A stretch of 56,403 bases of DNA from a virus. Position numbers and translations under genes: made by a program. Within the stretch, counting starts at the first letter, position 1. The number at the start of each line of letters is the position of its first letter. Shown here one piece after another: positions 1 to 56,403 of the stretch. A model generated the notes under the pieces. It saw only the letters and a list, made by a program, of their open reading frames with translations. It made no database searches and was not told where the DNA came from. The stretch covers positions 1-56,403 of IMG/VR virus record IMGVR_UViG_3300047470_000274. One strand, written 5' to 3'.

Positions 1-204
1 ATCCTTTCCGGAATAATCCCCCTGATGTCCGAATTGGTCGGATCCCAGCGGTATGAACCCCCCGGGATAAATAACCGGCATGTCCGGTTTGTACCCGTCC
101 GGACCATAGCGCGCGGTAGGTATCTGGAGTCTCCAAAAAGTCCTATCCACGTCACACCCCCTTCGATATACTCGTCGGTGATTGACACCCCCCACATCGG
201 ATGA
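1..204 (+). CDS. possible 3' part of a gene crossing the window ends
   Basis: Base 1 begins an open frame that runs without a stop to a TGA at 202-204. If the window end is joined to its start, the ATG at 56401-56403, which sits six bases after a strong TTGACA/TAGTAT promoter, reads straight into this frame and gives a 68-residue basic protein. No family is recognised and no zinc or membrane motif is visible. The -35 box of the next gene's promoter lies inside its last codons. The call depends on the ends being contiguous, which the window alone cannot prove. Confidence 0.4.
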   Translation: MLSGIIPLMSELVGSQRYEPPGINNRHVRFVPVRTIARGRYLESPKSPIHVTPPSIYSSVIDTPHIG

Positions 205-210
205 TAGGTT
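182..210 (+). promoter_or_regulatory. promoter, leaderless type
   Basis: TTGACA at 182-187, a 17-base spacer and TAGGTT at 205-210. Only six bases separate the -10 box from the ATG at 217, so the transcript would start at or next to the start codon. Confidence 0.7.
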
Positions 211-216
211 GATGGT

Positions 217-684
217 ATGAAGCCCAGAACCCGACATAAGCGCCGCCTCGTCAGGTACCGTCGTCGAGGCCTCCAGATCTTCGGCACCTTCAAGCTCCCC
301 GACGGCCACTACGGCTACCAGCTCACCAAGCACAATTACAACTACGTGCTGGCCGACTCCCTCAGCACTCTGTGGCAACGGGGGTATGCGGAGATCACAC
401 TCCAGTACTGGCGAGAGTCAGACCGCCGAATCCGAGCGGGCTACGAGGGCCTGTCAACCGGTCTCAGCGACATTCTCGACACCGAAGCCGGTCTCCGAGA
501 AGCCCTCGCCACTGCCACCCCCCGGGTAAATGGCCTCGTAGAAGCCCTGGAACAGCCCACCCCCACACACCTCGACGAGCTCGAAAACCCCCGCATCGAA
601 GGCTACTACTTCGAGCACACCTTCGACATCGAGGACCCTGAGGCCGTGATGATTCTCGACCTGTACGAGGAGGACACAGACTGA
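217..684 (+). CDS. hypothetical early protein
   Basis: 155 residues with a very basic start (KPRTRHKRRLVRYRRRG) and an acidic C-terminal half. I recognise no family. The ATG is fixed by the leaderless promoter just upstream, so no Shine-Dalgarno is expected. Its stop overlaps the ATG of the next gene in the form TGATG, so the two are translationally coupled. The basic N-terminus could contact nucleic acid, but that is only a composition-based guess. Confidence 0.7.
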   Translation: MKPRTRHKRRLVRYRRRGLQIFGTFKLPDGHYGYQLTKHNYNYVLADSLSTLWQRGYAEITLQYWRESDRRIRAGYEGLSTGLSDILDTEAGLREALATATPRVNGLVEALEQPTPTHLDELENPRIEGYYFEHTFDIEDPEAVMILDLYEEDTD

Positions 685-812
685 TGCATCGACGTAGGAA
701 GTCGTTCCGCCTCCGGGCTGTGGTCTACTGGGGCATCGTCGGTCTTGCCGGCATACCGTTCCTGGCAACTTCCGGCCTATACCTGATCTTCCTGCTCCCG
801 CCGAAGTACTAA
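684..812 (+). CDS. small membrane protein
   Basis: 42 residues: a basic N-terminus (MHRRRKSFRLR) followed by one hydrophobic helix of about 25 residues ending near PPKY. It is coupled to the upstream gene by a TGATG overlap and followed by AAGGAG for the next gene. Single-pass microproteins of this kind recur in this genome. The function is unknown; membrane insertion is inferred from hydrophobicity. Confidence 0.6.
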   Translation: MHRRRKSFRLRAVVYWGIVGLAGIPFLATSGLYLIFLLPPKY

Positions 813-824
813 CAAGGAGAACTG

Positions 825-1271
825 ATGTTCGCACCCCAACCGGGTATTCCCGACTGGACCAAGCAGGAGCCCGATTCAGATCCGTGCATACACGGTTGTC
901 TGATGGACGGCCTGAACTACCCGGAGTGCCCTGTCCATGGCGAGGCCCCCATCTCAACCATCAAGGCCGCGGCACAGCAGGGTGCCCTGATCACCGGGGA
1001 GAGTCCTGAAGTGGTCGAGGAGGCCATCCTCATGATGGTCGCCAAGCCCACCCAGCCCCTGATCACAGATGACCCGCGCCCTCGGTGTGGAGACCAGTAC
1101 ACGGTGCCTCAGAAGTTCGGGCGGTCGTTTGTGGTGACGTGCAACAAGTACGAGGGCCACACCGACCCCGGCAACAACCGTACATCTCGCCGGCACTGGA
1201 ACGTGCAACATCGGACGGGGTGGTTCACCCGCCCGGCTTCTCCCACGGAGCAAGACAGTCAGGCCAATTAG
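825..1271 (+). CDS. hypothetical protein with Cys/His cluster
   Basis: 148 residues preceded by AAGGAG at good spacing. The N-terminal third carries CIHGCLMDG..CPVHG and the C-terminal third carries C-x15-C with several His (GHTDP, RRHWNVQH), a pattern seen in small zinc-binding phage proteins. No family is recognised and the role is unknown. It is the last gene of the first leaderless operon; about 100 bases without a gene follow, holding the next promoter. Confidence 0.65.
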   Translation: MFAPQPGIPDWTKQEPDSDPCIHGCLMDGLNYPECPVHGEAPISTIKAAAQQGALITGESPEVVEEAILMMVAKPTQPLITDDPRPRCGDQYTVPQKFGRSFVVTCNKYEGHTDPGNNRTSRRHWNVQHRTGWFTRPASPTEQDSQAN

Positions 1272-1334
1272 GCTGACGGTTTAGCTATTCGCACTCACAT
1301 TCGCTCACTTTCCCACCTACGTCTCTAGTGCGCC

Positions 1335-1363
1335 TTGACAGCGCTAAGTCCTACCCATAGGGT
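1335..1363 (+). promoter_or_regulatory. promoter, leaderless type
   Basis: TTGACA at 1335-1340, 17 bases, TAGGGT at 1358-1363, then six bases to the ATG at 1370. It has the same geometry as the promoter at 182-210. Confidence 0.7.
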
Positions 1364-1369
1364 GGGGCC

Positions 1370-1687
1370 ATGCCGTTCGACATCACGGAGCGAGTACAGC
1401 AGAGCAACCCGACGGACCGAGTTCGGGGTACGGTGGTAAACGTCACCGACAGCGGTATCTTCGTCGTCAAGTTTGACGTTGGAGATTACGTGGCATTTCA
1501 GCCGGAGCAGGCCCCGGAGTTTGGTAGGATTCCTCATCTGCCGATTCCCGGGCCTGCTTTGGAGATGATCCGCATGCTGAGGGGACTGCCCCGCCTACCG
1601 CCCGAAGACGTTGGTCCTGCACAGCCCGTAAGACTTCCCGGTCAGAACAGCGCGGTGCGCCTTGACATCCCGAGGCCCACCCCCTAG
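1370..1687 (+). CDS. hypothetical protein, possible small beta-barrel
   Basis: 105 residues. Residues 18-45 (RGTVVNVTDSGIFVVKFDVGDYVAFQ) look like the strand-turn-strand start of an OB-like or SH3-like barrel; the rest is proline-rich. The start is fixed by the leaderless promoter. No family is recognised. The stop lies just upstream of the -10 of the next promoter, whose -35 box is inside this gene. Confidence 0.6.
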   Translation: MPFDITERVQQSNPTDRVRGTVVNVTDSGIFVVKFDVGDYVAFQPEQAPEFGRIPHLPIPGPALEMIRMLRGLPRLPPEDVGPAQPVRLPGQNSAVRLDIPRPTP

Positions 1688-1690
1688 CAT
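1662..1690 (+). promoter_or_regulatory. promoter
   Basis: TTGACA at 1662-1667, 17 bases, TAGCAT at 1685-1690. Unlike its neighbours there is no ATG six bases on; transcription would start near 1697, about 100 bases before the next convincing gene. Confidence 0.6.
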
Positions 1691-1794
1691 TTGAGGCGCA
1701 GCATGAGACCGAGCCCCACCTCGGAACCAGTCATAAGAGTTACCGTCAGCCCGGCGGTTACCGGGTCTTTAAACAGAAGTCGTACGGGGGTACG

Positions 1795-2148
1795 ATGCTG
1801 GCACTCACACACTGTCCCCACACAGCACAAGGGGCCTGCACACGATGCTGTCGGGCCCAACCGACGTTATTAACATACTACGGTATGAAGTCGGTTGGGT
1901 TACCGATAACCACGCTCGAGGAATGGGAACAACAGATGGCGCAGGACAGAAACATGGCCGATGCCCAGATGCTCGCCGGCGGGGTTGACCCCAAGCTGGT
2001 CGGGCTTCGGCAGTTCGCCCTGACCGCATCGATCAAGCTCCACACATCGCCTCAGGATGAGCGGCCTTCGGAGTTGGTTCAGAGTTCTGTGGTACTCAAG
2101 GACGCTGAGCGATTCATGGGCTTCCTGCTGGGTGGTACGATCTCGTGA
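1795..2148 (+). CDS. hypothetical protein, optional N-terminal Cys cluster
   Basis: 117 residues from the ATG at 1795. That start includes a Cys-rich segment (HCPHTAQGACTRCC) that would suit a zinc ribbon; a shorter form would start at the ATG at 1885. The main body is a helical, acidic domain (TTLEEWEQQMAQDRNMADA) of unknown family. RBS support is weak at both starts. I prefer the longer form because Cys pairs are so common in the small proteins of this phage. Confidence 0.5.
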   Translation: MLALTHCPHTAQGACTRCCRAQPTLLTYYGMKSVGLPITTLEEWEQQMAQDRNMADAQMLAGGVDPKLVGLRQFALTASIKLHTSPQDERPSELVQSSVVLKDAERFMGFLLGGTIS

Positions 2149-2157
2149 GGAACCCAG

Positions 2158-2358
2158 TTGGTCTCGTGCCCGACCTGCCGGCGGTATCATCCATGCATCT
2201 GTCATGGAATCTCTGTTAGGCGATCTGTGGTCCTCCGAGGAGGATCCACCGCCGCCCCGGTGCTCGGATTGCGGGTTGCTGGTGACAGAGGAATGGGTGG
2301 ATCGGGGGATTTTCCGATTCCACACAGCGACCGGGCTGTTCCAGTGCCCGGAGATTAA
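2158..2358 (+). CDS. possible small Cys-rich protein, overlaps the next ORF
   Basis: A TTG start with GAGGA six bases upstream opens a frame whose first residues are SCPTCRRYHPCICHG, a compact zinc-ribbon-like cluster. The remainder is low-complexity and looks non-coding. It overlaps the better-looking ORF at 2204 in a different frame. It may be a real microprotein, or the N-terminal half of a frameshifted protein with two ribbons; a sequencing error is also possible. Confidence 0.3.
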   Translation: MVSCPTCRRYHPCICHGISVRRSVVLRGGSTAAPVLGLRVAGDRGMGGSGDFPIPHSDRAVPVPGD

Positions 2359-2362
2359 GTGA
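2204..2362 (+). CDS. small zinc-ribbon-like protein
   Basis: 52 residues. Residues 20-23 are CSDC and a further Cys lies near the end (FQCPEIK), with a His between, a common small phage zinc-ribbon layout. No clear RBS precedes the ATG, which fits either leaky initiation or expression by a frame change from the ORF at 2158. A strong hairpin terminator follows three bases after the stop. Confidence 0.5.
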   Translation: MESLLGDLWSSEEDPPPPRCSDCGLLVTEEWVDRGIFRFHTATGLFQCPEIK

Positions 2363-2365
2363 CCA

Positions 2366-2395
2366 GGCCCCGGGTGCTCATACAGGCCCGGGGCC
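2366..2395 (+). terminator. hairpin terminator
   Basis: Perfect 9-base arms GGCCCCGGG (2366-2374) and CCCGGGGCC (2387-2395) with a 12-base loop, directly after the stop at 2362. No long T tract follows, as is usual in actinobacteria. Confidence 0.65.
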
Positions 2396-2407
2396 TTCCG
2401 GTGTGCC

Positions 2408-2437
2408 TTGCGGGCGGGGGCTGCGGTATGGTAGCCT
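2408..2437 (+). promoter_or_regulatory. promoter
   Basis: TTGCGG at 2408-2413, 18 bases, TAGCCT at 2432-2437, ahead of a GGAGGGGG ribosome-binding site and the ATG at 2463. It would drive the operon from 2463 to about 4293. Confidence 0.45.
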
Positions 2438-2462
2438 ATGCCTATAGCCGAATGGAGGGGGC

Positions 2463-2579
2463 ATGAAGAAGATACTGATACACGGTTTGGCTGTCGCGGG
2501 GGTCCGAGCCTCGGTCTTTCTGACGGCAAGCCTCGTACTGCAGTTCACGGATTTTCATCTATCGTTTGTGTGGAGGTAG
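2463..2579 (+). CDS. small membrane protein or leader peptide
   Basis: 38 residues, mostly hydrophobic (HGLAVAGVRASVFLTASLVLQF), with a very strong upstream RBS (GGAGGGGG). It ends with codons that overlap the GGAGGT ribosome-binding site of the papain-like gene, so its translation may control the downstream gene. It could be a single-pass membrane protein or a secretion-signal-like peptide. Confidence 0.5.
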   Translation: MKKILIHGLAVAGVRASVFLTASLVLQFTDFHLSFVWR

Positions 2580-2582
2580 TAC

Positions 2583-3104
2583 ATGCTGCCCGGAGACTTC
2601 TTTCTCGCGCCGATACAGGGCGCGGTAGGGCGGGGTATCGCCATTGGCCAGTGGGCCAACGGTGAGGGGTTCAAGAAGATCCAGCACGCCGGGATCTACT
2701 ACGGCAATGGGTACACGGTCGAGGCCATGCCGGGCGGGGCCATCATGGGCCACCTGGACGCCTACCGTGAGGAGGACCTGATCTGGTCTTCCAACGCGTT
2801 CGACCTGACCCAGAAGCAGCGCGACGCCATCTGCATGGCCGCCAAGGGGTATCTCAAGACTCCGTACAGCTTCCTGGACTACGACGCGCTGGCCGCCCGC
2901 CGGTTCCACATCCCGGTACCCGGGCTGGAGGACTACATCAAGGCGACGGGGCACATGATCTGCTCCCAGCTGGTGGACCAGTGCTACATCGACGCCGACG
3001 TGCAGATCTTCCACGACGGTCGCTGGCAGGGCTACGTGACGCCGGCCTCGCTGGACAACGAGATCAAGGCTCGGCTGGCCTACCGGATGAGCCAGGGGAT
3101 CTGA
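2583..3104 (+). CDS. permuted papain-like (NlpC/P60, YiiX-type) hydrolase
   Basis: 173 residues. The permuted papain-fold signature is visible: His in IQHAGIYYG near residue 36, then TVEAMPGG, YSFLDYDAL, and the likely catalytic Cys in MICSQLVDQCY near residue 122. In this superfamily Cys-His enzymes cleave peptide, amide or ester bonds in cell-wall or lipid substrates. There is no signal peptide. It lies among early genes, not in the lysis cassette, so a role in host takeover or superinfection is as likely as lysis. The GGAGGT RBS is excellent. Family assignment is fairly firm; the substrate is unknown. Confidence 0.7.
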   Translation: MLPGDFFLAPIQGAVGRGIAIGQWANGEGFKKIQHAGIYYGNGYTVEAMPGGAIMGHLDAYREEDLIWSSNAFDLTQKQRDAICMAAKGYLKTPYSFLDYDALAARRFHIPVPGLEDYIKATGHMICSQLVDQCYIDADVQIFHDGRWQGYVTPASLDNEIKARLAYRMSQGI

Positions 3105-3202
3105 TGAAGACCAAGAAGCGGTACATAGCTGTCGCGCTGGCGTTGATAGCGCCGCTGTACATCTTCTCTATAGTGATGGTCTACCTGGCAAGGAGCATGT
3201 GA
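3104..3202 (+). CDS. small membrane protein
   Basis: 32 residues: MKTKKR then one strong transmembrane helix (YIAVALALIAPLYIFSIV). It is joined to both neighbours by TGATG overlaps, so the operon is tightly coupled. Function unknown. Confidence 0.6.
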   Translation: MKTKKRYIAVALALIAPLYIFSIVMVYLARSM

Positions 3203-3516
3203 TGGGACAACCGGACATCAATGAGATGACCTTGGTCATCGAGTGGGATGGGCCTGCGCCCAAGACGGTCAGGTGGATCGACCACGAGGGGTGTGGGGGT
3301 GAGGGGCGGATAAAGTATACCCCCCTCACCAAGGTGGCTCAGCTCATCGAGGAGTGGGTGAAGCACTGCGCGGTATCCCACGACATCCACCCGCCCAAGC
3401 CCCGGTGTAGCTACTCGGCCACCCTGACTTCGGCCGATGGTAGCGACGAGGAAGTTGAGGTTCGGTGTCGCATGGACCAGCACAACGACAGCACCAAGCA
3501 CTGGCTGGAGATCTGA
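3202..3516 (+). CDS. hypothetical protein
   Basis: 104 residues. The ATG overlaps the previous stop (ATGTGATG), which favours 3202 over a GTG three bases earlier. The protein has beta-rich stretches (TLVIEWDGPAPKTVRWIDH; CSYSATLTSADG) and four scattered Cys. No family is recognised. Its stop overlaps the next start. Confidence 0.6.
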   Translation: MGQPDINEMTLVIEWDGPAPKTVRWIDHEGCGGEGRIKYTPLTKVAQLIEEWVKHCAVSHDIHPPKPRCSYSATLTSADGSDEEVEVRCRMDQHNDSTKHWLEI

Positions 3517-3944
3517 TGCCCCATAGTCCGGATGCCATCTCGGTGAGAATCACCGACGACATAAACCGGCCGATCGTGGTGCTCTGCGGCTCGACCGAGT
3601 TCATGGACGAGTTCAACGAGGCAAACATCGAGCAGACGGCGATGGGACGCATTGTCCTGACCGTGGGCTGCAACATGAAGAAGCCGCACCCCCTCTGGGA
3701 CACGGTGTCCAAGGCCGAGGCTCTCAAGGTCAAACTCGATGAGCTCCACAAGGACAAGATCCGGATGGCCGACTATGTGCTCGTGGTCGGCACCCGCATA
3801 GGGGATTCCACACGAGCCGAGATCGAGTTCGCCCTGAGCCTCGGCAAGATGGTGGCTTTCTACCATCAGGAACTCGAGATGGAGCTCCAGAACATCCGGG
3901 GGCTGAACCGGCTGATCGTGGCTCTCCGAAAGGATGCCCAGTGA
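3516..3944 (+). CDS. nucleoside 2-deoxyribosyltransferase-like protein
   Basis: 142 residues from an ATG that overlaps the previous stop. It begins with a strand and IVVLCGST near residue 25, then MADYVLVVGTRIGDSTRAEIEFALSLGK near residues 88-115. This is the Rossmann-like layout of the nucleoside 2-deoxyribosyltransferase/DUF4406 group, where a Ser/Thr loop and an acidic residue (E in AEIEFA) handle an N-glycosidic bond in nucleosides or nucleotide derivatives. A role in pyrimidine or purine salvage, or in removing a nucleotide signal, would fit; the exact substrate cannot be read from sequence. Confidence 0.6.
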   Translation: MPHSPDAISVRITDDINRPIVVLCGSTEFMDEFNEANIEQTAMGRIVLTVGCNMKKPHPLWDTVSKAEALKVKLDELHKDKIRMADYVLVVGTRIGDSTRAEIEFALSLGKMVAFYHQELEMELQNIRGLNRLIVALRKDAQ

Positions 3945-4099
3945 CTGCGGAGATCATACTGACCGCCATAGTCTGTCTCCTCACCGGGGTGGCTGTCTCA
4001 TACCGGGCAGCTAAGGCGGTTATCGCCGGCAAGGACAAGAGGATCAAGGCACTGACCGAGCGGCTGTCCGTGGCCGAGGGGTGGGAGGAAGAGGACTGA
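3941..4099 (+). CDS. small membrane protein
   Basis: 52 residues from a GTG that overlaps the previous stop (GTGA). An N-terminal helix (IILTAIVCLLTGVAVSY) is followed by a basic linker and an acidic end (GWEEED). It is probably single-pass with a cytoplasmic amphipathic tail. No family is recognised. Confidence 0.5.
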   Translation: MTAEIILTAIVCLLTGVAVSYRAAKAVIAGKDKRIKALTERLSVAEGWEEED

Positions 4100-4293
4100 T
4101 GCCGTACGTAACGGCCAAGCTGGTGGGCTACGGGGTTGTACCGCCGGGGAGCTGGGATGACAGGGGCAAGTTCATCGTGGTAGGTCTTTGGACCTATCGG
4201 GGTAAAGCCTCCAACCCGACGGTGGTAGGCCACTACAAGACATGGCTTAAGGCCGCCGCGGTGAGGAACATGCTCGAGAGGTGCAAGGAATAG
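4099..4293 (+). CDS. hypothetical protein
   Basis: 64 residues from an ATG that overlaps the preceding stop (TGATG). The sequence is compact, with two short beta-like stretches (YVTAKLVGYGVV; FIVVGLWTY) and a C-terminal helix. No family is recognised. It is the last gene before a new leaderless promoter. Confidence 0.55.
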   Translation: MPYVTAKLVGYGVVPPGSWDDRGKFIVVGLWTYRGKASNPTVVGHYKTWLKAAAVRNMLERCKE

Positions 4294-4308
4294 CTTTGCC
4301 GGCGAATA

Positions 4309-4338
4309 TTGACACTGGCTGATCAGTGCCGATAGCAT
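4309..4338 (+). promoter_or_regulatory. promoter, leaderless type
   Basis: TTGACA at 4309-4314, 18 bases, TAGCAT at 4333-4338, six bases, ATG at 4345. The spacer holds CTGATCAG, a perfect 8-base palindrome that could bind a regulator. Confidence 0.7.
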
Positions 4339-4344
4339 GGTGGC

Positions 4345-4722
4345 ATGAGCGAAGCAAATGCGAGGCCCGAGCCTCCCCGGAGGAACCTGAACTACACTGG
4401 TCCTGCCGAGAACAGCCGCAACAAGCAGGTGGGCATCCGAGTGGCCGCGATCAATGCCGCGGTACACTTCTACAGCGACAACCCGAATGCCATAGCCGAC
4501 CCGGACAGCGAGTATGCCCAGGGTCGGCTTTTGGCGTTGGCTTCCAAGATCGAGCGATGGATCGGCCGCGACGAATCGGCGATCAGCGAGCTCGAAAAAG
4601 AAGCCCAGGGAATGCGGGACGGCCTCTCCGTCATTCGCGGCTTGCTCGCGGGGGAGAATGCTCAATCGATCGATGCCGCATTCCGTGAGCGACTCCTGCG
4701 CGAGGCGAGGGTGGTACAGTAG
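4345..4722 (+). CDS. hypothetical helical protein
   Basis: 125 residues, start fixed by the leaderless promoter. A disordered, proline-rich N-terminus precedes a largely helical body with a coiled-coil-like stretch (SKIERWIGRDESAISELEKE). No family is recognised. It is next to a membrane microprotein and an HTH protein just ahead of the terminase region. Confidence 0.65.
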   Translation: MSEANARPEPPRRNLNYTGPAENSRNKQVGIRVAAINAAVHFYSDNPNAIADPDSEYAQGRLLALASKIERWIGRDESAISELEKEAQGMRDGLSVIRGLLAGENAQSIDAAFRERLLREARVVQ

Positions 4723-4881
4723 ATGTTCATCTTCCAGTGCATAGTAGCTGGTGTTTGCGTCGTGGTGGCTGGTGGAGGTGGACTCGCCGCCATAGTAGCG
4801 GGATTCATCGAGGACCACCAGAACAAGGTCGAACGAATAGCCAGAGCGAGGGCCCGAGTTGGGTCGGCCGAGGAGGACTAG
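4723..4881 (+). CDS. small membrane protein
   Basis: 52 residues starting on the base after the previous stop. Residues 3-28 form a hydrophobic helix with a GGGG bend; the tail is charged (EDHQNKVERIARARARVG). Single-pass topology is inferred. The next gene starts inside its 3' end. Confidence 0.5.
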   Translation: MFIFQCIVAGVCVVVAGGGGLAAIVAGFIEDHQNKVERIARARARVGSAEED

Positions 4882-5287
4882 GCCCGACCAAGTTGATGTC
4901 GAGTTGATGCGTCGGCTTTCCTATGGCTACACGGTCATTCAAGCCCACAGTCAACTCGGCATTAGCTTGTCCATGGCCAGAGACCGGGTTCGAGAGCTGA
5001 AGAGACACTCTGGTGCCCACACCCTACCGCACCTGATGTACTGGATGCATACTAACTACCACCTATGGCCCCAGGTGAGAAAGCATCCCACACCCAACCC
5101 GGGTGAGCTGAGGCTGGCGGTACTTCAGATGAGGGCTTGGGGCCATTCGGCCGAGGCGATTCAGACTAAGCTGTACCTCAGCAAAGCTGGGTATGAGCGC
5201 AGGATCAATGAGACACACCGTATAACCCGCACTAACAACGATGCTCATGCCGTCTCAGTGTGCTGGTCAGAGGACATGATCGTCTAG
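4859..5287 (+). CDS. helix-turn-helix DNA-binding protein
   Basis: 142 residues from a TTG start; an ATG at 4907 would remove the first 16 residues. Residues 10-50 (DQVDVELMRRLSYGYTVIQ followed by LGISLSMARDRVRELKR) read as a classic HTH with the recognition helix around SMARDRVREL. A second, weaker HTH-like repeat (LQMRAWGHSAEAIQTKLYLS) follows near residue 90. Lying immediately before the late promoter and terminase genes, it is a good candidate for a late-gene activator or a DNA-recognition partner of terminase. This role is inference from position. Confidence 0.55.
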   Translation: MGRPRRTRPDQVDVELMRRLSYGYTVIQAHSQLGISLSMARDRVRELKRHSGAHTLPHLMYWMHTNYHLWPQVRKHPTPNPGELRLAVLQMRAWGHSAEAIQTKLYLSKAGYERRINETHRITRTNNDAHAVSVCWSEDMIV

Positions 5288-5350
5288 CGTCGCCCCGTGT
5301 GGGTGATGGGTGACCGTCCCGTAAGGGTCCGGCCAACCGGCCGTAGTCCC

Positions 5351-5389
5351 TTGACAAGTCGCTCGTGAGATGCGATCATCAACATGATC
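5351..5389 (+). promoter_or_regulatory. late promoter with palindromic operator
   Basis: TTGACA at 5351-5356, 17 bases, GATCAT at 5374-5379. The -10 region is one arm of a perfect inverted repeat, GATCAT-CAAC-ATGATC (5374-5389), a natural site for repression or activation of the late operon. The 181-base gap 5288-5468 also holds a short CGGCC/GGCCG hairpin near 5331-5345 and nothing else evident. Confidence 0.5.
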
Positions 5390-5468
5390 TCGCCGGAGCG
5401 GGTCCCTTTTGCCCACGGGAGGGATTCGCTTCGGCGGGCGGTGTTTCTAAGATGCTGGGAGGAAGACC

Positions 5469-6131
5469 ATGAAACCGGCTACGGCTCGGGTGGTCGACTT
5501 CCGCGATGCCGAGGAGAGCCCCGACGAGGACGCTCGGCCAGTTAATGCCAATGGTGAACTCATGACCGGGAAGCAAGTCCGGGCACGAGCTCGTCGTAAG
5601 CTTCAGAAGGGCAAGAGGCTTGACGACGAAACCTTCGAGGCTTGGGCTGGCAAGCCAATCGACCAATGGGACATCGAGGAACTCGCGCGAGGTCGAACCC
5701 GTGATGGCGGGGGTCGTTTCAGAGGCAAGCCGCCTCAGTACATGCCCCGCGCGGTACACGAGCGAATCGCCGAGCGGTTCAAGATGCTGGTCAGGGATCA
5801 GCTGAACGTATCCTCGGTAACTGCCCTTGGGGTCATCCAGAACCTGCTGATCAATGAGGAACTGGACGACAAGGGCAAACCGATCGTGCCGGCAAGCACC
5901 AAGCTGGATGCTGCCAAATGGCTGGTCGAGCACGTGGTGGGTAAGGCTGTACAGCCTACTCAGACTGACGTCTCGGTGAAGCTGCAGGGCATTCTCGGTG
6001 CGGTCATGGTGAACCCGATCCTGGGTGACGCTGATGGACCGCCTGCTCTCCCCCGGGGCTACACGGCTGGTCACTTCGGTACTCGAGGTGAGCCGGTACT
6101 CGACGTAGAGTCGGAGTGGGAAGATGATTGA
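5469..6131 (+). CDS. putative terminase small subunit
   Basis: 220 residues, GGAGG six bases upstream. The C-terminal half (RAVHERIAERFKMLVRDQL ... STKLDAAKWLVEHVVGK) resembles small-terminase proteins, in which a helical core and the 'K.LDAAK.L...V.GK' segment precede the motor-binding tail. The N-terminal 80 residues are charged and probably disordered. The small subunit recognises viral DNA and hands it to the large subunit. Position, five genes from the capsid block and just before the large subunit, supports this; the family match is by eye only. Confidence 0.5.
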   Translation: MKPATARVVDFRDAEESPDEDARPVNANGELMTGKQVRARARRKLQKGKRLDDETFEAWAGKPIDQWDIEELARGRTRDGGGRFRGKPPQYMPRAVHERIAERFKMLVRDQLNVSSVTALGVIQNLLINEELDDKGKPIVPASTKLDAAKWLVEHVVGKAVQPTQTDVSVKLQGILGAVMVNPILGDADGPPALPRGYTAGHFGTRGEPVLDVESEWEDD

Positions 6132-6426
6132 CGCGGCCTGCCAGATCTGCGGTATAGTGGGAAAGACTGCCCATACCGAAGCGGAGGAGGCTGGGATTCG
6201 CAATCACAAGTTCTCCGAGAACGGGGAGCTGGTGACCACGGATCGCCGGCCCAAGGCCGTGGCTCAGACCCAAGCGCCTACGGTGATCATCCGAACGGTC
6301 GATACCTCACTCCGTCGGTTGCTTTTCCAGAAGGGTGTTCTCGACGATGCGGACCTCGCCTCTCTTTTCAACTTTGACCTCGGCTCTGCCCGAGATCGAG
6401 AAGCTGGGCCGGCTGAGGGAACCTAA
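6124..6426 (+). CDS. hypothetical protein with CxxC
   Basis: 100 residues overlapping the previous gene by eight bases. The N-terminus has CQICG, then an H-rich stretch, suggesting half of a zinc site; the C-terminus (TVIIRTVDTSLRRLLFQKGVLDDADL) is helical. The 3' end is overlapped for about 80 bases by the JAMM gene in another frame. Function unknown. Confidence 0.5.
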   Translation: MIDAACQICGIVGKTAHTEAEEAGIRNHKFSENGELVTTDRRPKAVAQTQAPTVIIRTVDTSLRRLLFQKGVLDDADLASLFNFDLGSARDREAGPAEGT

Positions 6427-6721
6427 TGAGGCTTGCGGGATCCTGCTGGATATCCCCTGGCGCAAGTCCGACGGCACCATGAGCTTCATCAAGGAGCTCC
6501 CCAACCGATCGATGCAATCGGGCAAGTACAAAATCAATCCCGTCGACTTGAGGTTGGTCCTGGAAGGCCTCGAGGATGTCGAGGATGTTGCCATCTGGCA
6601 TACCCACCCATCGGGCTTTCTGGGCCCCTCGGAAGGCGACTTGCTTTACCGCCCCGATCCCCAGATCTGGATGGTAGTAGTAGCCCTGACCGAGCAAGGC
6701 CCCGTAGCTACCTGGTTCTGA
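6347..6721 (+). CDS. JAB1/MPN (JAMM) metallopeptidase-domain protein
   Basis: 124 residues from the ATG at 6347 (a GTG at 6335 is the alternative). The complete JAMM zinc-protease signature is present: a Glu in PNEACGILL near residue 31, then HTHPSG...PSEGD near residues 85-97, with both zinc His and the Asp. In other phages this domain occurs in tail-tip assembly proteins beside NlpC/P60 domains; here it lies between terminase genes and no other capsid protease is evident. It may process a structural protein. Catalytic competence is well supported, the target is not. Confidence 0.7.
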   Translation: MRTSPLFSTLTSALPEIEKLGRLREPNEACGILLDIPWRKSDGTMSFIKELPNRSMQSGKYKINPVDLRLVLEGLEDVEDVAIWHTHPSGFLGPSEGDLLYRPDPQIWMVVVALTEQGPVATWF

Positions 6722-6733
6722 GAGGAGGATCTC

Positions 6734-7093
6734 ATGGTAAGGATCGACCCGACCCACTACGACAACTACAATGAGTACCAACTCGGCGGTTCGGAATACG
6801 GGGGTGTGGGGCCGACTCATAACACGGTCCAGCCCAAGGGCGCTGAGGCTCTCTCTGCCGGTGATCGGCTTCGACTGGGTTACCTCGTCGGCGACCTCAC
6901 CGACCCGCTCAACCAGCAGCCCGAGCTCAGCCTGGAAGACCGACGTCAGATGCTGGGGCTCAAGCCCGCCGGCGCAAGTCGGCCGGTATGGCTTGCCGGC
7001 ACAGGTCGAGTTCCCGAGGCCGAGATCCTGGGTATCGAATACCCCGATGAGATCGCCGAGCTGGATCCCGATGAGTCGGGAGGTATCGGATGA
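6734..7093 (+). CDS. hypothetical protein
   Basis: 119 residues with a strong RBS (GAGAGGAGG). It is acidic and Tyr-rich at the start (HYDNYNEYQLGGSEYGG), with a central LSLEDRRQMLGL segment and a DE-rich end. No family is recognised. Its stop overlaps the large-terminase start (ATGA), suggesting coupled expression with the packaging motor. Confidence 0.6.
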   Translation: MVRIDPTHYDNYNEYQLGGSEYGGVGPTHNTVQPKGAEALSAGDRLRLGYLVGDLTDPLNQQPELSLEDRRQMLGLKPAGASRPVWLAGTGRVPEAEILGIEYPDEIAELDPDESGGIG

Positions 7094-8469
7094 CCGCCCC
7101 ACCCCAGGGCAGGATCTTCCGGAAGGATCTTTACTTCCAGGAGACTGACTACTACCCACACAACGGCCAGCGCATCGTTCACTACAATGGCACCCGCCAC
7201 CGGGTCCTGGTGAACGGCCGACGGTGGGGCAAGACACTGTGCGGGGCCAAGGAAGCCGAGTGCATGGCTTTCGTGAAGAACTTCCTGGGTCAGCCTCAGA
7301 TCGGGTGGATCATCGGCCCGGAGTACACTGACTGCGAGAAGGAATTCCGGGTCATCTACGACTCGCTGCGGGCTTTGGGTGTGGACCAGGTTTCTGAGCG
7401 GTTCACCAACAACCCCGACAGCGGTAACATGCACATCAAGACCAAGTGGGGCTTCGATCTCCAGTGCCGGTCTGCTCGGCACCCTGAGAGCCTCGTCGGC
7501 GAAGGTCTTGACTTCGTGCTGATCGTGGAAGGTGGCCGGCAGAAGCGGAAGATGTGGGGTGACTATGTTCGCCCTGCACTCTCCGACAAACGAGGTTGGA
7601 GCTTCACTTCCGGGGTTCCCGAGGGGGCTTCTGAGACCTCGTTGCTGTACTCGCTGTACAACCGAGGGCAGGATCCCACCAAGAAGACGTGGTGGTCGCA
7701 GCAGATGCCCTCCTGGACGAATAACATCGTCTTCCCTGGTGGCCGTGAGGACCCCGAGATCATCGAGGCCCGCGATGACTTGACCGAGGATGAGTTCCGC
7801 CGGCAGTACGGGGCCGAATTCGTCGACAACATCGGTCGAGTGATGAAGGAATGGGACGACGATGACCACATCGCCGACCTGGAGTACAACCGCAAGTGGC
7901 CGCTGTATGCGGCGGTAGACTTCGGCTACACCAACGACTGGGTCTGGCTTTGGATCCAAACGGATGAGTGGCAGAATGTCTACGTCATCGGCGAACACCG
8001 ATTCCGGCTGAGGGACACTGAGGATATCGCTCGGCTGGAGTTCAAGCAACATCCTCTTATCTCCAAGCTAAGCACCATCTATCCCGACCCGGCCGCGCCT
8101 GATGATTCTGCCATTCTCAGGCGAACACTCGACAAGCCCACCATGCTCAACACGGGCGGCGAGTTGAAGACTCGGCTGAGCTTGATCAGGAATGCGCTGA
8201 AGCTGCGACCGGCGCATCTCCCAGATGGTCACCCCGAGAAGCGACCTCAGTTGCTTATCGACCGCAGCTGCAAGGACCTCATCTTTGAGATGAGGGAGGG
8301 CTACCGATGGCCCGAACGACGTAGTGAAGATCGGAACGACTCAGAACTGCCTATGGATAAGGACAACCACGGGCCGGAAGCACTGGGTCGATTTTTCAAG
8401 GGCCACATGGAGCCACGCACTGAGACTCGCCGATCTCGGCAGTCCAGTCTACGAGTGAGGAGGAGGTGA
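7090..8469 (+). CDS. terL: terminase large subunit
   Basis: 459 residues, ATP-driven DNA packaging motor and nuclease. The Walker A-like motif GRRWGKT is at residues 43-49, a Walker B DFVLIVE at 141-147, and the RNase-H-like nuclease begins with YAAVDFGYTND around residue 277, with a second acidic site in YPDPAAPDDS. Length and order suit the family. The gene overlaps the previous stop and is followed after four bases by the portal gene. Which DNA-end strategy it uses cannot be read from this protein by eye. Confidence 0.92.
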   Translation: MTAPPQGRIFRKDLYFQETDYYPHNGQRIVHYNGTRHRVLVNGRRWGKTLCGAKEAECMAFVKNFLGQPQIGWIIGPEYTDCEKEFRVIYDSLRALGVDQVSERFTNNPDSGNMHIKTKWGFDLQCRSARHPESLVGEGLDFVLIVEGGRQKRKMWGDYVRPALSDKRGWSFTSGVPEGASETSLLYSLYNRGQDPTKKTWWSQQMPSWTNNIVFPGGREDPEIIEARDDLTEDEFRRQYGAEFVDNIGRVMKEWDDDDHIADLEYNRKWPLYAAVDFGYTNDWVWLWIQTDEWQNVYVIGEHRFRLRDTEDIARLEFKQHPLISKLSTIYPDPAAPDDSAILRRTLDKPTMLNTGGELKTRLSLIRNALKLRPAHLPDGHPEKRPQLLIDRSCKDLIFEMREGYRWPERRSEDRNDSELPMDKDNHGPEALGRFFKGHMEPRTETRRSRQSSLRVRRR

Positions 8470-8473
8470 CGAC

Positions 8474-10231
8474 GTGAAGAGCTACGATGAACTCGGACCC
8501 TATGCCAACGTGCTTCAGCTTGGTGGTGCTGACGGCTATGACTGGTTGCCGCCTGCAGCCCGGGATCGAGCGAACGCCTACCTGAAGTACGACCAGATCT
8601 ACTGGAACGATGCCAATCAGTATCCGGTTCGATACCTGGATGGCGAGTTCCCCGTCTACGTCCCCAACGCTCGTACTGTGGTAGACACCACGGCCCACTA
8701 CTACCTCAAGGGTCTGCAGGTAAACCCCAAGGAGCCGGAGAACTCATCCAAGCTGACCGAGGCTCTTCGGAACTTCCTGCGGCGGGAGATGTTCTTCTCG
8801 AGGTTCCATACCGCCAAGCACACTGGGGTGGCCCGGGGCGACTACGTCTTCCACATGACGGCCGACCCGACGAAGCCCGAGGACAGCCGGCTTTCTCTGA
8901 CTGCCATCCACCCCAGCAAGGTGGTCCTCGAGGATGACCCGGAGGACTGCACTCGGGTAGTCGAGGCTCGGCTGGTGGAGCTGGTTCCACACCCCGACCC
9001 CGACAAGAAGGACCAGGCAGTCAAGGTACTTCGGTACTGGTATGAGGAGACCGGGCCGGCGGGGGTTGAGGACAACTTCTACCCCGAGCTCAACCCCGAT
9101 GATCTCCTGGACTACACCGGTATCAAGAGCACGGTACCGGGTGACCTGGGTGAGCGAACTCGCCGAGTATGGCGGGAAGAGCAGATCTTCAGCCGCGAGA
9201 AGAAGTGGTGGGAGGAGGACCGAGAGCTCCTTCGGACCACCCTCGAGCCCGAGCCGCTCCCGGACCCGATCGATACCATTCCCGTCTACTGGTTCACCAA
9301 CCAGCAGTGGGACAACGGCCCCTACGGCTTCTCAGAGCTCCGGGGCTTCGAACGTACCTTCCAGAGCACGAGCCAGGTCGTATCCGATCAGGGTACCTCG
9401 CTCAGCCTGGAGGGTCTCGGGGTATACGCCACCGATGGCGGTGCCCCGGTCAACAAGAATGGCCAGGCGGCTGACTGGGAAGTCGGCCCAGGCAAGGTCA
9501 TGGAGGTGCCGGCGGGTTCTTACTTCCGCCGAGTCGAGGGTGTGGGGTCGGTTCGGCCCAACATGGACCACATCGACTACTTGGAGTCCAAGATTCGTGA
9601 GGCGGGAGGCCTCTCGGATGTGGCTCTGGGTAGGGTGGATGTCCAGACAGCATCCTCCGGTATCGCCATGGCGATTAAGTTCATGCCCACGTTGGCCAAG
9701 CTGGACGAACGCGACAAGTCCGGCATCGACCGTCTGACCCAGCTCTTCTTCGACTGGCGAAAGTGGTACGAGGCCTACGAGGGTAGTAAGCTCGACGAGG
9801 AAATCGAAGTCACCATCGGCGACAAGCTGCCTACCGACAGGACGGGGCGGATCAACGAGCTGAACAACATGCTCGACCGCGGCGTCATCTCGAAGCAGTA
9901 CTACCGAGCTGAGATGCAGAAGCTCGGCTACGAGTTCCCGGAGGACATCGAAGACCAGATCGACGAAGAGAAGATGAAGGAAGCCGAGCAGAAGGCTGCG
10001 GCAGCTCCTGATCCTCTCCAGCAGAATGCGGTGGATGCAGCTTCTGGTGCCAAGGCACCGCCTCCCGGCAACCAGCCGGGCCAGGTAACCCAGAAGAAGA
10101 CCATCCTGAACCGCAGCAACAACAAGTCCAAGCCCAATGAGTCGGGCGGGACTGAGGCCAACCAATCGACAACCAAGCAGGCCAGGGGCGGGAAGCCCAC
10201 GGTCAATGCTCGGGTGCCGGCAGCCAAGTAA
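8474..10231 (+). CDS. portal protein
   Basis: 585 residues from a GTG with GAGGAGG upstream. The family features are the early Y-F-Q/D-rich crown region, the central segment around GFERTFQSTSQVVSDQGTSL and IDYLESKIREAGGLSDVALG (stem and tunnel region), and a charged, low-complexity C-terminus. The portal forms the dodecameric vertex through which DNA enters the head and to which the tail attaches. No MuF-type domain is fused at the C-terminus. Position between TerL and scaffold is classical. Confidence 0.88.
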   Translation: MKSYDELGPYANVLQLGGADGYDWLPPAARDRANAYLKYDQIYWNDANQYPVRYLDGEFPVYVPNARTVVDTTAHYYLKGLQVNPKEPENSSKLTEALRNFLRREMFFSRFHTAKHTGVARGDYVFHMTADPTKPEDSRLSLTAIHPSKVVLEDDPEDCTRVVEARLVELVPHPDPDKKDQAVKVLRYWYEETGPAGVEDNFYPELNPDDLLDYTGIKSTVPGDLGERTRRVWREEQIFSREKKWWEEDRELLRTTLEPEPLPDPIDTIPVYWFTNQQWDNGPYGFSELRGFERTFQSTSQVVSDQGTSLSLEGLGVYATDGGAPVNKNGQAADWEVGPGKVMEVPAGSYFRRVEGVGSVRPNMDHIDYLESKIREAGGLSDVALGRVDVQTASSGIAMAIKFMPTLAKLDERDKSGIDRLTQLFFDWRKWYEAYEGSKLDEEIEVTIGDKLPTDRTGRINELNNMLDRGVISKQYYRAEMQKLGYEFPEDIEDQIDEEKMKEAEQKAAAAPDPLQQNAVDAASGAKAPPPGNQPGQVTQKKTILNRSNNKSKPNESGGTEANQSTTKQARGGKPTVNARVPAAK

Positions 10232-10234
10232 ATC

Positions 10235-10249
10235 GGGGCGGGATGCCCC
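10235..10249 (+). terminator. short hairpin between portal and scaffold genes
   Basis: GGGGC (10235-10239) and GCCCC (10245-10249) with a 5-base loop, four bases after the portal stop and ahead of the scaffold RBS. Probably an attenuator or mRNA-processing hairpin that lets the capsid genes be expressed differently from the portal. Confidence 0.3.
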
Positions 10250-10269
10250 ATAGAACTAAGGAGCGCGAG

Positions 10270-11004
10270 ATGCGCCGGATGAAGCACACACAGCAGGCCT
10301 GGTGGCTGAACCTCACTGCCTCGATCATCGGCTTCGATGACAACGGCGATGGTGGGGGAGCCGGCGATGGCGGCGCAGGTGATGGTGGTGATGGGGGCGC
10401 TGCCTCTGGAGCCGCTGGAGATGGCGACGGATCGGCGGCAGGCGATGGTGGGGCATCATCTGGTGGCGAAGACGTCTCGGGCCTCAAGAGTGCCCTCGAG
10501 AAGGAGCGCACCGATCGCAAGGCTCTCGAGAAGGAGCTGAAGGGCTTCCGGACTGCCGCCCAGACCAAGGCCGATGCCGAGAAGACCGAGGTCCAGCGAC
10601 TGACCGACGCCAACGCCGCGGCGATCGCCAAGACCACCAAGCTGGCAGAGGGGTTCAAGACCTCGGCGGTTCGCACGGCAGTTCTGGAGGCTGCCGGCAA
10701 GGCCAAGTTCCGCGATGCCACCGACGCCTTGACGGCTGATGTGCTCGCCGCCATCGGTGTGGAACAGGATGAGGACGACCCCACACAGGTCACCATCGAT
10801 GCTGCCACCGTGACCGAGGCCATCAAGCAGCTCGCCAAGAAGAAGCCTCACTACCTCGCAACTACCACCCCGGCCGGCGGTCAGGGCGGAGGCACCCCGA
10901 GCGGTTCCAAGTTCGGCGGGTCCAACAACAATGGCAAGGTCGACCCGACAAAGGCGGCTCTTGCCGAACGATACCCCGCACTCCGCGGACGTATCGGCAA
11001 CTAA
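10270..11004 (+). CDS. scaffolding protein
   Basis: 244 residues from the ATG at 10270, chosen because AAGGAG lies six bases upstream. A Gly/Asp/Ala low-complexity region (residues about 25-75) is followed by a long charged coiled coil (LKSALEKERTDRKALEKELK onward) and a Lys/Arg-containing tail, the usual layout of internal scaffolds that guide capsid assembly through a basic C-terminus. It sits directly before decoration and capsid genes. The hydrophobic N-terminal patch (WWLNLTASIIGFDD) is unusual for a scaffold. Confidence 0.8.
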   Translation: MRRMKHTQQAWWLNLTASIIGFDDNGDGGGAGDGGAGDGGDGGAASGAAGDGDGSAAGDGGASSGGEDVSGLKSALEKERTDRKALEKELKGFRTAAQTKADAEKTEVQRLTDANAAAIAKTTKLAEGFKTSAVRTAVLEAAGKAKFRDATDALTADVLAAIGVEQDEDDPTQVTIDAATVTEAIKQLAKKKPHYLATTTPAGGQGGGTPSGSKFGGSNNNGKVDPTKAALAERYPALRGRIGN

Positions 11005-11025
11005 CCAGAAGGGGAGCTAGACGCC

Positions 11026-11481
11026 ATGGGTGCAGCTCGCTATGACAAGTACGAACCGATCTCCGGTGGTTTCCGTGCGCCGCTGGCCGCCGACCTCACC
11101 TTCGACGCGGCGGGCCACTTCGGCCCGAAGGCCGTCTCCCTCAACGCGAGCGGCCAGGTCGTCGTCGGTACCGCCGGGCAGTCCGGTGGGGTCGGGGTCC
11201 TGATCAAGAACGTGCCCCTCTACCCGAACCTGGGCAACGTCGCCGGCGCGGTCAACCAGGCCGTGCCCATCGGTGGCAAGGCGGGCAACGTCGTCGACAT
11301 CATGACCCACGGTGAGATCGTCTCGATCCCCGGCCTCGCGGCGGGTACCGTCTACTACGCAGCCTCCGACGGCAGCATCACGGCGACTGCTCCCACTCCG
11401 GCCGGCACCAACGGCTACATGGTCGGCTACACGGTCGAAGCCGATCGCCTGGTGGTCCGGTTCCAGCGGGTCCAGGCCTAA
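11026..11481 (+). CDS. head decoration/capsid-stabilising protein
   Basis: 151 residues rich in Gly, Val and Thr and predicted mostly beta. The C-terminal half (VDIMTHGEIVSI...AAGTVYYAA...GYMVGYTVEADRLVVRFQ) matches the layout of small actinophage decoration proteins that trimerise on the capsid surface. Codons become markedly GC-ending here and in the capsid gene, consistent with very high expression. It directly precedes the major capsid gene. Confidence 0.7.
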   Translation: MGAARYDKYEPISGGFRAPLAADLTFDAAGHFGPKAVSLNASGQVVVGTAGQSGGVGVLIKNVPLYPNLGNVAGAVNQAVPIGGKAGNVVDIMTHGEIVSIPGLAAGTVYYAASDGSITATAPTPAGTNGYMVGYTVEADRLVVRFQRVQA

Positions 11482-11524
11482 CCACCCTCTTCCATAGCCC
11501 GCTAAGGAGTAAGGACTCCCACAC

Positions 11525-12703
11525 ATGAACATCAAGACAACCGCCCGCGAACGGCTGCTGGGCTATGCCTTCCCGATCCTCGGCTTCGACGGCCCGGGTA
11601 CTCAGGGCGGTGTGAACGAGCGCGCTGACATCCTGGTCCAGGCTGGTGATGGTTCCGATCTCAATGAGATCTGGGCCGAGATCCAGGCCACCCTCGGAGT
11701 CTGGAACAGCCAGCGCAACACGCTCATCTCCCGGCTCACCTACAACGTCACCGAGCCGATCGAGCACGTGGGTGTCCCCGGCACCACCGACTTCGAGGAA
11801 GCCTCGGAGTACGGTCAGCCCCGCGGTGCCGCCGGGTACAGCTGGTACAACCGTGGCTACGACTTCAAGTTCTACGACCTGGCCCAGCGCTTCACCTGGA
11901 TGTTCCTCGCCGAGGCCGGCCAGGCGCAGATCCGGAACCTCGTCAACCAGGCCTTCGAGGCCGACAACCGGCTGATGTTCAACAAGGTCTTCAAGACCCT
12001 GTTCAACCCGACCAACCTCGCCGGCGTCGCCGACAAGAACATCCCCACCACCGTCGTCAAGTTCTACAACGGTGACGGCGAAGTGCCGCCCACCTACAAG
12101 ACCAACACCTTCGCCGGCTCCCACTCCCACTACGGCACCACCAACTCTCTGGTCACCTCTTCCACCCTGACGTCCACCACCCTGGACGCGGTCGAGACCG
12201 ACTTCAAGAAGCATGGCTACACCCCCACCACCACCGGCGCCCAGCTCGTCCTCCTGGTGAACCCGCAGGAGGGCGCGCTCATCCGCGCCTACACCCGCGC
12301 CGGCGGCGCCAAGTACGACTTCATCCCCGGCAAGAACTACGGTGGCGGCATCTGGCTGCCGAACAGCAACGGTCTGGTCGGAGCGCCGCAGGGCATCGTC
12401 GACGAGGAGATCGGTACCTACGGGCCGTGGCACATCGTCGAGGAGGAGTACGTCCCGGCGGGCTACCTGGCCGCCCTGGCCTCCGGTGGCATCGACAGCC
12501 TCGAGAACCCGATCGGCATCCGCGAGCACTCGAACGCGGCCTACCGGGGTCTCACCATCATCCCCGGCGCCCGCTCGGACTACCCGCTCACCGACTCCTT
12601 CTACCGCCGCGGCTTCGGCACCGGCATCCGGCAGCGGGGCGCGGGCTTCCTCGTGCAGGTGACCTCGTCCGCCACCTACACGGTCCCGTCGATCTACGCA
12701 TGA
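11525..12703 (+). CDS. major capsid protein
   Basis: 392 residues with a long upstream spacer containing AAGGAG. It follows scaffold and decoration genes, has strongly biased GC-ending codons and ends with a hairpin terminator. Segments such as QRFTWMFLAEAGQAQIRNLVNQAFEADNR and the repeated use of P/A-domain-like turns suit an HK97-fold coat protein. No N-terminal delta domain is obvious, consistent with a separate scaffold gene. The assignment rests on position, length and composition. Confidence 0.88.
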   Translation: MNIKTTARERLLGYAFPILGFDGPGTQGGVNERADILVQAGDGSDLNEIWAEIQATLGVWNSQRNTLISRLTYNVTEPIEHVGVPGTTDFEEASEYGQPRGAAGYSWYNRGYDFKFYDLAQRFTWMFLAEAGQAQIRNLVNQAFEADNRLMFNKVFKTLFNPTNLAGVADKNIPTTVVKFYNGDGEVPPTYKTNTFAGSHSHYGTTNSLVTSSTLTSTTLDAVETDFKKHGYTPTTTGAQLVLLVNPQEGALIRAYTRAGGAKYDFIPGKNYGGGIWLPNSNGLVGAPQGIVDEEIGTYGPWHIVEEEYVPAGYLAALASGGIDSLENPIGIREHSNAAYRGLTIIPGARSDYPLTDSFYRRGFGTGIRQRGAGFLVQVTSSATYTVPSIYA

Positions 12704-12711
12704 TGAGCTGA

Positions 12712-12756
12712 CCGGGGGTGTGGAGGACTAAGGTTCTCTCGGAAGCACACCCCCGG
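12712..12756 (+). terminator. hairpin after the capsid gene
   Basis: Perfect arms CCGGGGGTGTG (12712-12722) and CACACCCCCGG (12746-12756) with a 23-base loop, six bases after the capsid stop. It probably terminates part of the transcripts or protects the 3' end of the abundant capsid mRNA. Confidence 0.65.
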
Positions 12757-12785
12757 TCTCATCGATAACTCAGAAGGAGAAGGAC

Positions 12786-13127
12786 ATGGCGGAGAAGAAC
12801 CCGCTGGACGAGATCGTCGAAGAGCTCGTGGTCTTCAAGCACGAGGACCCGAACCACCACGACGGGCACTACTTCAGCAACAGCCCGATGTGGCACGACA
12901 GCCGCATCCGGGCCCGCTGGATGGAGCTCTACAGCGACGAGTCCCTGGCCATCGCCAGGGCCAAGGTCGAGGTGGACGACGAGGACATCGAGGACGTCGA
13001 GGGCGACGACTACGAGACCTGGACCAACGACGAACTCCGCGGCGAGCTCGCCAAGCGTGAGCTCTCGGTCGAGGGCAAGAAGGCCGACCTGGTCGCTCGA
13101 CTCCGCGAGGACGACGACAAGGAGTAA
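12786..13127 (+). CDS. SAP-domain head-completion-region protein
   Basis: 113 residues, RBS AGAAGGAGAAGG. The last 40 residues (YETWTNDELRGELAKRELS then GKKADLVARLRED) form a SAP motif, a two-helix element that binds DNA. The N-terminal half is acidic and His-rich (HEDPNHHDGHYF). A SAP protein right after the capsid gene is a recurring actinophage arrangement; it may contact DNA at the head vertex. The domain is firm, the role inferred. Confidence 0.7.
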   Translation: MAEKNPLDEIVEELVVFKHEDPNHHDGHYFSNSPMWHDSRIRARWMELYSDESLAIARAKVEVDDEDIEDVEGDDYETWTNDELRGELAKRELSVEGKKADLVARLREDDDKE

Positions 13128-13130
13128 GCC

Positions 13131-13460
13131 ATGGCAGTGCCGACCGCGATGGAACTGCTTCGGCTGTACATCGACGATGTGGTACCCACTGATGGAACCC
13201 AGCCGGAGTTCAGCAATGATGCACTCCAGGGGGCCTTGGATCAGGCTTTCGGTGATCCCGAGCGGGCCGCAGTCGAGGGTTGGCGATGGAAAGCTGCCAA
13301 GGCTTCGGCGATGGTCGACGTGACCGAGGGCAATGCCTCCCGGGCCATGAGCGACCTGTTGAACCATGCCCTCGACATGGTGACTCACTTCGAGAAGTCC
13401 CGGCAAGGCCCAGTTGAGGGCCGGACCACGATCGGCACAATCAGGAGGAGGCGGTTCTGA
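13131..13460 (+). CDS. head-to-tail adaptor
   Basis: 109 residues. A helical protein with AMELLRLYIDDVVPTDG at the start and DPERAAVEGWRWKAAKASAMVDVTEG in the middle, resembling the gp6/gp15-like adaptor family that sits under the portal. It is the first of four connector genes in the standard order adaptor, stopper, neck, tail terminator. Confidence 0.65.
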   Translation: MAVPTAMELLRLYIDDVVPTDGTQPEFSNDALQGALDQAFGDPERAAVEGWRWKAAKASAMVDVTEGNASRAMSDLLNHALDMVTHFEKSRQGPVEGRTTIGTIRRRRF

Positions 13461-13864
13461 TGGACACTACCATGACCCGGAGTCTTCGCAAGGTCATGGC
13501 TGCGTTCATCGAAGCCGATGGTCGGCAGATCACCATCTACCGACCCGAGTTCTCCCAGACGGCCACGGGGGGGTATGCTAAGGGTAACTACACCCAGCTG
13601 CCCCCCCAGACCTTCCGGCTGGTGATGTACAAGCGCCGGCTCACCGACCTAACAACCTCCAAGGCCGACGGCGAAATTCCCGTTCTGCCGTATGTTCTTG
13701 TAGGGTACTATAATAGCAACATTCAGCGAATGGATGAGTTCTCCCTGGACGGGGTCTTTTACCGAGTCCAAGGGATTGAGCCCCATACCGCTGTTGAGCT
13801 GTATACAGATCGCAAGGTTTCCCAGCTCATAGCCCTGGATGGGGACAAGGTATCATGGGCCTAG
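13460..13864 (+). CDS. head closure (stopper) protein
   Basis: 134 residues starting on the last base of the adaptor stop. Small beta-barrel features are visible (GRQITIYRPEFSQTATGGY; VLPYVLVGYYNSNIQRMDEFSLDGVFYRVQGIEPH), as in SPP1 gp16-type stoppers that seal the portal after packaging. Position supports the call; sequence identity is low in this family. Confidence 0.65.
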   Translation: MDTTMTRSLRKVMAAFIEADGRQITIYRPEFSQTATGGYAKGNYTQLPPQTFRLVMYKRRLTDLTTSKADGEIPVLPYVLVGYYNSNIQRMDEFSLDGVFYRVQGIEPHTAVELYTDRKVSQLIALDGDKVSWA

Positions 13865-14214
13865 GTAGCGGACTATTCATCCGGAACTCACTTAGCTCCG
13901 GCCTGGCTCATGCTGAGATCGCCTTCCCTCACCACCTCGAGGAGGAAGTGCTGAACACAGCCACCGAAGCTCTGGCCTTTGCCAAGGAGCATGCTTCCTG
14001 GAGTGACCGGACTGGTGATGCCCGAGCTGGGCTGGATGTCGATGTTCGGTGGGAGGGCAAGGTCGTTGTGTGGGAGATGTTCCATTCGGTCGACTATGGC
14101 CTGTACCTCGAGACCATGCAGAGCGGCAAGTACTCGGTCATCATGCCCACCCTAGAGCTCTTCGCTCCCGAGGTGGGCCGAGGACTGCGTGAGAGTGGGG
14201 GCAGTTTTGACTAG
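13855..14214 (+). CDS. neck protein, HK97 gp10-like
   Basis: 119 residues overlapping the stopper by ten bases. It has the helix-then-strand layout of HK97-gp10-like proteins (EEEVLNTATEALAFAKEHASWSDRTGDARAGL, then beta strands around VVWEMFHSVDYGLYLE). These proteins join head and tail or cap the tail tube. GTG-rich codon usage is normal for the region. Confidence 0.65.
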   Translation: MGLGSGLFIRNSLSSGLAHAEIAFPHHLEEEVLNTATEALAFAKEHASWSDRTGDARAGLDVDVRWEGKVVVWEMFHSVDYGLYLETMQSGKYSVIMPTLELFAPEVGRGLRESGGSFD

Positions 14215-14614
14215 CGCAGTTCGAGCCTGGGTACACTCTACCCTGCTTAACAGCTCCTACACTCAACCGCTGACAGCGGACCGGGTATTCCAACAGGGCA
14301 GTATACTGACCTCTCAACGGGTCAAGCCCTACCTGGTCCATCACTTCGGCAACCAGACCGACGAGGGCATGTCTGACGAAGACAACTTCCAGCCGAGTCG
14401 GCAGTTCCTGCAGATCTACATGCACGTTGACCAGGGCGACTACGGCCCGATCGACGAGATTCAGCCTCAAGTCAAGTTGGCCATGTCCACACTAAGTGGG
14501 CGCCCCGCTCAGCTTGCTGGGGTTCATTACCTGGAGACCAGCCAAGATCTCCAGGATGAAGTACTGCAAACCTACTTCCGCTACATGCGGTACCAACTCA
14601 TCCTCTCGAGGTAA
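14189..14614 (+). CDS. tail terminator protein
   Basis: 141 residues from a GTG within the end of the previous gene. The family pattern is one N-terminal helix (AVRAWVHSTLLNSSYTQPLT), then strands including a Q-rich FLQIYMHVDQGDYGPIDEI, like lambda gpU/SPP1 gp17 proteins that cap the tail tube and join it to the head. Called mainly from gene order. Confidence 0.6.
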   Translation: MRVGAVLTSAVRAWVHSTLLNSSYTQPLTADRVFQQGSILTSQRVKPYLVHHFGNQTDEGMSDEDNFQPSRQFLQIYMHVDQGDYGPIDEIQPQVKLAMSTLSGRPAQLAGVHYLETSQDLQDEVLQTYFRYMRYQLILSR

Positions 14615-14616
14615 CC

Positions 14617-14829
14617 ATGCAGATCAAGTACCTGGGCCCTTCCCACTTCCGAGTGCTGGGCCCCGAGGACCTCGCCAAGTTCGGGGTGCAGGGATTCAAG
14701 GAGACCAAGTGGGCTCGGGATGAGCCGACGGACATCGACGCCAAGGTCGGCAAGGCCCTGCTCGACAACCTGCCGGACGAGTTCGCCGAGGTGCCCAGCT
14801 CGCCGGCATCGCCTGCGCCCAAGGCCTGA
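14617..14829 (+). CDS. hypothetical small tail-region protein
   Basis: 70 residues starting two bases after the tail terminator stop, weak RBS. A compact start (IKYLGPSHFRVLGPEDLAKFGV) and an Ala/Pro/Ser-rich tail. Small genes at this place are common between tail terminator and tube genes, but I recognise no family. Confidence 0.55.
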   Translation: MQIKYLGPSHFRVLGPEDLAKFGVQGFKETKWARDEPTDIDAKVGKALLDNLPDEFAEVPSSPASPAPKA

Positions 14830-14832
14830 TCA

Positions 14833-14902
14833 GGGGCCCGCAAGTACTTCCCGGTGGGGCCTGAATCGGTCTCTGCGGCCGAGGGCACCCATTGCGGGCC
14901 CC
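14833..14902 (+). terminator. long-range hairpin before the major tail gene
   Basis: Perfect 11-base arms GGGGCCCGCAA (14833-14843) and TTGCGGGCCCC (14892-14902) separated by 48 bases, in the 124-base gap after the gene ending at 14829. It is a likely attenuator or mRNA-processing structure upstream of the highly expressed tail tube gene. Confidence 0.45.
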
Positions 14903-14953
14903 ATTGGGTAGCCAGCTTTACTCATCGATTTACGGACTCGCTGGGAGCTTTAC

Positions 14954-15154
14954 ATGATCGAGCTTCGGTGCAGCGGGACCATGCACGGCAAACTTGGCAA
15001 CCACATACTGGAGGTCAAGTGCGGCCGCCGAGGTTGTGGTGCGGTCAAGGGGGTAGTGGTCCTCCACACCTTCGACCTGGAAACCGGCCTCCTGGTTGGT
15101 ACCAAGAAGTACGCTGATCCGATAAAAGAAGGGGAGCATCATGCCTCTCGGTAA
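14954..15154 (+). CDS. small zinc-ribbon protein
   Basis: 66 residues: IELRCSGTMHGK, then VKCGRRGCGAVKG, giving a Cys followed by C-x4-C, reminiscent of the Com/zinc-ribbon translational regulators of some phages. Its 3' end overlaps the first 14 bases of the major tail protein gene, a position where a translational regulator of tail synthesis would make sense. That role is inference. Confidence 0.55.
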   Translation: MIELRCSGTMHGKLGNHILEVKCGRRGCGAVKGVVVLHTFDLETGLLVGTKKYADPIKEGEHHASR

Positions 15155-15674
15155 TACTCTGCCGTTCGGCCTCCGGGACGTTCGGCTCTACCCCCTGACC
15201 TCGGCTGGTGCCCGAACCACTGGGGTCGACCTGCCCGTCTCCCGTACCTTCAGCTTCAAGGAGACGGTGTCCGCGGAGCAGCTCGAGGGCGACGACGTGG
15301 TCCAGGCCATCCATGACTACCAGCCCATCGTGGAATGGGAGCTGGAGGCCGGCGGCATCAGCCTGGAGGCCTACGCAGTCATGGCCGGCGGTACGGTCAC
15401 GGCCACGGGTACCACCCCGGCCCAGATCAAGACCTTCTCCAAGCTCACCACGAACAGCCGGCCCTACTTCGAGGTCGAGGGCCAGGCCATCTCCGACAGC
15501 GGCGGCGACATGCACTGCGTCGTCTACCGCTGCAAGGCCGACGGCGACCTGGAGGGCTCGTTCGAGAACGGGTCGTTCATGATGACCAAGTGCGCCGGCA
15601 AGGGCCTCGGACGAACCGACAACCAGAAGCTGTACGACTTCGTCCAGAACGAGACGGCCGTCACCATCACCTGA
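15141..15674 (+). CDS. major tail (tube) protein
   Basis: 177 residues with AAGGGGAG upstream. Mostly beta, with the GC-ending codon bias of an abundant structural protein. Segments such as VSRTFSFKETVSAEQLEG and AGGISLEAYAVMAGGTV suit the tail tube fold shared with lambda gpV. It lies between the connectors and the tail chaperones and is followed by a canonical terminator, as expected for a high-copy tube subunit. Confidence 0.85.
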   Translation: MPLGNTLPFGLRDVRLYPLTSAGARTTGVDLPVSRTFSFKETVSAEQLEGDDVVQAIHDYQPIVEWELEAGGISLEAYAVMAGGTVTATGTTPAQIKTFSKLTTNSRPYFEVEGQAISDSGGDMHCVVYRCKADGDLEGSFENGSFMMTKCAGKGLGRTDNQKLYDFVQNETAVTIT

Positions 15675-15704
15675 TCCACACACCAAGATACTGTCACGGG
15701 AATT

Positions 15705-15735
15705 TGGTCATCCGCGAATTTGATGACCATTTTTT
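15705..15735 (+). terminator. rho-independent terminator
   Basis: Arms TGGTCATC (15705-15712) and GATGACCA (15722-15729), 9-base loop, followed by six T and CTT. This is the most canonical terminator in the window and would limit read-through from the tail tube gene into the chaperone and tape measure genes. Confidence 0.8.
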
Positions 15736-15793
15736 CTTGATCAGTAGGCAATAAAAGGCATGCCGCAGTGCTGCCACCCCAAAAGTTGTTGGT

Positions 15794-15846
15794 TGGTCAT
15801 TTTGCAAGCAATCAGACAAGCTGATTTGCATTGCCAAAATGAACCA
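15794..15846 (+). other. long imperfect hairpin in the tail chaperone leader
   Basis: An outer stem TGGT-CATTTTG (15794-15804) pairs with CAAAATG-A-ACCA (15835-15846, one bulged A) and an inner stem GC-AATCAG (15808-15815) with CTGATT-T-GC (15821-15829). It is AT-rich compared with the surroundings and lies in a 246-base gap (15675-15920) that otherwise holds only the terminator and the chaperone RBS. It may be a processing site or regulator of chaperone translation. Confidence 0.55.
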
Positions 15847-15920
15847 TACCGAACATACTTCTTGGGTAGGCGCTTGCACGGAGGCTAAACGATAACCAAC
15901 AAAAACGGAAGAAGACGGCC

Positions 15921-16445
15921 ATGACCGCGAAAACCAGGAAGCCCACCAAGGCCTCGTCGGCTACCGAGTGGAAGAAGAAGGCCGCCGGCGAGCTGATCGA
16001 TCTGCCCTCGGGGCTCACCATGAGGGTACGTAAGATCGGCATCCAGGCGCTGATGAAGACCGGCATCATGCCGAACTCTCTCATGGGCATCGTCCAGAGT
16101 AGCCTGGATAAGGGCAAGGGCCGCCCGGGCATGGACGAGGCTGCCGTGATGGAGCTGATCGGGGACGAGAAGAAGGTCCGGGAGATCGGCGAGTTCATGG
16201 ACAAGATGGTGATCGCGGTCGCCATGGAGCCCAAGATCCACCCGATGCCGGCAGTAGTCGATGGTGTGGAAGCCGCTCGCGACGACGATTTGGTCTACGT
16301 CGATGAGGTGGCGGAGGAGGACAAGATGTTCCTCTTCCAGGTGGTGACGGGTGGTACCACCGACGTGGAATCCTTTCGTGAGGAACTCGGCTCTACTATG
16401 GATGACATTCGTGGACGCCAAGACGTGGAACTGCCGGCCGAGTGA
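15921..16445 (+). CDS. tail assembly chaperone (gpG-like)
   Basis: 174 residues, placed immediately before the tape measure gene. The protein is Lys-rich at the start and has a helical core (IGIQALMKTGIMPNSLMGIVQS) with an acidic end, as in gpG-type chaperones. A second open frame overlaps its last 95 bases and continues to 16662, the standard sign of a programmed frameshift product. Here the second frame is +1 (or -2) relative to the first, not the common -1. An alternative is independent initiation of the second ORF. Confidence 0.8.
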   Translation: MTAKTRKPTKASSATEWKKKAAGELIDLPSGLTMRVRKIGIQALMKTGIMPNSLMGIVQSSLDKGKGRPGMDEAAVMELIGDEKKVREIGEFMDKMVIAVAMEPKIHPMPAVVDGVEAARDDDLVYVDEVAEEDKMFLFQVVTGGTTDVESFREELGSTMDDIRGRQDVELPAE

Positions 16446-16662
16446 CCTGCTGGCGATCACGGATGACTATGTAGCTTTCTGCCTAGACCAGGCGGTAGGC
16501 TACTTCGGCAGAGTGGTAGAGGCCGATCTCGAAGCGGTGGAGGGTAAAACCGACGCCGAGCGTAATCAGAAGCGAGACCGAGTACTTCAGAAGTACATCG
16601 GTGACAAAGACGAAAAGCCCCGTCGCGGTCAGTTTGCTGACCCGGCCGCGATGTTTTCATAG
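16378..16662 (+). CDS. tail assembly chaperone extension (gpT part of gpG-T)
   Basis: This frame has no RBS of its own and encodes TFVDAKTWNCRPSDLLAITDDYVAFCLDQAVGYF..., typical of the T domain that bridges chaperone and tape measure protein. A +1 shift at TCC-TTT-C (16371-16377), where the Phe tRNA can re-pair from UUU to UUC, would join 152 residues of G to 94 residues of T, giving about 246 residues. A separate start at ATG 16402 is possible. The exact shift site is a proposal. Confidence 0.6.
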   Translation: MRNSALLWMTFVDAKTWNCRPSDLLAITDDYVAFCLDQAVGYFGRVVEADLEAVEGKTDAERNQKRDRVLQKYIGDKDEKPRRGQFADPAAMFS

Positions 16663-16671
16663 GAGGCTCTT

Positions 16672-19521
16672 ATGGCTGGTGGGCTCGGGACCATCAGTGG
16701 ACAGGTTCGTCTCGACATAACCCAGGCCATAGCAGCCTTTGCCGCTCTGAGAACATCGTCAGCTGCTTCTACTGGGGCGATGACCACCGCCGGTACGAGG
16801 ATGTCGGCTTTCGGCAAGGCCTCGACGGTGGCTGGTCTCGCCCTGGTGGCTGCCTTCTCGGTCGCCATTAACAAGGCAGCTGACTTCGAGAAGAAGATGG
16901 ACTACTTCGGCGCGGTGAACAATGCCACGGCGAAGGAGATGGAAGGGGTCCGTAAGAAGGCCCTGGAACTTGGCAAGACTTCTCAGTACTCTGCCAGCCA
17001 GATAGCCGATGCCTTTGTAGAGCTGGCTAAGGCTGGTGTCTCGGCTCAGGATATCACGAATGGCATGGCTGACGCCATGGTCAACCTGGCTTCGGCTGCG
17101 GACATTGACCTGGCCCAGGCTACCAACATCGTGACCTCGCAGATCCAGGCCTATGGTCTGGCTGCTAAGGACGCAGTCCACGTTACCGACCTCATGGCTG
17201 GTGCGGCTAACGCATCGATCATCGACGTCGAAGACATCGGCGTTTCCATGAAGTACGTGGCCGGTGTAGCCCACTCACTGGGCATCTCTATAGACTCGAC
17301 TACCGAAGCTATCTCCCTGCTGGGCAAGGCCGGCATCAAGGGATCGACAGCCGGTACATCGCTACGCCAGATCATGGTCTCCCTGGCCGGTGCTACCAAC
17401 AAGGCCCAAGGGGTACTCGAGGACCTTGGCATTATCACCCTCGGCCCGGGTGGTACTACCAACAACGCGTTCTTCGACGCCACGGGTAAGGCCAAGGACC
17501 TCGCCACAGTCTTCCAGATTCTGCAGGATCACACTGTAAATCTGACTCAGAAGGAGCGCCTGATGGCGTTCCGAACCATCTTCAACAACCGAGCTCTGGC
17601 TGCTTCCTCCATCCTTACAAAGGCCGGTTCCAAGGGCTTCAAGGATATGGCCGATGAGATGTCCAAGACCACCGCGGCTGATGTCGCGGCTAAGCGGATG
17701 GACAACCTCAGCGGCGACATCAAGCATCTCAAGGGTAACATTGACACCCTGCTGATCCAGGCCGGTACGCCCTTCCAGAACTTCCTGCGTGGCATCGTCC
17801 AGGGTTTGACCCGGGTCATCCAAGTCTTCGCCCGACTGCCTGCGGGAGTGCAGACCGGCATCATGGCTTTCATCGGCATCGCCGGGGTGATCCTCACCTT
17901 CGTGGGAGCAGTGGCTCTTATCGGTGGTACTGTGCTGAAGGCCATCGCGGTCTTCAAGCAGCTCTGGGGTGCCATGAAGCTGCTCTGGGTCATCACCAAG
18001 GCACTGACCGTGGCTACCTGGGAACAGACCGTAGCCGCCCTCAGTAACCCGTACGTGCTCTTGGCGATGGCGGTAGTTGCCCTCATCGTCGGCTTGGTGG
18101 TGCTGTACAAGAAGTCCAAGGGCTTTCAGGCCCTGATGGATGCCATCGGTCGAGGCTTCAAAACCGGGTTCGTCGCTACGGTCAACTGGTTCAAGACTCT
18201 ACCCAAGTTCTTCAGTGGGCTATGGAAGGACATCACTCACTGGTTCGAGGTGGGTGTGGGATGGGTAAAGAAGAACTGGGATCTGCTACTCATCATCTTC
18301 TTCGCCCCGATTGGCATCATCGTTACGGTGATCCGTCGGTTCGGTGCCGACATCGTCAACTTCCTCAAGGCCATCCCTGGTCGGGCAGTGGCTTTGCTGA
18401 AGTCCGCTTGGGATAGCTTCGTAGCTTTCCTGGTAGGACTGCCTCGAGCACTGGGCTATGCTCTGGGATTCGCCCTCGGTACTCTGGTCCGGTGGGGCAT
18501 CCAGGTTGCCACCTGGGGTATCCAGGCAGGTACTGCGATAGTCATGGCTATCGTCTGGTTCTTCGTGCAGCTGCCAGTGATCATCGCCCAGTGGCTGACG
18601 AAGACTTGGAACAGCTTTGTCCAATGGGGCACTAACATGGCCCTCGCTTCGGCTAAGGCCGGAGTCGATGTATATCATGGCCTCATCAACTTCTTCCAGA
18701 AGCTGCCGGGTCGAGCTTGGGCCTTGTTCCTTGATCTCAACCGCCGAGCCATCAAGGCTTGGAGTGACCTCAAGACCTGGGCAGGCAAGACTGGGTCAAG
18801 CGTCTTCAACTCCATAGTCAACTTCTTCGCTCGACTGCCCGGTCGTATCTGGACACTGCTGGGCAATCTCTACAACAACGCGGTTCGCATGGGTGGCCAG
18901 ATCATCAACTGGGCTACCAACCTGGGCACCCGGGCCTATCAGGGTATTGCCAATGCCCTCGGTAACTTGCCTGGGTTGGTGTGGAATATCCTTGGTCGGG
19001 TGAAGGATGCCTTCCTCGGCATGGTATCCTCGGCCTTCAATGCTGCCAAGAGCTTCGCCGGCGGGCTCTGGGACGGCTTCAAGGATGGGCTGGGTATCCA
19101 CTCGCCCTCTCACATCGAGCGGGCCATGTGGGCGATCACCAAGGTTACTGGGCAGGAGTCGGTGAAGCTGGGCAAGCAGGTCTCAGGTCTACAGAGCATG
19201 GCTGGGCAAATCGATGAGACCAACCCCGCTAAGTCTACTGCGGCCCTGGGTACTGCTACCATGTCCTCTCTCACGAGTACCATGATGAAGCAGGCGGCAA
19301 TGCTACAAGCTGCCTCGGCTTCGATGTTCCCAAGTGCTGCTGCGCTGGGGCTCACCTCGACGGCCGCCAAATCGAGCGCATCAAGCTCTTCCGCAACGAG
19401 CCAGAATAGCTCTCTGATTCAGCGGAGCATTAACGTGACAGTCAACAATCCGATCGCCGAACGCGCATCCGATTCGACTGCACGGAAGCTTCGCCAACTT
19501 GCAGATATGGGGGCCCTGTAA
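16672..19521 (+). CDS. tape measure protein, TP901 type
   Basis: 949 residues, the longest gene but one. Residues about 60-330 match the phage tail tape-measure (TP901) region (ATAKEMEGVRKKALELGKTS, TLMAGAANASIIDVEDIGVS-like segments, GTSLRQIMVSLAGA). The middle has several hydrophobic segments (IMAFIGIAGVILTFVGAVAL; YVLLAMAVVALIVGLVVLY) and Trp-rich repeats with WFKTLPKFF and FFQKLPGR motifs. By the usual rule of about 1.5 angstrom per residue the tail would be near 140 nm. RBS AGGAGG upstream. Confidence 0.92.
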   Translation: MAGGLGTISGQVRLDITQAIAAFAALRTSSAASTGAMTTAGTRMSAFGKASTVAGLALVAAFSVAINKAADFEKKMDYFGAVNNATAKEMEGVRKKALELGKTSQYSASQIADAFVELAKAGVSAQDITNGMADAMVNLASAADIDLAQATNIVTSQIQAYGLAAKDAVHVTDLMAGAANASIIDVEDIGVSMKYVAGVAHSLGISIDSTTEAISLLGKAGIKGSTAGTSLRQIMVSLAGATNKAQGVLEDLGIITLGPGGTTNNAFFDATGKAKDLATVFQILQDHTVNLTQKERLMAFRTIFNNRALAASSILTKAGSKGFKDMADEMSKTTAADVAAKRMDNLSGDIKHLKGNIDTLLIQAGTPFQNFLRGIVQGLTRVIQVFARLPAGVQTGIMAFIGIAGVILTFVGAVALIGGTVLKAIAVFKQLWGAMKLLWVITKALTVATWEQTVAALSNPYVLLAMAVVALIVGLVVLYKKSKGFQALMDAIGRGFKTGFVATVNWFKTLPKFFSGLWKDITHWFEVGVGWVKKNWDLLLIIFFAPIGIIVTVIRRFGADIVNFLKAIPGRAVALLKSAWDSFVAFLVGLPRALGYALGFALGTLVRWGIQVATWGIQAGTAIVMAIVWFFVQLPVIIAQWLTKTWNSFVQWGTNMALASAKAGVDVYHGLINFFQKLPGRAWALFLDLNRRAIKAWSDLKTWAGKTGSSVFNSIVNFFARLPGRIWTLLGNLYNNAVRMGGQIINWATNLGTRAYQGIANALGNLPGLVWNILGRVKDAFLGMVSSAFNAAKSFAGGLWDGFKDGLGIHSPSHIERAMWAITKVTGQESVKLGKQVSGLQSMAGQIDETNPAKSTAALGTATMSSLTSTMMKQAAMLQAASASMFPSAAALGLTSTAAKSSASSSSATSQNSSLIQRSINVTVNNPIAERASDSTARKLRQLADMGAL

Positions 19522-20391
19522 ATGACAACGACGACCACTGAGACCCTCAGTGTCAACGGTGTAGTACTTAACACCCTGGCCAAGAACATCGAGTCCTTGA
19601 CCGGTCGTCTTCGTGCTCCGGCCTTGCGTACCGAGAACATTACGGTACCGGGCAGGCACGGCACTATCCGTACCCCGAACAAGCGGTACGAGGAGGGCCA
19701 GATAGTATTGCCCATGTGGGTAAGGGGGTGTGATGATGATGGGGCTATCACCACAACCACCCGAGATCACTTCATGGACAACCTGGATGCTCTCACCCAA
19801 CTGTTCCGGCCGGGGGCTGGACTGCTGACCCTGGTCCACACCTTGCCCGATGGCAGTCAGCGTCAGATCTTGGCTGAGTGCACCGAGGCCATAGACTTCT
19901 CAGCCATGGCGGGGACCAACCCGCTGGGCAAGTTCTCTGTGGCCCTGGCAGTCCCCTCGGTATTCTGGCAGGATACCTCGAGTAGCAGCTTGAGCCTGAG
20001 CCTCACTTTGGATGGGGACATCACTGGCCTGGCTGGCACCACGGCTCCGATCGATGACTCCTCATGGGTTATCACCGGCCCCTTTACCTACCTCAAGGTA
20101 GAGTCCAAGTACAACGGCAGTTCTCTCGAGGACCCGATGTACTTCGAATACAACGGCACGGTAACCACCGGTCAGACCTTGACGGTGAACTGTGATACCT
20201 GGAAGCTCACCGGGGCTGGGGGGCTAGTAGTCGATTACTCCAAGCTGTTCCATACTGGGGGGGCTAGGTGGTTGACCCTGGTAGCTGGCCCGGTAGGTAC
20301 CCCGCCTGAGGCAAAGCTGACCCTGACCGGTAGTATTGGTGGCACCACCACGGTGACGCTGAATGCTCGACGGAAGTTCTTGGTGGGATGA
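19522..20391 (+). CDS. distal tail protein (Dit-like)
   Basis: 289 residues starting right after the tape measure stop. The N-terminal domain has the Dit pattern of an early strand pair and 'GRHGTIRTPNKRYEEGQIVLPM' region, followed by a beta-sandwich C-terminal half ending TGSIGGTTTVTLNARRKFLVG. Dit hexamers form the hub between tail tube and tip. Position after the tape measure gene supports it. Confidence 0.75.
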   Translation: MTTTTTETLSVNGVVLNTLAKNIESLTGRLRAPALRTENITVPGRHGTIRTPNKRYEEGQIVLPMWVRGCDDDGAITTTTRDHFMDNLDALTQLFRPGAGLLTLVHTLPDGSQRQILAECTEAIDFSAMAGTNPLGKFSVALAVPSVFWQDTSSSSLSLSLTLDGDITGLAGTTAPIDDSSWVITGPFTYLKVESKYNGSSLEDPMYFEYNGTVTTGQTLTVNCDTWKLTGAGGLVVDYSKLFHTGGARWLTLVAGPVGTPPEAKLTLTGSIGGTTTVTLNARRKFLVG

Positions 20392-20392
20392 C

Positions 20393-23300
20393 ATGCCTGC
20401 TGCCCCGGTATTCATGCTCAGAACGGTCACCTCGGCGGGCCTGCTGGATAAGTTCCTGCCGGACTTTACCGAGATGGACCTGTCTCCCATCTTCTGCGAC
20501 GCCGGAACTGTCACCTTCGGCTACCCCAAGACCGGTACCAACTTCAGCCTGCTGACCGAAAGCCTCGAGATAGCCGTCACGATGAACGGTACCGAGATAG
20601 CCGGCATGAGGTCGGTTATCGAAACCATCGAGGGCGACGACGCAGATGATGCTGAGGGCGGGGCTGTGTGGAAACTCACAGCTCGCACTATGGTTGGTCA
20701 ATTGGACTATGCCATTGTCTACCCCAAGAACTGGCCTGCGACGAAGATCGTCAACTACAGCTTCACCGGCCAGACCCCTGGGGTAGTCCTTCGGTTGCTC
20801 TTGCAGGCAGCCCAGACCCGAGGTGCTCTCGCCGGCATAACTTGGACCTTCACAGATACCCTGGACTCCGATGGCAATGCCTGGGGTACAACCACCACAG
20901 TGGCTTACGATGCGGGTACTACCTTGTCTTCCGTCCTAAGTGGGCTGGTAGACAATGGCATGATCGAGTTCAAGATGGACAAGAGAGTGCTGAAGGTCTA
21001 CAAGTCCGGGGGCATGGGGGTCGATCGATCTACCGGTACAAGCCCGGTTCGGTTCATCAAGGGCCGAGACATCAAGGAATCACCTCGCAAGATCGACAGT
21101 CGTAACTTGGCTACAGCCTTGCTGGTAGGTGGTAACAATGGTGGCTTTGCCGAGAACCTCTCCGACTCCACACATATCACGAAGTACGGGCGTCGAGAGA
21201 CGTATGCTTCGGTAGACAACATCCATGCGCTGGGTATTCTCCAGTTCCTTGGTCAGTACCGGGTCAGCAACATGGATGACCCCCAGATCGAGATTACCCA
21301 TGGTCTGCACTTCGAGACTCAGGATAACCCTCGGCCAATAACCAACTTCGACGTGGGCGACTGGGCCCTTTCCGATGTTGGCCAGGGTCTCAGCAAGTTC
21401 CGGATCCTGCAGTGGGTGATCTCGGTAGCTAACGATGGATCCTGCACCGGGTCTATCGTGCTGAACAACTTCATCAACACCCAGCTCAGTAAGATCGCCG
21501 GCCGAGTTAACCTCATCGAGAATGGGTCTACGGCCACCGGGGCGAAGCCTACCAAGGATGATGGTCTGGCTCCGGGAGTACCCCCGAATGTGGTGCTTAG
21601 CACTGGGTACTACATCGTCAGCGACTGGGCTCGGGCTACCCTTACCGTGCAGTGGGACCCGGTGACGCTCAATGAGGATGGCACGGCCATCGAGGACCTG
21701 GCTCATTACCAGGTAAGGTGGAAGTACTCCTCGGATACCGCCTGGCGGGCTAACACCCGTATCGAGACTGACAGTAATGCTATCGTGTTCCAGAACCTGG
21801 ATACCAACGTGGCGGTACAGGCTCAGGTGCAGGCGGTTGACATTTGGAGTCGAGGTGGCTCCTGGTCAACGCTGCAGACTATAACCACCGCACATGACAC
21901 GGTTGCCCCGCTGCAGCCCTCGCCGGCAATCGTGACCTCCAACGTAGGCACTCTGCGGGTTGTGTGGACGGGGCTTGACTACCTCGGTGCGGCCATGGCA
22001 GCTGATACTGCTGGGGTCCAGGTGCACGTATCCACTTCGGACTTCACGCCTACCTCGGGTACTCTGAAGGACTTCCTGCCGACTGGTACTTTGGCCACTA
22101 CGATTACCCAGGGACTCAGTTTCAACACCGAGTACTGGGTCAAGTTCGTGGCGGTTGACACGGCCGGCAATGCTAGCGCGGCTTCAGCTACAACCTCGAC
22201 AAGCCACGCGGTGCTTAAGCAAGTGGTGTCTACTGACATTGGCAACAATGTTATTGACTTCTCAAACATTAGGTTCAAGGATGTGGGTAACCTCATCCCA
22301 GACGGTTCCTTCGAGTTGGCTACCACAGCAGCTTGGGTAACGGCCCAGGCAATAGCCAGTTCTTCGGTGGTAACTAACCCCGATGGCTCCAGTGCTTCGC
22401 CCTCGCCGAATGTACTTAGGGGTGGCCTAGGGTCTACTTCGGCATTGACTCTGACCTCTGGTATCAATGTAACCCCCGGTCAGAAGATTGCCATGATCTT
22501 CTCTCATAAGTCAACAAGCCTCTCCGGGTCTGACAACTGTCTGCTTGAGATCAGGTATGAACTGCTCGGTGGGGGATCAAGCTTCCAGACGTTCAAGACC
22601 TGGAACTCGGCTAATAACAACACCACCTGGACGCTGAGGGAGGCTGTCTACCAGACTGTCCCGGCTAACGCGATCAGCGCTAGTATCCGATTCCACCCCA
22701 GCATTACTTCGGGTAGTTCGGCCTTTGTTTGGGTGGATCAGTGGGAGGTTAGGTTCCAGACTGGTACTGCCCTCATCGAGGATCTGGCAGTTACCACCGC
22801 CAAGATTGCGCTGTTGGCGGTCAACGATGCCCAGATCGGCTCGGCATCCATCGGCAAGCTGACCGCTGGTACCCTTAGTGCTGACATGACCCTCAGCGCT
22901 AGGATCAAGACTGCTGATACTGGGGTTCGAGTTGAGATCAACTCTGGGGGTATTGGGGCCTGGAACTCGGGCGGTACTCAGACTGTAGCTATCGCAAGCT
23001 CTGATGGATCCGTAAAGATCCTCGGTACACTGAGCTCGGGTGCCTCCGGTCGACGAATCGACATCAACCCCTTTGGCACTGGCCTGCCTGAGATCAGGTT
23101 CTACCCCACCACAGGTAGCAACTACGGCTTCCTCAATGGAGTTGGTACTGGATCTGATGTTGCCATCGGCTTGAACTCCGGCTCCTTCACTGCCAATACT
23201 CAGACTTGCCAGTATCGACTCTTCATGGCACCGAGTGTAACGTCATTGGAGATGGTTAACACCTCCGCTCAGGCTCAGAATGGGCCGGGGTTGTATATGT

Positions 23301-23734
23301 TCGACAACCAGATCAGTCTACAAGTTAAGGAGAGTGCTACCGAGCGAGAGGGCTTCCTAGACCTCTTCTCTGGAACTACTGGTACCGCGACAACTGGAGC
23401 TTCTTTCGGTCACAACGGTTCATCTGACAACGACGATGCCTGGCTAGAGGTACTCCAGGACGGTTCATTTAACGTGGTCGGTACCTGGAACCGAGACCAG
23501 GGTTTCGCTAACGGCGGACTACAGTGTAACACCTTCAGCTCTTCATCTGCTGTAGCCGGGGTAGTAATCTCCTGGCCGGTTACCATGAACTCTACGGTAT
23601 ACCCCCAGGCAATCCTCAGGGACAACAGCTACCCGGGGTCTGCTATCGATACTCTCAGTACTACCGGGTTCGGGTTCGGTTTCAGTACTACTACGGTCGG
23701 TGCTTCAGCTATCAATTGGTGGGCATGGCGATGA
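20393..23734 (+). CDS. tail tip/baseplate hub protein with FnIII and jelly-roll domains
   Basis: 1113 residues from the ATG at 20393, two bases after the Dit stop. The first 370 residues resemble the Gp37-like siphovirus baseplate hub family (SVIETIEGDD..., TALLVGGNNGG). Residues about 400-490 form a fibronectin type III domain (LTVQWDPVT...YQVRWKY...VAVQAQVQAVD), with a second weaker one after it. NLIPDGSFELATTAAW near residue 640 starts a carbohydrate-binding-like jelly roll, and the C-terminus is a Gly/Ser/Thr-rich beta region. It likely contacts the cell surface. Confidence 0.8.
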   Translation: MPAAPVFMLRTVTSAGLLDKFLPDFTEMDLSPIFCDAGTVTFGYPKTGTNFSLLTESLEIAVTMNGTEIAGMRSVIETIEGDDADDAEGGAVWKLTARTMVGQLDYAIVYPKNWPATKIVNYSFTGQTPGVVLRLLLQAAQTRGALAGITWTFTDTLDSDGNAWGTTTTVAYDAGTTLSSVLSGLVDNGMIEFKMDKRVLKVYKSGGMGVDRSTGTSPVRFIKGRDIKESPRKIDSRNLATALLVGGNNGGFAENLSDSTHITKYGRRETYASVDNIHALGILQFLGQYRVSNMDDPQIEITHGLHFETQDNPRPITNFDVGDWALSDVGQGLSKFRILQWVISVANDGSCTGSIVLNNFINTQLSKIAGRVNLIENGSTATGAKPTKDDGLAPGVPPNVVLSTGYYIVSDWARATLTVQWDPVTLNEDGTAIEDLAHYQVRWKYSSDTAWRANTRIETDSNAIVFQNLDTNVAVQAQVQAVDIWSRGGSWSTLQTITTAHDTVAPLQPSPAIVTSNVGTLRVVWTGLDYLGAAMAADTAGVQVHVSTSDFTPTSGTLKDFLPTGTLATTITQGLSFNTEYWVKFVAVDTAGNASAASATTSTSHAVLKQVVSTDIGNNVIDFSNIRFKDVGNLIPDGSFELATTAAWVTAQAIASSSVVTNPDGSSASPSPNVLRGGLGSTSALTLTSGINVTPGQKIAMIFSHKSTSLSGSDNCLLEIRYELLGGGSSFQTFKTWNSANNNTTWTLREAVYQTVPANAISASIRFHPSITSGSSAFVWVDQWEVRFQTGTALIEDLAVTTAKIALLAVNDAQIGSASIGKLTAGTLSADMTLSARIKTADTGVRVEINSGGIGAWNSGGTQTVAIASSDGSVKILGTLSSGASGRRIDINPFGTGLPEIRFYPTTGSNYGFLNGVGTGSDVAIGLNSGSFTANTQTCQYRLFMAPSVTSLEMVNTSAQAQNGPGLYMFDNQISLQVKESATEREGFLDLFSGTTGTATTGASFGHNGSSDNDDAWLEVLQDGSFNVVGTWNRDQGFANGGLQCNTFSSSSAVAGVVISWPVTMNSTVYPQAILRDNSYPGSAIDTLSTTGFGFGFSTTTVGASAINWWAWR

Positions 23735-24525
23735 TTACCAGGCATATCTTCGACATCAACAAGAGTGAAAACAACCATAACTTCTGGGAAATCTGGTGGA
23801 CTGATGCCGACACCGGCTTGACCCGGGTGCATGGTATGCCCCTCATGCTACCCGCCCACCTGTCTGCCGCATACGGCATCGACCTGTCCACTGAGGCTGG
23901 GGCGGACGAGGTGATCCACACCGTGCTCTACCAGCATGAGATCCCCGACTTCACCATGCCGCACCTGGCAAGCCAAGATCCTGCGATGAAGTTGGGCCAC
24001 CAGGCTAAGCTTGGTGTGGACACCCCCACTTACAGAAAGGGGCAGGTTGCGCCAGTTCATCTATACACAGCTAGGGATCAGGCCCATGCTCGGGAGGTAC
24101 ACCAGATCCGTATGGATGACGTGAAGACTCGAATCACCTATGCCCCCTTCACTGAGGTAGCGACTTCCGCTCTGAGGGGGTCAGCAGCCCAGGTGATGCT
24201 GGTAACCGCCGAGGTTGAGAAAAAGGCTGTGGCTCACCCCTATACGAAGTTTCGTGAGGGGCACGGCATCACCGATGATGAAGTCTCGAAGCATGACCAA
24301 TTCATCCGTAGCATGCGTATGGCAATCCGTGAGGGCCGTAGGCCAGTTGCTCGACCTGACTATCCCACTGAAGCTGCCGCGACAGCCCTACGGTCTTCCG
24401 CACCTGATCATGCCCGAAGGTTCTTGGCGATAGCTAGGGATAAGAAGATCGGCAAAGTACCTGACTGGGTCAAGGCGGCTTTGCCGGCGGATGAGATTGC
24501 TGCTCTGACCTCCACGAGAATGTGA
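23731..24525 (+). CDS. hypothetical tail-associated protein
   Basis: 264 residues from an ATG overlapping the tip protein stop (ATGA), with GGTGGG six bases upstream. The first 100 residues are mixed alpha/beta (FWEIWWTDADTGLTRVHGMPLML), the rest helical and Arg-rich. No family is recognised. Its place in the tail operon makes a minor structural role likely. Confidence 0.6.
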   Translation: MITRHIFDINKSENNHNFWEIWWTDADTGLTRVHGMPLMLPAHLSAAYGIDLSTEAGADEVIHTVLYQHEIPDFTMPHLASQDPAMKLGHQAKLGVDTPTYRKGQVAPVHLYTARDQAHAREVHQIRMDDVKTRITYAPFTEVATSALRGSAAQVMLVTAEVEKKAVAHPYTKFREGHGITDDEVSKHDQFIRSMRMAIREGRRPVARPDYPTEAAATALRSSAPDHARRFLAIARDKKIGKVPDWVKAALPADEIAALTSTRM

Positions 24526-24529
24526 TCGG

Positions 24530-24558
24530 TTCGAAAGAGAACTTGTGAGTGGTATCAT
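24530..24558 (+). promoter_or_regulatory. possible promoter before the lysis region
   Basis: TTCGAA at 24530-24535, 17 bases, TATCAT at 24553-24558. The match is weaker than the early promoters but it is the only candidate in the gap between tail and lysis genes. Confidence 0.35.
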
Positions 24559-24591
24559 CCACTGGATGAGTCTCTAGGAGAAAGTTCGATC

Positions 24592-24843
24592 ATGCCGATA
24601 TCCGTAGGCCAAGATGGGGAATTTGCCATCGATCCCGACCCGGAAGAAGTACTGGGTAGGTACAAGCAACAGCTCAGTGACTCTCAGCATCGAGTGCTGG
24701 TGCTGGAAACAGCAGTGACTGAGTCTCTTCGTGAGATCAAGTCGCTGACCGGGGAAAATGAGTCCCTCAATGCTCAGGTGGAGGCTCTCACCGGCGGGGG
24801 CCAAGTAACAGTTTCAGAGGGGGACTCACCCCCAGCAGGTTAG
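24592..24843 (+). CDS. coiled-coil hypothetical protein
   Basis: 83 residues, RBS AGGAGAAAG. An acidic start precedes one long heptad-like helix (YKQQLSDSQHRVLVLETAVTESLREIKSL) and a Gly/Pro tail. It is the first gene of the block leading to the endolysin; a structural or accessory lysis role is possible but not shown. Confidence 0.6.
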   Translation: MPISVGQDGEFAIDPDPEEVLGRYKQQLSDSQHRVLVLETAVTESLREIKSLTGENESLNAQVEALTGGGQVTVSEGDSPPAG

Positions 24844-24864
24844 TCGGGGGAGGGGGTTTTGACC

Positions 24865-25170
24865 ATGGACCTAACAGCTTTGCCCCTGGGGTCAATGGGG
24901 GCTACGGGGATTCTTGCGGTGGTAGTTCTCCTGATCATCCGGGGGGCTCTCATCCCTAAGTCCACGCATGATGCTCGGATGGCTGACAAAGATGACCTCA
25001 TCAAGTTCTACCGGTTGGCCTACCACCGAGAGACCGAAGCCAGTGGGGAACTTCGCCTACAGATGGGTATGCTCATGGAGGTCGCCAAGACCGCTGACCA
25101 TGTGCTGTCAAGCTTCCCCGTTGTCACCACCAGAACCGACGGAGGCGACGATGATTTGGCCTCACCGTAA
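24865..25170 (+). CDS. single-pass membrane protein, possible lysis accessory
   Basis: 101 residues from the ATG at 24865, which has GGGGGAGGGGG upstream; a TTG at 24859 is unlikely. One N-terminal transmembrane helix (GILAVVVLLIIRGALI) is followed by a charged helix. The layout resembles one-helix holin-like or spanin-like accessory proteins in actinophage lysis cassettes. Two further membrane proteins follow. Confidence 0.6.
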   Translation: MDLTALPLGSMGATGILAVVVLLIIRGALIPKSTHDARMADKDDLIKFYRLAYHRETEASGELRLQMGMLMEVAKTADHVLSSFPVVTTRTDGGDDDLASP

Positions 25171-25375
25171 AGCCTCTGTTGAGCTACGCAAGTCTGAAGC
25201 TCGTCAGGTTGCCCATCGAGCTGAGGTAGGACTGAAGCAAGTCAAGGCACAGCGACCGGAAGTTATAGCCTTGGTGAATCGGTTGGTTGCTCTTAGGGAG
25301 CAGAACCATTTCGCCGAGGCGCTTACAGTACTCTTCTCAGGAGGTGAGGACAATGACAGGAGGGCAAATAGCTAA
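25151..25375 (+). CDS. small basic helical protein
   Basis: 74 residues, GGAGG six bases upstream of the ATG, overlapping the previous gene by 20 bases in another frame. The sequence is a charged helix (HRKASVELRKSEARQVAHRA) with no transmembrane segment, much like small proteins encoded beside actinophage holins. Function unknown. Confidence 0.6.
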   Translation: MIWPHRKASVELRKSEARQVAHRAEVGLKQVKAQRPEVIALVNRLVALREQNHFAEALTVLFSGGEDNDRRANS

Positions 25376-25676
25376 CGGCATAGGGAGTGCCATAGCTATG
25401 GTTACCAGTGGGGTATTCATGGCCACCTACTCGGCAGTGGCGCCCTGGCATAAGTCCTCACTTGGTCGGTTCATGATGGTCAAGGCAGCGGCAATCTGCC
25501 TGACGGGGGTCATCACAGTAACACTGACCATCAAAGACTTCACCAGCCACTCGGATTGGCTTCGGTATATCCAAGCTAGCCTCTGGGTGATGGTTTCCGT
25601 GGCATTCGTCCACCACACCTCTTTGGTGTGGAGGCTTCAGCATCGGCGCAAGACAGGAGACAAAGACCGTGAGTAA
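25353..25676 (+). CDS. multi-pass membrane protein, holin-like
   Basis: 107 residues with GGAGGTGAGG upstream. Three hydrophobic segments are visible: IGSAIAMVTSGVFMATYSAV, MVKAAAICLTGVITVTL and LWVMVSVAFVHHTSLVW. The tail is basic. It overlaps the endolysin start by eight bases. It may act as a holin or antiholin together with the protein at 26645. Within the gene, CCACACC-TCTTT-GGTGTGG forms a perfect 7-base hairpin. Confidence 0.6.
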   Translation: MTGGQIANGIGSAIAMVTSGVFMATYSAVAPWHKSSLGRFMMVKAAAICLTGVITVTLTIKDFTSHSDWLRYIQASLWVMVSVAFVHHTSLVWRLQHRRKTGDKDRE

Positions 25677-26637
25677 GGGAACGCAGATCTACCCCGGCGC
25701 CAAGCTGGACCTGTTCTTCGGCAATGGGCAGTACAGTGGCAGTGACATGGAGGTCAATACCTCTCTGCTCCACACCACTGAGGGCATGACTCTGGTGAAC
25801 TATTCGCAGGGCGCGGTGGCCCCGACCGGTACGATGGTGCCGGACTTCGACCGCCAGATCCTGGTGATGCACCAGCACTTCAACATCGACGAGTCGGCTC
25901 GAGCCCTGGTTAACAAGGCTGGCGGCGTCGAGACCAACACGAACAACGTCTGCCAGTGGGAGCTGGTGGGCACCTGCGACCCGGCCACCAAGCTCCGATG
26001 GGAGAAGGCTGGCCACACCGCCGGCAAGGACTTCATCTACTGGCCCGAGGCGCCGACCTGGGCACTCGATGAGGTTGCCAAGCTCCATGCCTGGCTCAAT
26101 ATCAACCATGGCATTCCGCTGACCAGCTCGGTCAAGTGGAAGGCCTACCCCTCGTCCTATGGTACGTCCAATGGGGTTCGCCTGTCGAACACCGAGTGGA
26201 ACAACTTCCGGGGCATCTGCGGTCATCAGCACGCTCCCGAGAATGTCCACGGCGACCCCGGCGACATCAACATCGCTTACATCCTCTCCCATGCTCTGGC
26301 CATCGTCGGCGGTACCCCCAAGCCGTCGGCCCCGGTGGTTACCAAGCCCACCGTCGACCTGTCTCAGCTGATCCACGCCTTCAAGGTCGATCCCGGGGCC
26401 AAGCAGGGTCACCAGACGTACCCCGAGGGTGTCAAGATCGTGGAGAAGGCCCTGTATGCCAGGGGCTACCTCGCCAAGACCTACGCCTTCGACGGCAGCG
26501 CCGGCAAGCTCACGGTCGAGGCCTACCGAGCTCTGCAGAAGCATTACGGCTACACCGGCAAGGATGCTGACGGCATTCCCGGCGAAGCCTCCCTGACCAA
26601 GCTCGGCAAGTCTGCCGGGTTCACCGTAGTGAAGTGA
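25669..26637 (+). CDS. endolysin, N-acetylmuramoyl-L-alanine amidase with C-terminal binding domain
   Basis: 322 residues from a GTG. The amidase_2/PGRP zinc site is visible: His35 in LLHTTEG and the pair in GHQHAPENVHGDPGDI near residue 190, with Trp- and Tyr-rich walls between. Residues about 250-320 (YPEGVKIVEKALYARGYL ... GIPGEASLTKLGKSAGF) form a peptidoglycan-binding helical repeat. It cuts the bond between muramic acid and the stem peptide at the end of infection. No signal peptide; release needs a holin, encoded directly downstream. Confidence 0.85.
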   Translation: MSKGTQIYPGAKLDLFFGNGQYSGSDMEVNTSLLHTTEGMTLVNYSQGAVAPTGTMVPDFDRQILVMHQHFNIDESARALVNKAGGVETNTNNVCQWELVGTCDPATKLRWEKAGHTAGKDFIYWPEAPTWALDEVAKLHAWLNINHGIPLTSSVKWKAYPSSYGTSNGVRLSNTEWNNFRGICGHQHAPENVHGDPGDINIAYILSHALAIVGGTPKPSAPVVTKPTVDLSQLIHAFKVDPGAKQGHQTYPEGVKIVEKALYARGYLAKTYAFDGSAGKLTVEAYRALQKHYGYTGKDADGIPGEASLTKLGKSAGFTVVK

Positions 26638-26644
26638 GGAACCC

Positions 26645-26917
26645 ATGAGTCACGCCATCAGCACTGCCGTCAGCAACGGGGTCAAGACCGTCAAGCAGTT
26701 CTGGAAGGACTTCTACGAGCGGGCGGGGTCGACCTTCTGGCAGGCCGCGGTGCCAGTCCTGGTCGCTGCTCCGGCCACCACCAACTGGTCCGCTCTCAAG
26801 ATCGTGGGGGCCGCCGCCTTCACCGCAGGGTGTGGAGCCCTGCTGTCCATGGCCAAGAGCCTCATCGTTCGCCGGCGGGGCATCGAGAACTCGGCCAGCG
26901 CGTCCAAGTCGGTCTGA
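26645..26917 (+). CDS. holin, r1t-like
   Basis: 90 residues. The pattern FWKDFYERAGSTFWQAAVPVLVAA, then NWSALKIVGAAAFTAGCGALLSMAKSL, is the two-helix layout of r1t-type holins common in actinophages. It begins seven bases after the endolysin stop. The protein forms membrane holes that free the endolysin. The C-terminus is basic and Ser-rich. Confidence 0.8.
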   Translation: MSHAISTAVSNGVKTVKQFWKDFYERAGSTFWQAAVPVLVAAPATTNWSALKIVGAAAFTAGCGALLSMAKSLIVRRRGIENSASASKSV

Positions 26918-26926
26918 CGTAGCGGG

Positions 26927-26946
26927 GGCGGGAACGGGGGCCCGCC
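26927..26946 (+). terminator. hairpin between holin and tail fibre
   Basis: GGCGGG (26927-26932) and CCCGCC (26941-26946), loop eight bases, just after the holin stop and before the GAGAGGGG RBS of the fibre gene. Possible partial terminator. Confidence 0.35.
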
Positions 26947-26964
26947 TCCTCGAGAGGGGAATTC

Positions 26965-29040
26965 ATGCCCACACCAGAGGGCCTGCCAACAGTAGTAGTG
27001 ACCGGCACCTACGTTCAGTCCGACGTAGACACCACTCCGCTCTCTGGGTGGGTTGACTTCACAGTAACGCCCCAGGAAGTAATCATCCCGTCTAAGGACC
27101 TCAAGATCAGGGGTACTCGGACTGCCACCCTGGATGAAGACGGACACTTCAGCATCGAGTTGGTGGCGAACGATGCGGCAGTAGACCAGAACCCCGATGG
27201 CTGGGTGTACACGGTCACAGAGCGAATAGTGGGATTCACGCCCAACTCCTTCGCCATCCTCCTCGAGTCGGGTACCAGCCCGATCGACCTGGCCGACATA
27301 ACTCCTTCCTTGTCGGCTCCCACCTACTTGCCGGTGGCTGGCCCGCCAGGCGCGGATGGCGCCGCTGGAGCAACAGGGGCTGCTGGAGCAACTGGCGCGA
27401 CAGGGGCTACCGGAGCGACTGGCCCGGCTGGGGCAGACCTGGTCGCCGGCCCTTGGCGATTCAACATCAAGGACTATGGTGCCGTCGACGATGCGAAGGC
27501 GGTTTCTGATGGAGCGGTGGTAGGCGGCACCGCATCGATCACTTGCGCCACCAGTGCCCCGTTCTCCGCAGGGCTCGTGGGAAAGTCCGTCATCATCGTT
27601 GGGGCGGGCGCGACGGGCGTCACCTCGTTCCCCACCACCTTCAGCAGCTACACGAGTCCCACACAGATGGGCCTGACTGACACCCCGCCGACCAGCATCA
27701 CCGGCGCCATCGTGATCTTCGGCACCAACAGCTACACCGCGATCAGAGCTGCGACAGCGGCTGCTGATACCTACCTGGATACCCATGGGTACTCCCAGGT
27801 ATACACTCCCCCTACCGGGGCCTACATCCTCGATGGTCCGCTCGACACCAGTAAGTCGGGTAACGGCCAGGTGGTCTTCGGACCCCGGCCCACCACGGCG
27901 GCCAAGAAAGCGATCCACTTCTACACCGAGGGGTCCGGGGCCCTGGTGAGGCACTGGGAGCAGCTGGTTCCCCAGCTCGGGGGTGGCACCTGGATCAGCT
28001 TCGGGCTGTACTCCTCGACCTCGGCGCAGATCGCCGACATCAATGCGCATGGCAACCCCGGCATCATCTCAGGCCCGAACGAGGGCAGCGGGTATGGTGT
28101 GGGAGCGGTCTATGCCAACGTGATGCCCATCGTCGAGAACATGTCTTTCCTGAACCCCTTCTCGATCTACGGCCTCAGTCATGGCGCGGCTAACTTCTTC
28201 GGCTGTGCCAACCAGCACGCGAAGAATAACAGCTGGGGTACCATCGGGGTTGTACCCGGTACTTACTACACCAGCCCGGGGCTGTTCGCCACTGGTCTCA
28301 GTATCGGCTGGCTCATGCCGGCAAACGGCAACAACGACCTCAACTTGATGGAGAATGGTTCCTGCCAGGGTGGCTACACCTATGGCATCTTCTTCACCGA
28401 GCATGGCTGGTCCAACCGGCTGATGATCCTGTACTGCTGGTCGGCCCTTTGCGTAGTGGGTAACTACTTCGGCTCGGTGGGTGCCACACATGCCATGAAG
28501 GTCGAGCAGGGTAGCTTCGAGGCATGCATCCATGAGGTGTACATCGTCGGGGCCGGCTCAGAGGGCATAGGCCCCATCATCGACATCGGTCAGCTGCAGA
28601 CTGAGTCTGGTACTCCGAACATCGACGGTAACTCTTCCGGTGCTCTCATGGCAGCTGAGGGCGAGGTCAAGCTGACGGGGCTGTTCACGGAGGCCGGGGT
28701 ATACATCGCTCAGCCGACCGGTATCGAACTCAGGAATGGGCGGACCCACCGGGCTATCAAGAAGAAGACCGCGAACTTCACCTGTAACCCCATCGACCGT
28801 ACCCTGATCTGCGACACGACGTCCGGGGCGATCACCGCCTCGATCCCCAGCGCCGACGTGAACCCCGTCCAGTACTCCTTCAAGAACTTGGGTAGTAACA
28901 ACCTGGTGCTGGATCCACTCGGCAGCCAGACTATCAACGTCAGTGGTACTGCGGCCACCACGGTGACCCTGACTACCGGGCAGTCTCTCACCATACAGTC
29001 CATGTATGATGGGACGGCCTTCGGCTGGTACTCCATCTGA
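26965..29040 (+). CDS. tail fibre with collagen-like repeats and pectate-lyase-like domain
   Basis: 691 residues. A beta-rich N-terminal domain (1-125) is followed by Gly-X-Y collagen-like triplets at about residues 128-155 (GAAGATGAAGATGATGATG). At FNIKDYGAVDDAK (near 168) a right-handed beta-helix of the pectate-lyase-3 type begins, continuing through a Gly/Asn-rich repeat region; a small beta domain closes the protein. Such fibres trimerise and bind or degrade surface polysaccharide. It lies after the lysis genes, apart from the tail operon, so it may be a receptor-binding module that is exchanged as a unit. Confidence 0.75.
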   Translation: MPTPEGLPTVVVTGTYVQSDVDTTPLSGWVDFTVTPQEVIIPSKDLKIRGTRTATLDEDGHFSIELVANDAAVDQNPDGWVYTVTERIVGFTPNSFAILLESGTSPIDLADITPSLSAPTYLPVAGPPGADGAAGATGAAGATGATGATGATGPAGADLVAGPWRFNIKDYGAVDDAKAVSDGAVVGGTASITCATSAPFSAGLVGKSVIIVGAGATGVTSFPTTFSSYTSPTQMGLTDTPPTSITGAIVIFGTNSYTAIRAATAAADTYLDTHGYSQVYTPPTGAYILDGPLDTSKSGNGQVVFGPRPTTAAKKAIHFYTEGSGALVRHWEQLVPQLGGGTWISFGLYSSTSAQIADINAHGNPGIISGPNEGSGYGVGAVYANVMPIVENMSFLNPFSIYGLSHGAANFFGCANQHAKNNSWGTIGVVPGTYYTSPGLFATGLSIGWLMPANGNNDLNLMENGSCQGGYTYGIFFTEHGWSNRLMILYCWSALCVVGNYFGSVGATHAMKVEQGSFEACIHEVYIVGAGSEGIGPIIDIGQLQTESGTPNIDGNSSGALMAAEGEVKLTGLFTEAGVYIAQPTGIELRNGRTHRAIKKKTANFTCNPIDRTLICDTTSGAITASIPSADVNPVQYSFKNLGSNNLVLDPLGSQTINVSGTAATTVTLTTGQSLTIQSMYDGTAFGWYSI

Positions 29041-29054
29041 CCCTCACTCTGAGG

Positions 29055-29092
29055 CCCCTCCGCCCAGCTCGATTGGTGTGGAGGGGTTTCTT
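29055..29092 (+). terminator. terminator of the late operon
   Basis: CCCCTCC (29055-29061) and GGAGGGG (29080-29086) followed by TTTCTT. It lies 15 bases after the fibre stop and ends the long rightward late operon. Confidence 0.75.
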
Positions 29093-29190
29093 GGTGTTCG
29101 GCTTCGCATCGCCCGATTGATCGAGGGCGCGATAATGCACCATTGGAAGGCTGTGAGGAGAGTCCTGATCGAGTGGCGCATAGGGGCGCG

Positions 29191-29388
29191 ATGAATGAGG
29201 CGCATCAGCATGCCTCACAATTGGGAAGCTATACGGACTGTCACTATGCTCCACACACCAAGCAGCCCGAGCCGAGGATTTGGTGGTCACCCGGCCCGGG
29301 CTATGGGGATACCAGAAGGGCCCCAGCGCGAACTTCCTACCTCACGGGGGCGAAGGTATGGAATGAGCGTCGCGCTGAGACCCTCTGA
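29191..29388 (+). CDS. possible small hypothetical protein
   Basis: 66 residues (start MNEAHQHASQLGSYTDCHYAP), with GGGGCGCG upstream instead of a good RBS. It is the only plausible gene in the 450-base stretch 29041-29489. The rest of that stretch holds the late terminator and, near 29400-29413, CTCCCGCGGGAG, a palindrome that could end transcripts from either side. Codon choice is not decisive. Confidence 0.35.
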   Translation: MNEAHQHASQLGSYTDCHYAPHTKQPEPRIWWSPGPGYGDTRRAPARTSYLTGAKVWNERRAETL

Positions 29389-29489
29389 TGGATGAACCGC
29401 TCCCGCGGGAGGCGAACCCTTATGTTATAGCTTACCCCATCCGTAGGATGAAGGCCTCGGGTTCCTTACCGGCTAAACGGCCTCAGGTG

Positions 29490-30155
29490 TTACTCGTCGT
29501 CGAAGTCCAGCTCTTCGTCGTCCTCGACCTCGACCGGGGCGGCCGGCTTGGTCCGGCGCCGGGTGACCGGCTTCGCCGCGGTCTTCTTGGCGGCGGTGCG
29601 CCGACGGGGGGCGGGAGCCTCGTCCTCGTCCTCCTCGACCTCCTCGACGGGCGCGGCGGCCTTCTTCGCGGCGGTCTTCTTGGCCTTCTGCTCCTTCAGC
29701 GCGGCGAGCTTGTTGCGCTTCTCCTCCTCGAGCTCCCCGCCCTTGTAGGCCGCGACGATGGCGCGGACCTCGGGGTCGTTCGGGCCGGACCAGTCGTAGC
29801 GGGTGCGGTTGCCGGGGGTGATCTCGCGGTCGACGCGGCCGGAGTTGTCGCGGGCCATCTTGCGGATCAGGGTGCGGATGGCCCGGGGGTCGGTGTCCTC
29901 CCCGGTCTCCTTCTTGATCAGGGCGACCAGGTCGCGGATGCCGAAGGTGACCGTGTCGGCGGCCTTCTTGGAGGCGGGCTTCTCCTCGGCGACGTCGTCC
30001 TCTTCGAGTTCCTCCAGGTCCTCGTCGGTCTCGGCCTCGACCAGCTCCTCGTCGAAGTCCTCCTCCGGCTCGACCTCGGGCGCCGGCTTCGGGGCGACCT
30101 TGGTGGTGGGCGCGGTCTTCCGGGCGGTGCGTCGGGCGGTGGCTGCGGCAGCCAT
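29490..30155 (-). CDS. histone-like DNA-binding protein with RLR..G.RY domain
   Basis: 221 residues from the ATG at 30155, chosen for the CGAGGAG RBS. A basic start (ATARRTARKTAPTTK) and acidic linker precede a folded domain at about 75-150 (TVTFGIRDLVALIKKETG...AIRTLIRKMARD...GNRTRYDW), and a Lys/Ala/Arg-rich tail follows (KKTAAKKAAAP, RRRTAAKKTAAKPVTRRR), like histone H1 or mycobacterial nucleoid proteins. The same core recurs at 46475 and 55435. It may coat phage DNA or silence genes. It is the only leftward gene between the late and replication regions. Confidence 0.65.
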   Translation of the reverse strand: MAAAATARRTARKTAPTTKVAPKPAPEVEPEEDFDEELVEAETDEDLEELEEDDVAEEKPASKKAADTVTFGIRDLVALIKKETGEDTDPRAIRTLIRKMARDNSGRVDREITPGNRTRYDWSGPNDPEVRAIVAAYKGGELEEEKRNKLAALKEQKAKKTAAKKAAAPVEEVEEDEDEAPAPRRRTAAKKTAAKPVTRRRTKPAAPVEVEDDEELDFDDE

Positions 30156-30189
30156 TGGGTTCTCCTCGGGTATGGTATCGATTGTTAGA

Positions 30190-30247
30190 GCCCCCAATCG
30201 GGGCGCGGTGATAGGGCAAGTATATCCTTCTCGTGATGGCTCGTCAA
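30190..30247 (-). promoter_or_regulatory. leftward promoter with leader hairpin
   Basis: On the minus strand: TTGACG (30247-30242), 17 bases, TATACT (30224-30219), then a GCCCC-GATT-GGGGGC hairpin (30204-30190) in the leader of the histone-like gene. Confidence 0.7.
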
Positions 30248-30272
30248 GGGGGCCAGGCGGTTACGAGAAACA

Positions 30273-30302
30273 TTGACGACAGCAATCGCGCAGCATTAGC
30301 AT
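30273..30302 (+). promoter_or_regulatory. rightward promoter of the replication region
   Basis: TTGACG at 30273-30278, 18 bases, TAGCAT at 30297-30302, followed by a leader with GACCGAGAGGA before the ATG at 30334. It is divergent from the leftward promoter about 30 bases away. Confidence 0.7.
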
Positions 30303-30333
30303 TGCCTCACTTGCTTTCGACCGAGAGGATGAC

Positions 30334-30573
30334 ATGGCTCAGGATTTCTGGGTTGATGAGTCTGACAACCCCTACCCGGCCATCCGGCATCGATCTCATC
30401 CGGAGTTTAGGGGATCTCATGCCGAGATTATGACCCTAGCTCAGGCCCAGCGGCGAGTCAAAGAGATCTGTCGGTCACACCGCCAGCACTGGCTGGCTGT
30501 GATGCATCGGCAGCTGGATCAGACTCCAAAAGATATCATCCAGGATGCAATCTACGCTGGAAGGACTGAGTAA
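30334..30573 (+). CDS. hypothetical protein
   Basis: 79 residues, RBS GAGAGGA. A Pro/His-rich start (NPYPAIRHRSHPEFRGSHAE) and an amphipathic helix (EIMTLAQAQRRVKEICRSHRQHW). No family is recognised. The last base of its stop is the first base of the next start. Confidence 0.6.
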   Translation: MAQDFWVDESDNPYPAIRHRSHPEFRGSHAEIMTLAQAQRRVKEICRSHRQHWLAVMHRQLDQTPKDIIQDAIYAGRTE

Positions 30574-30938
30574 TGGCCAGGTATCTGGTAGTGGAGCTCG
30601 ATGACAACGAGGCAGCAAACCGTATGCGCGCGCAGATCGATGCTGCCACCGAGGCCGGCAAGGGTATGAGGGTGGCGGGGATGTTCGCCGTACCGACCAC
30701 CTGGTGCCCCTGCCCGCGACCCGAGGGCTACCACAAGGGCGAGGTGGTTCGGGGCTCCAAGCTGGGGTGGTGGGTGCACAAGGTGTGCCGACGCGCTCGG
30801 TTCGGAACCCATGACCTGGTCAACCTCATCAAGCCCGCCGAGCGGCGATACCGAGAAGACGATGACTACATCGAGGTACTCGCCTCGGTAAGCGTCTTCG
30901 AGATGAAGCGAACCAAGGCGGAGAACTCGCCCAGCTGA
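30573..30938 (+). CDS. conserved-looking actinophage hypothetical protein
   Basis: 121 residues. It opens with a ferredoxin-like strand-helix (ARYLVVELDDNEAANRMRAQID) and then has WCPCPRPEGYHKGE and HKVCRRARF, a three-Cys/His cluster that could bind zinc. I recall similar proteins in many Streptomyces phages without known function. It ends at a hairpin that overlaps the next promoter. Confidence 0.65.
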   Translation: MARYLVVELDDNEAANRMRAQIDAATEAGKGMRVAGMFAVPTTWCPCPRPEGYHKGEVVRGSKLGWWVHKVCRRARFGTHDLVNLIKPAERRYREDDDYIEVLASVSVFEMKRTKAENSPS

Positions 30939-30947
30939 CCTTATTCT

Positions 30948-30995
30948 CTCCCATACCAGCGGAGCATTGATCGTTGGTGTGGGAGGTGATAGGGT
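30948..30995 (+). promoter_or_regulatory. overlapping terminator hairpin and promoter
   Basis: Arms CTCCCATACCA (30948-30958) and TGGTGTGGGAG (30975-30985) pair with one wobble and could end the upstream transcript. The right arm lies inside a promoter, TTGATC (30967-30972), 17 bases, TAGGGT (30990-30995), and contains the repeated 9-mer GGTGTGGGA. Hairpin formation and promoter use may be linked. Confidence 0.6.
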
Positions 30996-31013
30996 CAGCT
31001 TGACTGAGGAGGC

Positions 31014-31430
31014 ATGATGGTACAGAGTACATTCGGGGGTCGGTACCGGATGATGAGAGTTAACTTCACGGTGCCCTTTGGCATGAGCGGTAGTTCCACG
31101 GCTTTTCGGCCTCATCTGCTGGACTCTGAGTTGAGCCATGTCAAGCTCTTCGAAACTGCCCCACCGGAATACAACATTCAGTGGATGTGCAGCAGACCGT
31201 CCAAGAAGTTCCAGGTCAAGTTCCTGAGCAAGTTGCCTGAGGGTACCGAGCTCTGCAAGGCCTGTGTGGAGGCTCAGAAGAACCGGAAGTACCTTGCGGC
31301 TCGTGGGATCACCATGGAAAAGATGGGCAAGGCTCGGGGTGCTGAGAGGCAGTATCTAATCGCAGCCATGCGGGGAGCACCGCTGGCAGTAGCTTCTCGA
31401 GTCAGGTACTCTAAGAAGGCTCCGTTCTAA
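31014..31430 (+). CDS. hypothetical protein with CxxC
   Basis: 138 residues from the first of two adjacent ATG codons (31014, 31017), with TGAGGAGG immediately upstream; the second start has better spacing. A Cys in WMCSRPSKKF and a later CKAC make a possible zinc site in a small mixed fold. It directly precedes the SNF2-type helicase. No family is recognised. Confidence 0.6.
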   Translation: MMVQSTFGGRYRMMRVNFTVPFGMSGSSTAFRPHLLDSELSHVKLFETAPPEYNIQWMCSRPSKKFQVKFLSKLPEGTELCKACVEAQKNRKYLAARGITMEKMGKARGAERQYLIAAMRGAPLAVASRVRYSKKAPF

Positions 31431-31440
31431 AGGGGAATAA

Positions 31441-32928
31441 GTGGCAACCAAGTACAAATGGAAGACTCGACCGTATCGACACCAGGTTGCCGCGGTCAAG
31501 AAACTCCTCTCAACGGGGTTCGGCGGGGCGCTTCTGATGGCTCCTCGAACCGGTAAGACTAAGACACTGATCGATTATGCGTCGTGTCTTCACCTCAAGG
31601 GTCAGGTGAACCGAGTCCTGATCTTCTGCCCCCTCTCGGTGATCGGGGTGTGGGAGACTGAGATTGCCACCCATTGCCCCTTCCCTTCCCGGATCACTGT
31701 ATGGGATCGGGATGCTCGCAAGCAGGGAGTAGCCCTGCCCAACTATGGAAAGGACGTCATCGACTGGGTCATCCTGAATTACGATGCGCTCTCCACACCG
31801 GGGGCGGTGATCAAGCAGGATGCCTATGGCAACAAGCTCAGGTCTCGCCGGCGCGGGGGTAAATACGACATCGCCAAGGCCTTGACCAGGTGGCAGCCCG
31901 AGCTGATCGCCCTGGATGAGAGCCACCGTATCAAGTCACCGACTGCAGTAAAGTCTCGCATGCTGCACAAGTTGGGCAAGATTGCGAGCTTCCGGGTCGT
32001 GATGACGGGAACTGTCGTAACGAAGAAGAAGCGAATCTTCGATATCTGGTCGCAGTGGAAGTTCCTTTATCCCGATCGCTTCCCTATGACCTTTGGAGAC
32101 TTCAAGTCGAAGTACGGGGTATGGAGGCAGCGCGAGGGCTGGTCTCAGTGGGTCAGGAACCAGAACGAGGATGACCTTCACGACCAGATCCACGATGATG
32201 CCTTCGCTATCAGCCGGGAGGAATGCTTCGACCTGCCTCCTCGGCGAGAGCAGATCATCCCAGTGACTCTGTATGAGTCTGCCCCTTACTACGACCAGAT
32301 GGCCGAAGACATGGTTGCTCGGATCTACTCCGGCGAAGTTACCGTGGCTTCCATCAAGCTGGTGCAGGGACTACGGCTTCGCCAGATCACCTCCGGCATC
32401 GCCAAGACCGAACCCTCCGAGGCTTACCCCGAGGGCCGCCTCCTTCGTGTGGGGCAGGAAAAACTGGGAGTCATGGAGGATCTGCTGTCAGACCTCTTCG
32501 AGGCTGATGAGAAGGTGGTGGTCGGGGCTCACTTCGTGGGTGATATCACGGCTATCGCGGAGATGTGCAGGAAGCTCAAGGTAGATGTCTTCGTATTGAG
32601 GGGCGGGGTGCCCCGCCGGCAACGCGATGCTGACATCCTAGCTTTCCGTAATCACCCCGGGCCGGCCTGCTTCGTCGCTCAGCCCCAGGCAGCATCACTG
32701 GGTATTGACTTGTCAACTGCCTCGATCTGCATCTGGTTCTCGCTGACGCCGAGCTACGTGGACTATACACAGTTCGAGGACCGGATCGCCCTGTCTGACC
32801 GTAGTACTATCTTCATGTATCTCCTGGCGGTCGACACCGTCGATGAGCTTCTGTATGAGACGCTACAGGAAGATGGGGACGTGGCCAAGGCAATTATGGC
32901 TTCGCCGGAACGCCTATTGCGAGAATGA
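31441..32928 (+). CDS. SNF2-type DEAD/DEAH helicase
   Basis: 495 residues from a GTG with AAGGGGAA upstream. Superfamily 2 motifs are clear: motif I MAPRTGKTKT (near 37), motif II DESH in LIALDESHRIK (near 159), motif III MTGT (near 184) and motif VI region ASLGIDLSTAS...YTQFEDRI near the end. SNF2-like phage helicases translocate on duplex DNA and act in replication, recombination or against bound proteins. No extra nuclease domain is present. It starts the main replication gene run. Confidence 0.85.
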   Translation: MATKYKWKTRPYRHQVAAVKKLLSTGFGGALLMAPRTGKTKTLIDYASCLHLKGQVNRVLIFCPLSVIGVWETEIATHCPFPSRITVWDRDARKQGVALPNYGKDVIDWVILNYDALSTPGAVIKQDAYGNKLRSRRRGGKYDIAKALTRWQPELIALDESHRIKSPTAVKSRMLHKLGKIASFRVVMTGTVVTKKKRIFDIWSQWKFLYPDRFPMTFGDFKSKYGVWRQREGWSQWVRNQNEDDLHDQIHDDAFAISREECFDLPPRREQIIPVTLYESAPYYDQMAEDMVARIYSGEVTVASIKLVQGLRLRQITSGIAKTEPSEAYPEGRLLRVGQEKLGVMEDLLSDLFEADEKVVVGAHFVGDITAIAEMCRKLKVDVFVLRGGVPRRQRDADILAFRNHPGPACFVAQPQAASLGIDLSTASICIWFSLTPSYVDYTQFEDRIALSDRSTIFMYLLAVDTVDELLYETLQEDGDVAKAIMASPERLLRE

Positions 32929-32943
32929 AGTTTGACCCGGCGC

Positions 32944-32972
32944 TTGCGCAATTGCGCACAGAGGTATAGCAT
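32944..32972 (+). promoter_or_regulatory. promoter with a 14-base palindromic operator
   Basis: TTGCGC (32944-32949), 17 bases, TAGCAT (32967-32972). The perfect palindrome TGCGCAATTGCGCA (32945-32958) covers the -35 box and half the spacer. The leader then holds CGACCGAGGAG before the TTG start at 33009. Confidence 0.65.
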
Positions 32973-33008
32973 TTAACTAATCTCACCCCCGACCGAGGAG
33001 ATACCCCC

Positions 33009-33635
33009 TTGTTGATTATCGAAGGTCCCGATGGAGGTGGAAAATCTACCCTGGTTCACAAGCTCTCTCACGACTTGAGAATCCCAGTGGCGCCGAAGGT
33101 GGTCGGCTCGAACACTCAGCCCCTGGTGGCACTCAAGTCTTGGACCGAGGACAATCTCGGCAAGGGCTTCCAGGAGATGATTTTCGACCGACACCGGTTG
33201 ATCTCCGAGCCCATCTACGCCCCGGCCATGACTCGAACTCCCCAGCCTGAGTACTGTGACTTCGGCTGGATGTACGAGATGACCGCCCTGCTATACGGGC
33301 TCCGCCCCATCATCATCTACTGCCTCCCGGCACCTCATGTTGTCCTGGCTAACGTCTCTGATGAGAGTACGGACAACGAGATCATCCTGCCAGTGATCGA
33401 GCAGATCTACGCTGGCTATGTAAGCCGAGCAGCTCTCGACTGCACCAGGGGCGGAATCGCCCGCATCTACAACTACAAGACCACTCGGTATGACGACCTC
33501 GTCGGCTGGGTGGCTCGTCAGCTCCAGGAAAGGCTCTCTCATGTCGCAGCAGGAAGTCCCCGTTTCCCTCGGCAGTCTGATTCCGAGGCAGTCGACCGAG
33601 GACCGCGCAGTACAGCGCGCCGGTACCGTGGGTGA
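33009..33635 (+). CDS. P-loop nucleotide kinase (thymidylate-kinase-like)
   Basis: 208 residues from a TTG about nine bases after GAGGAG. The first residues are MLIIEGPDGGGKSTLVHKL, a textbook Walker A of dNMP kinases, and FDRHRLISEPIYAP near residue 60 matches the DRx..S substrate-site motif of thymidylate kinases. It should phosphorylate a (possibly modified) deoxynucleoside monophosphate. The final 95 bases overlap the dUTPase gene in another frame, so the Arg-rich C-terminus may be functionally unimportant. Confidence 0.75.
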   Translation: MLIIEGPDGGGKSTLVHKLSHDLRIPVAPKVVGSNTQPLVALKSWTEDNLGKGFQEMIFDRHRLISEPIYAPAMTRTPQPEYCDFGWMYEMTALLYGLRPIIIYCLPAPHVVLANVSDESTDNEIILPVIEQIYAGYVSRAALDCTRGGIARIYNYKTTRYDDLVGWVARQLQERLSHVAAGSPRFPRQSDSEAVDRGPRSTARRYRG

Positions 33636-34032
33636 TGCTCCCCTGCCGGCGGTGAACTACCTCGAGATGATCTTCGAGGGCCAGCGACACCTCATGGCCA
33701 AGTACCACGCCCTCGAGAAGGCCAATGGCTCCCCGGTGGTCTACGTCGACGACGAGGGCCAGCTGGACGACCGGCAGGTCCAGGCTCGGCTGCATGAGCT
33801 GTTCGGCTTCCTCATGCGGGAAATGGCCGAGGCCATGCAGGAGCTGAAGAACAAGCCCTGGAAGAAGACGGAGGCGCCGACGGACATCGAGGCCTTCGTG
33901 AACGAGATCGGCGACGCCTTCCACTTCTTCGTCGAGTTCTGCATCACCGCCGGCATCGACGCCGAGACCCTGCACCGGGCTTACTTCCGGATGCACATGA
34001 AGAACAACGACCGGCTCGCCGGCACCTACTAG
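33541..34032 (+). CDS. dimeric dUTPase-like (all-alpha NTP pyrophosphatase)
   Basis: 163 residues from an ATG with CAGGAAAGG upstream. The all-alpha dUTPase/MazG-type metal site is visible as LFGFLMREMAEAMQELK (ExxxE-like) and FVNEIGDAFHFFVEF (EIxD), and the basic loop KNNDR closes the site. It would hydrolyse dUTP to dUMP, keeping uracil out of DNA and feeding thymidylate-type synthesis. Codons are strongly GC-ending, pointing to high expression. Confidence 0.75.
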   Translation: MSQQEVPVSLGSLIPRQSTEDRAVQRAGTVGDAPLPAVNYLEMIFEGQRHLMAKYHALEKANGSPVVYVDDEGQLDDRQVQARLHELFGFLMREMAEAMQELKNKPWKKTEAPTDIEAFVNEIGDAFHFFVEFCITAGIDAETLHRAYFRMHMKNNDRLAGTY

Positions 34033-34053
34033 AACAGAGGTAACAACCCCATA

Positions 34054-34230
34054 ATGTTCGGCGAAGCTCCGACCATGGAAATGAGTCGCCCGGTGAAGGG
34101 GAAGCACCGAGTCCGAGAGCTTATCGCCGACGTCAAGGAGGTGGTTCTCATGGCCGGCGCTATCGTATGGCTGGGTGTGGGAACCACCTTTTTGGTCGGC
34201 GCAATCCGCATCCTGACGAAGGTCTGGTAA
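34054..34230 (+). CDS. small membrane protein
   Basis: 58 residues: a charged N-terminal half (MSRPVKGKHRVRELIADVKE) and one C-terminal transmembrane helix (VVLMAGAIVWLGVGTTFLVG). The stop overlaps the next start (TAATG). It is one of two successive membrane microproteins between dUTPase and the first TS-fold gene. It contains one copy of the repeated 9-mer. Confidence 0.5.
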   Translation: MFGEAPTMEMSRPVKGKHRVRELIADVKEVVLMAGAIVWLGVGTTFLVGAIRILTKVW

Positions 34231-34376
34231 TGAAAGACCTGGCACAACAGAACCGACGACGCAGGGCGATCAGAGAAGCGGCTAAAACCACCACCATGGT
34301 GCTACTGCCGGTCTTCCTGCTTTTGCTATGCATCTGGATGATCGTGGCGGTTGGTATCGCCATAGAGGGAGCATGA
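34230..34376 (+). CDS. small membrane protein
   Basis: 48 residues with a basic N-terminus (QQNRRRRAIREAAK) and a single hydrophobic helix (VLLPVFLLLLCIWMIVAVGI). It starts within the previous stop and ends within the next start, so expression is fully coupled. Function unknown. Confidence 0.55.
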   Translation: MKDLAQQNRRRRAIREAAKTTTMVLLPVFLLLLCIWMIVAVGIAIEGA

Positions 34377-35407
34377 TGAAGAGTTTCCACACAGCCACGA
34401 TGACCGAGCTCCACGAGTCCATGATCGCGGCATTGCTGGGGCCGGCGGATGATCTGGACGTGATCTCCAACGTCGATGTCCAGATCCACAACGTCATGGG
34501 CTACGCCGACTCGATGGACTGGGAGTTCGACCTCAAGGGCCTGTGGCTCACCAAGTCGCGGTGGACGATGATGGTGCGGCAGTACCTCGACCCCGATGAG
34601 CTGACTGCCTGGCTCGACCAGTGCACTTCCAAGATCGGGACCAAGGGTCGCGGCATCGCGGTCATGCGCACGAAGATCGTGAAGCCGCGAGGAGGTGCTG
34701 CGACCGGCCACACCAACAAGGAGACCCGACGGTGGGGCTCTTGTATGCTGACGCTCAGCTACAAGGCCAAGCCCAAGCCGCAGATCACCCTGCACTCCCG
34801 AACCTCCTACCTCGGCTACATCGGCGCCCTGGACCTCTCGGTGGCTTGGATGGCCGCCAAGTACTTGGCCCATGAGCTGGGGATAAAGGTCGAGGACATC
34901 TCCTTCCTCTGGTACAACGAGGCTATCCAGTGGCACAACTTCAAGAGCATGGCCTGGATGCTCTGCAACCCCGATCCGGCCAGGCGGAATGGCTTCCGGC
35001 GAATCCTCACCACGCCGATGTCCAAGCTCGATGAGACCGACAAGGTCGCGCTGACCGAGTCTCCGGCCATGCGAATGACCCGGGCCTGGCTGCTCAAGGT
35101 TCGCAAGGAGGATGCCCGAGGCGACACCTATGGGGACATGACCTACAACACCTTCCGACGCATCCGCCGGCGGTGGCACACCGAGGTCCTGGGCTACGAG
35201 AAAGCACAGAGCTTCGAGGGTTGGTCTCTGTACAAGGTCGGTGATAAGGTGGGCCAGCAAAAGGAATTCTTCAAGGCCTACAACCCATTGCCGTCGGTAC
35301 AGATCTCCTCCTGCGACTTCTCGGCCATCAAGATGCCGTTCGGGAAGCGCTACGGCGGAGACTACGTACCCGGCCAGGACGAGGACGATGATGAAGACGA
35401 GGACTGA
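34376..35407 (+). CDS. thymidylate-synthase-fold protein, divergent (N to D at the pyrimidine site)
   Basis: 343 residues from the second of two ATGs (34373, 34376), AGAGGGA upstream. Residues 120-195 follow the TS core: Cys123 in WGSCMLTLSY (catalytic position), 19 residues to Arg142 in HSRTSYLG (phosphate Arg), and Asp153 exactly eleven residues on, where TS has the uracil-selecting Asn; KYLAHELGI and QWHNFK match the later helix and loop. Asp at this place specifies cytosine in dCMP hydroxymethylase. The N-terminal 100 residues and acidic C-terminus are extra. It may modify dCMP, or may be an inactive paralogue of the gene at 36429. Confidence 0.55.
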   Translation: MKSFHTATMTELHESMIAALLGPADDLDVISNVDVQIHNVMGYADSMDWEFDLKGLWLTKSRWTMMVRQYLDPDELTAWLDQCTSKIGTKGRGIAVMRTKIVKPRGGAATGHTNKETRRWGSCMLTLSYKAKPKPQITLHSRTSYLGYIGALDLSVAWMAAKYLAHELGIKVEDISFLWYNEAIQWHNFKSMAWMLCNPDPARRNGFRRILTTPMSKLDETDKVALTESPAMRMTRAWLLKVRKEDARGDTYGDMTYNTFRRIRRRWHTEVLGYEKAQSFEGWSLYKVGDKVGQQKEFFKAYNPLPSVQISSCDFSAIKMPFGKRYGGDYVPGQDEDDDEDED

Positions 35408-35975
35408 GCCTAAGCAGTGCTTCAGGGATCATATCCACCTGAGGCATACCTGGACCGAGGATGACCCCCAACATGATGGGCTGGGTGATACCTTCTGGTG
35501 CCCCGGTCTCCGAGAGCATGACTTCCAGGCCTTCCACCCGATCTGCACTCGAGTAGGGTGTGGAATTCACGAGGAAGGCCTGCTGGAGCGGGACAAGTTC
35601 TGCAAGGCCTGCCCCAACTGCGGTAGTGACGAGGCCGTGGTCTGCGAGGTTTGCCGGCCCGGCCAGAAAGCCGCCATCGATGCCGCTCAAGCCGAGTTCC
35701 AGGCCAAGATGAACCAAGAAGCTACTCGGACCAAGCAGGCATTCGCCGAAGCCCAGAGGGGGCATCCGAGGAACATCTTGAACCTGGGCCGACCCCGGCG
35801 AACCCAGATCCACGTGACCCACAACAACGAGGCCCAGACCTACCATCCGGTACCCGACGGCGAGAGCTGGCGAATCGATGCCGGCATGGGGACCTTGATC
35901 ATCGGTAAGGGTCTTGGTAGGGTGGTGGTACCGCTCTGCAACGTACTCTACTTCAGCCCGGAGGAAATCGGATGA
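35388..35975 (+). CDS. hypothetical protein with multiple Cys pairs
   Basis: 195 residues from ATG 35388 (35391 is an alternative), overlapping the previous gene by 20 bases. A zinc-finger-like middle (CTRVGCGIHEE, FCKACPNCGSD, CEVCRPG) is followed by a charged helix and a short beta domain. It lies between the two TS-fold genes. It may be a nucleic-acid or protein adaptor; no family is recognised. Confidence 0.6.
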   Translation: MMKTRTEPKQCFRDHIHLRHTWTEDDPQHDGLGDTFWCPGLREHDFQAFHPICTRVGCGIHEEGLLERDKFCKACPNCGSDEAVVCEVCRPGQKAAIDAAQAEFQAKMNQEATRTKQAFAEAQRGHPRNILNLGRPRRTQIHVTHNNEAQTYHPVPDGESWRIDAGMGTLIIGKGLGRVVVPLCNVLYFSPEEIG

Positions 35976-36424
35976 GGTCTGACACTCGCCTGGGTAAGCT
36001 TTACCTGTCCCGGGAAAACATCAACGTGGTGGCTCGCCCCGAGTCCTGGGACATGAGGGATGGCAAGAAGTACATCCTCTTCTCGGTACTCGACCTGGAC
36101 TCGGTCACTGACTGGGTCGGCGGAGCTGCCAGCGAGGATGACTTCTTCCGCGAGCTCTACTTCTACGGCCCGTTCGACACCCTCGCCGATGCCGCGGCAG
36201 AACGCAAGAGGCAGCTCGAGGGCTCCAAGGTGGTACAGCGACCCCGGATCCGCATCACGGTGTACCACGAGTACACCCCCAACGCCATGAGCTATCCGCC
36301 CGGCAGCACTCCGGAACAGATGCTCGAGATCGACCGGCGAGACGACGGCCCCCTCGAGATCATGGAGTCGGCCATCGCCGACGGCACGGTCACGGTACAG
36401 ATGGAAGTAGTAAGGGAGAAGTAA
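35972..36424 (+). CDS. hypothetical protein
   Basis: 150 residues overlapping the preceding stop by four bases. A mixed fold with strands LYLSRENINVVARP and KKYILFSVLDLD, then a helix FDTLADAAAERKRQLEG and strand IRITVYHEY. No family is recognised. It directly precedes the second TS-fold gene and is likely co-expressed. Confidence 0.6.
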   Translation: MRSDTRLGKLYLSRENINVVARPESWDMRDGKKYILFSVLDLDSVTDWVGGAASEDDFFRELYFYGPFDTLADAAAERKRQLEGSKVVQRPRIRITVYHEYTPNAMSYPPGSTPEQMLEIDRRDDGPLEIMESAIADGTVTVQMEVVREK

Positions 36425-36428
36425 CTAC

Positions 36429-37271
36429 GTGAGGGTCTACACGGGACCCTTCGACAACGTGGTTCGGTCACTGCTGAAGGACTTTGATGCAGTGGCCGAG
36501 CCCGTTGACGTTGGGCAATGGCAGTCACTCGATGTGCGGGGCGATCGCGCAAAGGTCACTTGGGAGCTCAGGGAAGCCTCACTGGTGATCGGGATGGCCG
36601 ACACGATCGATGGGGCGCAAAGCGAATACTCGCCCAACCTGCCCTGGGCTGAGGATCACTTCCTCGAGCGAGTCAGCGGGATACCCCATAACCCCCCGCC
36701 TTCTCAGGCATGGTGGCCCTTTGCCCAGCAGGGTCACAAAGAACACATGAAGGGTGGGAAGTTCTCCCACACCTACCCCGAGAGGTTCTGGCCTAAGTAT
36801 GCCGGGTATGAGTGGGAGGAGATCGGTGACGATTCCCCAGAGGGCTATGGTCTGGTGGGTATCCGATTCCGGTATGGCGACCTCAACGACGTGGTTGCTC
36901 GCCTGAACCACAACCCCTACACCCGCCAGGCTTACCTGCCGATATGGTTCCCAGAGGACACTGGAGCGCCGGAGAATGAGAGGGTGCCCTGTACACTGGG
37001 GTATCACTTCATGGTTCGCCAGAACAAGCTCCACGTCACCTACCACATGCGGTCCTGCGACTTCATGCGCCACTGGCGGGATGATGTCTACATGGCCGTC
37101 AGGCTGGCTCAGTGGATGAGGGACGAGGTCTTGGGAGATTTCGCCCTCGGCGAGCTCACCATGCACATCGGGTCTTTCCACATCTTCGAGGGTGATCGAG
37201 CCATGGTGACCTACCTCGGCAACGAGGCCGACCGAGAAAGGTACCGACGAATCGTGGAGGCTCTGTCATGA
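36429..37271 (+). CDS. thymidylate-synthase family, dCMP hydroxymethylase-like
   Basis: 280 residues. The TS core aligns by hand without gaps from the catalytic Cys188 (RVPCTLGYHF) to RSCD at 208-211, which is identical to the E. coli ThyA RSCD at the same spacing. Asp219 then falls on ThyA Asn177, which is Asp in T4 dCMP hydroxymethylase. Upstream, LNDVVARLNHNPYTRQAYLPIW matches the region holding the phosphate Arg of the partner subunit, and GSFHIFEGD matches GDTHLY. This supports a cytosine-specific enzyme that adds a one-carbon group to dCMP using a folate. The dCMP deaminase follows at once. Confidence 0.7.
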   Translation: MRVYTGPFDNVVRSLLKDFDAVAEPVDVGQWQSLDVRGDRAKVTWELREASLVIGMADTIDGAQSEYSPNLPWAEDHFLERVSGIPHNPPPSQAWWPFAQQGHKEHMKGGKFSHTYPERFWPKYAGYEWEEIGDDSPEGYGLVGIRFRYGDLNDVVARLNHNPYTRQAYLPIWFPEDTGAPENERVPCTLGYHFMVRQNKLHVTYHMRSCDFMRHWRDDVYMAVRLAQWMRDEVLGDFALGELTMHIGSFHIFEGDRAMVTYLGNEADRERYRRIVEALS

Positions 37272-37726
37272 GGCCCAGTCGAGATGACGTGTTGATGACC
37301 TCGGCCAAGATCTGGGAACAGCGCAGCACCTGTAGCCGAGCGCAGGTCGGGGTAGTAATCTCGAGGGATGGTCGGGTGCTATCCACCGGGTACAATGGGG
37401 CCCCCTCTGGTACCGACCACTGCGATCACCGGTGCAACTGCGGCTTCCAGTTTGGAGATGATCTCCATAGCTTGGACTGTCCCGCTGGGCCCTGTCGAAA
37501 CGTGGTACATGCCGAGGCAAACGCCATCATCTTCGCAGCTAAGTATGGTGTGGGAATCGATCGCGCCGAAGTCCACACCACCAGGGTGCCGTGCATGAAC
37601 TGCGCTGGAATGATCATCAATGCCGGCATCAAGCGCGTGGTATGGCTCGCGGAGCACCGAGACATGGAAGGCTTCCTGCGCCTAGGGCAGGCTGGCCTGG
37701 AGGTGATAAGGTACGGCCATGAGTGA
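37268..37726 (+). CDS. deoxycytidylate deaminase
   Basis: 152 residues. The zinc-deaminase signature is complete: HAEANAI near residue 82 (zinc His and proton-shuttle Glu) and PCMNCA near 110 (two zinc Cys). Extra Cys/His in CDHRCNCGF mark the dCMP-deaminase branch with a second metal site. It converts dCMP to dUMP, feeding the dTTP route. Overlaps of four bases with the TS-fold gene upstream and eight bases with the polymerase gene downstream show a tight operon. Confidence 0.85.
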   Translation: MRPSRDDVLMTSAKIWEQRSTCSRAQVGVVISRDGRVLSTGYNGAPSGTDHCDHRCNCGFQFGDDLHSLDCPAGPCRNVVHAEANAIIFAAKYGVGIDRAEVHTTRVPCMNCAGMIINAGIKRVVWLAEHRDMEGFLRLGQAGLEVIRYGHE

Positions 37727-40295
37727 TCCCCTTAAGCCCAACCGTGGCTGCACCGACTGTAAGCTCCATCGGAATGCCGACGAGGTCTGCACCATGGGCT
37801 TCGGCCCGCGTGATGCGGAAATCATGGTCATCGGCAAGATGCCCAACTCCGATCGGTACCAACAGCTGCTGGAGTCTCAGCTAGAGGAGGTAGGCCTCGA
37901 CCCCAATCGGGTGTACTACACCCAGGCGCTGAAATGCCGTAACTTCGAGGACAATGCCAGCAATGCCGATGTGAAGGCTTGCCGGCAATACCTGGATGCT
38001 GAGATCGCTGAGGTCAAGCCGACCCACATCTTGGCCCTGGGTAATGAGGGGCTCCTCGCTTCCACCGGCCACTCTGGCATCACCAAGTATCGAGGCAAGC
38101 CCGTTGATAAGGGCACTCACACCGTGATTCCCACCGTCTCTCCGGCGGCGGTCCAGCGTAACCCGGGCCAGCTGCCCGGCTATATGGCCGATGTACGGCT
38201 CTTCGCCAATAACTACCTTGGTCGAGCCAGCGGCATCAAGGTGCCCGAGTTCGCGGTCATCGACACCAAGAAGAAGCTGAAGGCTCTGCAGAAGATTCTG
38301 TACATGAGCCACACCATCAACTTCGACATCGAGACTACGGTTAATCCTCTGGGTGAATTCGACCCGGGCGCCAAGATCATCTCGCTCGCCGGCACATGCA
38401 TCGCCACGGTCACCAACGAGCAGACGGGCAAGGAGTCGGAGAAGCTCTTCGGCTTCGCTCTGCCGCTGTATCACCCGGAATCGCCCTGGCAGACCACTTG
38501 GAAGTCGGTGCTGAAGTTCCTCAAGGGAGCTTTGGAATCGATCCCCAAGACCATCGCCCAGAACGGCAAGTTCGACTGTCGTTGGCTGCTGCATCATGGT
38601 GTGGACATCAAGCTTAGCTTCGACACCATGCTGGCCATCCACCTGCTGAACGAGAACATCGCCAAGGGTCTGAAGCCCAATGCCATGGTCCGTCTCGGTG
38701 TAGCACCCTGGGGTAGGGACACCAAGAACCTGCTAGCTGAGCCGCTCAACGAGGTACTGGAATACAACTTCCTCGATACCTACTACATGTACCATGTCTA
38801 CAAGCAGCTCAAGAAGGAGCTGGCAGATCAACCTCGGCTGATGAGGATCTTCGTCAAGCTGATGATGCCCGCTGCCCGCGAGCTGGTATACATCGAGCGA
38901 CGAGGCATCTGGCTGGATATACAGCGGCTGAAGGAACGAAAGCCCATCGCCGAGGCCAAGCTTGCCGAGATCGAGGCGGGGCTGAACAACTACCTGCCCG
39001 ACATGGAATCTGATGAATGGCCCATGGATTCCAAGGGTCGCAAGAAGCTGGACATTAACTACAACGCCAGCCACTTCGCCCGGTGGTTCTTGTTCAAGCA
39101 CCTGGGGTTGCCAGTTCTCGAGCGGGGTAAGGAAAAGCCAGACGGTTCACCCGGCGATCCGAGTATGGCCGAGTCGGTACTACTCCACCTTAAGGAGAGC
39201 ACGGGCCACCCGGCTATCCAGCTCATGCTCGACCGAGTCGGGTGGCAGAAGAACCTCAGTTCCTTCTTCAATGCCTACGAGGTGATGTACGATGAGAATC
39301 ACCGTATCCATACTACCTTCAAACTGGCCGGTACCGTCACCGGAAGACTTAGCTCGGGCAAAGCAGATGCTGAGAAGGTTGGGGGGCGCACAGATCTTCG
39401 GGGGGTCAACCTACAGCAGGTCCCTCGTGATGCTCTCATCCGAGGCATGTTCGGAGCGATGCCAGGGTGGTCTTTTGTCGAGGCCGACTACTCCCAGATC
39501 GAGCTGAGGATTGCCTCGTTCATCGCCAACGAGAAGCACATGAAGCAGCTCTACATCGAGGGTGCCGACATCCATATGACTACCGCCATGGCGGTAACTG
39601 GGCTGCCCAAGTCGGCGGTGACCAAGGAGATTCGCAAGAAGGTCGGTAAGCCGGTCAACTTCGGATTCCTGTATGGCATGGGGTGGCGGAAGTTCATCGA
39701 GACTGCGTTCAACAACTACGGCGCAACCTTCACCGAGGCGGAGGCCCAGGGCTACCGACGGGCTTACTTCGATCTCTTCCCAGATCTTGTGAAGTGGCAT
39801 GAGCGGCAGCGCAGGCTCGTACGGAGCCATGGGAGGGTGCAGAGCCCCCTGGGGCGGGTACGCCACCTGCCTGACATCTACTCGCCTGAGAAGGGGGTCC
39901 AGGCTGAAGCAGAGAGGCAGGCAATCAACTCGCCTGTGCAGGGCTTCGCCTCTGATATGGCCTTGTTGTCGATGACTCTGATCAATGCCGAGTTCCGCCG
40001 GCAGGGCATTGTCGCTAACTGCCTGGGCCTGGTCCATGACGCCATCAACTTCGAGATCAGGGATGACCAGCTTGCCCGAGCTCTGCCCATCATCAAGAAT
40101 ACGATGGAGGATCCTGAGCCGCTACGCAGGAAGTTCGGTACAGTACTCGACATCCCGATCATCGCCGACCTCAAGGTGGGCAGGCACTGGGGTGACTCCA
40201 AGGAAGTCGAAGACGGTTCTCTGATTTTCGAGGAAGACCGACTGCGCGACTGGATGGAAAAGAACCATCCTGCATATCAGCTCACCGCGGCCTGA
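37719..40295 (+). CDS. DNA polymerase I with N-terminal UDG-like domain
   Basis: 858 residues. Residues 1-175 resemble family-4 uracil-DNA glycosylases, with Fe-S-type Cys in GCTDC, LKCRN and KACRQYL and the fold segment PTHILALGNEGLLAS; the usual GEAPG water-site motif is replaced by GKMPN, so glycosylase activity is doubtful. A 3'-5' exonuclease follows (NFDIETTV near 200). Polymerase motifs A (EADYSQIELRIAS), B (KKVGKPVNFGFLYGMG) and C (LVHDAINFE) are intact. It is the replicative polymerase candidate. Confidence 0.9.
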   Translation: MSDPLKPNRGCTDCKLHRNADEVCTMGFGPRDAEIMVIGKMPNSDRYQQLLESQLEEVGLDPNRVYYTQALKCRNFEDNASNADVKACRQYLDAEIAEVKPTHILALGNEGLLASTGHSGITKYRGKPVDKGTHTVIPTVSPAAVQRNPGQLPGYMADVRLFANNYLGRASGIKVPEFAVIDTKKKLKALQKILYMSHTINFDIETTVNPLGEFDPGAKIISLAGTCIATVTNEQTGKESEKLFGFALPLYHPESPWQTTWKSVLKFLKGALESIPKTIAQNGKFDCRWLLHHGVDIKLSFDTMLAIHLLNENIAKGLKPNAMVRLGVAPWGRDTKNLLAEPLNEVLEYNFLDTYYMYHVYKQLKKELADQPRLMRIFVKLMMPAARELVYIERRGIWLDIQRLKERKPIAEAKLAEIEAGLNNYLPDMESDEWPMDSKGRKKLDINYNASHFARWFLFKHLGLPVLERGKEKPDGSPGDPSMAESVLLHLKESTGHPAIQLMLDRVGWQKNLSSFFNAYEVMYDENHRIHTTFKLAGTVTGRLSSGKADAEKVGGRTDLRGVNLQQVPRDALIRGMFGAMPGWSFVEADYSQIELRIASFIANEKHMKQLYIEGADIHMTTAMAVTGLPKSAVTKEIRKKVGKPVNFGFLYGMGWRKFIETAFNNYGATFTEAEAQGYRRAYFDLFPDLVKWHERQRRLVRSHGRVQSPLGRVRHLPDIYSPEKGVQAEAERQAINSPVQGFASDMALLSMTLINAEFRRQGIVANCLGLVHDAINFEIRDDQLARALPIIKNTMEDPEPLRRKFGTVLDIPIIADLKVGRHWGDSKEVEDGSLIFEEDRLRDWMEKNHPAYQLTAA

Positions 40296-40324
40296 TTGCT
40301 CAAGGTGTGGGAATATGGTAAAAT
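40296..40324 (+). promoter_or_regulatory. promoter with the 9-mer in its spacer
   Basis: TTGCTC (40296-40301), 17 bases, TAAAAT (40319-40324), then AAAGGAGGTG before the ATG at 40345. The spacer contains GGTGTGGGA at 40304-40312. Confidence 0.65.
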
Positions 40325-40344
40325 TCTTGGAAAGGAGGTGCCCC

Positions 40345-40569
40345 ATGCCTAAGAACCGTTCCCACACCCATTCAGTATGTCGTACTACTGGCAAGCGCAT
40401 GTTTCGGGACAACATTGCTGCGGCCCTGGCCCTGGAGGCGATTCAACTACGGGCTCGGCGTACCATCCATGATGAGTCTCGGTACTATACCTGCAAGTTC
40501 TGTCACCATGTACATCTGACGTCTCAAGACCAGCGCACAGAACTGCAAGGAATGAAGCATTCCGCGTAA
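40345..40569 (+). CDS. small zinc-finger protein
   Basis: 74 residues with a near-perfect RBS (AAAGGAGGTG). It has a Cys near residue 12 and C-x2-C with two His at CKFCHHVHLTS, and in between a basic helix rich in Arg. This layout (often ending HLTS) is a familiar small actinophage protein, probably nucleic-acid-binding. It has its own promoter after the polymerase gene. Confidence 0.65.
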   Translation: MPKNRSHTHSVCRTTGKRMFRDNIAAALALEAIQLRARRTIHDESRYYTCKFCHHVHLTSQDQRTELQGMKHSA

Positions 40570-40571
40570 GG

Positions 40572-40601
40572 TTGACCCGGCCCTTCTCGGCGTATTAGGG
40601 T
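40572..40601 (+). promoter_or_regulatory. promoter
   Basis: TTGACC (40572-40577), 18 bases, TAGGGT (40596-40601); the leader ends in TTGACCGAGGAG before the ATG at 40631. Confidence 0.7.
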
Positions 40602-40630
40602 GAACTTACCAAATTGACCGAGGAGAACGA

Positions 40631-41695
40631 ATGCCGGGGCTTTATTTCGACCCGAGTGTTGGCAAAGAGGTTGTCACTCACTCGATGATCAAGGCATTTC
40701 GGGGGTGTCCCCGACAGACTCTGTACAAGCAGGTGGAGAGGCTGAAGCCTCGCCTGCTCTCCAAGCCCCTTCGCCGGGGTACCTGGATGCACCACTTGCT
40801 CGAGGAGCACCACGCTGGTCGAGACTGGCGCAAGATGCACCGGGCCCTGAGTGCCAAGTACAACGAGCTCTTCGATGAGGAGAAGGACCTCTACGGCGAT
40901 CTGCCGACCGAGTGCCTGGCTCTCATGGAGTCTTACATCTGGCACTACCGGGAGGATCCCTGGAAGGTGCTGGAGACCGAGTTCACGGTCGAAGCTGAGT
41001 TCCCCGATGGCACGCTCTACCGAGGCAAGGTGGATGCTCTCATCGAGAACGCCTTCGGCCTCTGGATCGTCGACCACAAGACTCACGGTCAACTGCCTGA
41101 CCACGGCTTCCGACTGCTCGACGCTCAGTCTGCCCTGTACTTGTGGGCGGCACGTCGCATGAAGATCCCGGTCGAGGGGTTCATCTGGAACTACCTCAAG
41201 ACCAAGGCCCCCTCGGTACCTACTCTGCTGAAGGACGGCTCTCGGCTGTCGAAGCGACTCGGTGAGACCGACTACCTCACCTACACCAAGGCCATCCAGC
41301 AGCTGAAGAGGGACCGAGGCTACCGCATCACACGAGCTGACGTAGAACTCGCCAATCGACTGAAGGGGTACCGATACGTACCCGGCGAACCTCAGCTCTC
41401 CCCATTCTTCCGTCGCGATCTCCTGGAAAAGGACGACGCGATGCTGAAGCGAGTGGCCATGGAGGCTTACCACACCGCCAAGCGGATGGCCGCCTACCCG
41501 TTCGACAACCGTGACATCGTCGAGCGCAACGTGGACTCTCACAAGTGCCGGCGATTCTGCGGCTACCAAGACCTCTGCACGGTAGAACTCATGGGCGGCA
41601 ATCCCACACCCATCCTTCGTAGCAGCTTCAAGGTCGGCGACCCGCAGGACTACTACCAGGACCGCGCCGGCGAGCTCAGGGGTGGTGCAGAATGA
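40631..41695 (+). CDS. Cas4/RecB-family exonuclease
   Basis: 354 residues. PD-(D/E)XK nuclease features are present: Asp in YRGKVDALIENAFGLWIVDHKT (motif D...DHKT near 135-153) and a QSALYLWAARR helix after it. A Cys near residue 26 (FRGCPRQ) and three near the end (HKCRRFCGYQDLC) fit an Fe-S cluster as in Cas4 and AddB. It would process DNA ends for recombination or packaging, working with the Sak4-like ATPase two genes downstream. Confidence 0.8.
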   Translation: MPGLYFDPSVGKEVVTHSMIKAFRGCPRQTLYKQVERLKPRLLSKPLRRGTWMHHLLEEHHAGRDWRKMHRALSAKYNELFDEEKDLYGDLPTECLALMESYIWHYREDPWKVLETEFTVEAEFPDGTLYRGKVDALIENAFGLWIVDHKTHGQLPDHGFRLLDAQSALYLWAARRMKIPVEGFIWNYLKTKAPSVPTLLKDGSRLSKRLGETDYLTYTKAIQQLKRDRGYRITRADVELANRLKGYRYVPGEPQLSPFFRRDLLEKDDAMLKRVAMEAYHTAKRMAAYPFDNRDIVERNVDSHKCRRFCGYQDLCTVELMGGNPTPILRSSFKVGDPQDYYQDRAGELRGGAE

Positions 41696-41805
41696 TACTC
41701 TGCCCCTCCTGCGAGGACGACGCCTCTGATGAGCCCAAGGACCACTCACCGCCCTGTAGAATACGGGGCTGCAATTCCCATGACCATTCCGCCTGCGAAC
41801 ACTGA
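41692..41805 (+). CDS. zinc-binding microprotein
   Basis: 37 residues overlapping the nuclease stop (ATGA). It has CPSC near the start, CRIRGC in the middle and CEH at the end, with several His, so nearly every fifth residue is a potential zinc ligand. Too short for the usual gene callers; the tight coupling to both neighbours supports expression. Confidence 0.5.
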   Translation: MILCPSCEDDASDEPKDHSPPCRIRGCNSHDHSACEH

Positions 41806-41811
41806 GGAAAC

Positions 41812-42621
41812 ATGGCAGAGAAAGACTATGCCGCGATCGCCAAGCGACGAATCCAGCGGCCGGCGGAGATCCATCGGCTGCCGAAGCTTCACATCTACTC
41901 CCGACAGAAGAAGGGCAAGACCACCTTCAGCACGTCGGCAGGTGTGGAACAGACGCTGATCCTGGACCCGGAGCATGGCACCGACGCCATGAAGACCAAG
42001 AACCCCCACGTCTGGCACATCGAGAAGTGGGAGGACCTCGACGAGGCCTGGAACTACATCCGAAGTGGCGACCACCCTTACAAGTGGATCGGGGTCGACG
42101 GCCTGACCAAGTTCTCCCAGATGTCACTGAAGTACACCATGCGGCTGCAGGAGGAGCGATCCATCGATCGCATCCCAGGTCAGGTACAGCAACGGGACTA
42201 TGGGAAGGCCGGCGAGGTCATGAAGACCATGCTGACCAACTTCCATAACCTCCCTTACGGCGTCATCTTCACCTCTCAGGAACGGGCCAACGAGGCGGCC
42301 GACTCCGAAGAGGACGAAGACATCGAGGGTGAGACCATGGAGTACATCCCCGACCTGCCCAAGGGGGTTCGAAGCTACGTCAACTCCTTGGTCGATGTGA
42401 TCGGGCGACTCTACGTCGCCAAGATCGACAGCCCCAAGAACCCCGAACTGAAGATCGCCCAGCGTAGGCTGTGGATCGGAGAGTCGCTGAAGTACGACAC
42501 CGGCTACCGATCTGACTACACCCTGCCCGACATGATCAAGATGCCCAGCATCCCCAAGCTGGTGGCTCTGATGGACACCGGCAAGGCCCCGGTTCGGCGG
42601 ATCGCCAAGGCCGCCAGCTAA
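41812..42621 (+). CDS. Sak4-like RecA-fold ATPase (AAA_24 type)
   Basis: 269 residues. A shortened Walker A at YSRQKKGKTTFS (near 29-40), a Walker B at KWIGVDGLTKF (near 92) and a sensor-like region FTSQERANE fit the Sak4/AAA_24 single-strand annealing ATPases of phages. It probably loads on ssDNA together with the protein encoded next, forming a recombination pair. The SSB-like partner downstream strengthens the assignment. Confidence 0.75.
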   Translation: MAEKDYAAIAKRRIQRPAEIHRLPKLHIYSRQKKGKTTFSTSAGVEQTLILDPEHGTDAMKTKNPHVWHIEKWEDLDEAWNYIRSGDHPYKWIGVDGLTKFSQMSLKYTMRLQEERSIDRIPGQVQQRDYGKAGEVMKTMLTNFHNLPYGVIFTSQERANEAADSEEDEDIEGETMEYIPDLPKGVRSYVNSLVDVIGRLYVAKIDSPKNPELKIAQRRLWIGESLKYDTGYRSDYTLPDMIKMPSIPKLVALMDTGKAPVRRIAKAAS

Positions 42622-42643
42622 GAATGAGCACTGCTACGTCAGG

Positions 42644-42697
42644 TTGATCTCCACACGATCAGCCGATAGCATTCACCCATATGCCCCTTACTGGGGC
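42644..42697 (+). promoter_or_regulatory. promoter with leader hairpin
   Basis: TTGATC (42644-42649), 17 bases including CCACAC, TAGCAT (42667-42672). The leader has GCCCC-TTACT-GGGGC (42683-42697) then TGACCGAGGAAGG before the ATG at 42719. Confidence 0.7.
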
Positions 42698-42718
42698 TGA
42701 CCGAGGAAGGTACCACGA

Positions 42719-43468
42719 ATGGCTGCTGTTACCAGGTCTGCGGCGACTGCCAAGGCCCTCGACTTCACCGATGTCAAGGATGGTGGAGCCAGCTTCAACA
42801 AGAAGCGGGTCCCCATGGGCGACTACCTGGCGAAGGTCACCAAGTGCGAGGACTCGCCGACGAAGGAGACCAAGGAGCCCCAGTGGCTCTACACCATCGA
42901 GCTGGTCGAGAAGTACACCGACCGCAAGTTCCCGTACTACTGCAAGCTGCAGGCGAACCAGCTCTGGAAGGTCCGCAACCTCTTCCTGGCCGCCGGCATC
43001 AGCATCCCCAAGCGCAAGGTCAAGCTCGACCCGAACCGAGTCGTCGGCAAGCTGGTCGGGCTGACGCTCGAGGACGACGAGTACGACGGCAAGATGCAGT
43101 CCAACATCGCCCAGTTCTTCCCCGCCAGCGACCTGACCGAGGGCGAGGACCCGGAGGACGAGCTCGACGACGAAGAGGCCGAGGACGAAGACGAGGCTGA
43201 GGAGGAGCCGGCGCCCGTTCGCCGGAAGGCCCGTCCCGCCCCGGAGCCCGAGCCGGAGGAAGAGGAGGACGAGGAGGAGGAAGCCGAGGAGGAGGACGAG
43301 GAAGAAGAGGAGCCTGCCCCGGTGAGGCGCAAGGCCCCGGCCAAGGCCTCGATCCCGGCTCAGCGGAAGGCCTCTCCCGCCGTCGCCCGCAAGAAGGTGG
43401 CTGCCCGTCCGGCAGTCGAGGACGTGGACGAGGACGACCTCGAAGCGCTCGACCTCGATGAGATCTGA
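42719..43468 (+). CDS. single-stranded-DNA-binding-like protein with acidic tail
   Basis: 249 residues. The first 140 form a compact domain (VPMGDYLAKVTKCEDSPTKE ... LYTIELVEKYTDRKFPYYCKL) like the DUF669/SSB-type partners of phage annealases. The remainder is Glu/Asp-rich, contains two copies of EEPAPVRRKA and ends EDDLEALDLDEI, reminiscent of acidic SSB tails that recruit enzymes. Codons are GC-ending, so it is probably abundant. The low-complexity acidic stretch is prone to assembly error. Confidence 0.7.
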   Translation: MAAVTRSAATAKALDFTDVKDGGASFNKKRVPMGDYLAKVTKCEDSPTKETKEPQWLYTIELVEKYTDRKFPYYCKLQANQLWKVRNLFLAAGISIPKRKVKLDPNRVVGKLVGLTLEDDEYDGKMQSNIAQFFPASDLTEGEDPEDELDDEEAEDEDEAEEEPAPVRRKARPAPEPEPEEEEDEEEEAEEEDEEEEEPAPVRRKAPAKASIPAQRKASPAVARKKVAARPAVEDVDEDDLEALDLDEI

Positions 43469-43522
43469 CCTGGACGGCTGAGCAATCAGCTTAACCGGTC
43501 ATCTCCCCTCTTCCCCCTGACC

Positions 43523-43604
43523 TTGACATCTCATTGCCGAGATGAGAAGATGGTCTAGTACGACTGATGCCCCGCCGAGGCGACCCGAGATCCCGGAGCG
43601 GGGC
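43523..43604 (+). promoter_or_regulatory. promoter with operator palindrome and leader hairpin
   Basis: TTGACA (43523-43528), 17 bases, GAAGAT (43546-43551). The spacer carries TCTCAT/ATGAGA arms (43530-43535, 43543-43548). A GCCCCGC/GCGGGGC hairpin (43569-43604) follows. Confidence 0.5.
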
Positions 43605-43625
43605 CACAGTCGCCACAAGTTTGGG

Positions 43626-43681
43626 CAGTCCGGCCTCTTAAGTTCCACCCTCCTCGGTCAAAGTTGGGTGAGGCCGGACTG
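43626..43681. repeat. 12-base perfect inverted repeat, structured leader
   Basis: CAGTCCGGCCTC (43626-43637) and GAGGCCGGACTG (43670-43681) enclose 32 bases that contain an inner CACCC/GGGTG pairing and, read on the minus strand, a TTGACCGAGGAGGG box. With the hairpin at 43569 it fills the 236-base gap 43469-43704. It may be a small RNA, a leader or a protein-binding site. Confidence 0.5.
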
Positions 43682-43704
43682 TCCATCGTCGTAGTGAGGA
43701 ACAC

Positions 43705-43800
43705 GTGGGTAACAGCAAGAACTCCAGTAATGGGATCAATTGGTTCCTGATCCTGGCAGCCATAGGGCTGGGCTACATGGTATGGAAGGTGGGTAAGTGA
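43705..43800 (+). CDS. small membrane protein
   Basis: 31 residues from a GTG with GTGAGGA upstream: an N-terminal polar stretch (GNSKNSSNGIN) and one transmembrane helix (WFLILAAIGLGYMVW). The next gene starts within its stop. Function unknown. Confidence 0.5.
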   Translation: MGNSKNSSNGINWFLILAAIGLGYMVWKVGK

Positions 43801-43973
43801 GTAACCGAGCAGCTCCCCATGGCTGGGTGAGGAATGGCCGCCGGTTCTGGCTTTGCCGGCATTGCCTCGCACCCAAGTCCGAGCATCCGCGAAAGCAGTG
43901 GACCACCAGCCGAGCTCAGGGCGACAACACCTACATCGGCAAGAGCGTCTGGCGTCGGGGGCAGGTGAACTAG
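43797..43973 (+). CDS. small zinc-ribbon protein
   Basis: 58 residues from a GTG overlapping the previous stop. WLCRHCLAPKSEH gives C-x2-C followed by His in a basic background (NGRRFW; PRKQW). No family is recognised. It is coupled to the nuclease gene that begins two bases after its stop. Confidence 0.5.
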   Translation: MSNRAAPHGWVRNGRRFWLCRHCLAPKSEHPRKQWTTSRAQGDNTYIGKSVWRRGQVN

Positions 43974-43974
43974 G

Positions 43975-44373
43975 GTGACCACTCAGGGAGAATCCAGGAT
44001 CTCTGGAAGCATCATGACCGCCCTCCGACTCGAGGGGGTATTCTGCTTCAAGATCCACGGCGGGCCCACCATGATGGCTGGACTGCCTGACATCATGGCC
44101 TGTGTGGACGGTCAATTCTTGGCGCTGGAGACCAAGACTCCCGAGAAGCGGAAGAACACCAGCGCCATTCAGCGGCATGTGCATGGGCTGATGCGCCAAT
44201 CGGGGGCACGGGTGGAAGTAGTCTGCGGAGTGCAGGAAGCGCTGAGCATCGTCGATGATATGCGCACCGCCACCCGCATCACCCAGGTCTCACCGCCCGA
44301 CCCAGCCATCTCAGAGCGCGAGCGACGCCTCGCCATCAAGCCACGCCCCATCAAGGACAATCCCCAAGCATAG
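43975..44373 (+). CDS. VRR-NUC domain nuclease
   Basis: 132 residues from a GTG. The VRR-NUC core is clear: GGPTMMAGLPDIMACVDGQFLALETKTPEK has the PD...(E)xK catalytic set, followed by QRHVHGLMRQSGARVEVVCGVQEAL, the conserved strand-helix. Single-domain VRR-NUC proteins in phages cut branched or structured DNA, often to resolve replication intermediates. The C-terminal 35 residues are basic and probably disordered. Confidence 0.8.
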   Translation: MTTQGESRISGSIMTALRLEGVFCFKIHGGPTMMAGLPDIMACVDGQFLALETKTPEKRKNTSAIQRHVHGLMRQSGARVEVVCGVQEALSIVDDMRTATRITQVSPPDPAISERERRLAIKPRPIKDNPQA

Positions 44374-44381
44374 GAGAGATC

Positions 44382-44849
44382 ATGGATTTCGGTAAGGCTT
44401 TGAACCGACTCAAGGGTGGTTCCAAGGTCGCCCGGGCTGGATGGAATGGGAAGGGGATGTGGCTCGTACTGCAGAAGGGCTACCCCGATGGTATCCCCAT
44501 CAATCGGAACACAGCCGAGGCCACGGAGATTCCCGAGGGCACGGTGTGCAAGTTCCGCCCGTACATCATGATGTACACCGCCGATGCCGAGTTCGTACCC
44601 TGGGTGGCTTCTCAGACCGACCTGCTGGCTGACGACTGGCAGTGGGTATCTGACGCCAATCAGTGCGCCCCGGCACCCGGTGAGCCCACCCCCGGAGCTG
44701 CCTACGGTGCCGAGCAGGATCAACCGCCCATCTCGATCGATGACCTGGAGCCGCCATTCGTGACGGGCAAGTTCGAGGGGCCCGCGGGCGACCAGGTGCA
44801 TGCCGAGATCACGGTGACGCGGCAACAGGGTCACTGCAAGGGCGAGTAG
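44382..44849 (+). CDS. tad2: Tad2-type anti-Thoeris protein (DUF2829) with C-terminal extension
   Basis: 155 residues. Residues 1-90 match DUF2829: MDFGKALNRLKGGSKVARAG with WN next, a middle insertion, then FRPYIMMYTADAEFVPW and SQTDLLADDW. Proteins of this family, named Tad2, bind and sequester the cyclic ADP-ribose-type signal made by ThsB and so block Thoeris defence. The last 60 residues (PAPGEPTPGAAYGAEQ onward) are an acidic, disordered extension ending in a Cys-containing tail. It follows the nuclease gene by eight bases with AGGAG upstream. The family assignment is firm by motif; activity is inference. Confidence 0.8.
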   Translation: MDFGKALNRLKGGSKVARAGWNGKGMWLVLQKGYPDGIPINRNTAEATEIPEGTVCKFRPYIMMYTADAEFVPWVASQTDLLADDWQWVSDANQCAPAPGEPTPGAAYGAEQDQPPISIDDLEPPFVTGKFEGPAGDQVHAEITVTRQQGHCKGE

Positions 44850-44906
44850 TTCCCACACATGACTGAGCCCGGCCCCAGGCGAGATCTGAGGTCGGGCTCG
44901 GTGGTG

Positions 44907-45119
44907 TCAGAAACCCTCGAGGATCAGAGCCGCAGCCGTGTGCTCCTTGACCCCCACTTCGGCGAACCCCTCATGGCGCTTGAGCCAGTAGATCCACTTA
45001 TCAGGGTCATGTGTGGGAGGCAGGGTGCAGGTGCCGTTATCCATGAGGTCCCATCGAGCATCGCTGAGTTCATCCCAGTCGAGGCCCTGCGGTCGGGGGA
45101 ACTTCGGCTTCGTGGTCAT
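44907..45119 (-). CDS. hypothetical protein, leaderless
   Basis: 70 residues from the ATG at 45119, chosen because a promoter ends six bases upstream. The sequence is acidic with a GLDWDELSDARWDLMDNG helix and a C-terminal GVKEHTAAALILEGF. No family is recognised. It is the last gene of the leftward block and its stop faces the Tad2 gene. Confidence 0.6.
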   Translation of the reverse strand: MTTKPKFPRPQGLDWDELSDARWDLMDNGTCTLPPTHDPDKWIYWLKRHEGFAEVGVKEHTAAALILEGF

Positions 45120-45125
45120 GCCCCC

Positions 45126-45155
45126 ATTATGCCATGGCATAAGTACGGAAGTCAA
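45126..45155 (-). promoter_or_regulatory. leftward promoter, leaderless type
   Basis: On the minus strand TTGACT (45155-45150), 18 bases, CATAAT (45131-45126), six bases (GGGGGC), ATG at 45119. It repeats the left-end geometry on the other strand. Confidence 0.7.
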
Positions 45156-45199
45156 GGCCACACACCCCGAGACCCCCTCTCGGGGGCCCGGGTTGATGG

Positions 45200-45400
45200 T
45201 CAGGCCATCAGGATGATGCCATCGCCCTCGGTCTCCTCAGCGACGTGGACGTTCTCGAGGTTGGCCCAGGTCCGGGTACGGAGGCGGGTCAGGGTGTCGT
45301 CGACATCCGCACCCTCGGGCAGTTCTACCGGGTTGCCCCCCTGGAAGTGGGCAGCCAGGGCATCCATCTCCTTGTCGTCAAGAATCCTCAGCTCAGCCAT
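45200..45400 (-). CDS. hypothetical acidic protein
   Basis: 66 residues, GGAGAT upstream of the ATG at 45400. ILDDKEMDALAAHFQGGNPV then DVDDTLTRLRTRTWANLENVH suggest a small helical protein. No family is recognised. It is served by its own promoter at 45441-45470. Confidence 0.6.
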   Translation of the reverse strand: MAELRILDDKEMDALAAHFQGGNPVELPEGADVDDTLTRLRTRTWANLENVHVAEETEGDGIILMA

Positions 45401-45417
45401 GGTATCTCCAATCGTCG

Positions 45418-45470
45418 GCCCCCCGGTTGGGGCATGCCCAATCATCGCATCTCCGCAAATTCCCCGTCAA
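45418..45470 (-). promoter_or_regulatory. leftward promoter with leader hairpin
   Basis: Minus strand: TTGACG (45470-45465), 18 bases, GATGAT (45446-45441), then a GCCCC/GGGGC hairpin (45433-45418) ahead of the RBS. The gap 45401-45718 otherwise contains several CTAGC/GCTAGCC repeats and one weak 44-codon ORF, not called. Confidence 0.6.
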
Positions 45471-45690
45471 GGCCGCGTTACTTGTCACAGCAACCACAAG
45501 TGTTTATCCGCTCATCGCGAGCTGGGGGCAAGGGCTGGGGATAGTCCCTAAGCGATTGGCAATTGATGCTCGCCCAATCATGCCTGCTAGCTAGCCCAAT
45601 TATCGAGGACATTCCGTGAGCTTCTCCAATTGGCCCTTGCGCATGATTGATCAGGCGCGATGCGCGATGGCTAGCCCAAACACAAACCAA

Positions 45691-45710
45691 GGCCGACCCT
45701 AGGGCCGACC
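45691..45710 (-). terminator. leftward terminator
   Basis: On the minus strand GGTCGGCCC and GGGTCGGCC pair through eight or nine bases with two wobbles, followed by TTGGTTTG. It lies directly after the stop of the gene ending at 45719. Confidence 0.6.
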
Positions 45711-45718
45711 CGGTTAGT

Positions 45719-46186
45719 CTAGCTGACGTCGTATGCGAGTCTTATGGCCCTCGCCGCAACCTGCCCAGCAGTTCTGCCGATGTCGTAGTAAACCTTGAGC
45801 TCGGTCTCTCGGATCTGGTTCACGGCCCCCTCGCCGGCGAGGCCCAGCCGACGTCTGATGATCACGTCGACCATGGCGGACCAGCCCTCGTAGGTGTGGG
45901 AGTGCTTGTCGGTGATGTTCTCCATGGCAACCACGATCATCGCGGAGTCATCGAGTTCCTCTGTGAGCTTCTCGAGTCGCCAGGTCTTGATCTTGTCGGC
46001 CCGGTGGGTCCAGAAGCCCAGAGTACGGGCCAGGTCGGTGGTCCAGCCGCTGGAGTAACCGCAGCCCGGCTCTTTGCAGGACCCGAAGTAACCGATGATC
46101 TCGCGACCTCGATGGGTCACCGGCGAGAGGTACTTACGGGGTTCGTGGAAGTAGGGGTCGATCTTCTCGAGGGAATTCTCGGCCAT
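45719..46186 (-). CDS. hypothetical protein
   Basis: 155 residues from the ATG at 46186, fixed by CTGACCGAGGAG upstream. A CKEPGCGYSSGW segment could bind metal; the C-terminal half (ELDDSAMIVVAMENITDKHS and onward) is mixed alpha/beta. No family is recognised. It contains one copy of the 9-mer (45893-45901). Confidence 0.6.
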   Translation of the reverse strand: MAENSLEKIDPYFHEPRKYLSPVTHRGREIIGYFGSCKEPGCGYSSGWTTDLARTLGFWTHRADKIKTWRLEKLTEELDDSAMIVVAMENITDKHSHTYEGWSAMVDVIIRRRLGLAGEGAVNQIRETELKVYYDIGRTAGQVAARAIRLAYDVS

Positions 46187-46226
46187 ACTAAGCTCCTCGG
46201 TCAGAGAGGGGGTAGCTGATGGCATC

Positions 46227-46255
46227 ACGATACCAACAGGTGACGATGTCGTCAA
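46227..46255 (-). promoter_or_regulatory. leftward promoter
   Basis: Minus strand: TTGACG (46255-46250), 17 bases, TATCGT (46232-46227), with the GACCGAGGAG leader box downstream. Confidence 0.6.
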
Positions 46256-46267
46256 GGCACACCAAGA

Positions 46268-46285
46268 GCGGCCCCGGAGGGCCGC
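46268..46285 (-). terminator. leftward hairpin terminator
   Basis: GCGGCCC (46268-46274) and GGGCCGC (46279-46285) with a CGGA loop, six bases after the stop at 46291. It separates this unit from the promoter at 46227-46255. Confidence 0.6.
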
Positions 46286-46290
46286 CTCGG

Positions 46291-46521
46291 TTAACTACCG
46301 TGGGTGTGTCTGGTGAGGGTATAGTCACCCGGGGGCAGTTGCCGTCGAAGGCCGCTCTCCCGAAGCAGTTGCCGGTAGACCTCGAACTGTTGCTCGGCGA
46401 AGTCGGGGATCAGGGCCAGTCGACCCTCATCGTTGTAGATCCAGAGGTAGGGGCGGCCGAAGAGGGTGACTCGCCTAGAGGTCTTCAATGTCGAACTCGT
46501 CGAGGGGTTCGTCAGGTCCAT
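46291..46521 (-). CDS. hypothetical protein
   Basis: 76 residues from the ATG at 46521, with AAAGGAG eight bases upstream, overlapping the end of the preceding gene by 47 bases. A strand-rich start (RRVTLFGRPYLWIYNDEGRLALI) and helix (EQQFEVYRQLLRESG). No family is recognised. Confidence 0.55.
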   Translation of the reverse strand: MDLTNPSTSSTLKTSRRVTLFGRPYLWIYNDEGRLALIPDFAEQQFEVYRQLLRESGLRRQLPPGDYTLTRHTHGS

Positions 46522-47101
46522 CGTCCAGGCTCCTTTCGAGGTAGTCAACGAGCGGCTGTAGCTCGCCATTTGGAGAGCCATCGACCTCATCGTCAAGATC
46601 CTGGACGTCATCGAGAGCCTCCATCAGGCCGGGGATGGACTCCTTGGGCGGGTAGGGGTGAGACTTGGCGGCTTCCTCCTCGCGGGGCTTCGGGATCAGC
46701 TTGCCGTTCTTGCCGGCGACCAGGCCGTGGCGTCGAGCCCGTTCTCCTATACCCAGCATGCGTGTTCGGAAGTCGTCGTCGTCCAACCCATTGCCGTGGA
46801 GGCCCAGCTTCGGGTCGACTCGCTGCCGTCGGGGTGTGGGACTCGCCGTGCGCTGGCCGGGGATCGAGGGTGTGGCCGGCTTACTCTGAGGCGAGCGATT
46901 CCGAGTGGTTTTGGTTGAGCTCCAGGCGTCGAACGCAGCTTTGATCTTGGTGATCTCCTCCTCGGGGAAATCATATCGACCCCCCTGGCCGACCCCGTCA
47001 TACCCCGAGTTGGGGTCTCGGAAGAACTTTCTCAGTTGCTTGGCATCGGTTCCGATGCGTGACGCGACCTGTTTGGCACCGTAAGTCTTCTGGTCAGCCA
47101 T
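46475..47101 (-). CDS. DNA-binding-like protein with RLR..G.G.RY domain
   Basis: 208 residues with TGACCGAGGAGGG upstream. The N-terminal 60 residues (KTYGAKQVASRIGTDAKQLR, RKFFRD, GVGQGGRYDFPEEEI) match the core also seen at 29490 and 55435, and resemble the HTH-like start domain of many actinophage early proteins. A disordered basic linker and an acidic C-terminus (DDGPDEPLDEFDIEDL) follow. It probably binds DNA and recruits a partner. Confidence 0.65.
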   Translation of the reverse strand: MADQKTYGAKQVASRIGTDAKQLRKFFRDPNSGYDGVGQGGRYDFPEEEITKIKAAFDAWSSTKTTRNRSPQSKPATPSIPGQRTASPTPRRQRVDPKLGLHGNGLDDDDFRTRMLGIGERARRHGLVAGKNGKLIPKPREEEAAKSHPYPPKESIPGLMEALDDVQDLDDEVDGSPNGELQPLVDYLERSLDDGPDEPLDEFDIEDL

Positions 47102-47132
47102 ATGGTCACCCTCCTCGGTCAGTAGGTGGTGT

Positions 47133-47183
47133 TGCCCTCGCGGGGCATAAGTAATGCTATGCCCTTGCCGGCAAGGAAGTCAA
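47133..47183 (-). promoter_or_regulatory. leftward promoter with leader hairpin
   Basis: Minus strand: TTGACT (47183-47178), 18 bases with TTGCCGGCAA, TAGCAT (47159-47154), then GCCCC-GCGA-GGGC (47146-47134) before the GACCGAGGAGG box. Confidence 0.65.
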
Positions 47184-47252
47184 ATGCCCATTCTCGTAAA
47201 AAGGCTAGACCCCCCGCCCTAGCTGAGACGGGGAGCCAAGAGTGAGCAAGAT

Positions 47253-47522
47253 TCAGAGATCTCGTGAGACGGGGTTGAAGGGCTCCATCAGGACTTCGGT
47301 TATACCTCTCAGGGCGTCTCTCTCGTCTCTGTTGAAGAGGTTACCCATCATGGCCATGAACATCCCCGAGATCGAAGCCCTCATCACGTGGTCGAACTCC
47401 AGCTCGGGCGAGTTGCAGTCATCTCGGGGACAGAACTTCAGCTGTCTGTCCCCCACCTTGATTGTCTCGACCTGTCGGAAGATGGTCTGGCAGACGCAGC
47501 ACTGAAAGATGGGACCAAGCAT
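47253..47522 (-). CDS. zinc-ribbon hypothetical protein
   Basis: 89 residues, GCCGAGGAGG upstream of the ATG. FQCCVCQ near residue 8 and FCPRDDC near 31 form a four-Cys ribbon; the remainder is helical and Met-rich (SISGMFMAMMGNLFNRDERDAL). No family is recognised. It may bind nucleic acid or a host protein. Confidence 0.65.
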   Translation of the reverse strand: MLGPIFQCCVCQTIFRQVETIKVGDRQLKFCPRDDCNSPELEFDHVMRASISGMFMAMMGNLFNRDERDALRGITEVLMEPFNPVSRDL

Positions 47523-47558
47523 GGGTTCCTCCTCGGCGGGGGTGGTGGCGATATACCT

Positions 47559-47587
47559 ACCCTATAGCCCTTGCCTACGGCCGTCAA
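47559..47587 (-). promoter_or_regulatory. leftward promoter
   Basis: Minus strand: TTGACG (47587-47582), 17 bases, TAGGGT (47564-47559), serving the zinc-ribbon gene. Confidence 0.7.
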
Positions 47588-47611
47588 GGAACCCAGCAAA
47601 GTAACATTCCG

Positions 47612-47812
47612 TCAAGGTGCCGTGCAGTGTATACTACTTGCGGGCGGCGTCAAGCCAGGGCTAGGGCTGACCTCCACACCCATGCTGGGGGGCCTCTCGA
47701 CATAGCAGTGGTGGCTGGGTGCCTCACCCCTGAAGAGCAGGGCCGCGATGATGAGCGCCGGCGGAAGGAAGAGACCCGCGATGATCCAGTCAGCCTGGTA
47801 CTTGGTGATCAC
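47612..47812 (-). CDS. small membrane protein
   Basis: 66 residues from a GTG with GAGGAG upstream. One transmembrane helix (WIIAGLFLPPALIIAALLF) and a Pro/Ser-rich tail. It lies 58 bases after the gene at 47871 and is probably co-transcribed with it. Function unknown. Confidence 0.5.
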   Translation of the reverse strand: MITKYQADWIIAGLFLPPALIIAALLFRGEAPSHHCYVERPPSMGVEVSPSPGLTPPASSIHCTAP

Positions 47813-47870
47813 TGTAACTCCTCAGATACGACGAGAGGCCCCCGGTGTGAGGGCCCCTCGGATGGATGAA

Positions 47871-48299
47871 CTACTCGACGATGTAGCCGTGTCGGGCGAA
47901 CAGGTTCTTGTTGGTCATGCGCCAGTCGAGGTAGGAGTGCTTGCGAGACTCAGCCATGAGCCAGTCCTGGGCGGTCTGGGTCAGATCGATCAGGTCGATG
48001 CCCCCGCCTTCCCAGGCCTCTGAGAAGAACAGGGCGCCGCCGACGATGCCGTGGTCGGCCGGGTACTGGGACAAGTACTGGGCTCGGGGATTCCACGGGA
48101 GCTGGCGGTCATAGCCGTCGTCGTCGATCACCATCACGAAGTCGTTGGCTCGGGCCACCTCAGTTCTCACCTGGCACATGTACCGGATGTTGGCTCGGTC
48201 CCAGAGCTCCCGAAGAGGCAACTCCAGCAACTGGAAGTCGCCGGTGTGGTCAGTGGATACGTAGAGGGCCTTGAGCACTCGGTCTTTCCAGTCGGGCAT
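47871..48299 (-). CDS. hypothetical protein, DUF3846-like
   Basis: 142 residues. The N-terminal KALYVSTDHTGDFQLLELPL and the middle MVIDDDGYDRQLPWNPRAQYL, then GIVGGALFF, follow the pattern of DUF3846-type proteins (an Asn-containing loop after a short acidic strand and a Gly-Gly turn), which are common in actinophages and plasmids without known function. Match by eye only. Confidence 0.5.
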   Translation of the reverse strand: MPDWKDRVLKALYVSTDHTGDFQLLELPLRELWDRANIRYMCQVRTEVARANDFVMVIDDDGYDRQLPWNPRAQYLSQYPADHGIVGGALFFSEAWEGGGIDLIDLTQTAQDWLMAESRKHSYLDWRMTNKNLFARHGYIVE

Positions 48300-48335
48300 G
48301 TCAGTCCTTCAGCTGGGTGTGGAAGTGGTAAGGCA

Positions 48336-48364
48336 ATCTTGCCATGGCCCGGCTACGGTGTCAA
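48336..48364 (-). promoter_or_regulatory. leftward promoter
   Basis: Minus strand: TTGACA (48364-48359), 17 bases, CAAGAT (48341-48336); GAAGGA precedes the ATG at 48299. Confidence 0.6.
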
Positions 48365-48366
48365 GG

Positions 48367-48573
48367 CTAGCCCTCGGGCTCGATGCAAGGAGCTACCGCA
48401 GATGTTACGGTAAGCGGTTGACCACATACGCTGCAGCCGACCTGCTCTCCGATGTCTCCCTCCGGCTCGTCGACCGCTACCGGCATGCCGTCCACCGGAT
48501 CCACGATGACCGATACGGATCGGCATGTCCACTTGATCCAGTCGTGCTGCCGAGTTGATACCGGGAGGGCCAT
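48367..48573 (-). CDS. small zinc-ribbon protein
   Basis: 68 residues with AGGAGTCTCC before the ATG. The C-terminal part has CSVCGQPLT and a further Cys near the end (APCIEPEG), with WTCRS earlier. The 5' half is beta-like (SVSVIVDPVDGMPVAVDE). It follows the gene ending at 48582 by eight bases. Confidence 0.6.
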   Translation of the reverse strand: MALPVSTRQHDWIKWTCRSVSVIVDPVDGMPVAVDEPEGDIGEQVGCSVCGQPLTVTSAVAPCIEPEG

Positions 48574-48581
48574 GGAGACTC

Positions 48582-49202
48582 CTATCGTCGAGCTCGGCGG
48601 CGTCCGCCGGCAATGGCAAGGGGGTCATACTTTGGCGGGCGAGCCGTGCCAACAGTAGTTCTGATGAACTCCTCACGGGCACCGCAGATGGTGCAGCGTC
48701 GGTCGGCGGGATTGACCAGGCCGTCGAGAGCCGATCGCCGCAGGGAGTGATGACGGTTGAACCAACGGAATACCGTGGGTCGACGGCAGTAGGTGCACCA
48801 GGTATGCGGCTCATCGGTAGCCTCCAACTTCGGCTTCCAGATGACGATCGCAGTACGCTGGATGCGCTTGCCCTCCGCATCGAGGACGATGGCTCCGTTC
48901 TTACCTTTATGGTAAACCGGGCGGCCGTTCTTAGTGACCCTGACAATGCGCTGGGGAGGGCCGAAGGCGATACCGCGCGACTGGATGGTGCCGTCATATA
49001 CCCTTCCACCCTTGAGCTCTGTTGCCATTCGTCGGAAGGCATCGGCATACTTCTCATAGTCCTTCCTGGCCCAGGCCCCATCCTGCTCTCTCTGCACGAT
49101 AAGCCGCCAGGGCATCTTGCCAGGCAGCTGAACCGTCTTCGGTACTGAGCGGAAGAAGTCCCGGTACTTGGGGTCTTCAAGCAACTCGGGGAGGGTGATC
49201 AA
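48582..49202 (-). CDS. hypothetical protein with two Cys pairs
   Basis: 206 residues from a TTG at 49202. The TTG is chosen because CGACCGAGGAG lies nine bases upstream and the promoter places the mRNA start downstream of the more distal ATG codons (49241, 49238). It has a Lys/Arg-rich middle (VTKNGRPVYHKGKNG), then WCTYCRRP, HH, and RCTICGARE, which looks like a zinc-bound HNH-like or treble-clef fold without an obvious catalytic set. Confidence 0.6.
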   Translation of the reverse strand: MITLPELLEDPKYRDFFRSVPKTVQLPGKMPWRLIVQREQDGAWARKDYEKYADAFRRMATELKGGRVYDGTIQSRGIAFGPPQRIVRVTKNGRPVYHKGKNGAIVLDAEGKRIQRTAIVIWKPKLEATDEPHTWCTYCRRPTVFRWFNRHHSLRRSALDGLVNPADRRCTICGAREEFIRTTVGTARPPKYDPLAIAGGRRRARR

Positions 49203-49234
49203 TGCCCCAGGCTCCTCGGTCGATGGTGAATGGT

Positions 49235-49272
49235 GCATCATGATGCTATAGCACCTGCCTATCGCTGGTCAA
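49235..49272 (-). promoter_or_regulatory. leftward promoter with palindromic operator
   Basis: Minus strand: TTGACC (49272-49267), 18 bases, TAGCAT (49248-49243). The palindrome GCATCATGATGC (49235-49246) overlaps the -10 box and the start of transcription. Confidence 0.65.
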
Positions 49273-49313
49273 GGGCACGTAGTACTATGCCAGAATATCA
49301 CCTCCCTCAAAGT

Positions 49314-49343
49314 TTGCCCCTTTTTATGGTCGCGCGATAGGGT
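49314..49343 (+). promoter_or_regulatory. rightward promoter, divergent
   Basis: TTGCCC (49314-49319), 18 bases, TAGGGT (49338-49343). It faces away from the leftward promoter about 40 bases upstream and drives the primase-helicase operon. Confidence 0.6.
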
Positions 49344-49384
49344 GATTTTGCTGACAAAAATGACTGACGACGGAAGGCTTAGTC

Positions 49385-49636
49385 ATGGCTTACGAACAGC
49401 CACAGAAGATGCCAGCTGACATGGATGAACTGGATGCCATGTGCGGCAGGGTGTACAAGCAAGGGGTGGAGGCGGGTAAAACCCAGCTTCGGCAAGACAT
49501 CAAGGACTACCTACTGACGAAGTTCTTCGGGGCTCGGGGCGATCGCCGGCGAGCTGACCCGAAGGAGCCCAAGGTACAGGCTATCCGAGAGCTCACCGAG
49601 GGACTGTACGCCAAGTTCGAGGACGGAACGCTTTGA
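49385..49636 (+). CDS. hypothetical protein
   Basis: 83 residues, RBS CGGAAGG. A helical charged protein with GKTQLRQDIKDYLLTKFFGARGDRRRAD, a possible nucleic-acid-contact patch. No family is recognised. The next gene starts within its stop. Confidence 0.6.
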   Translation: MAYEQPQKMPADMDELDAMCGRVYKQGVEAGKTQLRQDIKDYLLTKFFGARGDRRRADPKEPKVQAIRELTEGLYAKFEDGTL

Positions 49637-49761
49637 TCATCCAGGTAGACCCCACTCAACTGAAGCCCGGCGACAAGGTCATCGAGATCAACGACTACGA
49701 TCAAGATGGCTGCCACTGTGATGTAGTTGTCACGGTTGAGCGAGAAGAAGGTACTCAGTGA
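49633..49761 (+). CDS. small acidic protein
   Basis: 42 residues from a TTG overlapping the previous stop. A KPGDKVIEINDYDQDGCHCDVVVTVE stretch suggests a tiny beta-barrel with two Cys. It is coupled to the primase-helicase by a GTGA overlap. Confidence 0.5.
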   Translation: MIIQVDPTQLKPGDKVIEINDYDQDGCHCDVVVTVEREEGTQ

Positions 49762-51806
49762 CACCCCAGCCCTCAGTCGACGTAGCCCGAGCTCTTCGGA
49801 TCATCTCCCGGGCATGGGGTAAGCAAGACGGCTATGTGTTCTTTCCACACATCGACCGAGCAGAACAGGAAGCTGCGGGCTTGCGTCGAGCCGGCTTCCA
49901 TGAGAATCAGGCCTTCAAGTGGCCCGAAGAACGCAAGGCAGTACTCGCTCACATGGCGGCCCACACAGACAAGGATCTGTATTGGTGCCCCTCCATGTTC
50001 GAGGGCCCCGACCGCAAGACCGAACTCGCCATGGACGAGCATGCCCTATGGGCGGACCTCGATGAAGCTGACCCCCGGGGGCTGGTAGGCAACCAGGAGT
50101 TCAGGCCCACCATCGCCTGGGAATCATCGCCGGGCAGGTACCAGGGGCTCTGGATCGGTAACCCCGCGCTCGGCGATTTCCAGGGGGCAAGCTGGCCCGG
50201 CAATGAGAACCAGCGACTGAGCTACTTCCTCGACGCGGATAAGTCGGGGTGGGATACCACCCAGCTGCTGCGTATCCCGGGTTGGCCCAACTGGAAGCCG
50301 GAACACCGGCGGAAGAACGGTACACCGCCCATCGGGAAGCTGCTCTGGGACCGCGGCCCGATGTACGAGATGCAGGACTTCAAAGAGCTCCCCGAGGTAA
50401 AGGGAGCACTTACGGCGGACAAGCTCGGGGATATCTTCGAAGCCGAGATCGATGCCATCGACCGACACAAGGTCATCGCTCGGATCAAGCTGAAGCTCAA
50501 CCAGCGCGCCCGGGATCTGCTGAATGCCCGGTCAGTCAGTGGCGACCGCAGTGAGAACCTCTGGTATCTCATCAGATGCCTGGCCGATGCCGGCTGCACC
50601 GTACAAGAGATCGTGGCCATCGCTCGCGCCTCTGTGTGGAATAAGTTCGACGGTCGTGCCGATGAGATCAAGCGCCTGATCACTGAGGCGACGAAGGCCA
50701 TCGATCAGCGCGATCCGGAAGTCACGGAGATCATCGAGGAAGAGCAGGCACCCAAGCCTCGCCCCCAACGATTGGCGGCCTTCCTCAAGGATGTCCAGCC
50801 CCCCACCTGGCTTATCGAGGGCATTGCCACCGAGGGCTCCGTTGGGTTCATTGCCGGCGCACCGAAGTCCTTCAAGTCCTGGGTTGCCCTCGACATGGCG
50901 CTCTCAGTGGCCACTGGGGCTCTGTTCCTCGACTACTTCAGGGTCATCAAGCCGGGCAGGGTACTGTACATCCAGGAGGAAGACTCGCCGGTTACGGTCA
51001 AGAGCCGCAGTAGGAAGATCTGGCGCGGCAAGACCGTAGATAAACTCAAGCTCGAGAAGGACGGCCTCTACTGGGAGCCGGGGAATCCCGACGAGTTCGA
51101 CCCGAACGTGGATATCTACTGCATGGAGGGTTTCACAGTCTCCGAGGGTCACTGGCAGGAATGGCTCGATGAGACCCTAACGGAGGCCGCCGAGGCTGAA
51201 GACCCTTACGTGCTCATCATCATTGACACCCTTATGAATGTGGCGGGCGACGTCGATGAGAACAAGAGCCAGCAGATGACCACGATGATCTACAAGCCGA
51301 TGAAGGTTCTCATGCGCAAGCATGGTGCCGCCCTCCGCTTCGTTCACCACATGGGCAAGGGCGGAGACGACCGACGGGGCGGGCAGAAGATGCTGGGTGG
51401 TACTGCCAACCATGCCTGGGCCGAAGATAGCCTCTACATCTCACGCGATCCCAAGAAGCGCGGCACCATCAGGGCCGAGTTCGAGTCCAAGTCAGCCCCC
51501 GAGAAGGTCTACATGATCGGAGGCCTCGACAACAAGGGATGGACCCCCTTCTTCGAACCCCAGAAGGCGGAAGAACCCTCCACACCAACGACACCGGGCC
51601 GTAAGCCCCGAGTACCCCGCCAGGCTAAGGGAGAATCCGCTGGCAACCCACTGCTAGACGTGCTGGCACAGGGCGGAGGCTGGCTGGTTAAGGATCTGGC
51701 CGAGGCCGCCGGCAAGACCTACAGCCCGACCTATAAGTCACTCAGGGCATTGGAAGAAAAGGGTCTGGTTGCCAGGCAAGGCCGACTGTGGTCGCTTAAG
51801 ATCTGA
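49758..51806 (+). CDS. primase-helicase (AEP-like primase fused to RepA-like ATPase)
   Basis: 682 residues from a GTG. Residues 1-230 resemble archaeo-eukaryotic-type phage primases (LWADLDEADPRG with the D-x-D pair near 97, PTIAWESSPGRYQGLW, LLRIPGWPNWK). A linker leads to a RepA/AAA_25-type helicase: Walker A FIAGAPKSFKSW near 365, Walker B YVLIIIDTLMN near 490, and HHMGKGGDDRRGG as a later motif. A winged-helix domain ends the protein (LAEAAGKTYSPTYKSLRALEEKGLV). It would start replication and unwind DNA for the PolA enzyme. An inverted-repeat-rich gap follows. Confidence 0.85.
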   Translation: MTPQPSVDVARALRIISRAWGKQDGYVFFPHIDRAEQEAAGLRRAGFHENQAFKWPEERKAVLAHMAAHTDKDLYWCPSMFEGPDRKTELAMDEHALWADLDEADPRGLVGNQEFRPTIAWESSPGRYQGLWIGNPALGDFQGASWPGNENQRLSYFLDADKSGWDTTQLLRIPGWPNWKPEHRRKNGTPPIGKLLWDRGPMYEMQDFKELPEVKGALTADKLGDIFEAEIDAIDRHKVIARIKLKLNQRARDLLNARSVSGDRSENLWYLIRCLADAGCTVQEIVAIARASVWNKFDGRADEIKRLITEATKAIDQRDPEVTEIIEEEQAPKPRPQRLAAFLKDVQPPTWLIEGIATEGSVGFIAGAPKSFKSWVALDMALSVATGALFLDYFRVIKPGRVLYIQEEDSPVTVKSRSRKIWRGKTVDKLKLEKDGLYWEPGNPDEFDPNVDIYCMEGFTVSEGHWQEWLDETLTEAAEAEDPYVLIIIDTLMNVAGDVDENKSQQMTTMIYKPMKVLMRKHGAALRFVHHMGKGGDDRRGGQKMLGGTANHAWAEDSLYISRDPKKRGTIRAEFESKSAPEKVYMIGGLDNKGWTPFFEPQKAEEPSTPTTPGRKPRVPRQAKGESAGNPLLDVLAQGGGWLVKDLAEAAGKTYSPTYKSLRALEEKGLVARQGRLWSLKI

Positions 51807-51995
51807 CCTGCCTTATGCGCGTATACAGGCGAGACCTACTAAGTTTGCTCACCGAATTTGTCATGACTAATTTTCACGACGTGGATGACAAACAAAGGCT
51901 TTCCCTACGCGCACAGGTGCGGTTCATAATCAGCTTCGCTGATATAATGAATCTTCGAGAAATGACCAATTGACTGACTACGGAAGTTAACCCCC
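51807..51995 (+). promoter_or_regulatory. AT-rich control region, candidate replication origin
   Basis: It holds two promoter-like elements: TTGCTC (51845) 17 bases TAATTT (51868), and an exact TATAAT at 51943-51948. Inverted repeats are TTTGTCAT/ATGACAAA (51857-51864, 51885-51892) and the palindrome ATCAGC-TTC-GCTGAT (51929-51943), which overlaps the TATAAT. It is clearly more AT-rich than the flanks and lies between the primase-helicase and a winged-helix protein, where an origin is often found. Confidence 0.5.
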
Positions 51996-52304
51996 ATGGC
52001 TAATTCCAAACTCCCACCCCAAGGCATACATCCAGTCGCCTGGAACAACATCAAAGCCAAGCGTAACCGAGAACTCAAAGCCGAAACAAAGGCTCTCTAC
52101 CAGCTTTCCCCCATCCTATGGGCGGTGGTTAAGGGTTTCGACACTCGGGATGAGCTGATGGATCGACTGGACCTTACCAAGGCCCAGGTGGACCGTAAGA
52201 TTGTGGTGGCAGTGGAAGCTGGCTATGTGCACTTCTGGGGGGGTAAATACCAACCCCTCGACGAGCGACATAAGCAACTGAAGAAACGATGGGCCAAGCC
52301 CTGA
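51996..52304 (+). CDS. winged-helix DNA-binding protein
   Basis: 102 residues. The middle (SPILWAVVKGFDTRDELMDR, LTKAQVDRKIVVAVEAGYVHFW) is a winged HTH: helix 2, recognition helix and beta wing. The protein is basic overall. It is probably controlled by the palindrome overlapping its -10 box, and may bind there itself. The gene at 52437 encodes a diverged copy. Confidence 0.65.
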   Translation: MANSKLPPQGIHPVAWNNIKAKRNRELKAETKALYQLSPILWAVVKGFDTRDELMDRLDLTKAQVDRKIVVAVEAGYVHFWGGKYQPLDERHKQLKKRWAKP

Positions 52305-52341
52305 CCTTGGTGGGGTTTGCGACCTTGCCTTGCTGTCAACC

Positions 52342-52370
52342 CGCCCTCCGCAGTCGCTGCGGGACGGGCC
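52342..52370 (+). terminator. hairpin terminator
   Basis: Nested arms GCCC/GGGC and CGCAG-TCG-CTGCG make a strong stem 38 bases after the stop at 52304, without a T tract. Confidence 0.55.
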
Positions 52371-52436
52371 GCACAAAACAAAATCGAACCTCCCTCGGTG
52401 ATATGATGGGCTGGGGGGATAGTGATGGAGGAGAAC

Positions 52437-52784
52437 ATGGAAACACCGGACTGGCGAGAAGACAATGATCTCACGACTGACCAGCAGTACAACCTGACCT
52501 ACCTGTCAGAACTGATGGTAGAACAGCCCATCATCTGGGTAATGATCCAGGGAGTAACGACGTCACAGACCATGGCTGCACGGCTCTGCTGGCCGCATGA
52601 CTGGGTCATGATCGGGCTCAGGCAGTACAAGGAGGATGGCTTCGTGGTTGATCGGGAAGGGCTGAGGTCGATCGAGTGGCACTTCTCGGATCAGATGGCT
52701 GATACCGAGATCGTCGACATGGTCGCCTGGGTCCACACCCAGAAGGGTAAAGGGGGTCTCTTTAGCCGGAATGAGAATGGGTGA
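52437..52784 (+). CDS. winged-helix-like protein, paralogue of the gene at 51996
   Basis: 115 residues from the ATG at 52437, which lies after GGAGGAG; an ATG at 52425 and a GTG at 52422 are alternatives. QPIIWVMIQGVTTSQTMAAR, then WVMIGLRQYKEDGFVVDR, aligns with PILWAVVKGFDTRDELMDR, then VDRKIVVAVEAGYV in the protein at 51996. The protein is acidic, unlike its basic paralogue, so one may modulate the other. Confidence 0.55.
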   Translation: METPDWREDNDLTTDQQYNLTYLSELMVEQPIIWVMIQGVTTSQTMAARLCWPHDWVMIGLRQYKEDGFVVDREGLRSIEWHFSDQMADTEIVDMVAWVHTQKGKGGLFSRNENG

Positions 52785-52811
52785 GGTGGAGAAGATAGGC
52801 TGACGGGGTGC

Positions 52812-52840
52812 TTGCTGCCGGCTGGCTGCGCTGATAGGGT
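52812..52840 (+). promoter_or_regulatory. promoter, leaderless type
   Basis: TTGCTG (52812-52817), 17 bases, TAGGGT (52835-52840), seven bases, ATG at 52848. Confidence 0.6.
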
Positions 52841-52847
52841 ACTGGGC

Positions 52848-53099
52848 ATGACGACATTCATCGTACTGGTAGTCGGCGCGGCTGTCGGCCTGCACAACGG
52901 GCTGGGCTTCGAGGCCGGGTGGTCGCTGATAATGGCGGTCGTAGGTGTGGGAGCCATGATGCTCTGGGTGAAGCCGAGGGGGACTGGGGACCACCGGGTG
53001 ATAGTGCAGGACATGAACACGGGCGAGACCAAGTACCAGCCGATGGACAACGACACGGTTCGGTACTTGAACACGCGGAAGAACATGGGGGATAACTGA
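52848..53099 (+). CDS. two-helix membrane protein
   Basis: 83 residues, start fixed by the leaderless promoter. Two hydrophobic segments (FIVLVVGAAVGL; WSLIMAVVGVGAMMLW) are followed by a soluble C-terminal 45 residues (VIVQDMNTGETKYQPMDNDT). No family is recognised. Its stop overlaps the next start (TGATG). Confidence 0.6.
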   Translation: MTTFIVLVVGAAVGLHNGLGFEAGWSLIMAVVGVGAMMLWVKPRGTGDHRVIVQDMNTGETKYQPMDNDTVRYLNTRKNMGDN

Positions 53100-53593
53100 T
53101 GGTACGGCCCCTCGCTGATCCTGGTGTGGATGCACTCGATGACAAGGTGAGAACTCGGCTGGCTGAGATCAGGGCAGCTGCTGGGGTGGCTGAGTCTCAG
53201 ATCACGATGGAAGTGCTGTTCTTCCTGCCGAAGGCCTTCCTCGAGCAGTACGCGGACATGTTCACTAAGGCTGTGAAGTCTGACGGGGGTGAGAGTGCGC
53301 GGAACGCCGCACAGCAGGCTGCTGGTGATCTGGGCAAGGCGGCTGGGGTGAGAGGGGGGGCCAAGACTGGGCAGAAGAGGTACAAGAAGAGCTTCACGGT
53401 CCTGGATGAGAAGGCTCTGAATCTCAAGGGCATGATGGACAAGCGCCTTCGGATGATGGCTCGAGACATCGAGACGGTGCTGGCCGGTGGGGAGATTAAG
53501 AAGGCCTCCTCACGATGTGGTGACTGTGGCACATTCGTGCAGGACCGCTGGAAGTACTGCCCCATGGATGGCAGCGAGCTGACTCACGACTGA
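53099..53593 (+). CDS. hypothetical protein with C-terminal zinc ribbon
   Basis: 164 residues. A long helical body with an Ala/Gly/Lys-rich basic centre (AAGVRGGAKTGQKRYKKSFT) ends in a zinc ribbon, CGDCGTFVQDRWKYCPMDG (C-x2-C near 139, C near 153). It may bind DNA or RNA. No family is recognised. It is the last confident gene before a sparse region. Confidence 0.6.
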   Translation: MVRPLADPGVDALDDKVRTRLAEIRAAAGVAESQITMEVLFFLPKAFLEQYADMFTKAVKSDGGESARNAAQQAAGDLGKAAGVRGGAKTGQKRYKKSFTVLDEKALNLKGMMDKRLRMMARDIETVLAGGEIKKASSRCGDCGTFVQDRWKYCPMDGSELTHD

Positions 53594-53839
53594 GAGATGG
53601 GCACGGATCGATGGCACCTTATGAGGGCAGAAAACTTGCCTGATATGGGGTGCCATTCTTCCTGTCGGGCTTATAGATAGGGTAGGAGAAGAGCCTGATT
53701 GCACATGATGGGTGCGACTCGATGATTGGGTGCTTGATGATTGACTGGGGATAGGTGAGGCACGCGGGGTTAGGGTCCGGTGAGTTTGGGGTAGGGTGGG
53801 TATGATGGGCTTGGGAGGGGGGTGTCCGGGTGAGGTGAC
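53594..53839 (+). other. gene-poor G-rich stretch with G-quadruplex potential
   Basis: No convincing ORF on either strand. From 53788 to 53822 there are six separate runs of three or more G on the plus strand, linked by one to six bases, enough for a stable quadruplex. Several GGGTxxGGG-like units lie upstream as well. A TAGGGTAGGAGAAGAG element near 53678 could be a -10 and RBS without a gene. Confidence 0.5.
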
Positions 53840-54031
53840 GTGGCTCGGGGATATGATTGTGATGGGCTACATTGCGTCCGGGTGAACGGAACTAGACGTT
53901 GTTCTGGGGGTATACTTCGGGTGAAAAGGGCCACATCCAACGCTTGCTGCGGAGCTAGAACATTCTCGGATCTCCGTGTGCAAGACCCGGTCTGTGGTCA
54001 ACACTCCAAAGAGCACTCGACCGCGTGGTGA
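53840..54031 (+). CDS. Cys-rich small protein
   Basis: 63 residues from a GTG with GAGGTG upstream. Seven Cys, in the order CDGLHC, then NGTRRCSGG, ACCGAR and VCGQHSKEH, resemble the small zinc-binding phage proteins with NG-x-x-C and C-x-x-H motifs. The start and coding status are uncertain because of the odd base composition around it, but the Cys/His spacing is unlikely by chance. Confidence 0.45.
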   Translation: MARGYDCDGLHCVRVNGTRRCSGGILRVKRATSNACCGARTFSDLRVQDPVCGQHSKEHSTAW

Positions 54032-54229
54032 GGGAACACTCTGGAGAGCACTACCCGGACTGGGGAGTTATCCAGGGTAAATTCTGGGAAGGATCCGAGA
54101 AAAAGCTGGGGAATTCTCCCGTGAGGCCGTGAACTTTCTCTGAAAAATTCTCCCAAGTATCCACCTAGACCACAGTGAGGCTGTAAGTCCATAGGTGGGG
54201 GATGGTACTGTACCGCTGGGTACGTAACA
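54032..54229. other. non-coding repeat region, possible origin or control site
   Basis: A 19-base imperfect direct repeat (ACACTC..AGAGCACT) begins at about 54000 and again at 54036, AATTCTCCC occurs twice (about 54111 and 54146), the palindrome GGTACTGTACC is at 54204-54214, and two DnaA-box-like words occur (TTATCCAGG near 54067, GTATCCACC near 54156). No convincing gene. Confidence 0.4.
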
Positions 54230-54703
54230 TTACTTTCCAGCTTTTTCCAGGAGGAAATTATGGCAAACTTTGCACGCAAACTTAGAAATGGTCATTGGTT
54301 GGTCATCGAAATTACCCCCAAAGTGACAACAAATTGCTGACTCTGGAAGGTATGATATCTTGGTGCGTGGTCTTATCTGTGCGAGCTTGACATATGACTC
54401 TGCTGTCAAGTCCCGTCGACCACCCTGCGCATGGCCGCCTACGTCAGACGTGTGTACATATGCCACGTAGCTGCTGGGAAAGTCGGAAAACCTGCGGATT
54501 CTGCTCGGGTCGCCTATGTCACTCATGGTGTGGGATGTCACCATAAAGTGCCATGTAATACCCTGAACTACGTCATCCCGTCCAAATCGGACATTTGCCA
54601 CGTAATCCTCGTAGGGGAGGAAGGGGCGGTATGGGTCAATCATACCATTCCCGTCAAAGGGACCAAACTCCACGGATACCGAGAAATCGGACACTAGAGA
54701 CAT
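54230..54703 (-). CDS. hypothetical protein of atypical composition
   Basis: 157 residues from the ATG at 54703; no clear RBS. The first 100 residues look like a real folded protein (VSVEFGPFDGNGMIDPYRPF, VVQGITWHFMVTSHTMSDIG), while the end has ICCHF and CKVCHNF, a possible zinc site. Codons use far more A/T-ending triplets than neighbours, a sign of recent transfer or relaxed selection. CTTGACA/TGTCAAG arms (54386-54392, 54404-54410) inside the gene form an operator-like inverted repeat. Confidence 0.5.
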   Translation of the reverse strand: MSLVSDFSVSVEFGPFDGNGMIDPYRPFLPYEDYVANVRFGRDDVVQGITWHFMVTSHTMSDIGDPSRIRRFSDFPSSYVAYVHTSDVGGHAQGGRRDLTAESYVKLAQIRPRTKISYLPESAICCHFGGNFDDQPMTISKFACKVCHNFLLEKAGK

Positions 54704-54852
54704 AGCGCCACGGCATGCCGGGTGCATGATAAACAGAGTTAGGGAAGCGCTTGACGCGGCGTCTGAGGGGGGCAGGGGGGTGCCATGCGATGCTAGCTAT
54801 CCGGTCGAGGGCGACGCCCCCTATGCCCCCTCATACGGCGTTATCGACGACG

Positions 54853-54882
54853 TTGACACTCCCCCCGCGCGCATGGTAATAT
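54853..54882 (+). promoter_or_regulatory. promoter
   Basis: TTGACA (54853-54858), 18 bases, TAATAT (54877-54882), then GGGGGC as in the leaderless promoters, but ATC instead of ATG at the six-base position. The mRNA would begin near 54889 and the gene at 54914 uses an RBS. Confidence 0.65.
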
Positions 54883-54913
54883 GGGGGCATCGCAATCGAC
54901 GAAGGGGATGACC

Positions 54914-55156
54914 ATGATCCTGAACAGCGAAGATCTCCCGTACCTCGCAAAGGTATTGGAACTGCTGAAAGCGGACAAACTGCCCCAAGCCACGATGACC
55001 TGCCCGGAATGCGGTGAAACCCTCCCCGATCGGTCCGAAGCATGGGATAGTTCGCATATCTTCCTTTCCACCTGGGAATCATACGAATCGACCAATGTAC
55101 GCGATACCATCGCAATCGGGTGCGAAGGGTACCATATCCTGCGCGACTACATCTAA
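54914..55156 (+). CDS. hypothetical protein with CxxC
   Basis: 80 residues from the ATG at 54914, which has GAAGGGG six bases upstream within a leader of about 25 bases. It has a helical start (LPYLAKVLELLKADK), TCPECGE near residue 29, then a Trp/Ser/Glu-rich region and a Cys near 70. It could be half a zinc ribbon or a dimerising one. No family is recognised. Confidence 0.6.
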   Translation: MILNSEDLPYLAKVLELLKADKLPQATMTCPECGETLPDRSEAWDSSHIFLSTWESYESTNVRDTIAIGCEGYHILRDYI

Positions 55157-55166
55157 ACGGACCCTG

Positions 55167-55179
55167 CCCCCATAGGGGG
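55167..55179 (+). terminator. short hairpin terminator
   Basis: CCCCC-ATA-GGGGG eleven bases after the stop of the gene at 54914. Confidence 0.45.
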
Positions 55180-55191
55180 TAAGACCGTGTC

Positions 55192-55346
55192 AAAACGGAC
55201 AACGCCCTATACGACGTCGTGAGGCATGATCCGATTGCGTGGTATGCTGGCATTGACCGTCTACCGATCATGCCTTACGTGGCGTCTGAGGGCGTTTGCA
55301 TCTTGGCATATGCCACCCCAAAAGATCTTGCTACGTTGTCCGTTTT
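55192..55346. repeat. nested inverted repeats in a non-coding gap
   Basis: AAAACGGACAACG (55192-55204) is the exact reverse complement of CGTTGTCCGTTTT (55334-55346). Inside lies a second pair, GGCATGATC (55223-55231) and GATCATGCC (55266-55274). AAACGGAC also occurs at about 55153. The 278-base gap 55157-55434 holds these, a TATGCTGGCAT site and the promoter at 55362, and no gene. Confidence 0.55.
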
Positions 55347-55361
55347 GGGCAGGTATGCGAC

Positions 55362-55390
55362 TTGACAGGGGGGCGCGGGGATGCGATGAT
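55362..55390 (+). promoter_or_regulatory. promoter
   Basis: TTGACA (55362-55367), 17 bases, GATGAT (55385-55390), then a 45-base leader with AAAAGGGA before the ATG at 55435. Confidence 0.55.
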
Positions 55391-55434
55391 TAACCCATCA
55401 ACCCGCCGCACCGAACGAAAAGGGACTGATCATC

Positions 55435-55845
55435 ATGACGACCTACACGACCCGCACGCTCGCCGAGAAGATCATGCCGACCGACGCCGAGGAGAACATC
55501 AAGGGCGCGACCCGCACGCTGCGGAAGTTCCTGCGCGACACCCTCGGCGAGGGCAAGGCAGTAGTCGGCAAGGGGGGGCGCTACGCCCTCGAGTACAACG
55601 CCAAGGAGATCACCGCGCTGAAGAAGCAGTTCAAGGCATGGACGATCACGCAGGAAGAGGAGAAGGCGAAGCGCGCCGCTCTGCGCGAGGAGATCAACGC
55701 GACCCGCGCCCTCGCCTCGAACGAGGACGACACCGCCACCGATGAGGAGATCATCGACGAGGGGGACGAATCGCCCGAGGGTCCCTCCGACGAGGAAATC
55801 GCCGCGATGCTCTCCGATGAGGACGAAGCGGACGACGAGGTCTGA
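55435..55845 (+). CDS. DNA-binding-like protein with RLRKFLR..GKGGRY domain
   Basis: 136 residues. Residues 3-65 (TTRTLAEKIMPTD, ATRTLRKFLRD, VVGKGGRYALEYNAKEITAL) are the clearest copy of the core shared with proteins at 29490 and 46475. A charged helix follows and an acidic, disordered tail (DEEIIDEGDESPEG...) ends the protein. GC-ending codons suggest strong early expression. DNA binding is inferred from the basic core and from similar actinophage proteins. Confidence 0.7.
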   Translation: MTTYTTRTLAEKIMPTDAEENIKGATRTLRKFLRDTLGEGKAVVGKGGRYALEYNAKEITALKKQFKAWTITQEEEKAKRAALREEINATRALASNEDDTATDEEIIDEGDESPEGPSDEEIAAMLSDEDEADDEV

Positions 55846-55909
55846 TCGCCTGAATCGCCCATACCTCCCCACAAGGGGGGGTACTGGGTGGTGTCATGAC
55901 ATCGCCGGC

Positions 55910-55930
55910 AAAACCGCCAGGTGGCGTTTT
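55910..55930 (+). terminator. terminator
   Basis: AAAACCGCC (55910-55918) and GGCGTTTT (55923-55930) pair with one bulged C around an AGGT loop, giving an A-tract/T-tract flanked stem that could work in both directions. A CCTCCCC/GGGGGG hairpin lies just upstream. Confidence 0.6.
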
Positions 55931-55952
55931 AAGGGCCCTATCCCCCACACCC

Positions 55953-55966
55953 GTATGCTAGCATTC
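55953..55966. promoter_or_regulatory. operator-like palindrome
   Basis: TATGCTAGCAT, containing the perfect palindrome ATGCTAGCAT, begins here 65 bases before the -35 box of the next promoter. The same site lies exactly 65 bases before the last promoter (56301). Confidence 0.45.
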
Positions 55967-56017
55967 CCGTCCGAGGGATCATGCCTTACACGGTCATACA
56001 AAGCGTCGCGCATATCC

Positions 56018-56046
56018 TTGACACGGCATGGGGGAGGCATTAGTAT
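56018..56046 (+). promoter_or_regulatory. promoter, leaderless type
   Basis: TTGACA (56018-56023), 17 bases, TAGTAT (56041-56046), six bases, ATG at 56053. Confidence 0.75.
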
Positions 56047-56052
56047 GGGGGC

Positions 56053-56250
56053 ATGAACAAAAACGACGCGCGCGAGGCATTGGGCGATTTCCTCGCGAAG
56101 GCAATCGACGCCCTTCCGATCAACGACATCGCCGCGATCTCGCGCGATGACGCCGAAGCGATGACCGACGCCGCAGGGGAAATCGACGAAATGCTCTGCG
56201 CCTCCCTGCGCGATGCCTTCCGCGACAACATCCCCGACTTCCGATACTGA
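56053..56250 (+). CDS. hypothetical small acidic protein
   Basis: 65 residues, start fixed by the leaderless promoter. Mostly helical and acidic (DFLAKAIDALPINDIAAIS, then EIDEMLCASLRDAF). No family is recognised. It could be an early inhibitor or DNA mimic given its acidity, but nothing in the sequence shows that. Confidence 0.65.
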   Translation: MNKNDAREALGDFLAKAIDALPINDIAAISRDDAEAMTDAAGEIDEMLCASLRDAFRDNIPDFRY

Positions 56251-56261
56251 TCCCCGCCAAC

Positions 56262-56277
56262 GCCCCCGAAAGGGGGC
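56262..56277 (+). terminator. hairpin terminator
   Basis: GCCCCC-GAAA-GGGGGC eleven bases after the stop at 56250, a stable tetraloop hairpin. Confidence 0.6.
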
Positions 56278-56300
56278 ACGACGGCGTATGACGCGGTGGG

Positions 56301-56314
56301 GTATGCTAGCATAC
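56301..56314. promoter_or_regulatory. operator-like palindrome
   Basis: GTATGCTAGCATAC, a perfect 14-base palindrome, 65 bases before the -35 box at 56366. Confidence 0.5.
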
Positions 56315-56365
56315 GTGGCGCCCCCTCACGCCCGCACATCGCCGCCTATGGTGTGGAATGCATCC

Positions 56366-56394
56366 TTGACACCGCCGCGCGCAGGGGGTAGTAT
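56366..56394 (+). promoter_or_regulatory. promoter, leaderless type
   Basis: TTGACA (56366-56371), 17 bases, TAGTAT (56389-56394), six bases, ATG on the last three bases of the window. Confidence 0.75.
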
Positions 56395-56400
56395 TGGGGT

Positions 56401-56403
56401 ATG
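56401..56403 (+). CDS. start codon of a gene cut by the window end
   Basis: The ATG sits six bases after a TAGTAT -10 box, as in the other leaderless genes. If the window end is joined to base 1, the gene continues in frame to the TGA at 202-204 (68 residues in all). Confidence 0.5.

Follow-up and report, generated by a model that had tools for sequence, protein, structure and literature searches.

The usual view of primases is that they recognize about three bases and can begin nearly anywhere, and for that reason lagging-strand start points are not expected to be encoded in a genome. The primase of phage T7 is of the TOPRIM type, and its sites, template-strand words with a 5′-GTC core, start Okazaki fragments. 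Chi words are short, G/T-rich, strand specific, and over-represented, and their reader is a host enzyme. GTG has been proposed as the start site of RepB′, and each strand of RSF1010 has a single 40-nt hairpin site, the plasmid replicating exclusively in leading-strand mode (PMC4434180). The pRN1 primase requires GTG (PMC8076596), NrS-1 PrimPol and ORF904 use GTG (PMC12205980), and the GTG in the stem-loop of the pRN1 origin is not essential (PMC4234260). Among openly licensed papers, we found no account of spaced primase sites arrayed across whole phage genomes. The IncQ1 origin that we examined, which is that of an RSF1010 relative and not of RSF1010 itself, carries TTGTGGGG and GGTGTGGGG, with one TGTGGGG per strand.

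The window, a stretch of viral DNA analyzed over its full 56,403 nucleotides, had no similar DNA among named phages by megablast, and a scan of bacterial genomes returned three distant matches and no host. The original prediction had listed 15 copies of GGTGTGGGA, and every one was found at exactly the position and on the strand given, 11 on the plus strand and 4 on the minus strand. The order-2 Markov expectation was 0.49 in total, consistent with the predicted chance level of less than one copy per strand, and no other 9-mer in the window was as over-represented as GGTGTGGGA (z 20.7). The copies are as follows:

18253..18261, 28096..28104, 30976..30984, 31647..31655, 34174..34182, 37547..37555, plus strand: GGTGTGGGA
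40304..40312, 45893..45901, 46833..46841, 52944..52952, 54527..54535, plus strand: GGTGTGGGA
5086..5094, 36765..36773, 40360..40368, 41602..41610, minus strand: GGTGTGGGA

Shorter words were enriched as well. GGTGTGG, earlier put at about 30 plus-strand and 20 minus-strand copies, was counted 32 and 23 times, and observed numbers exceeded expected numbers for GTGTGG (85 versus 25), GTGTGGA (42 versus 4.7), and GGTGTGGA (26 versus 1.9). The GC-rich window also contains other biased words, CGAGGA and GCCGGC. We conclude that the underlying unit is shorter than the 9-mer, namely [G/T]GTGTGG[A/G] with the core TGTGG, and that GGTGTGGGA is the commonest spelling of a broader (G)TGTGG(A/G) signal. 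Written as GTGTGGR, the word occurs at 75 sites in 56 kb, four times the synonymous-codon null, in an array that is distinguished by enrichment, even per-strand spacing, and conservation:

562..56357, both strands: GTGTGGR array, 75 sites
Plus-strand starts of GTGTGGR, part 1: 1085 2568 3291 5297 6804 7379 9540 10757 12718 14068 16264 18254 18979 20666
Plus-strand starts, part 2: 21962 24014 25626 26830 28097 29076 30977 31264 31648 32447 34175 35558 37548
Plus-strand starts, part 3: 38599 40305 41942 44102 45011 45894 46834 48317 50634 52945 53124 54528 56351
Minus-strand copies of GTGTGGR (lowest plus-strand coordinate of GTGTGG), part 1: 563 1818 2040 2320 3808 5017 5088 7156 8987 10781 11519 14487
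Minus-strand copies (same convention), part 2: 15064 15676 19836 21168 23916 25770 26969 27659 29251 31793 34387 36767
Minus-strand copies (same convention), part 3: 37573 40362 41604 42651 44853 47674 49845 49961 51580 52733 55945

The bias toward the right half that was first noted holds for the GGTGTGGGA spelling only, and the GTGTGGR sites taken together are evenly distributed across the window. Consistent with the claim that coding does not explain the copies, GTGTGGR occurs 56 times inside coding sequence versus about 14 times after synonymous-codon shuffles, and the word is enriched in intergenic DNA too. The over-representation stands against both a Markov and a codon background. The word is also present in relatives: GTGTGG ranks first or second in 6-mer enrichment in 14 of them (GC 44-62%), site positions are conserved among relatives, and site conservation is 3 to 4 times that of background 7-mers.

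Sites on the same strand are very evenly spaced. The coefficient of variation is 0.41 on the plus strand of the window, where chance gives about 1, and the mean gap in the window is about 1.4 kb per strand, a spacing shared by dozens of relatives. Across 15 genomes the median same-strand gap is 1478 bp, which falls in the interval of about 1-2 kb compatible with Okazaki priming. GTGTGG has the most even spacing among 2145 6-mers when 15 genomes are pooled, and variants that retain TGTGG are over-represented within the long gaps. The comparison words GCCGGCR and CGAGGAG are clustered rather than even, and the T7 words GGGTC, TGGTC, and GTGTC are dense and unevenly spaced in T7. Moreover, plus- and minus-strand positions are mutually independent and the regularity holds within each strand, as expected of a priming site that acts per strand. 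A DNA-modification or packaging motif, as initially suggested, does not predict per-strand evenness combined with strand independence.

The window encodes a candidate reader of the word, together with other genes of replication and recombination:

49758-51806, plus strand: predicted RepB′-type AEP primase plus RepA/DnaB-like helicase, proposed word reader (PF16793 and PF13481, hhalign, AlphaFold/Foldseek)
37719..40295, plus strand: DNA polymerase I, presumed primer extender (phrog_17)
31441..32928, plus strand: SF2-type DNA helicase, co-inherited replication module (phrog_62)
40631..41695, plus strand: Cas4/RecB-like exonuclease, rival reader (phrog_1218, PF12705)
41812..42621, plus strand: Sak4-like ATPase/annealing protein, rival module (phrog_124)

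By profile and fold, the product of 49758-51806 is a RepB′-RepA fusion, with an archaeo-eukaryotic primase (AEP) domain at about residues 1-210, a helix bundle at about 219-330, a helicase at about 340-600, and a C-terminal winged helix. Its PF16793 match scores 46.4 bits against a curated cut-off of 24.3, and hhalign aligns it to RSF1010 RepB′ and RepA, the RepB′ query being a 100% match to deposited IncQ proteins. The AEP catalytic aspartates (motif I DxD/E, motif III D), D100, D102, and D161, are invariant in 43 homologues, and a primase homologue is present in 12 of 12 near-complete relatives. Foldseek searches with the AlphaFold model returned 3H20 (E 1.5e-10), 3H25 (E 9e-6), and the pRN1 primase 9aam (E 4e-4), as well as a weak match of the helix bundle to 9rtj (E 0.2, prob 0.95).

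The phage resembles RSF1010 (IncQ), in which primase RepB′ reads ssiA and ssiB and RepA is the helicase, in its homologous primase and helicase and in its putative GTG start, but its sites number tens per strand and are short and hairpin-free, and its primase and helicase lie in one protein. No excess folding was detected beside word sites in 7 genomes, and hairpin-associated copies of the ssi type were rejected. With pRN1 ORF904 and NrS-1 PrimPol the phage protein shares an AEP domain and a helix bundle, its fold matching the pRN1 primase and the helix bundle of that enzyme, whereas the GTG-specific start of those enzymes is a three-base motif. The proposed likeness to T7 lies in template-strand words as Okazaki starts, but the T7 primase is unrelated.

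To compare word and primase across phages, all 6-mers were ranked by evenness only. A TGTGG word came first in 30 of 39 phages with a RepB′-type primase fused to a RepA-like helicase and in 0 of 8 without a RepB′-type primase, in a set of related genomes whose group statistics overstate independence and in which KimJongPhill, first chosen as primase-negative (no PF16793), was moved to the positive group after its word was seen. The most regular 6-mer of KimJongPhill is GTGTGG, and profile comparison placed a divergent protein of this phage in the primase family. Among primase-bearing genomes, the 6-mer evenness/enrichment scan found no such word in G060, G048, and the L213/L218/L220 group; the word is enriched yet unevenly spaced in G044, G045, and Serbin, and its signal is weak in Polewnik. 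The base preceding TGTGG tracks the primase tree, with 8 changes versus 24.8 when shuffled (0 of 200 shuffles as low). Phages of Microbacterium foliorum NRRL B-24224 differ, Triscuit having GTGTGG/GGTGTGG, Koji and Bonino TGTGGCC, and Krampus none, and GTGTGG is common to Pseudomonas phage PMBT14 and actinobacteriophages. Residues that distinguish G- from C-type primases were set aside, being confounded with ancestry. We conclude that the base preceding TGTGG follows the primase lineage and not the host.

We consider it likely that the word is the template-strand start site of the phage's own RepB′-type primase, for Okazaki fragments. The helicase part would unwind the DNA and expose a single strand, on which the helix bundle of the primase would recognize TGTGG, preferring G before it and A or G after it. 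The catalytic domain would then synthesize a short primer adjoining TGTGG, DNA polymerase I would extend the primer into an Okazaki fragment, and selection would maintain sites on both strands roughly 1-2 kb apart. We infer all three of the following: that the word is read by the primase, that primers start at the word, and that the gaps between sites determine how long the fragments are.

Pol I, the SF2 helicase, Cas4, Sak4, and the primase are co-inherited as one replication module, and because of this the primase cannot be told apart from its partners by co-occurrence alone. The lack of an ssi-type hairpin and the primase-bearing genomes with no word, or with an uneven or weak one, also count against the priming proposal. 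The word could instead be a phage-encoded, Chi-like control element for recombination by proteins that the phage itself encodes (the Cas4/RecB-like exonuclease, the SF2 helicase, and Sak4) rather than for priming, since its short, G/T-rich, strand-specific form suits Chi and those genes travel with the primase. We find this very unlikely, as distant homologues of Cas4 and Sak4 occur in Krampus, Wollypog, and Kurnik, which lack the word, as Brad carries it while its Sak4 is undetected and its Cas4 match weak, and as TGTGGGG lies in the origin of an IncQ1 plasmid whose annotation lists RepA, RepB, and RepC and no such exonuclease; per-strand spacing of about 1-2 kb is also no obvious prediction of Chi. 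The same co-inheritance would fit a single- or double-stranded DNA binding site for another protein of the module (Pol I, SF2 helicase, or SSB-like), for example in fork restart. That reading is very unlikely: the word is missing from D29, Bxb1, and Kurnik, all of which have distant homologues of Pol I, and precedent for GTG-type reading was not found for Pol I, SF2 helicases, or SSB-like proteins, whereas several helix-bundle AEP primases read GTG.

Some phages are enriched in words read by the host (Chi, chromosome segregation, uptake, or restriction/modification), but such a word is highly improbable here, as the word differs or is missing among phages of a single M. foliorum strain according to primase type and as PMBT14 and the actinobacteriophages have GTGTGG in common. 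Like Chi, the word is short, strand specific, G/T-rich, and over-represented, but it varies within one host by primase, and the contrast among Triscuit, Koji, Bonino, and Krampus indicates that it is not fixed by a host recombination enzyme, which argues against the Chi-like word of the original prediction in its host-read sense. The suggested binding site for a phage or host protein is borne out, in broad terms, for a phage protein and not for a host one, since same-host phages differ by primase. An artefact of composition or codon usage might be suspected in a GC-rich genome with other biased words (CGAGGA, GCCGGC). It is almost certainly not the explanation, being ruled out by Markov and synonymous-codon nulls and contradicted by intergenic enrichment, conservation, and an even spacing that the clustered GCCGGCR and CGAGGAG lack.

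RepB′-RepA phages probably carry a genome-encoded Okazaki grid of 6-8 base primase sites that selection has placed 1-2 kb apart on both strands, in which the base before TGTGG is a specificity code co-evolving with the primase, such that primase specificity, and possibly fork direction, could be read from nothing but the sequence. Spacing evenness alone, without a prior, singles out one word of about a thousand, phage after phage. If the proposal is true, primase specificity would be predictable from genomes, the placement of Okazaki fragments would be testable through sequence edits, and the large family phrog_3123, of "unknown function" and often annotated "RecA-like DNA recombinase," would gain a function, including in mycobacteriophage Muddy.

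The original prediction singled out the 9-mer GGTGTGGGA as over-represented on both strands, and all 15 exact copies were found where it had placed them, against 0.49 expected in the window under an order-2 Markov model. The over-representation was upheld, but the 9-mer proved not to be the unit: GGTGTGGGA is one version of a wider motif. Within the window, GTGTGG occurred 85 times (25 expected), GTGTGGA 42 times (4.7 expected), GGTGTGGA 26 times (1.9 expected), and GTGTGGGA 20 times (1.2 expected). Alignment of the 85 GTGTGG copies indicated one informative base on the 5′ side (G in 55, T in 25) and information in only one or two bases on the 3′ side (A in 42, G in 33). As a working definition, we take the site of the window phage to be GTGTGGR, of which there were 75 sites, 40 on the plus strand and 35 on the minus strand.

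Protein coding was predicted not to explain the word, and coding copies indeed lay far above within-genome synonymous-codon shuffles, both in the window (sense, 30 versus 6.3; antisense, 26 versus 7.6) and when 15 genomes were pooled (408 sense and 355 antisense versus 103 and 104). Site density in the window was 2.27 per kb in intergenic DNA versus 1.17 per kb in genes, as delimited for all of these counts by a simple purpose-written gene caller.

The gaps between sites on one strand were unusually regular, with an evenness measure (CV; approximately 1 by chance) of 0.41 on the plus strand and 0.60 on the minus strand of the window. Evenness held when one-mismatch positions on the same strand served as the null (p of 5e-5 and 4.5e-4), and pooling gave a sum of z of −90 against a null standard deviation of 5.5, for genomes that are related and that the p-values treat as independent. 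Pooled same-strand gaps were depleted below 600 bp and above 4 kb and in excess at 1 to 3 kb, and the distance to the nearest opposite-strand site was random. By evenness alone, GTGTGG ranked first of 2,145 6-mers (CV of 0.587; median, 0.986; standard deviation, 0.07), followed by shifted pieces of itself. Inside long gaps, the top one-mismatch variants retained TGTGG, namely, GTGTGGC (z of 2.7), CTGTGGR (2.1), and GTGTGGT (1.4), values that are modest for 20 variants examined. We conclude that site spacing along each strand is far too even for chance.

The window, a 56.4-kb phage record of IMG/VR, carries genes for terminase, portal, capsid, and tape measure, and no close named relative was found. 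ARAGORN also called a tRNA-Leu(caa) at 8226-8321 (minus strand) within the terminase large-subunit gene (7090-8469, plus strand), a call that is probably spurious, and a 173-amino-acid protein at 2583-3104 (plus strand) partially matched phrog_1128, labelled enoyl-CoA hydratase-like. Fourteen related contigs were located via the capsid protein, all whole or nearly whole except two fragments (G003 and G009). The word was present in these relatives: in all 14, GTGTGG ranked first or second among 6-mers by enrichment, at GC contents of 44 to 62%. In alignable DNA of seven relatives (approximately 73 to 75% identity), 48 to 68% of window sites were kept versus 15 to 20% of 7-mers generally, a contrast slightly overstated because the site class accepts either purine at its final position. 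Relatives also had sites at positions lacking one in the window. Other high-copy words in relatives (G004, G016, G012, L177, L199, and L163/L164), namely, TGCCGGCA, CGCCGGCG, AGCTAGCTA, GAACTAGA, GATTGCA, and CTTGACA, may be regulator, promoter, or modification sites.

The candidate for the reader of the word is a RepB′-type primase fused to a RepA-like helicase, encoded at 49758-51806 (plus strand). The protein contains PF16793 RepB_primase and PF13481 AAA_25 domains, and its family profile matched RSF1010-type RepB′ (hhalign, 3.5e-6) and RepA (1.9e-14). The AlphaFold model (mean pLDDT of 88 overall and 90 for residues 1 to 335) begins with an archaeo-eukaryotic primase domain and a helix bundle, continues with a ring-helicase domain, and ends in a C-terminal winged helix. 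Foldseek matched it to RepB′ (3H20 and 3H25), to RepA, to the primase of pRN1, and to the primase-polymerase of S-2L; its match to the DNA-bound pRN1 helix bundle was weak. RepB′ has been proposed to start its primer at the GTG of ssiA (PMC4434180); the pRN1 primase requires a template GTG, read by the helix bundle, and places the first dinucleotide opposite the two bases 5′ of it (PMC8076596); and GTG is a strong site for NrS-1 PrimPol and ORF904 (PMC12205980). The phage TGTGG includes this GTG triplet.

The complete or almost complete genomes of named phages with a RepB-type primase were subjected to unbiased word scans, which returned the following words.

GTGTGG/GGTGTGG: Shrew, Triscuit
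GTGTGG: Dre3, Yakult, Emalyn, Muddy, Pseudomonas phage PMBT14
TGTGGCC: Eleri, Koji, McGalleon, Bonino
CTGTGGG: Brad

In 80 loci located by the primase alone, a TGTGG word was mostly top or near the top, the preceding base being G in one large group, C in a second, and A in a single further group. Among 39 genomes encoding the primase, the best-placed TGTGG 6-mer had a median enrichment rank of 1 of approximately 2,000, and in 30 of them it was spaced more evenly than any other 6-mer. In eight genomes lacking the primase (Krampus, Wollypog, Kurnik, T7, lambda, D29, Bxb1, and TM4), enrichment ranks were 98 to 872 and the evenness rank was 1 in none. In T7 and Bxb1, the primase-family profile matched only the helicase part, and Krampus has a TOPRIM primase. 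On a primase-domain tree of 82 rows, the base before TGTGG changed 8 times versus 24.8 times when shuffled (4 changes counting labelled rows only), and phages of a single host strain, M. foliorum NRRL B-24224, fell into three classes, by primase. Streptomyces phage KimJongPhill was rejected as a primase-negative control, as it encodes a previously unrecognised divergent RepB-type primase (L144:3-2393; no Pfam hit), to which the regular spacing of GTGTGG in this genome had drawn attention.

An origin of the RSF1010 type was compared in an IncQ1 plasmid (L145, positions 1340 to 1770) that encodes a RepB identical to the RepB′ used as query. The stretch contained exactly one TGTGG per strand, the plus-strand copy reading GGCGCGGTTATCAGCGCC-CTT-GTG-GGG and the minus-strand copy TTTGGTGTGGGG. 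In the plus-strand copy, GTG lies three bases after a possible hairpin, as published for ssiA nucleotides 28 to 33 of RSF1010. This finding is supporting and not decisive, because one TGTGG per strand has a chance of roughly 1/8 in such a stretch and the predicted DNA fold favours another hairpin; the assignment of the two copies to ssiA and ssiB is our own. No hairpins were found beside the phage sites.

Several genomes fit less well. No TGTGG word was enriched in primase-bearing G060, G048, and the L213/L218/L220 group, whose primases may have lost sequence specificity or may read another word. In G044, G045, and Serbin the word was enriched and not evenly spaced, in Polewnik it was weak, and in G058 bare TGTGG was the most even word. 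Moreover, replication genes are inherited together across the examined phages, so co-occurrence alone does not reveal which protein (primase, polymerase, helicase, or exonuclease) is the reader. We favour the primase because its relatives read GTG, because spacing is strand-wise and at Okazaki fragment lengths, and because phages without the word encode distant homologues of Cas4, Sak4, or Pol I.

We infer that TGTGG likely marks start sites of the phage's own primase for Okazaki fragments. The ring-helicase part would open the fork, the tethered primase would scan the exposed strand, the helix bundle would bind TGTGG, and a primer would be made beside it and extended by Pol I; having sites on both strands would suit forks moving either way. 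Deposited records (L074-L084 and similar named phages) often label the protein "RecA-like DNA recombinase," "DNA recombinase," or "ASCE ATPase," and phrog_3123 and the first of these labels are better read as primase-helicase. Strand imbalance is common in these phages (Muddy, 50/21 sites; Bonino, 41/22), with a one-strand excess of up to 2.4-fold in named phages, among them Muddy, Emalyn, Serbin, and Bonino, and Serbin nearly lacks sites on one strand across its first 16 kb. The bias in these phages may reflect the direction in which forks move or the place of the origin, and if the sites act on the lagging template, strand imbalance should reveal which fork direction prevails.

Follow-up and report, generated by a model that had tools for sequence, protein, structure and literature searches.

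A canonical Tad2-family domain with an odd tail, and a candidate C-terminal peptide module beside it, in the replication operon of an uncultivated actinobacteriophage

Tad2 proteins reveal which immune signals a phage expects. A sponge mechanism, a tetrameric assembly, and a pocket topology have been described for Tad2, with the gcADPR pocket formed by the β1–β2, β3–β4, and β4–α3 loops, strand β4, and helix α3 (PMC12043709). His-ADPR is the ligand of ModTad2 and gcADPR that of SPO1 Tad2 (PMC13299392), and SPO1 Tad2 does not bind 3′3′-cGAMP (PMC11722364). HgmTad2 and SptTad2 additionally bind cyclic dinucleotides. This variation of ligand choice within the family counts against the reading that we prefer below for the protein described here.

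We analyzed a Tad2-like gene, tad2, in an uncultivated 56.4-kb soil virus contig, the whole of which (56,403 nucleotides) we call the window. This virus is an actinobacteriophage, with a TerL that shares 66% identity with the one in Curtobacterium phage Shrew. The window polymerase shares 83% identity with that of an IMG/VR sister. Shrew has its genes in the order found in the window (thymidylate synthase, deaminase, polymerase, Cas4, ATPase, SSB, VRR-Nuc). Among cultured phages, megablast found no match to the right arm. The initial annotation had placed tad2 at the end of the replication operon, and the neighborhood bears this out, as genes for a polymerase, Cas4, a Sak4-like protein, an SSB-like protein, and a nuclease lie upstream on the same strand and a hairpin and minus-strand ORFs lie downstream (Table 1). 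No shuffled sequence was as stable as this hairpin, which probably marks the operon end. We rejected gp88 of Shrew, which occupies the corresponding slot, as a Tad2-like candidate; it is a different small gene, indicating that tad2 is an accessory gene at the end of the operon. The contig carries one copy of tad2, and the AGGAG of its ribosome-binding site shares nucleotides with the stop codon that closes the preceding endonuclease gene. Among the upstream products, the polymerase combines its PF03167 uracil-DNA-glycosylase-like domain (residues 27–151) with a 3′–5′ exonuclease domain, and the C-terminal half of the SSB-like protein contains a long acidic run and two EEPAPVRRKA-type stretches.

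Table 1. Positions of features in and around tad2, in window coordinates.
Feature	Coordinates	Strand	Evidence or remark
DNA polymerase A, N-terminal UDG-like domain	37719..40295	+	PF00476 E=1e-71; PF03167 E=2e-15
Cas4/PDDEXK exonuclease	40631..41695	+	phrog_1218 E=1e-80
Sak4-like AAA protein	41812..42621	+	phrog_124 E=1e-42
SSB-like protein	42719..43468	+	phrog_14876 E=2e-47; syntenic with Shrew gp86, 'SBB protein'
VRR-Nuc/Hjc-like endonuclease, 132 aa	43975..44373	+	phrog_93 E=1.7e-19; syntenic with Shrew gp87, 'VRR-Nuc domain protein'
RPIKDNPQA codons, endonuclease C-terminus, directly upstream of tad2	44344..44370	+	
AGGAG ribosome-binding site, 5 nt 5′ of the tad2 ATG	44372..44376	+	sequence
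tad2, 155-aa Tad2-like protein	44382..44849	+	ORF, ATG start; PF11195; PDB Tad2 matches
WNGKGM loop, residues 21–26	44442..44459	+	alignments; part of the gcADPR pocket by published topology (PMC12043709)
GYPDGIPINRNTAEATEIPEG segment, residues 33–53, strand-helix insert	44478..44540	+	common to closest homologues
PWVASQTDLLADDW block, residues 73–86, last helix and next strand	44598..44639	+	homologue alignment
66-residue tail, residues 90–155, predicted disordered	44649..44846	+	pLDDT; without Pfam match
Hairpin between tad2 and convergent minus-strand genes	44857..44907	+	−36.2 kcal/mol, z −4.74

The reading frame had been called correctly (44382–44849, plus strand, with an ATG start and an upstream AGGAG), and the assignment of its N-terminal part to the Tad2/DUF2829 pattern held up in the Pfam, PDB, and fold searches. 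Residues 1–89 matched PF11195 (Tad2-like) with E=6.2e-26 and 91.2 bits against a gathering cutoff of 25, and the same residues matched every solved member of the Tad2 family by sequence (ModTad2, HgmTad2/AcrIIA7, SptTad2, and SPO1 Tad2; best E 1.2e-15 against PDB chains). NCBIfam and PADLOC searches with the protein returned no match. In the structural model, pLDDT was 94–98 across most of the domain (residues 1–90) and lowest at residues 21–30, the WNGKGM region, where the block mean was 82. When we compared this model to solved structures by Foldseek, all 24 matches at E≤0.001 were Tad2 chains, and VIA-align gave Z scores of 11.4–12.3 for Tad2 and 5.4 for the next fold; residues 1–89 are thus shown by prediction to fold as a Tad2 protomer. 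The WNGKGM and PWVASQTDLLADDW blocks named in the initial annotation are present and intact, with 0 of 13 signature residues (the WNG loop and the W..SQTD.LA.DW residues of the pocket region) lost. W74, S77, Q78, D80, L82, A83, D85, and W86 are kept in most of 87 comparison homologues, a set collected mostly by the last-block pattern and therefore favoring conservation there. The agreement of Pfam, PDB sequence matches, predicted fold, and signature residues strongly supports membership in the Tad2 family, and we confirm a canonical domain of this already known family joined to an odd tail.

Among solved relatives, the best sequence match was ModTad2 from a Myroides odoratus prophage (PDB 8V3E, 9EIB), which shares the fold, the domain length, and the WNGKGM and LAEDW blocks; it is 41% identical, binds His-ADPR (PMC13299392), has no tail, and carries SVSD where the window protein has SQTD. 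SPO1 Tad2 (gp34.65; PDB 8SME, 8SMF, 8SMG) is 42% identical and shares the fold, the SQTD block, and the WNGK loop, but it is about 90 residues long, tail-less, and has another central insert. HgmTad2/AcrIIA7 and SptTad2 (PDB 8KBI–8KBM, 8WJC, 8WJD) share the fold and the WNGKGM and W.ASQTD blocks; they differ in a longer insert, reported to bind cyclic dinucleotides, and in having no long C-terminal tail. The closest homologues found are Tad2-like proteins in the genomes of actinomycetes (Actinoplanes, Actinomadura, and Streptosporangium; L115–L119), which are 67–73% identical and have GYPxGIPINxNTA in common with the window protein but lack a comparable tail where read. We infer that the host is actinobacterial. 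The Actinoplanes copy adjoins terminase- and portal-like prophage genes, whereas the window copy sits in a replication operon. Within the close group A4, residues Y34, P35, G37, I38, N41, N43, and T44 of the insert are invariant, and the model places a strand at residues 34–39 and a helix at 42–48. Some Tad2-like proteins encoded next to terminase genes (L001, 7657–8247, and the matches of phrog_1048/872) may, depending on the start codon used, carry an N-terminal domain of ~90 residues ahead of Tad2.

Sister phages were recovered through the neighboring Cas4 gene. Of these, L007, L008, L010, and L012 encode a Tad2-like protein in the slot that tad2 occupies in the window, and L009 and L013 have none there. 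The L012 protein, like the window copy, has lost 0 of 13 signature residues. The proteins of L007 (8146–8481), L008 (11356–11751), and L010 (12343–12681) have each lost 7 of 13, the most among the homologues examined, including the loop NG and W74, losses that lie outside the last-block collection bias. These three nonetheless score above the Pfam gathering cutoff (51.5, 41.9, and 37.3 bits, respectively), and the L007 model has a pLDDT of about 96 over the domain, with 24 of 24 Foldseek matches (E≤0.001) being Tad2. Because the family match persists with pocket residues lost, the slot gene of this lineage may have a different ligand or task, which counts against the reading preferred below, and the L007, L008, and L010 proteins are candidates for altered ligand choice. 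Sister phages with the same fold and changed pocket residues offer a ready set for studying how that choice changes. In a tree of Tad2 domains, the sister copies did not group in the best topology, and a single origin was not rejected (p-AU 0.33), so that the tree is compatible with either transfer or fast divergence.

By analogy with the described systems, the published pocket elements should correspond to the two retained blocks of the window protein. As the last gene of the replication operon, with its own ribosome-binding site, tad2 would be expressed with the replication genes, and its product would assemble into a homotetramer with two ligand pockets between protomers. The WNGKGM loop and the SQTDLLADDW helix would line these pockets, which would sequester an ADP-ribose-derived Thoeris signal; with the signal sequestered, the host effector would stay off. 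We consider it likely that the window protein is a family sponge of an actinobacteriophage acting in this manner, which would imply that this actinophage lineage encounters a signaling TIR or a related defense. The SQTD residues are found in the window protein, SPO1 Tad2, HgmTad2, and SptTad2, with SVSD in ModTad2, and this comparison with one ModTad2 hints that a gcADPR-type ligand may be slightly likelier than His-ADPR. A search for ThsA (PF18185) found none in 394 actinomycete genomes and is uninformative, since it likewise found none in 14 of 14 control genomes; no Thoeris system was linked to a host, which counts against the preferred reading.

A sponge of the same fold could instead take a cyclic dinucleotide as its main ligand and thus act against CBASS rather than on an ADP-ribose signal. 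The conserved strand-helix insert at about the place of the Hgm/Spt insert fits such a role, which we nevertheless think unlikely, as the window insert (GYPDGIPIN...) is shorter than and unlike its Hgm/Spt counterpart in sequence, the WNGKGM and SQTD blocks of an ADPR-type pocket are wholly retained, and SPO1 Tad2 fails to bind 3′3′-cGAMP. Anti-CRISPR action would have a precedent in name, since HgmTad2 was first described as AcrIIA7 and the matched PDB chains include entries titled AcrIIA7 or 'Inhibitor of Type II CRISPR-Cas system', but HgmTad2 structures were deposited with 1′,2′-cADPR and cGG, so that the documented ligands of the fold are nucleotides, and nothing within the window points to Cas9; we regard this role as highly improbable. 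The losses of 7 of 13 residues in three sister phages, together with the absence of the gene from L009 and L013, could also mean that the slot gene is drifting or repurposed and encodes no active anti-Thoeris protein. Retention of all 13 residues in the window and L012 copies makes this quite unlikely, and the passing Pfam scores of the three divergent copies and the predicted Tad2 fold of L007 argue against simple decay. Sequestration of an ADP-ribose-derived signal by the window protein remains our preferred reading.

The initial annotation described an unusual acidic extension of 60 residues. An extension is indeed present, but it spans 66 residues, and with 11 acidic, 3 basic, and 17 Pro or Gly residues it is rich in Pro and Gly and its acidity is mild, not strong. 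'Unusual' is apt, as this tail is the longest found in 103 complete homologues (median length, 1 residue). Tail pLDDT was 54–68, compared to 94–98 in most of the domain, no Pfam family matched the tail at E≤1, and its base composition by codon position is broadly compatible with coding. All five slot members (the window, L007, L008, L010, and L012) have tails, of 15–66 residues, and the shorter tails of sisters in the same slot mark the tail as a lineage feature. We read it as a disordered, quickly evolving add-on of this phage lineage that is probably dispensable for ligand binding. The suggestion that it alters oligomerization, ligand choice, or stability found no support, although nothing speaks decisively against an effect on oligomerization or ligand choice; the tail is predicted disordered, varies among sisters, and leaves the domain signature intact. 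That the tail has a function, for example in recruitment or stability, and so modifies what Tad2 does, is possible but doubtful. The record length and the presence of tails throughout the slot speak for it, as do a weak likeness between the window and L008 tails (1 of 300 shuffles scored equally high), an NP.VIGYNFED motif common to the L008 and L010 tails, and the conserved RPLKDNPQA peptide in which the L007 tail terminates; against it, tail sequence and length differ widely between sister phages, the predicted disorder comes with no family match, and the window Tad2 itself lacks the RPIKDNPQA peptide.

That nonapeptide, RP(I/L)(K/R)DNPQA, instead ends the endonuclease encoded directly upstream of tad2 in the window. 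It also ends an exoribonuclease in L010 (11678–12334; Arg for Lys) and the Tad2-like protein in L007 (8146–8481; Leu for Ile), so that adjacent genes encode the three carriers, each tagged in a different one of these sister phages. DNA scans of IMG/VR found 11 contigs with the peptide followed by TAA or TAG and 8 with TGA, giving 19 besides the window (loci L181–L199); the leading Arg lay outside the pattern in these scans and was still present in 19 of 19. A scan that omitted the stop codon and required the leading Arg found the same 19 contigs, so every copy found directly precedes a stop. The 20 copies, including that in the window, comprise 17 distinct DNA versions and use all three stop codons, which rules out a DNA element; as the codons are free and the peptide is invariant, selection acts on the peptide, and the use of all three stops argues against reliance on one particular stop. 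The peptide occurs once in every tagged record and without exception at the C-terminus of a protein. The carriers fall into 14 families without detectable similarity to one another, including Tad2-like, VRR-Nuc, RNase AS-like, and dGTP diphosphohydrolase-like proteins and proteins of unknown function. Near-identical contigs (L183/L189 and L184/L191) bring the number of independent lineages to about a dozen.

The peptide is absent from the close relatives L008, L009, L012, and L013 and from phages phiAsp2 and Shrew. Identifiable relatives of the tagged phages infect actinobacteria, one contig having no match. Two slightly overlapping samples, of 394 actinomycete and 396 Actinomycetota genomes, likewise did not contain the exact pattern, and the idea that the peptide copies a host protein tail thus found no support in these genomes. 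We did not find the nonapeptide in the mostly non-subscription literature searched, and it appears to be a short module, hitherto undescribed, that actinophages place at protein C-termini. Its strict C-terminal position and its presence once per phage, whatever the carrier, point to a ligand that offers its free end to a single partner. From the position, copy number, diversity of carriers, and codon variation seen here, we propose a module that has moved between unrelated carriers and binds one common partner, probably an actinobacterial host protein, as an early takeover or counter-defense ligand, a proposal on which we are evenly divided; the identity of the carrier would then matter little. 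Alternatively, the peptide may be a degron, may direct packaging or localization, or may arrest the nascent chain. That an unchanging C-terminal peptide moves between unrelated proteins, once per phage, hints at a binding partner under strong constraint, and the nonapeptide may outweigh Tad2 in importance and is the more surprising lead. The L198-type carrier looked similar in sequence to an Acb2 sponge, a candidate identity that we dropped because neither PDB nor Pfam searches supported it. Pas23 of Actinoplanes phage phiAsp2, a homologue of the phrog_5120/1761 carrier, lacks the tag. This carrier family, of unknown function, is represented at L182 (5292–5681), L197 (9742–10179), L198 (10365–10802), and L200 (1474–1827).
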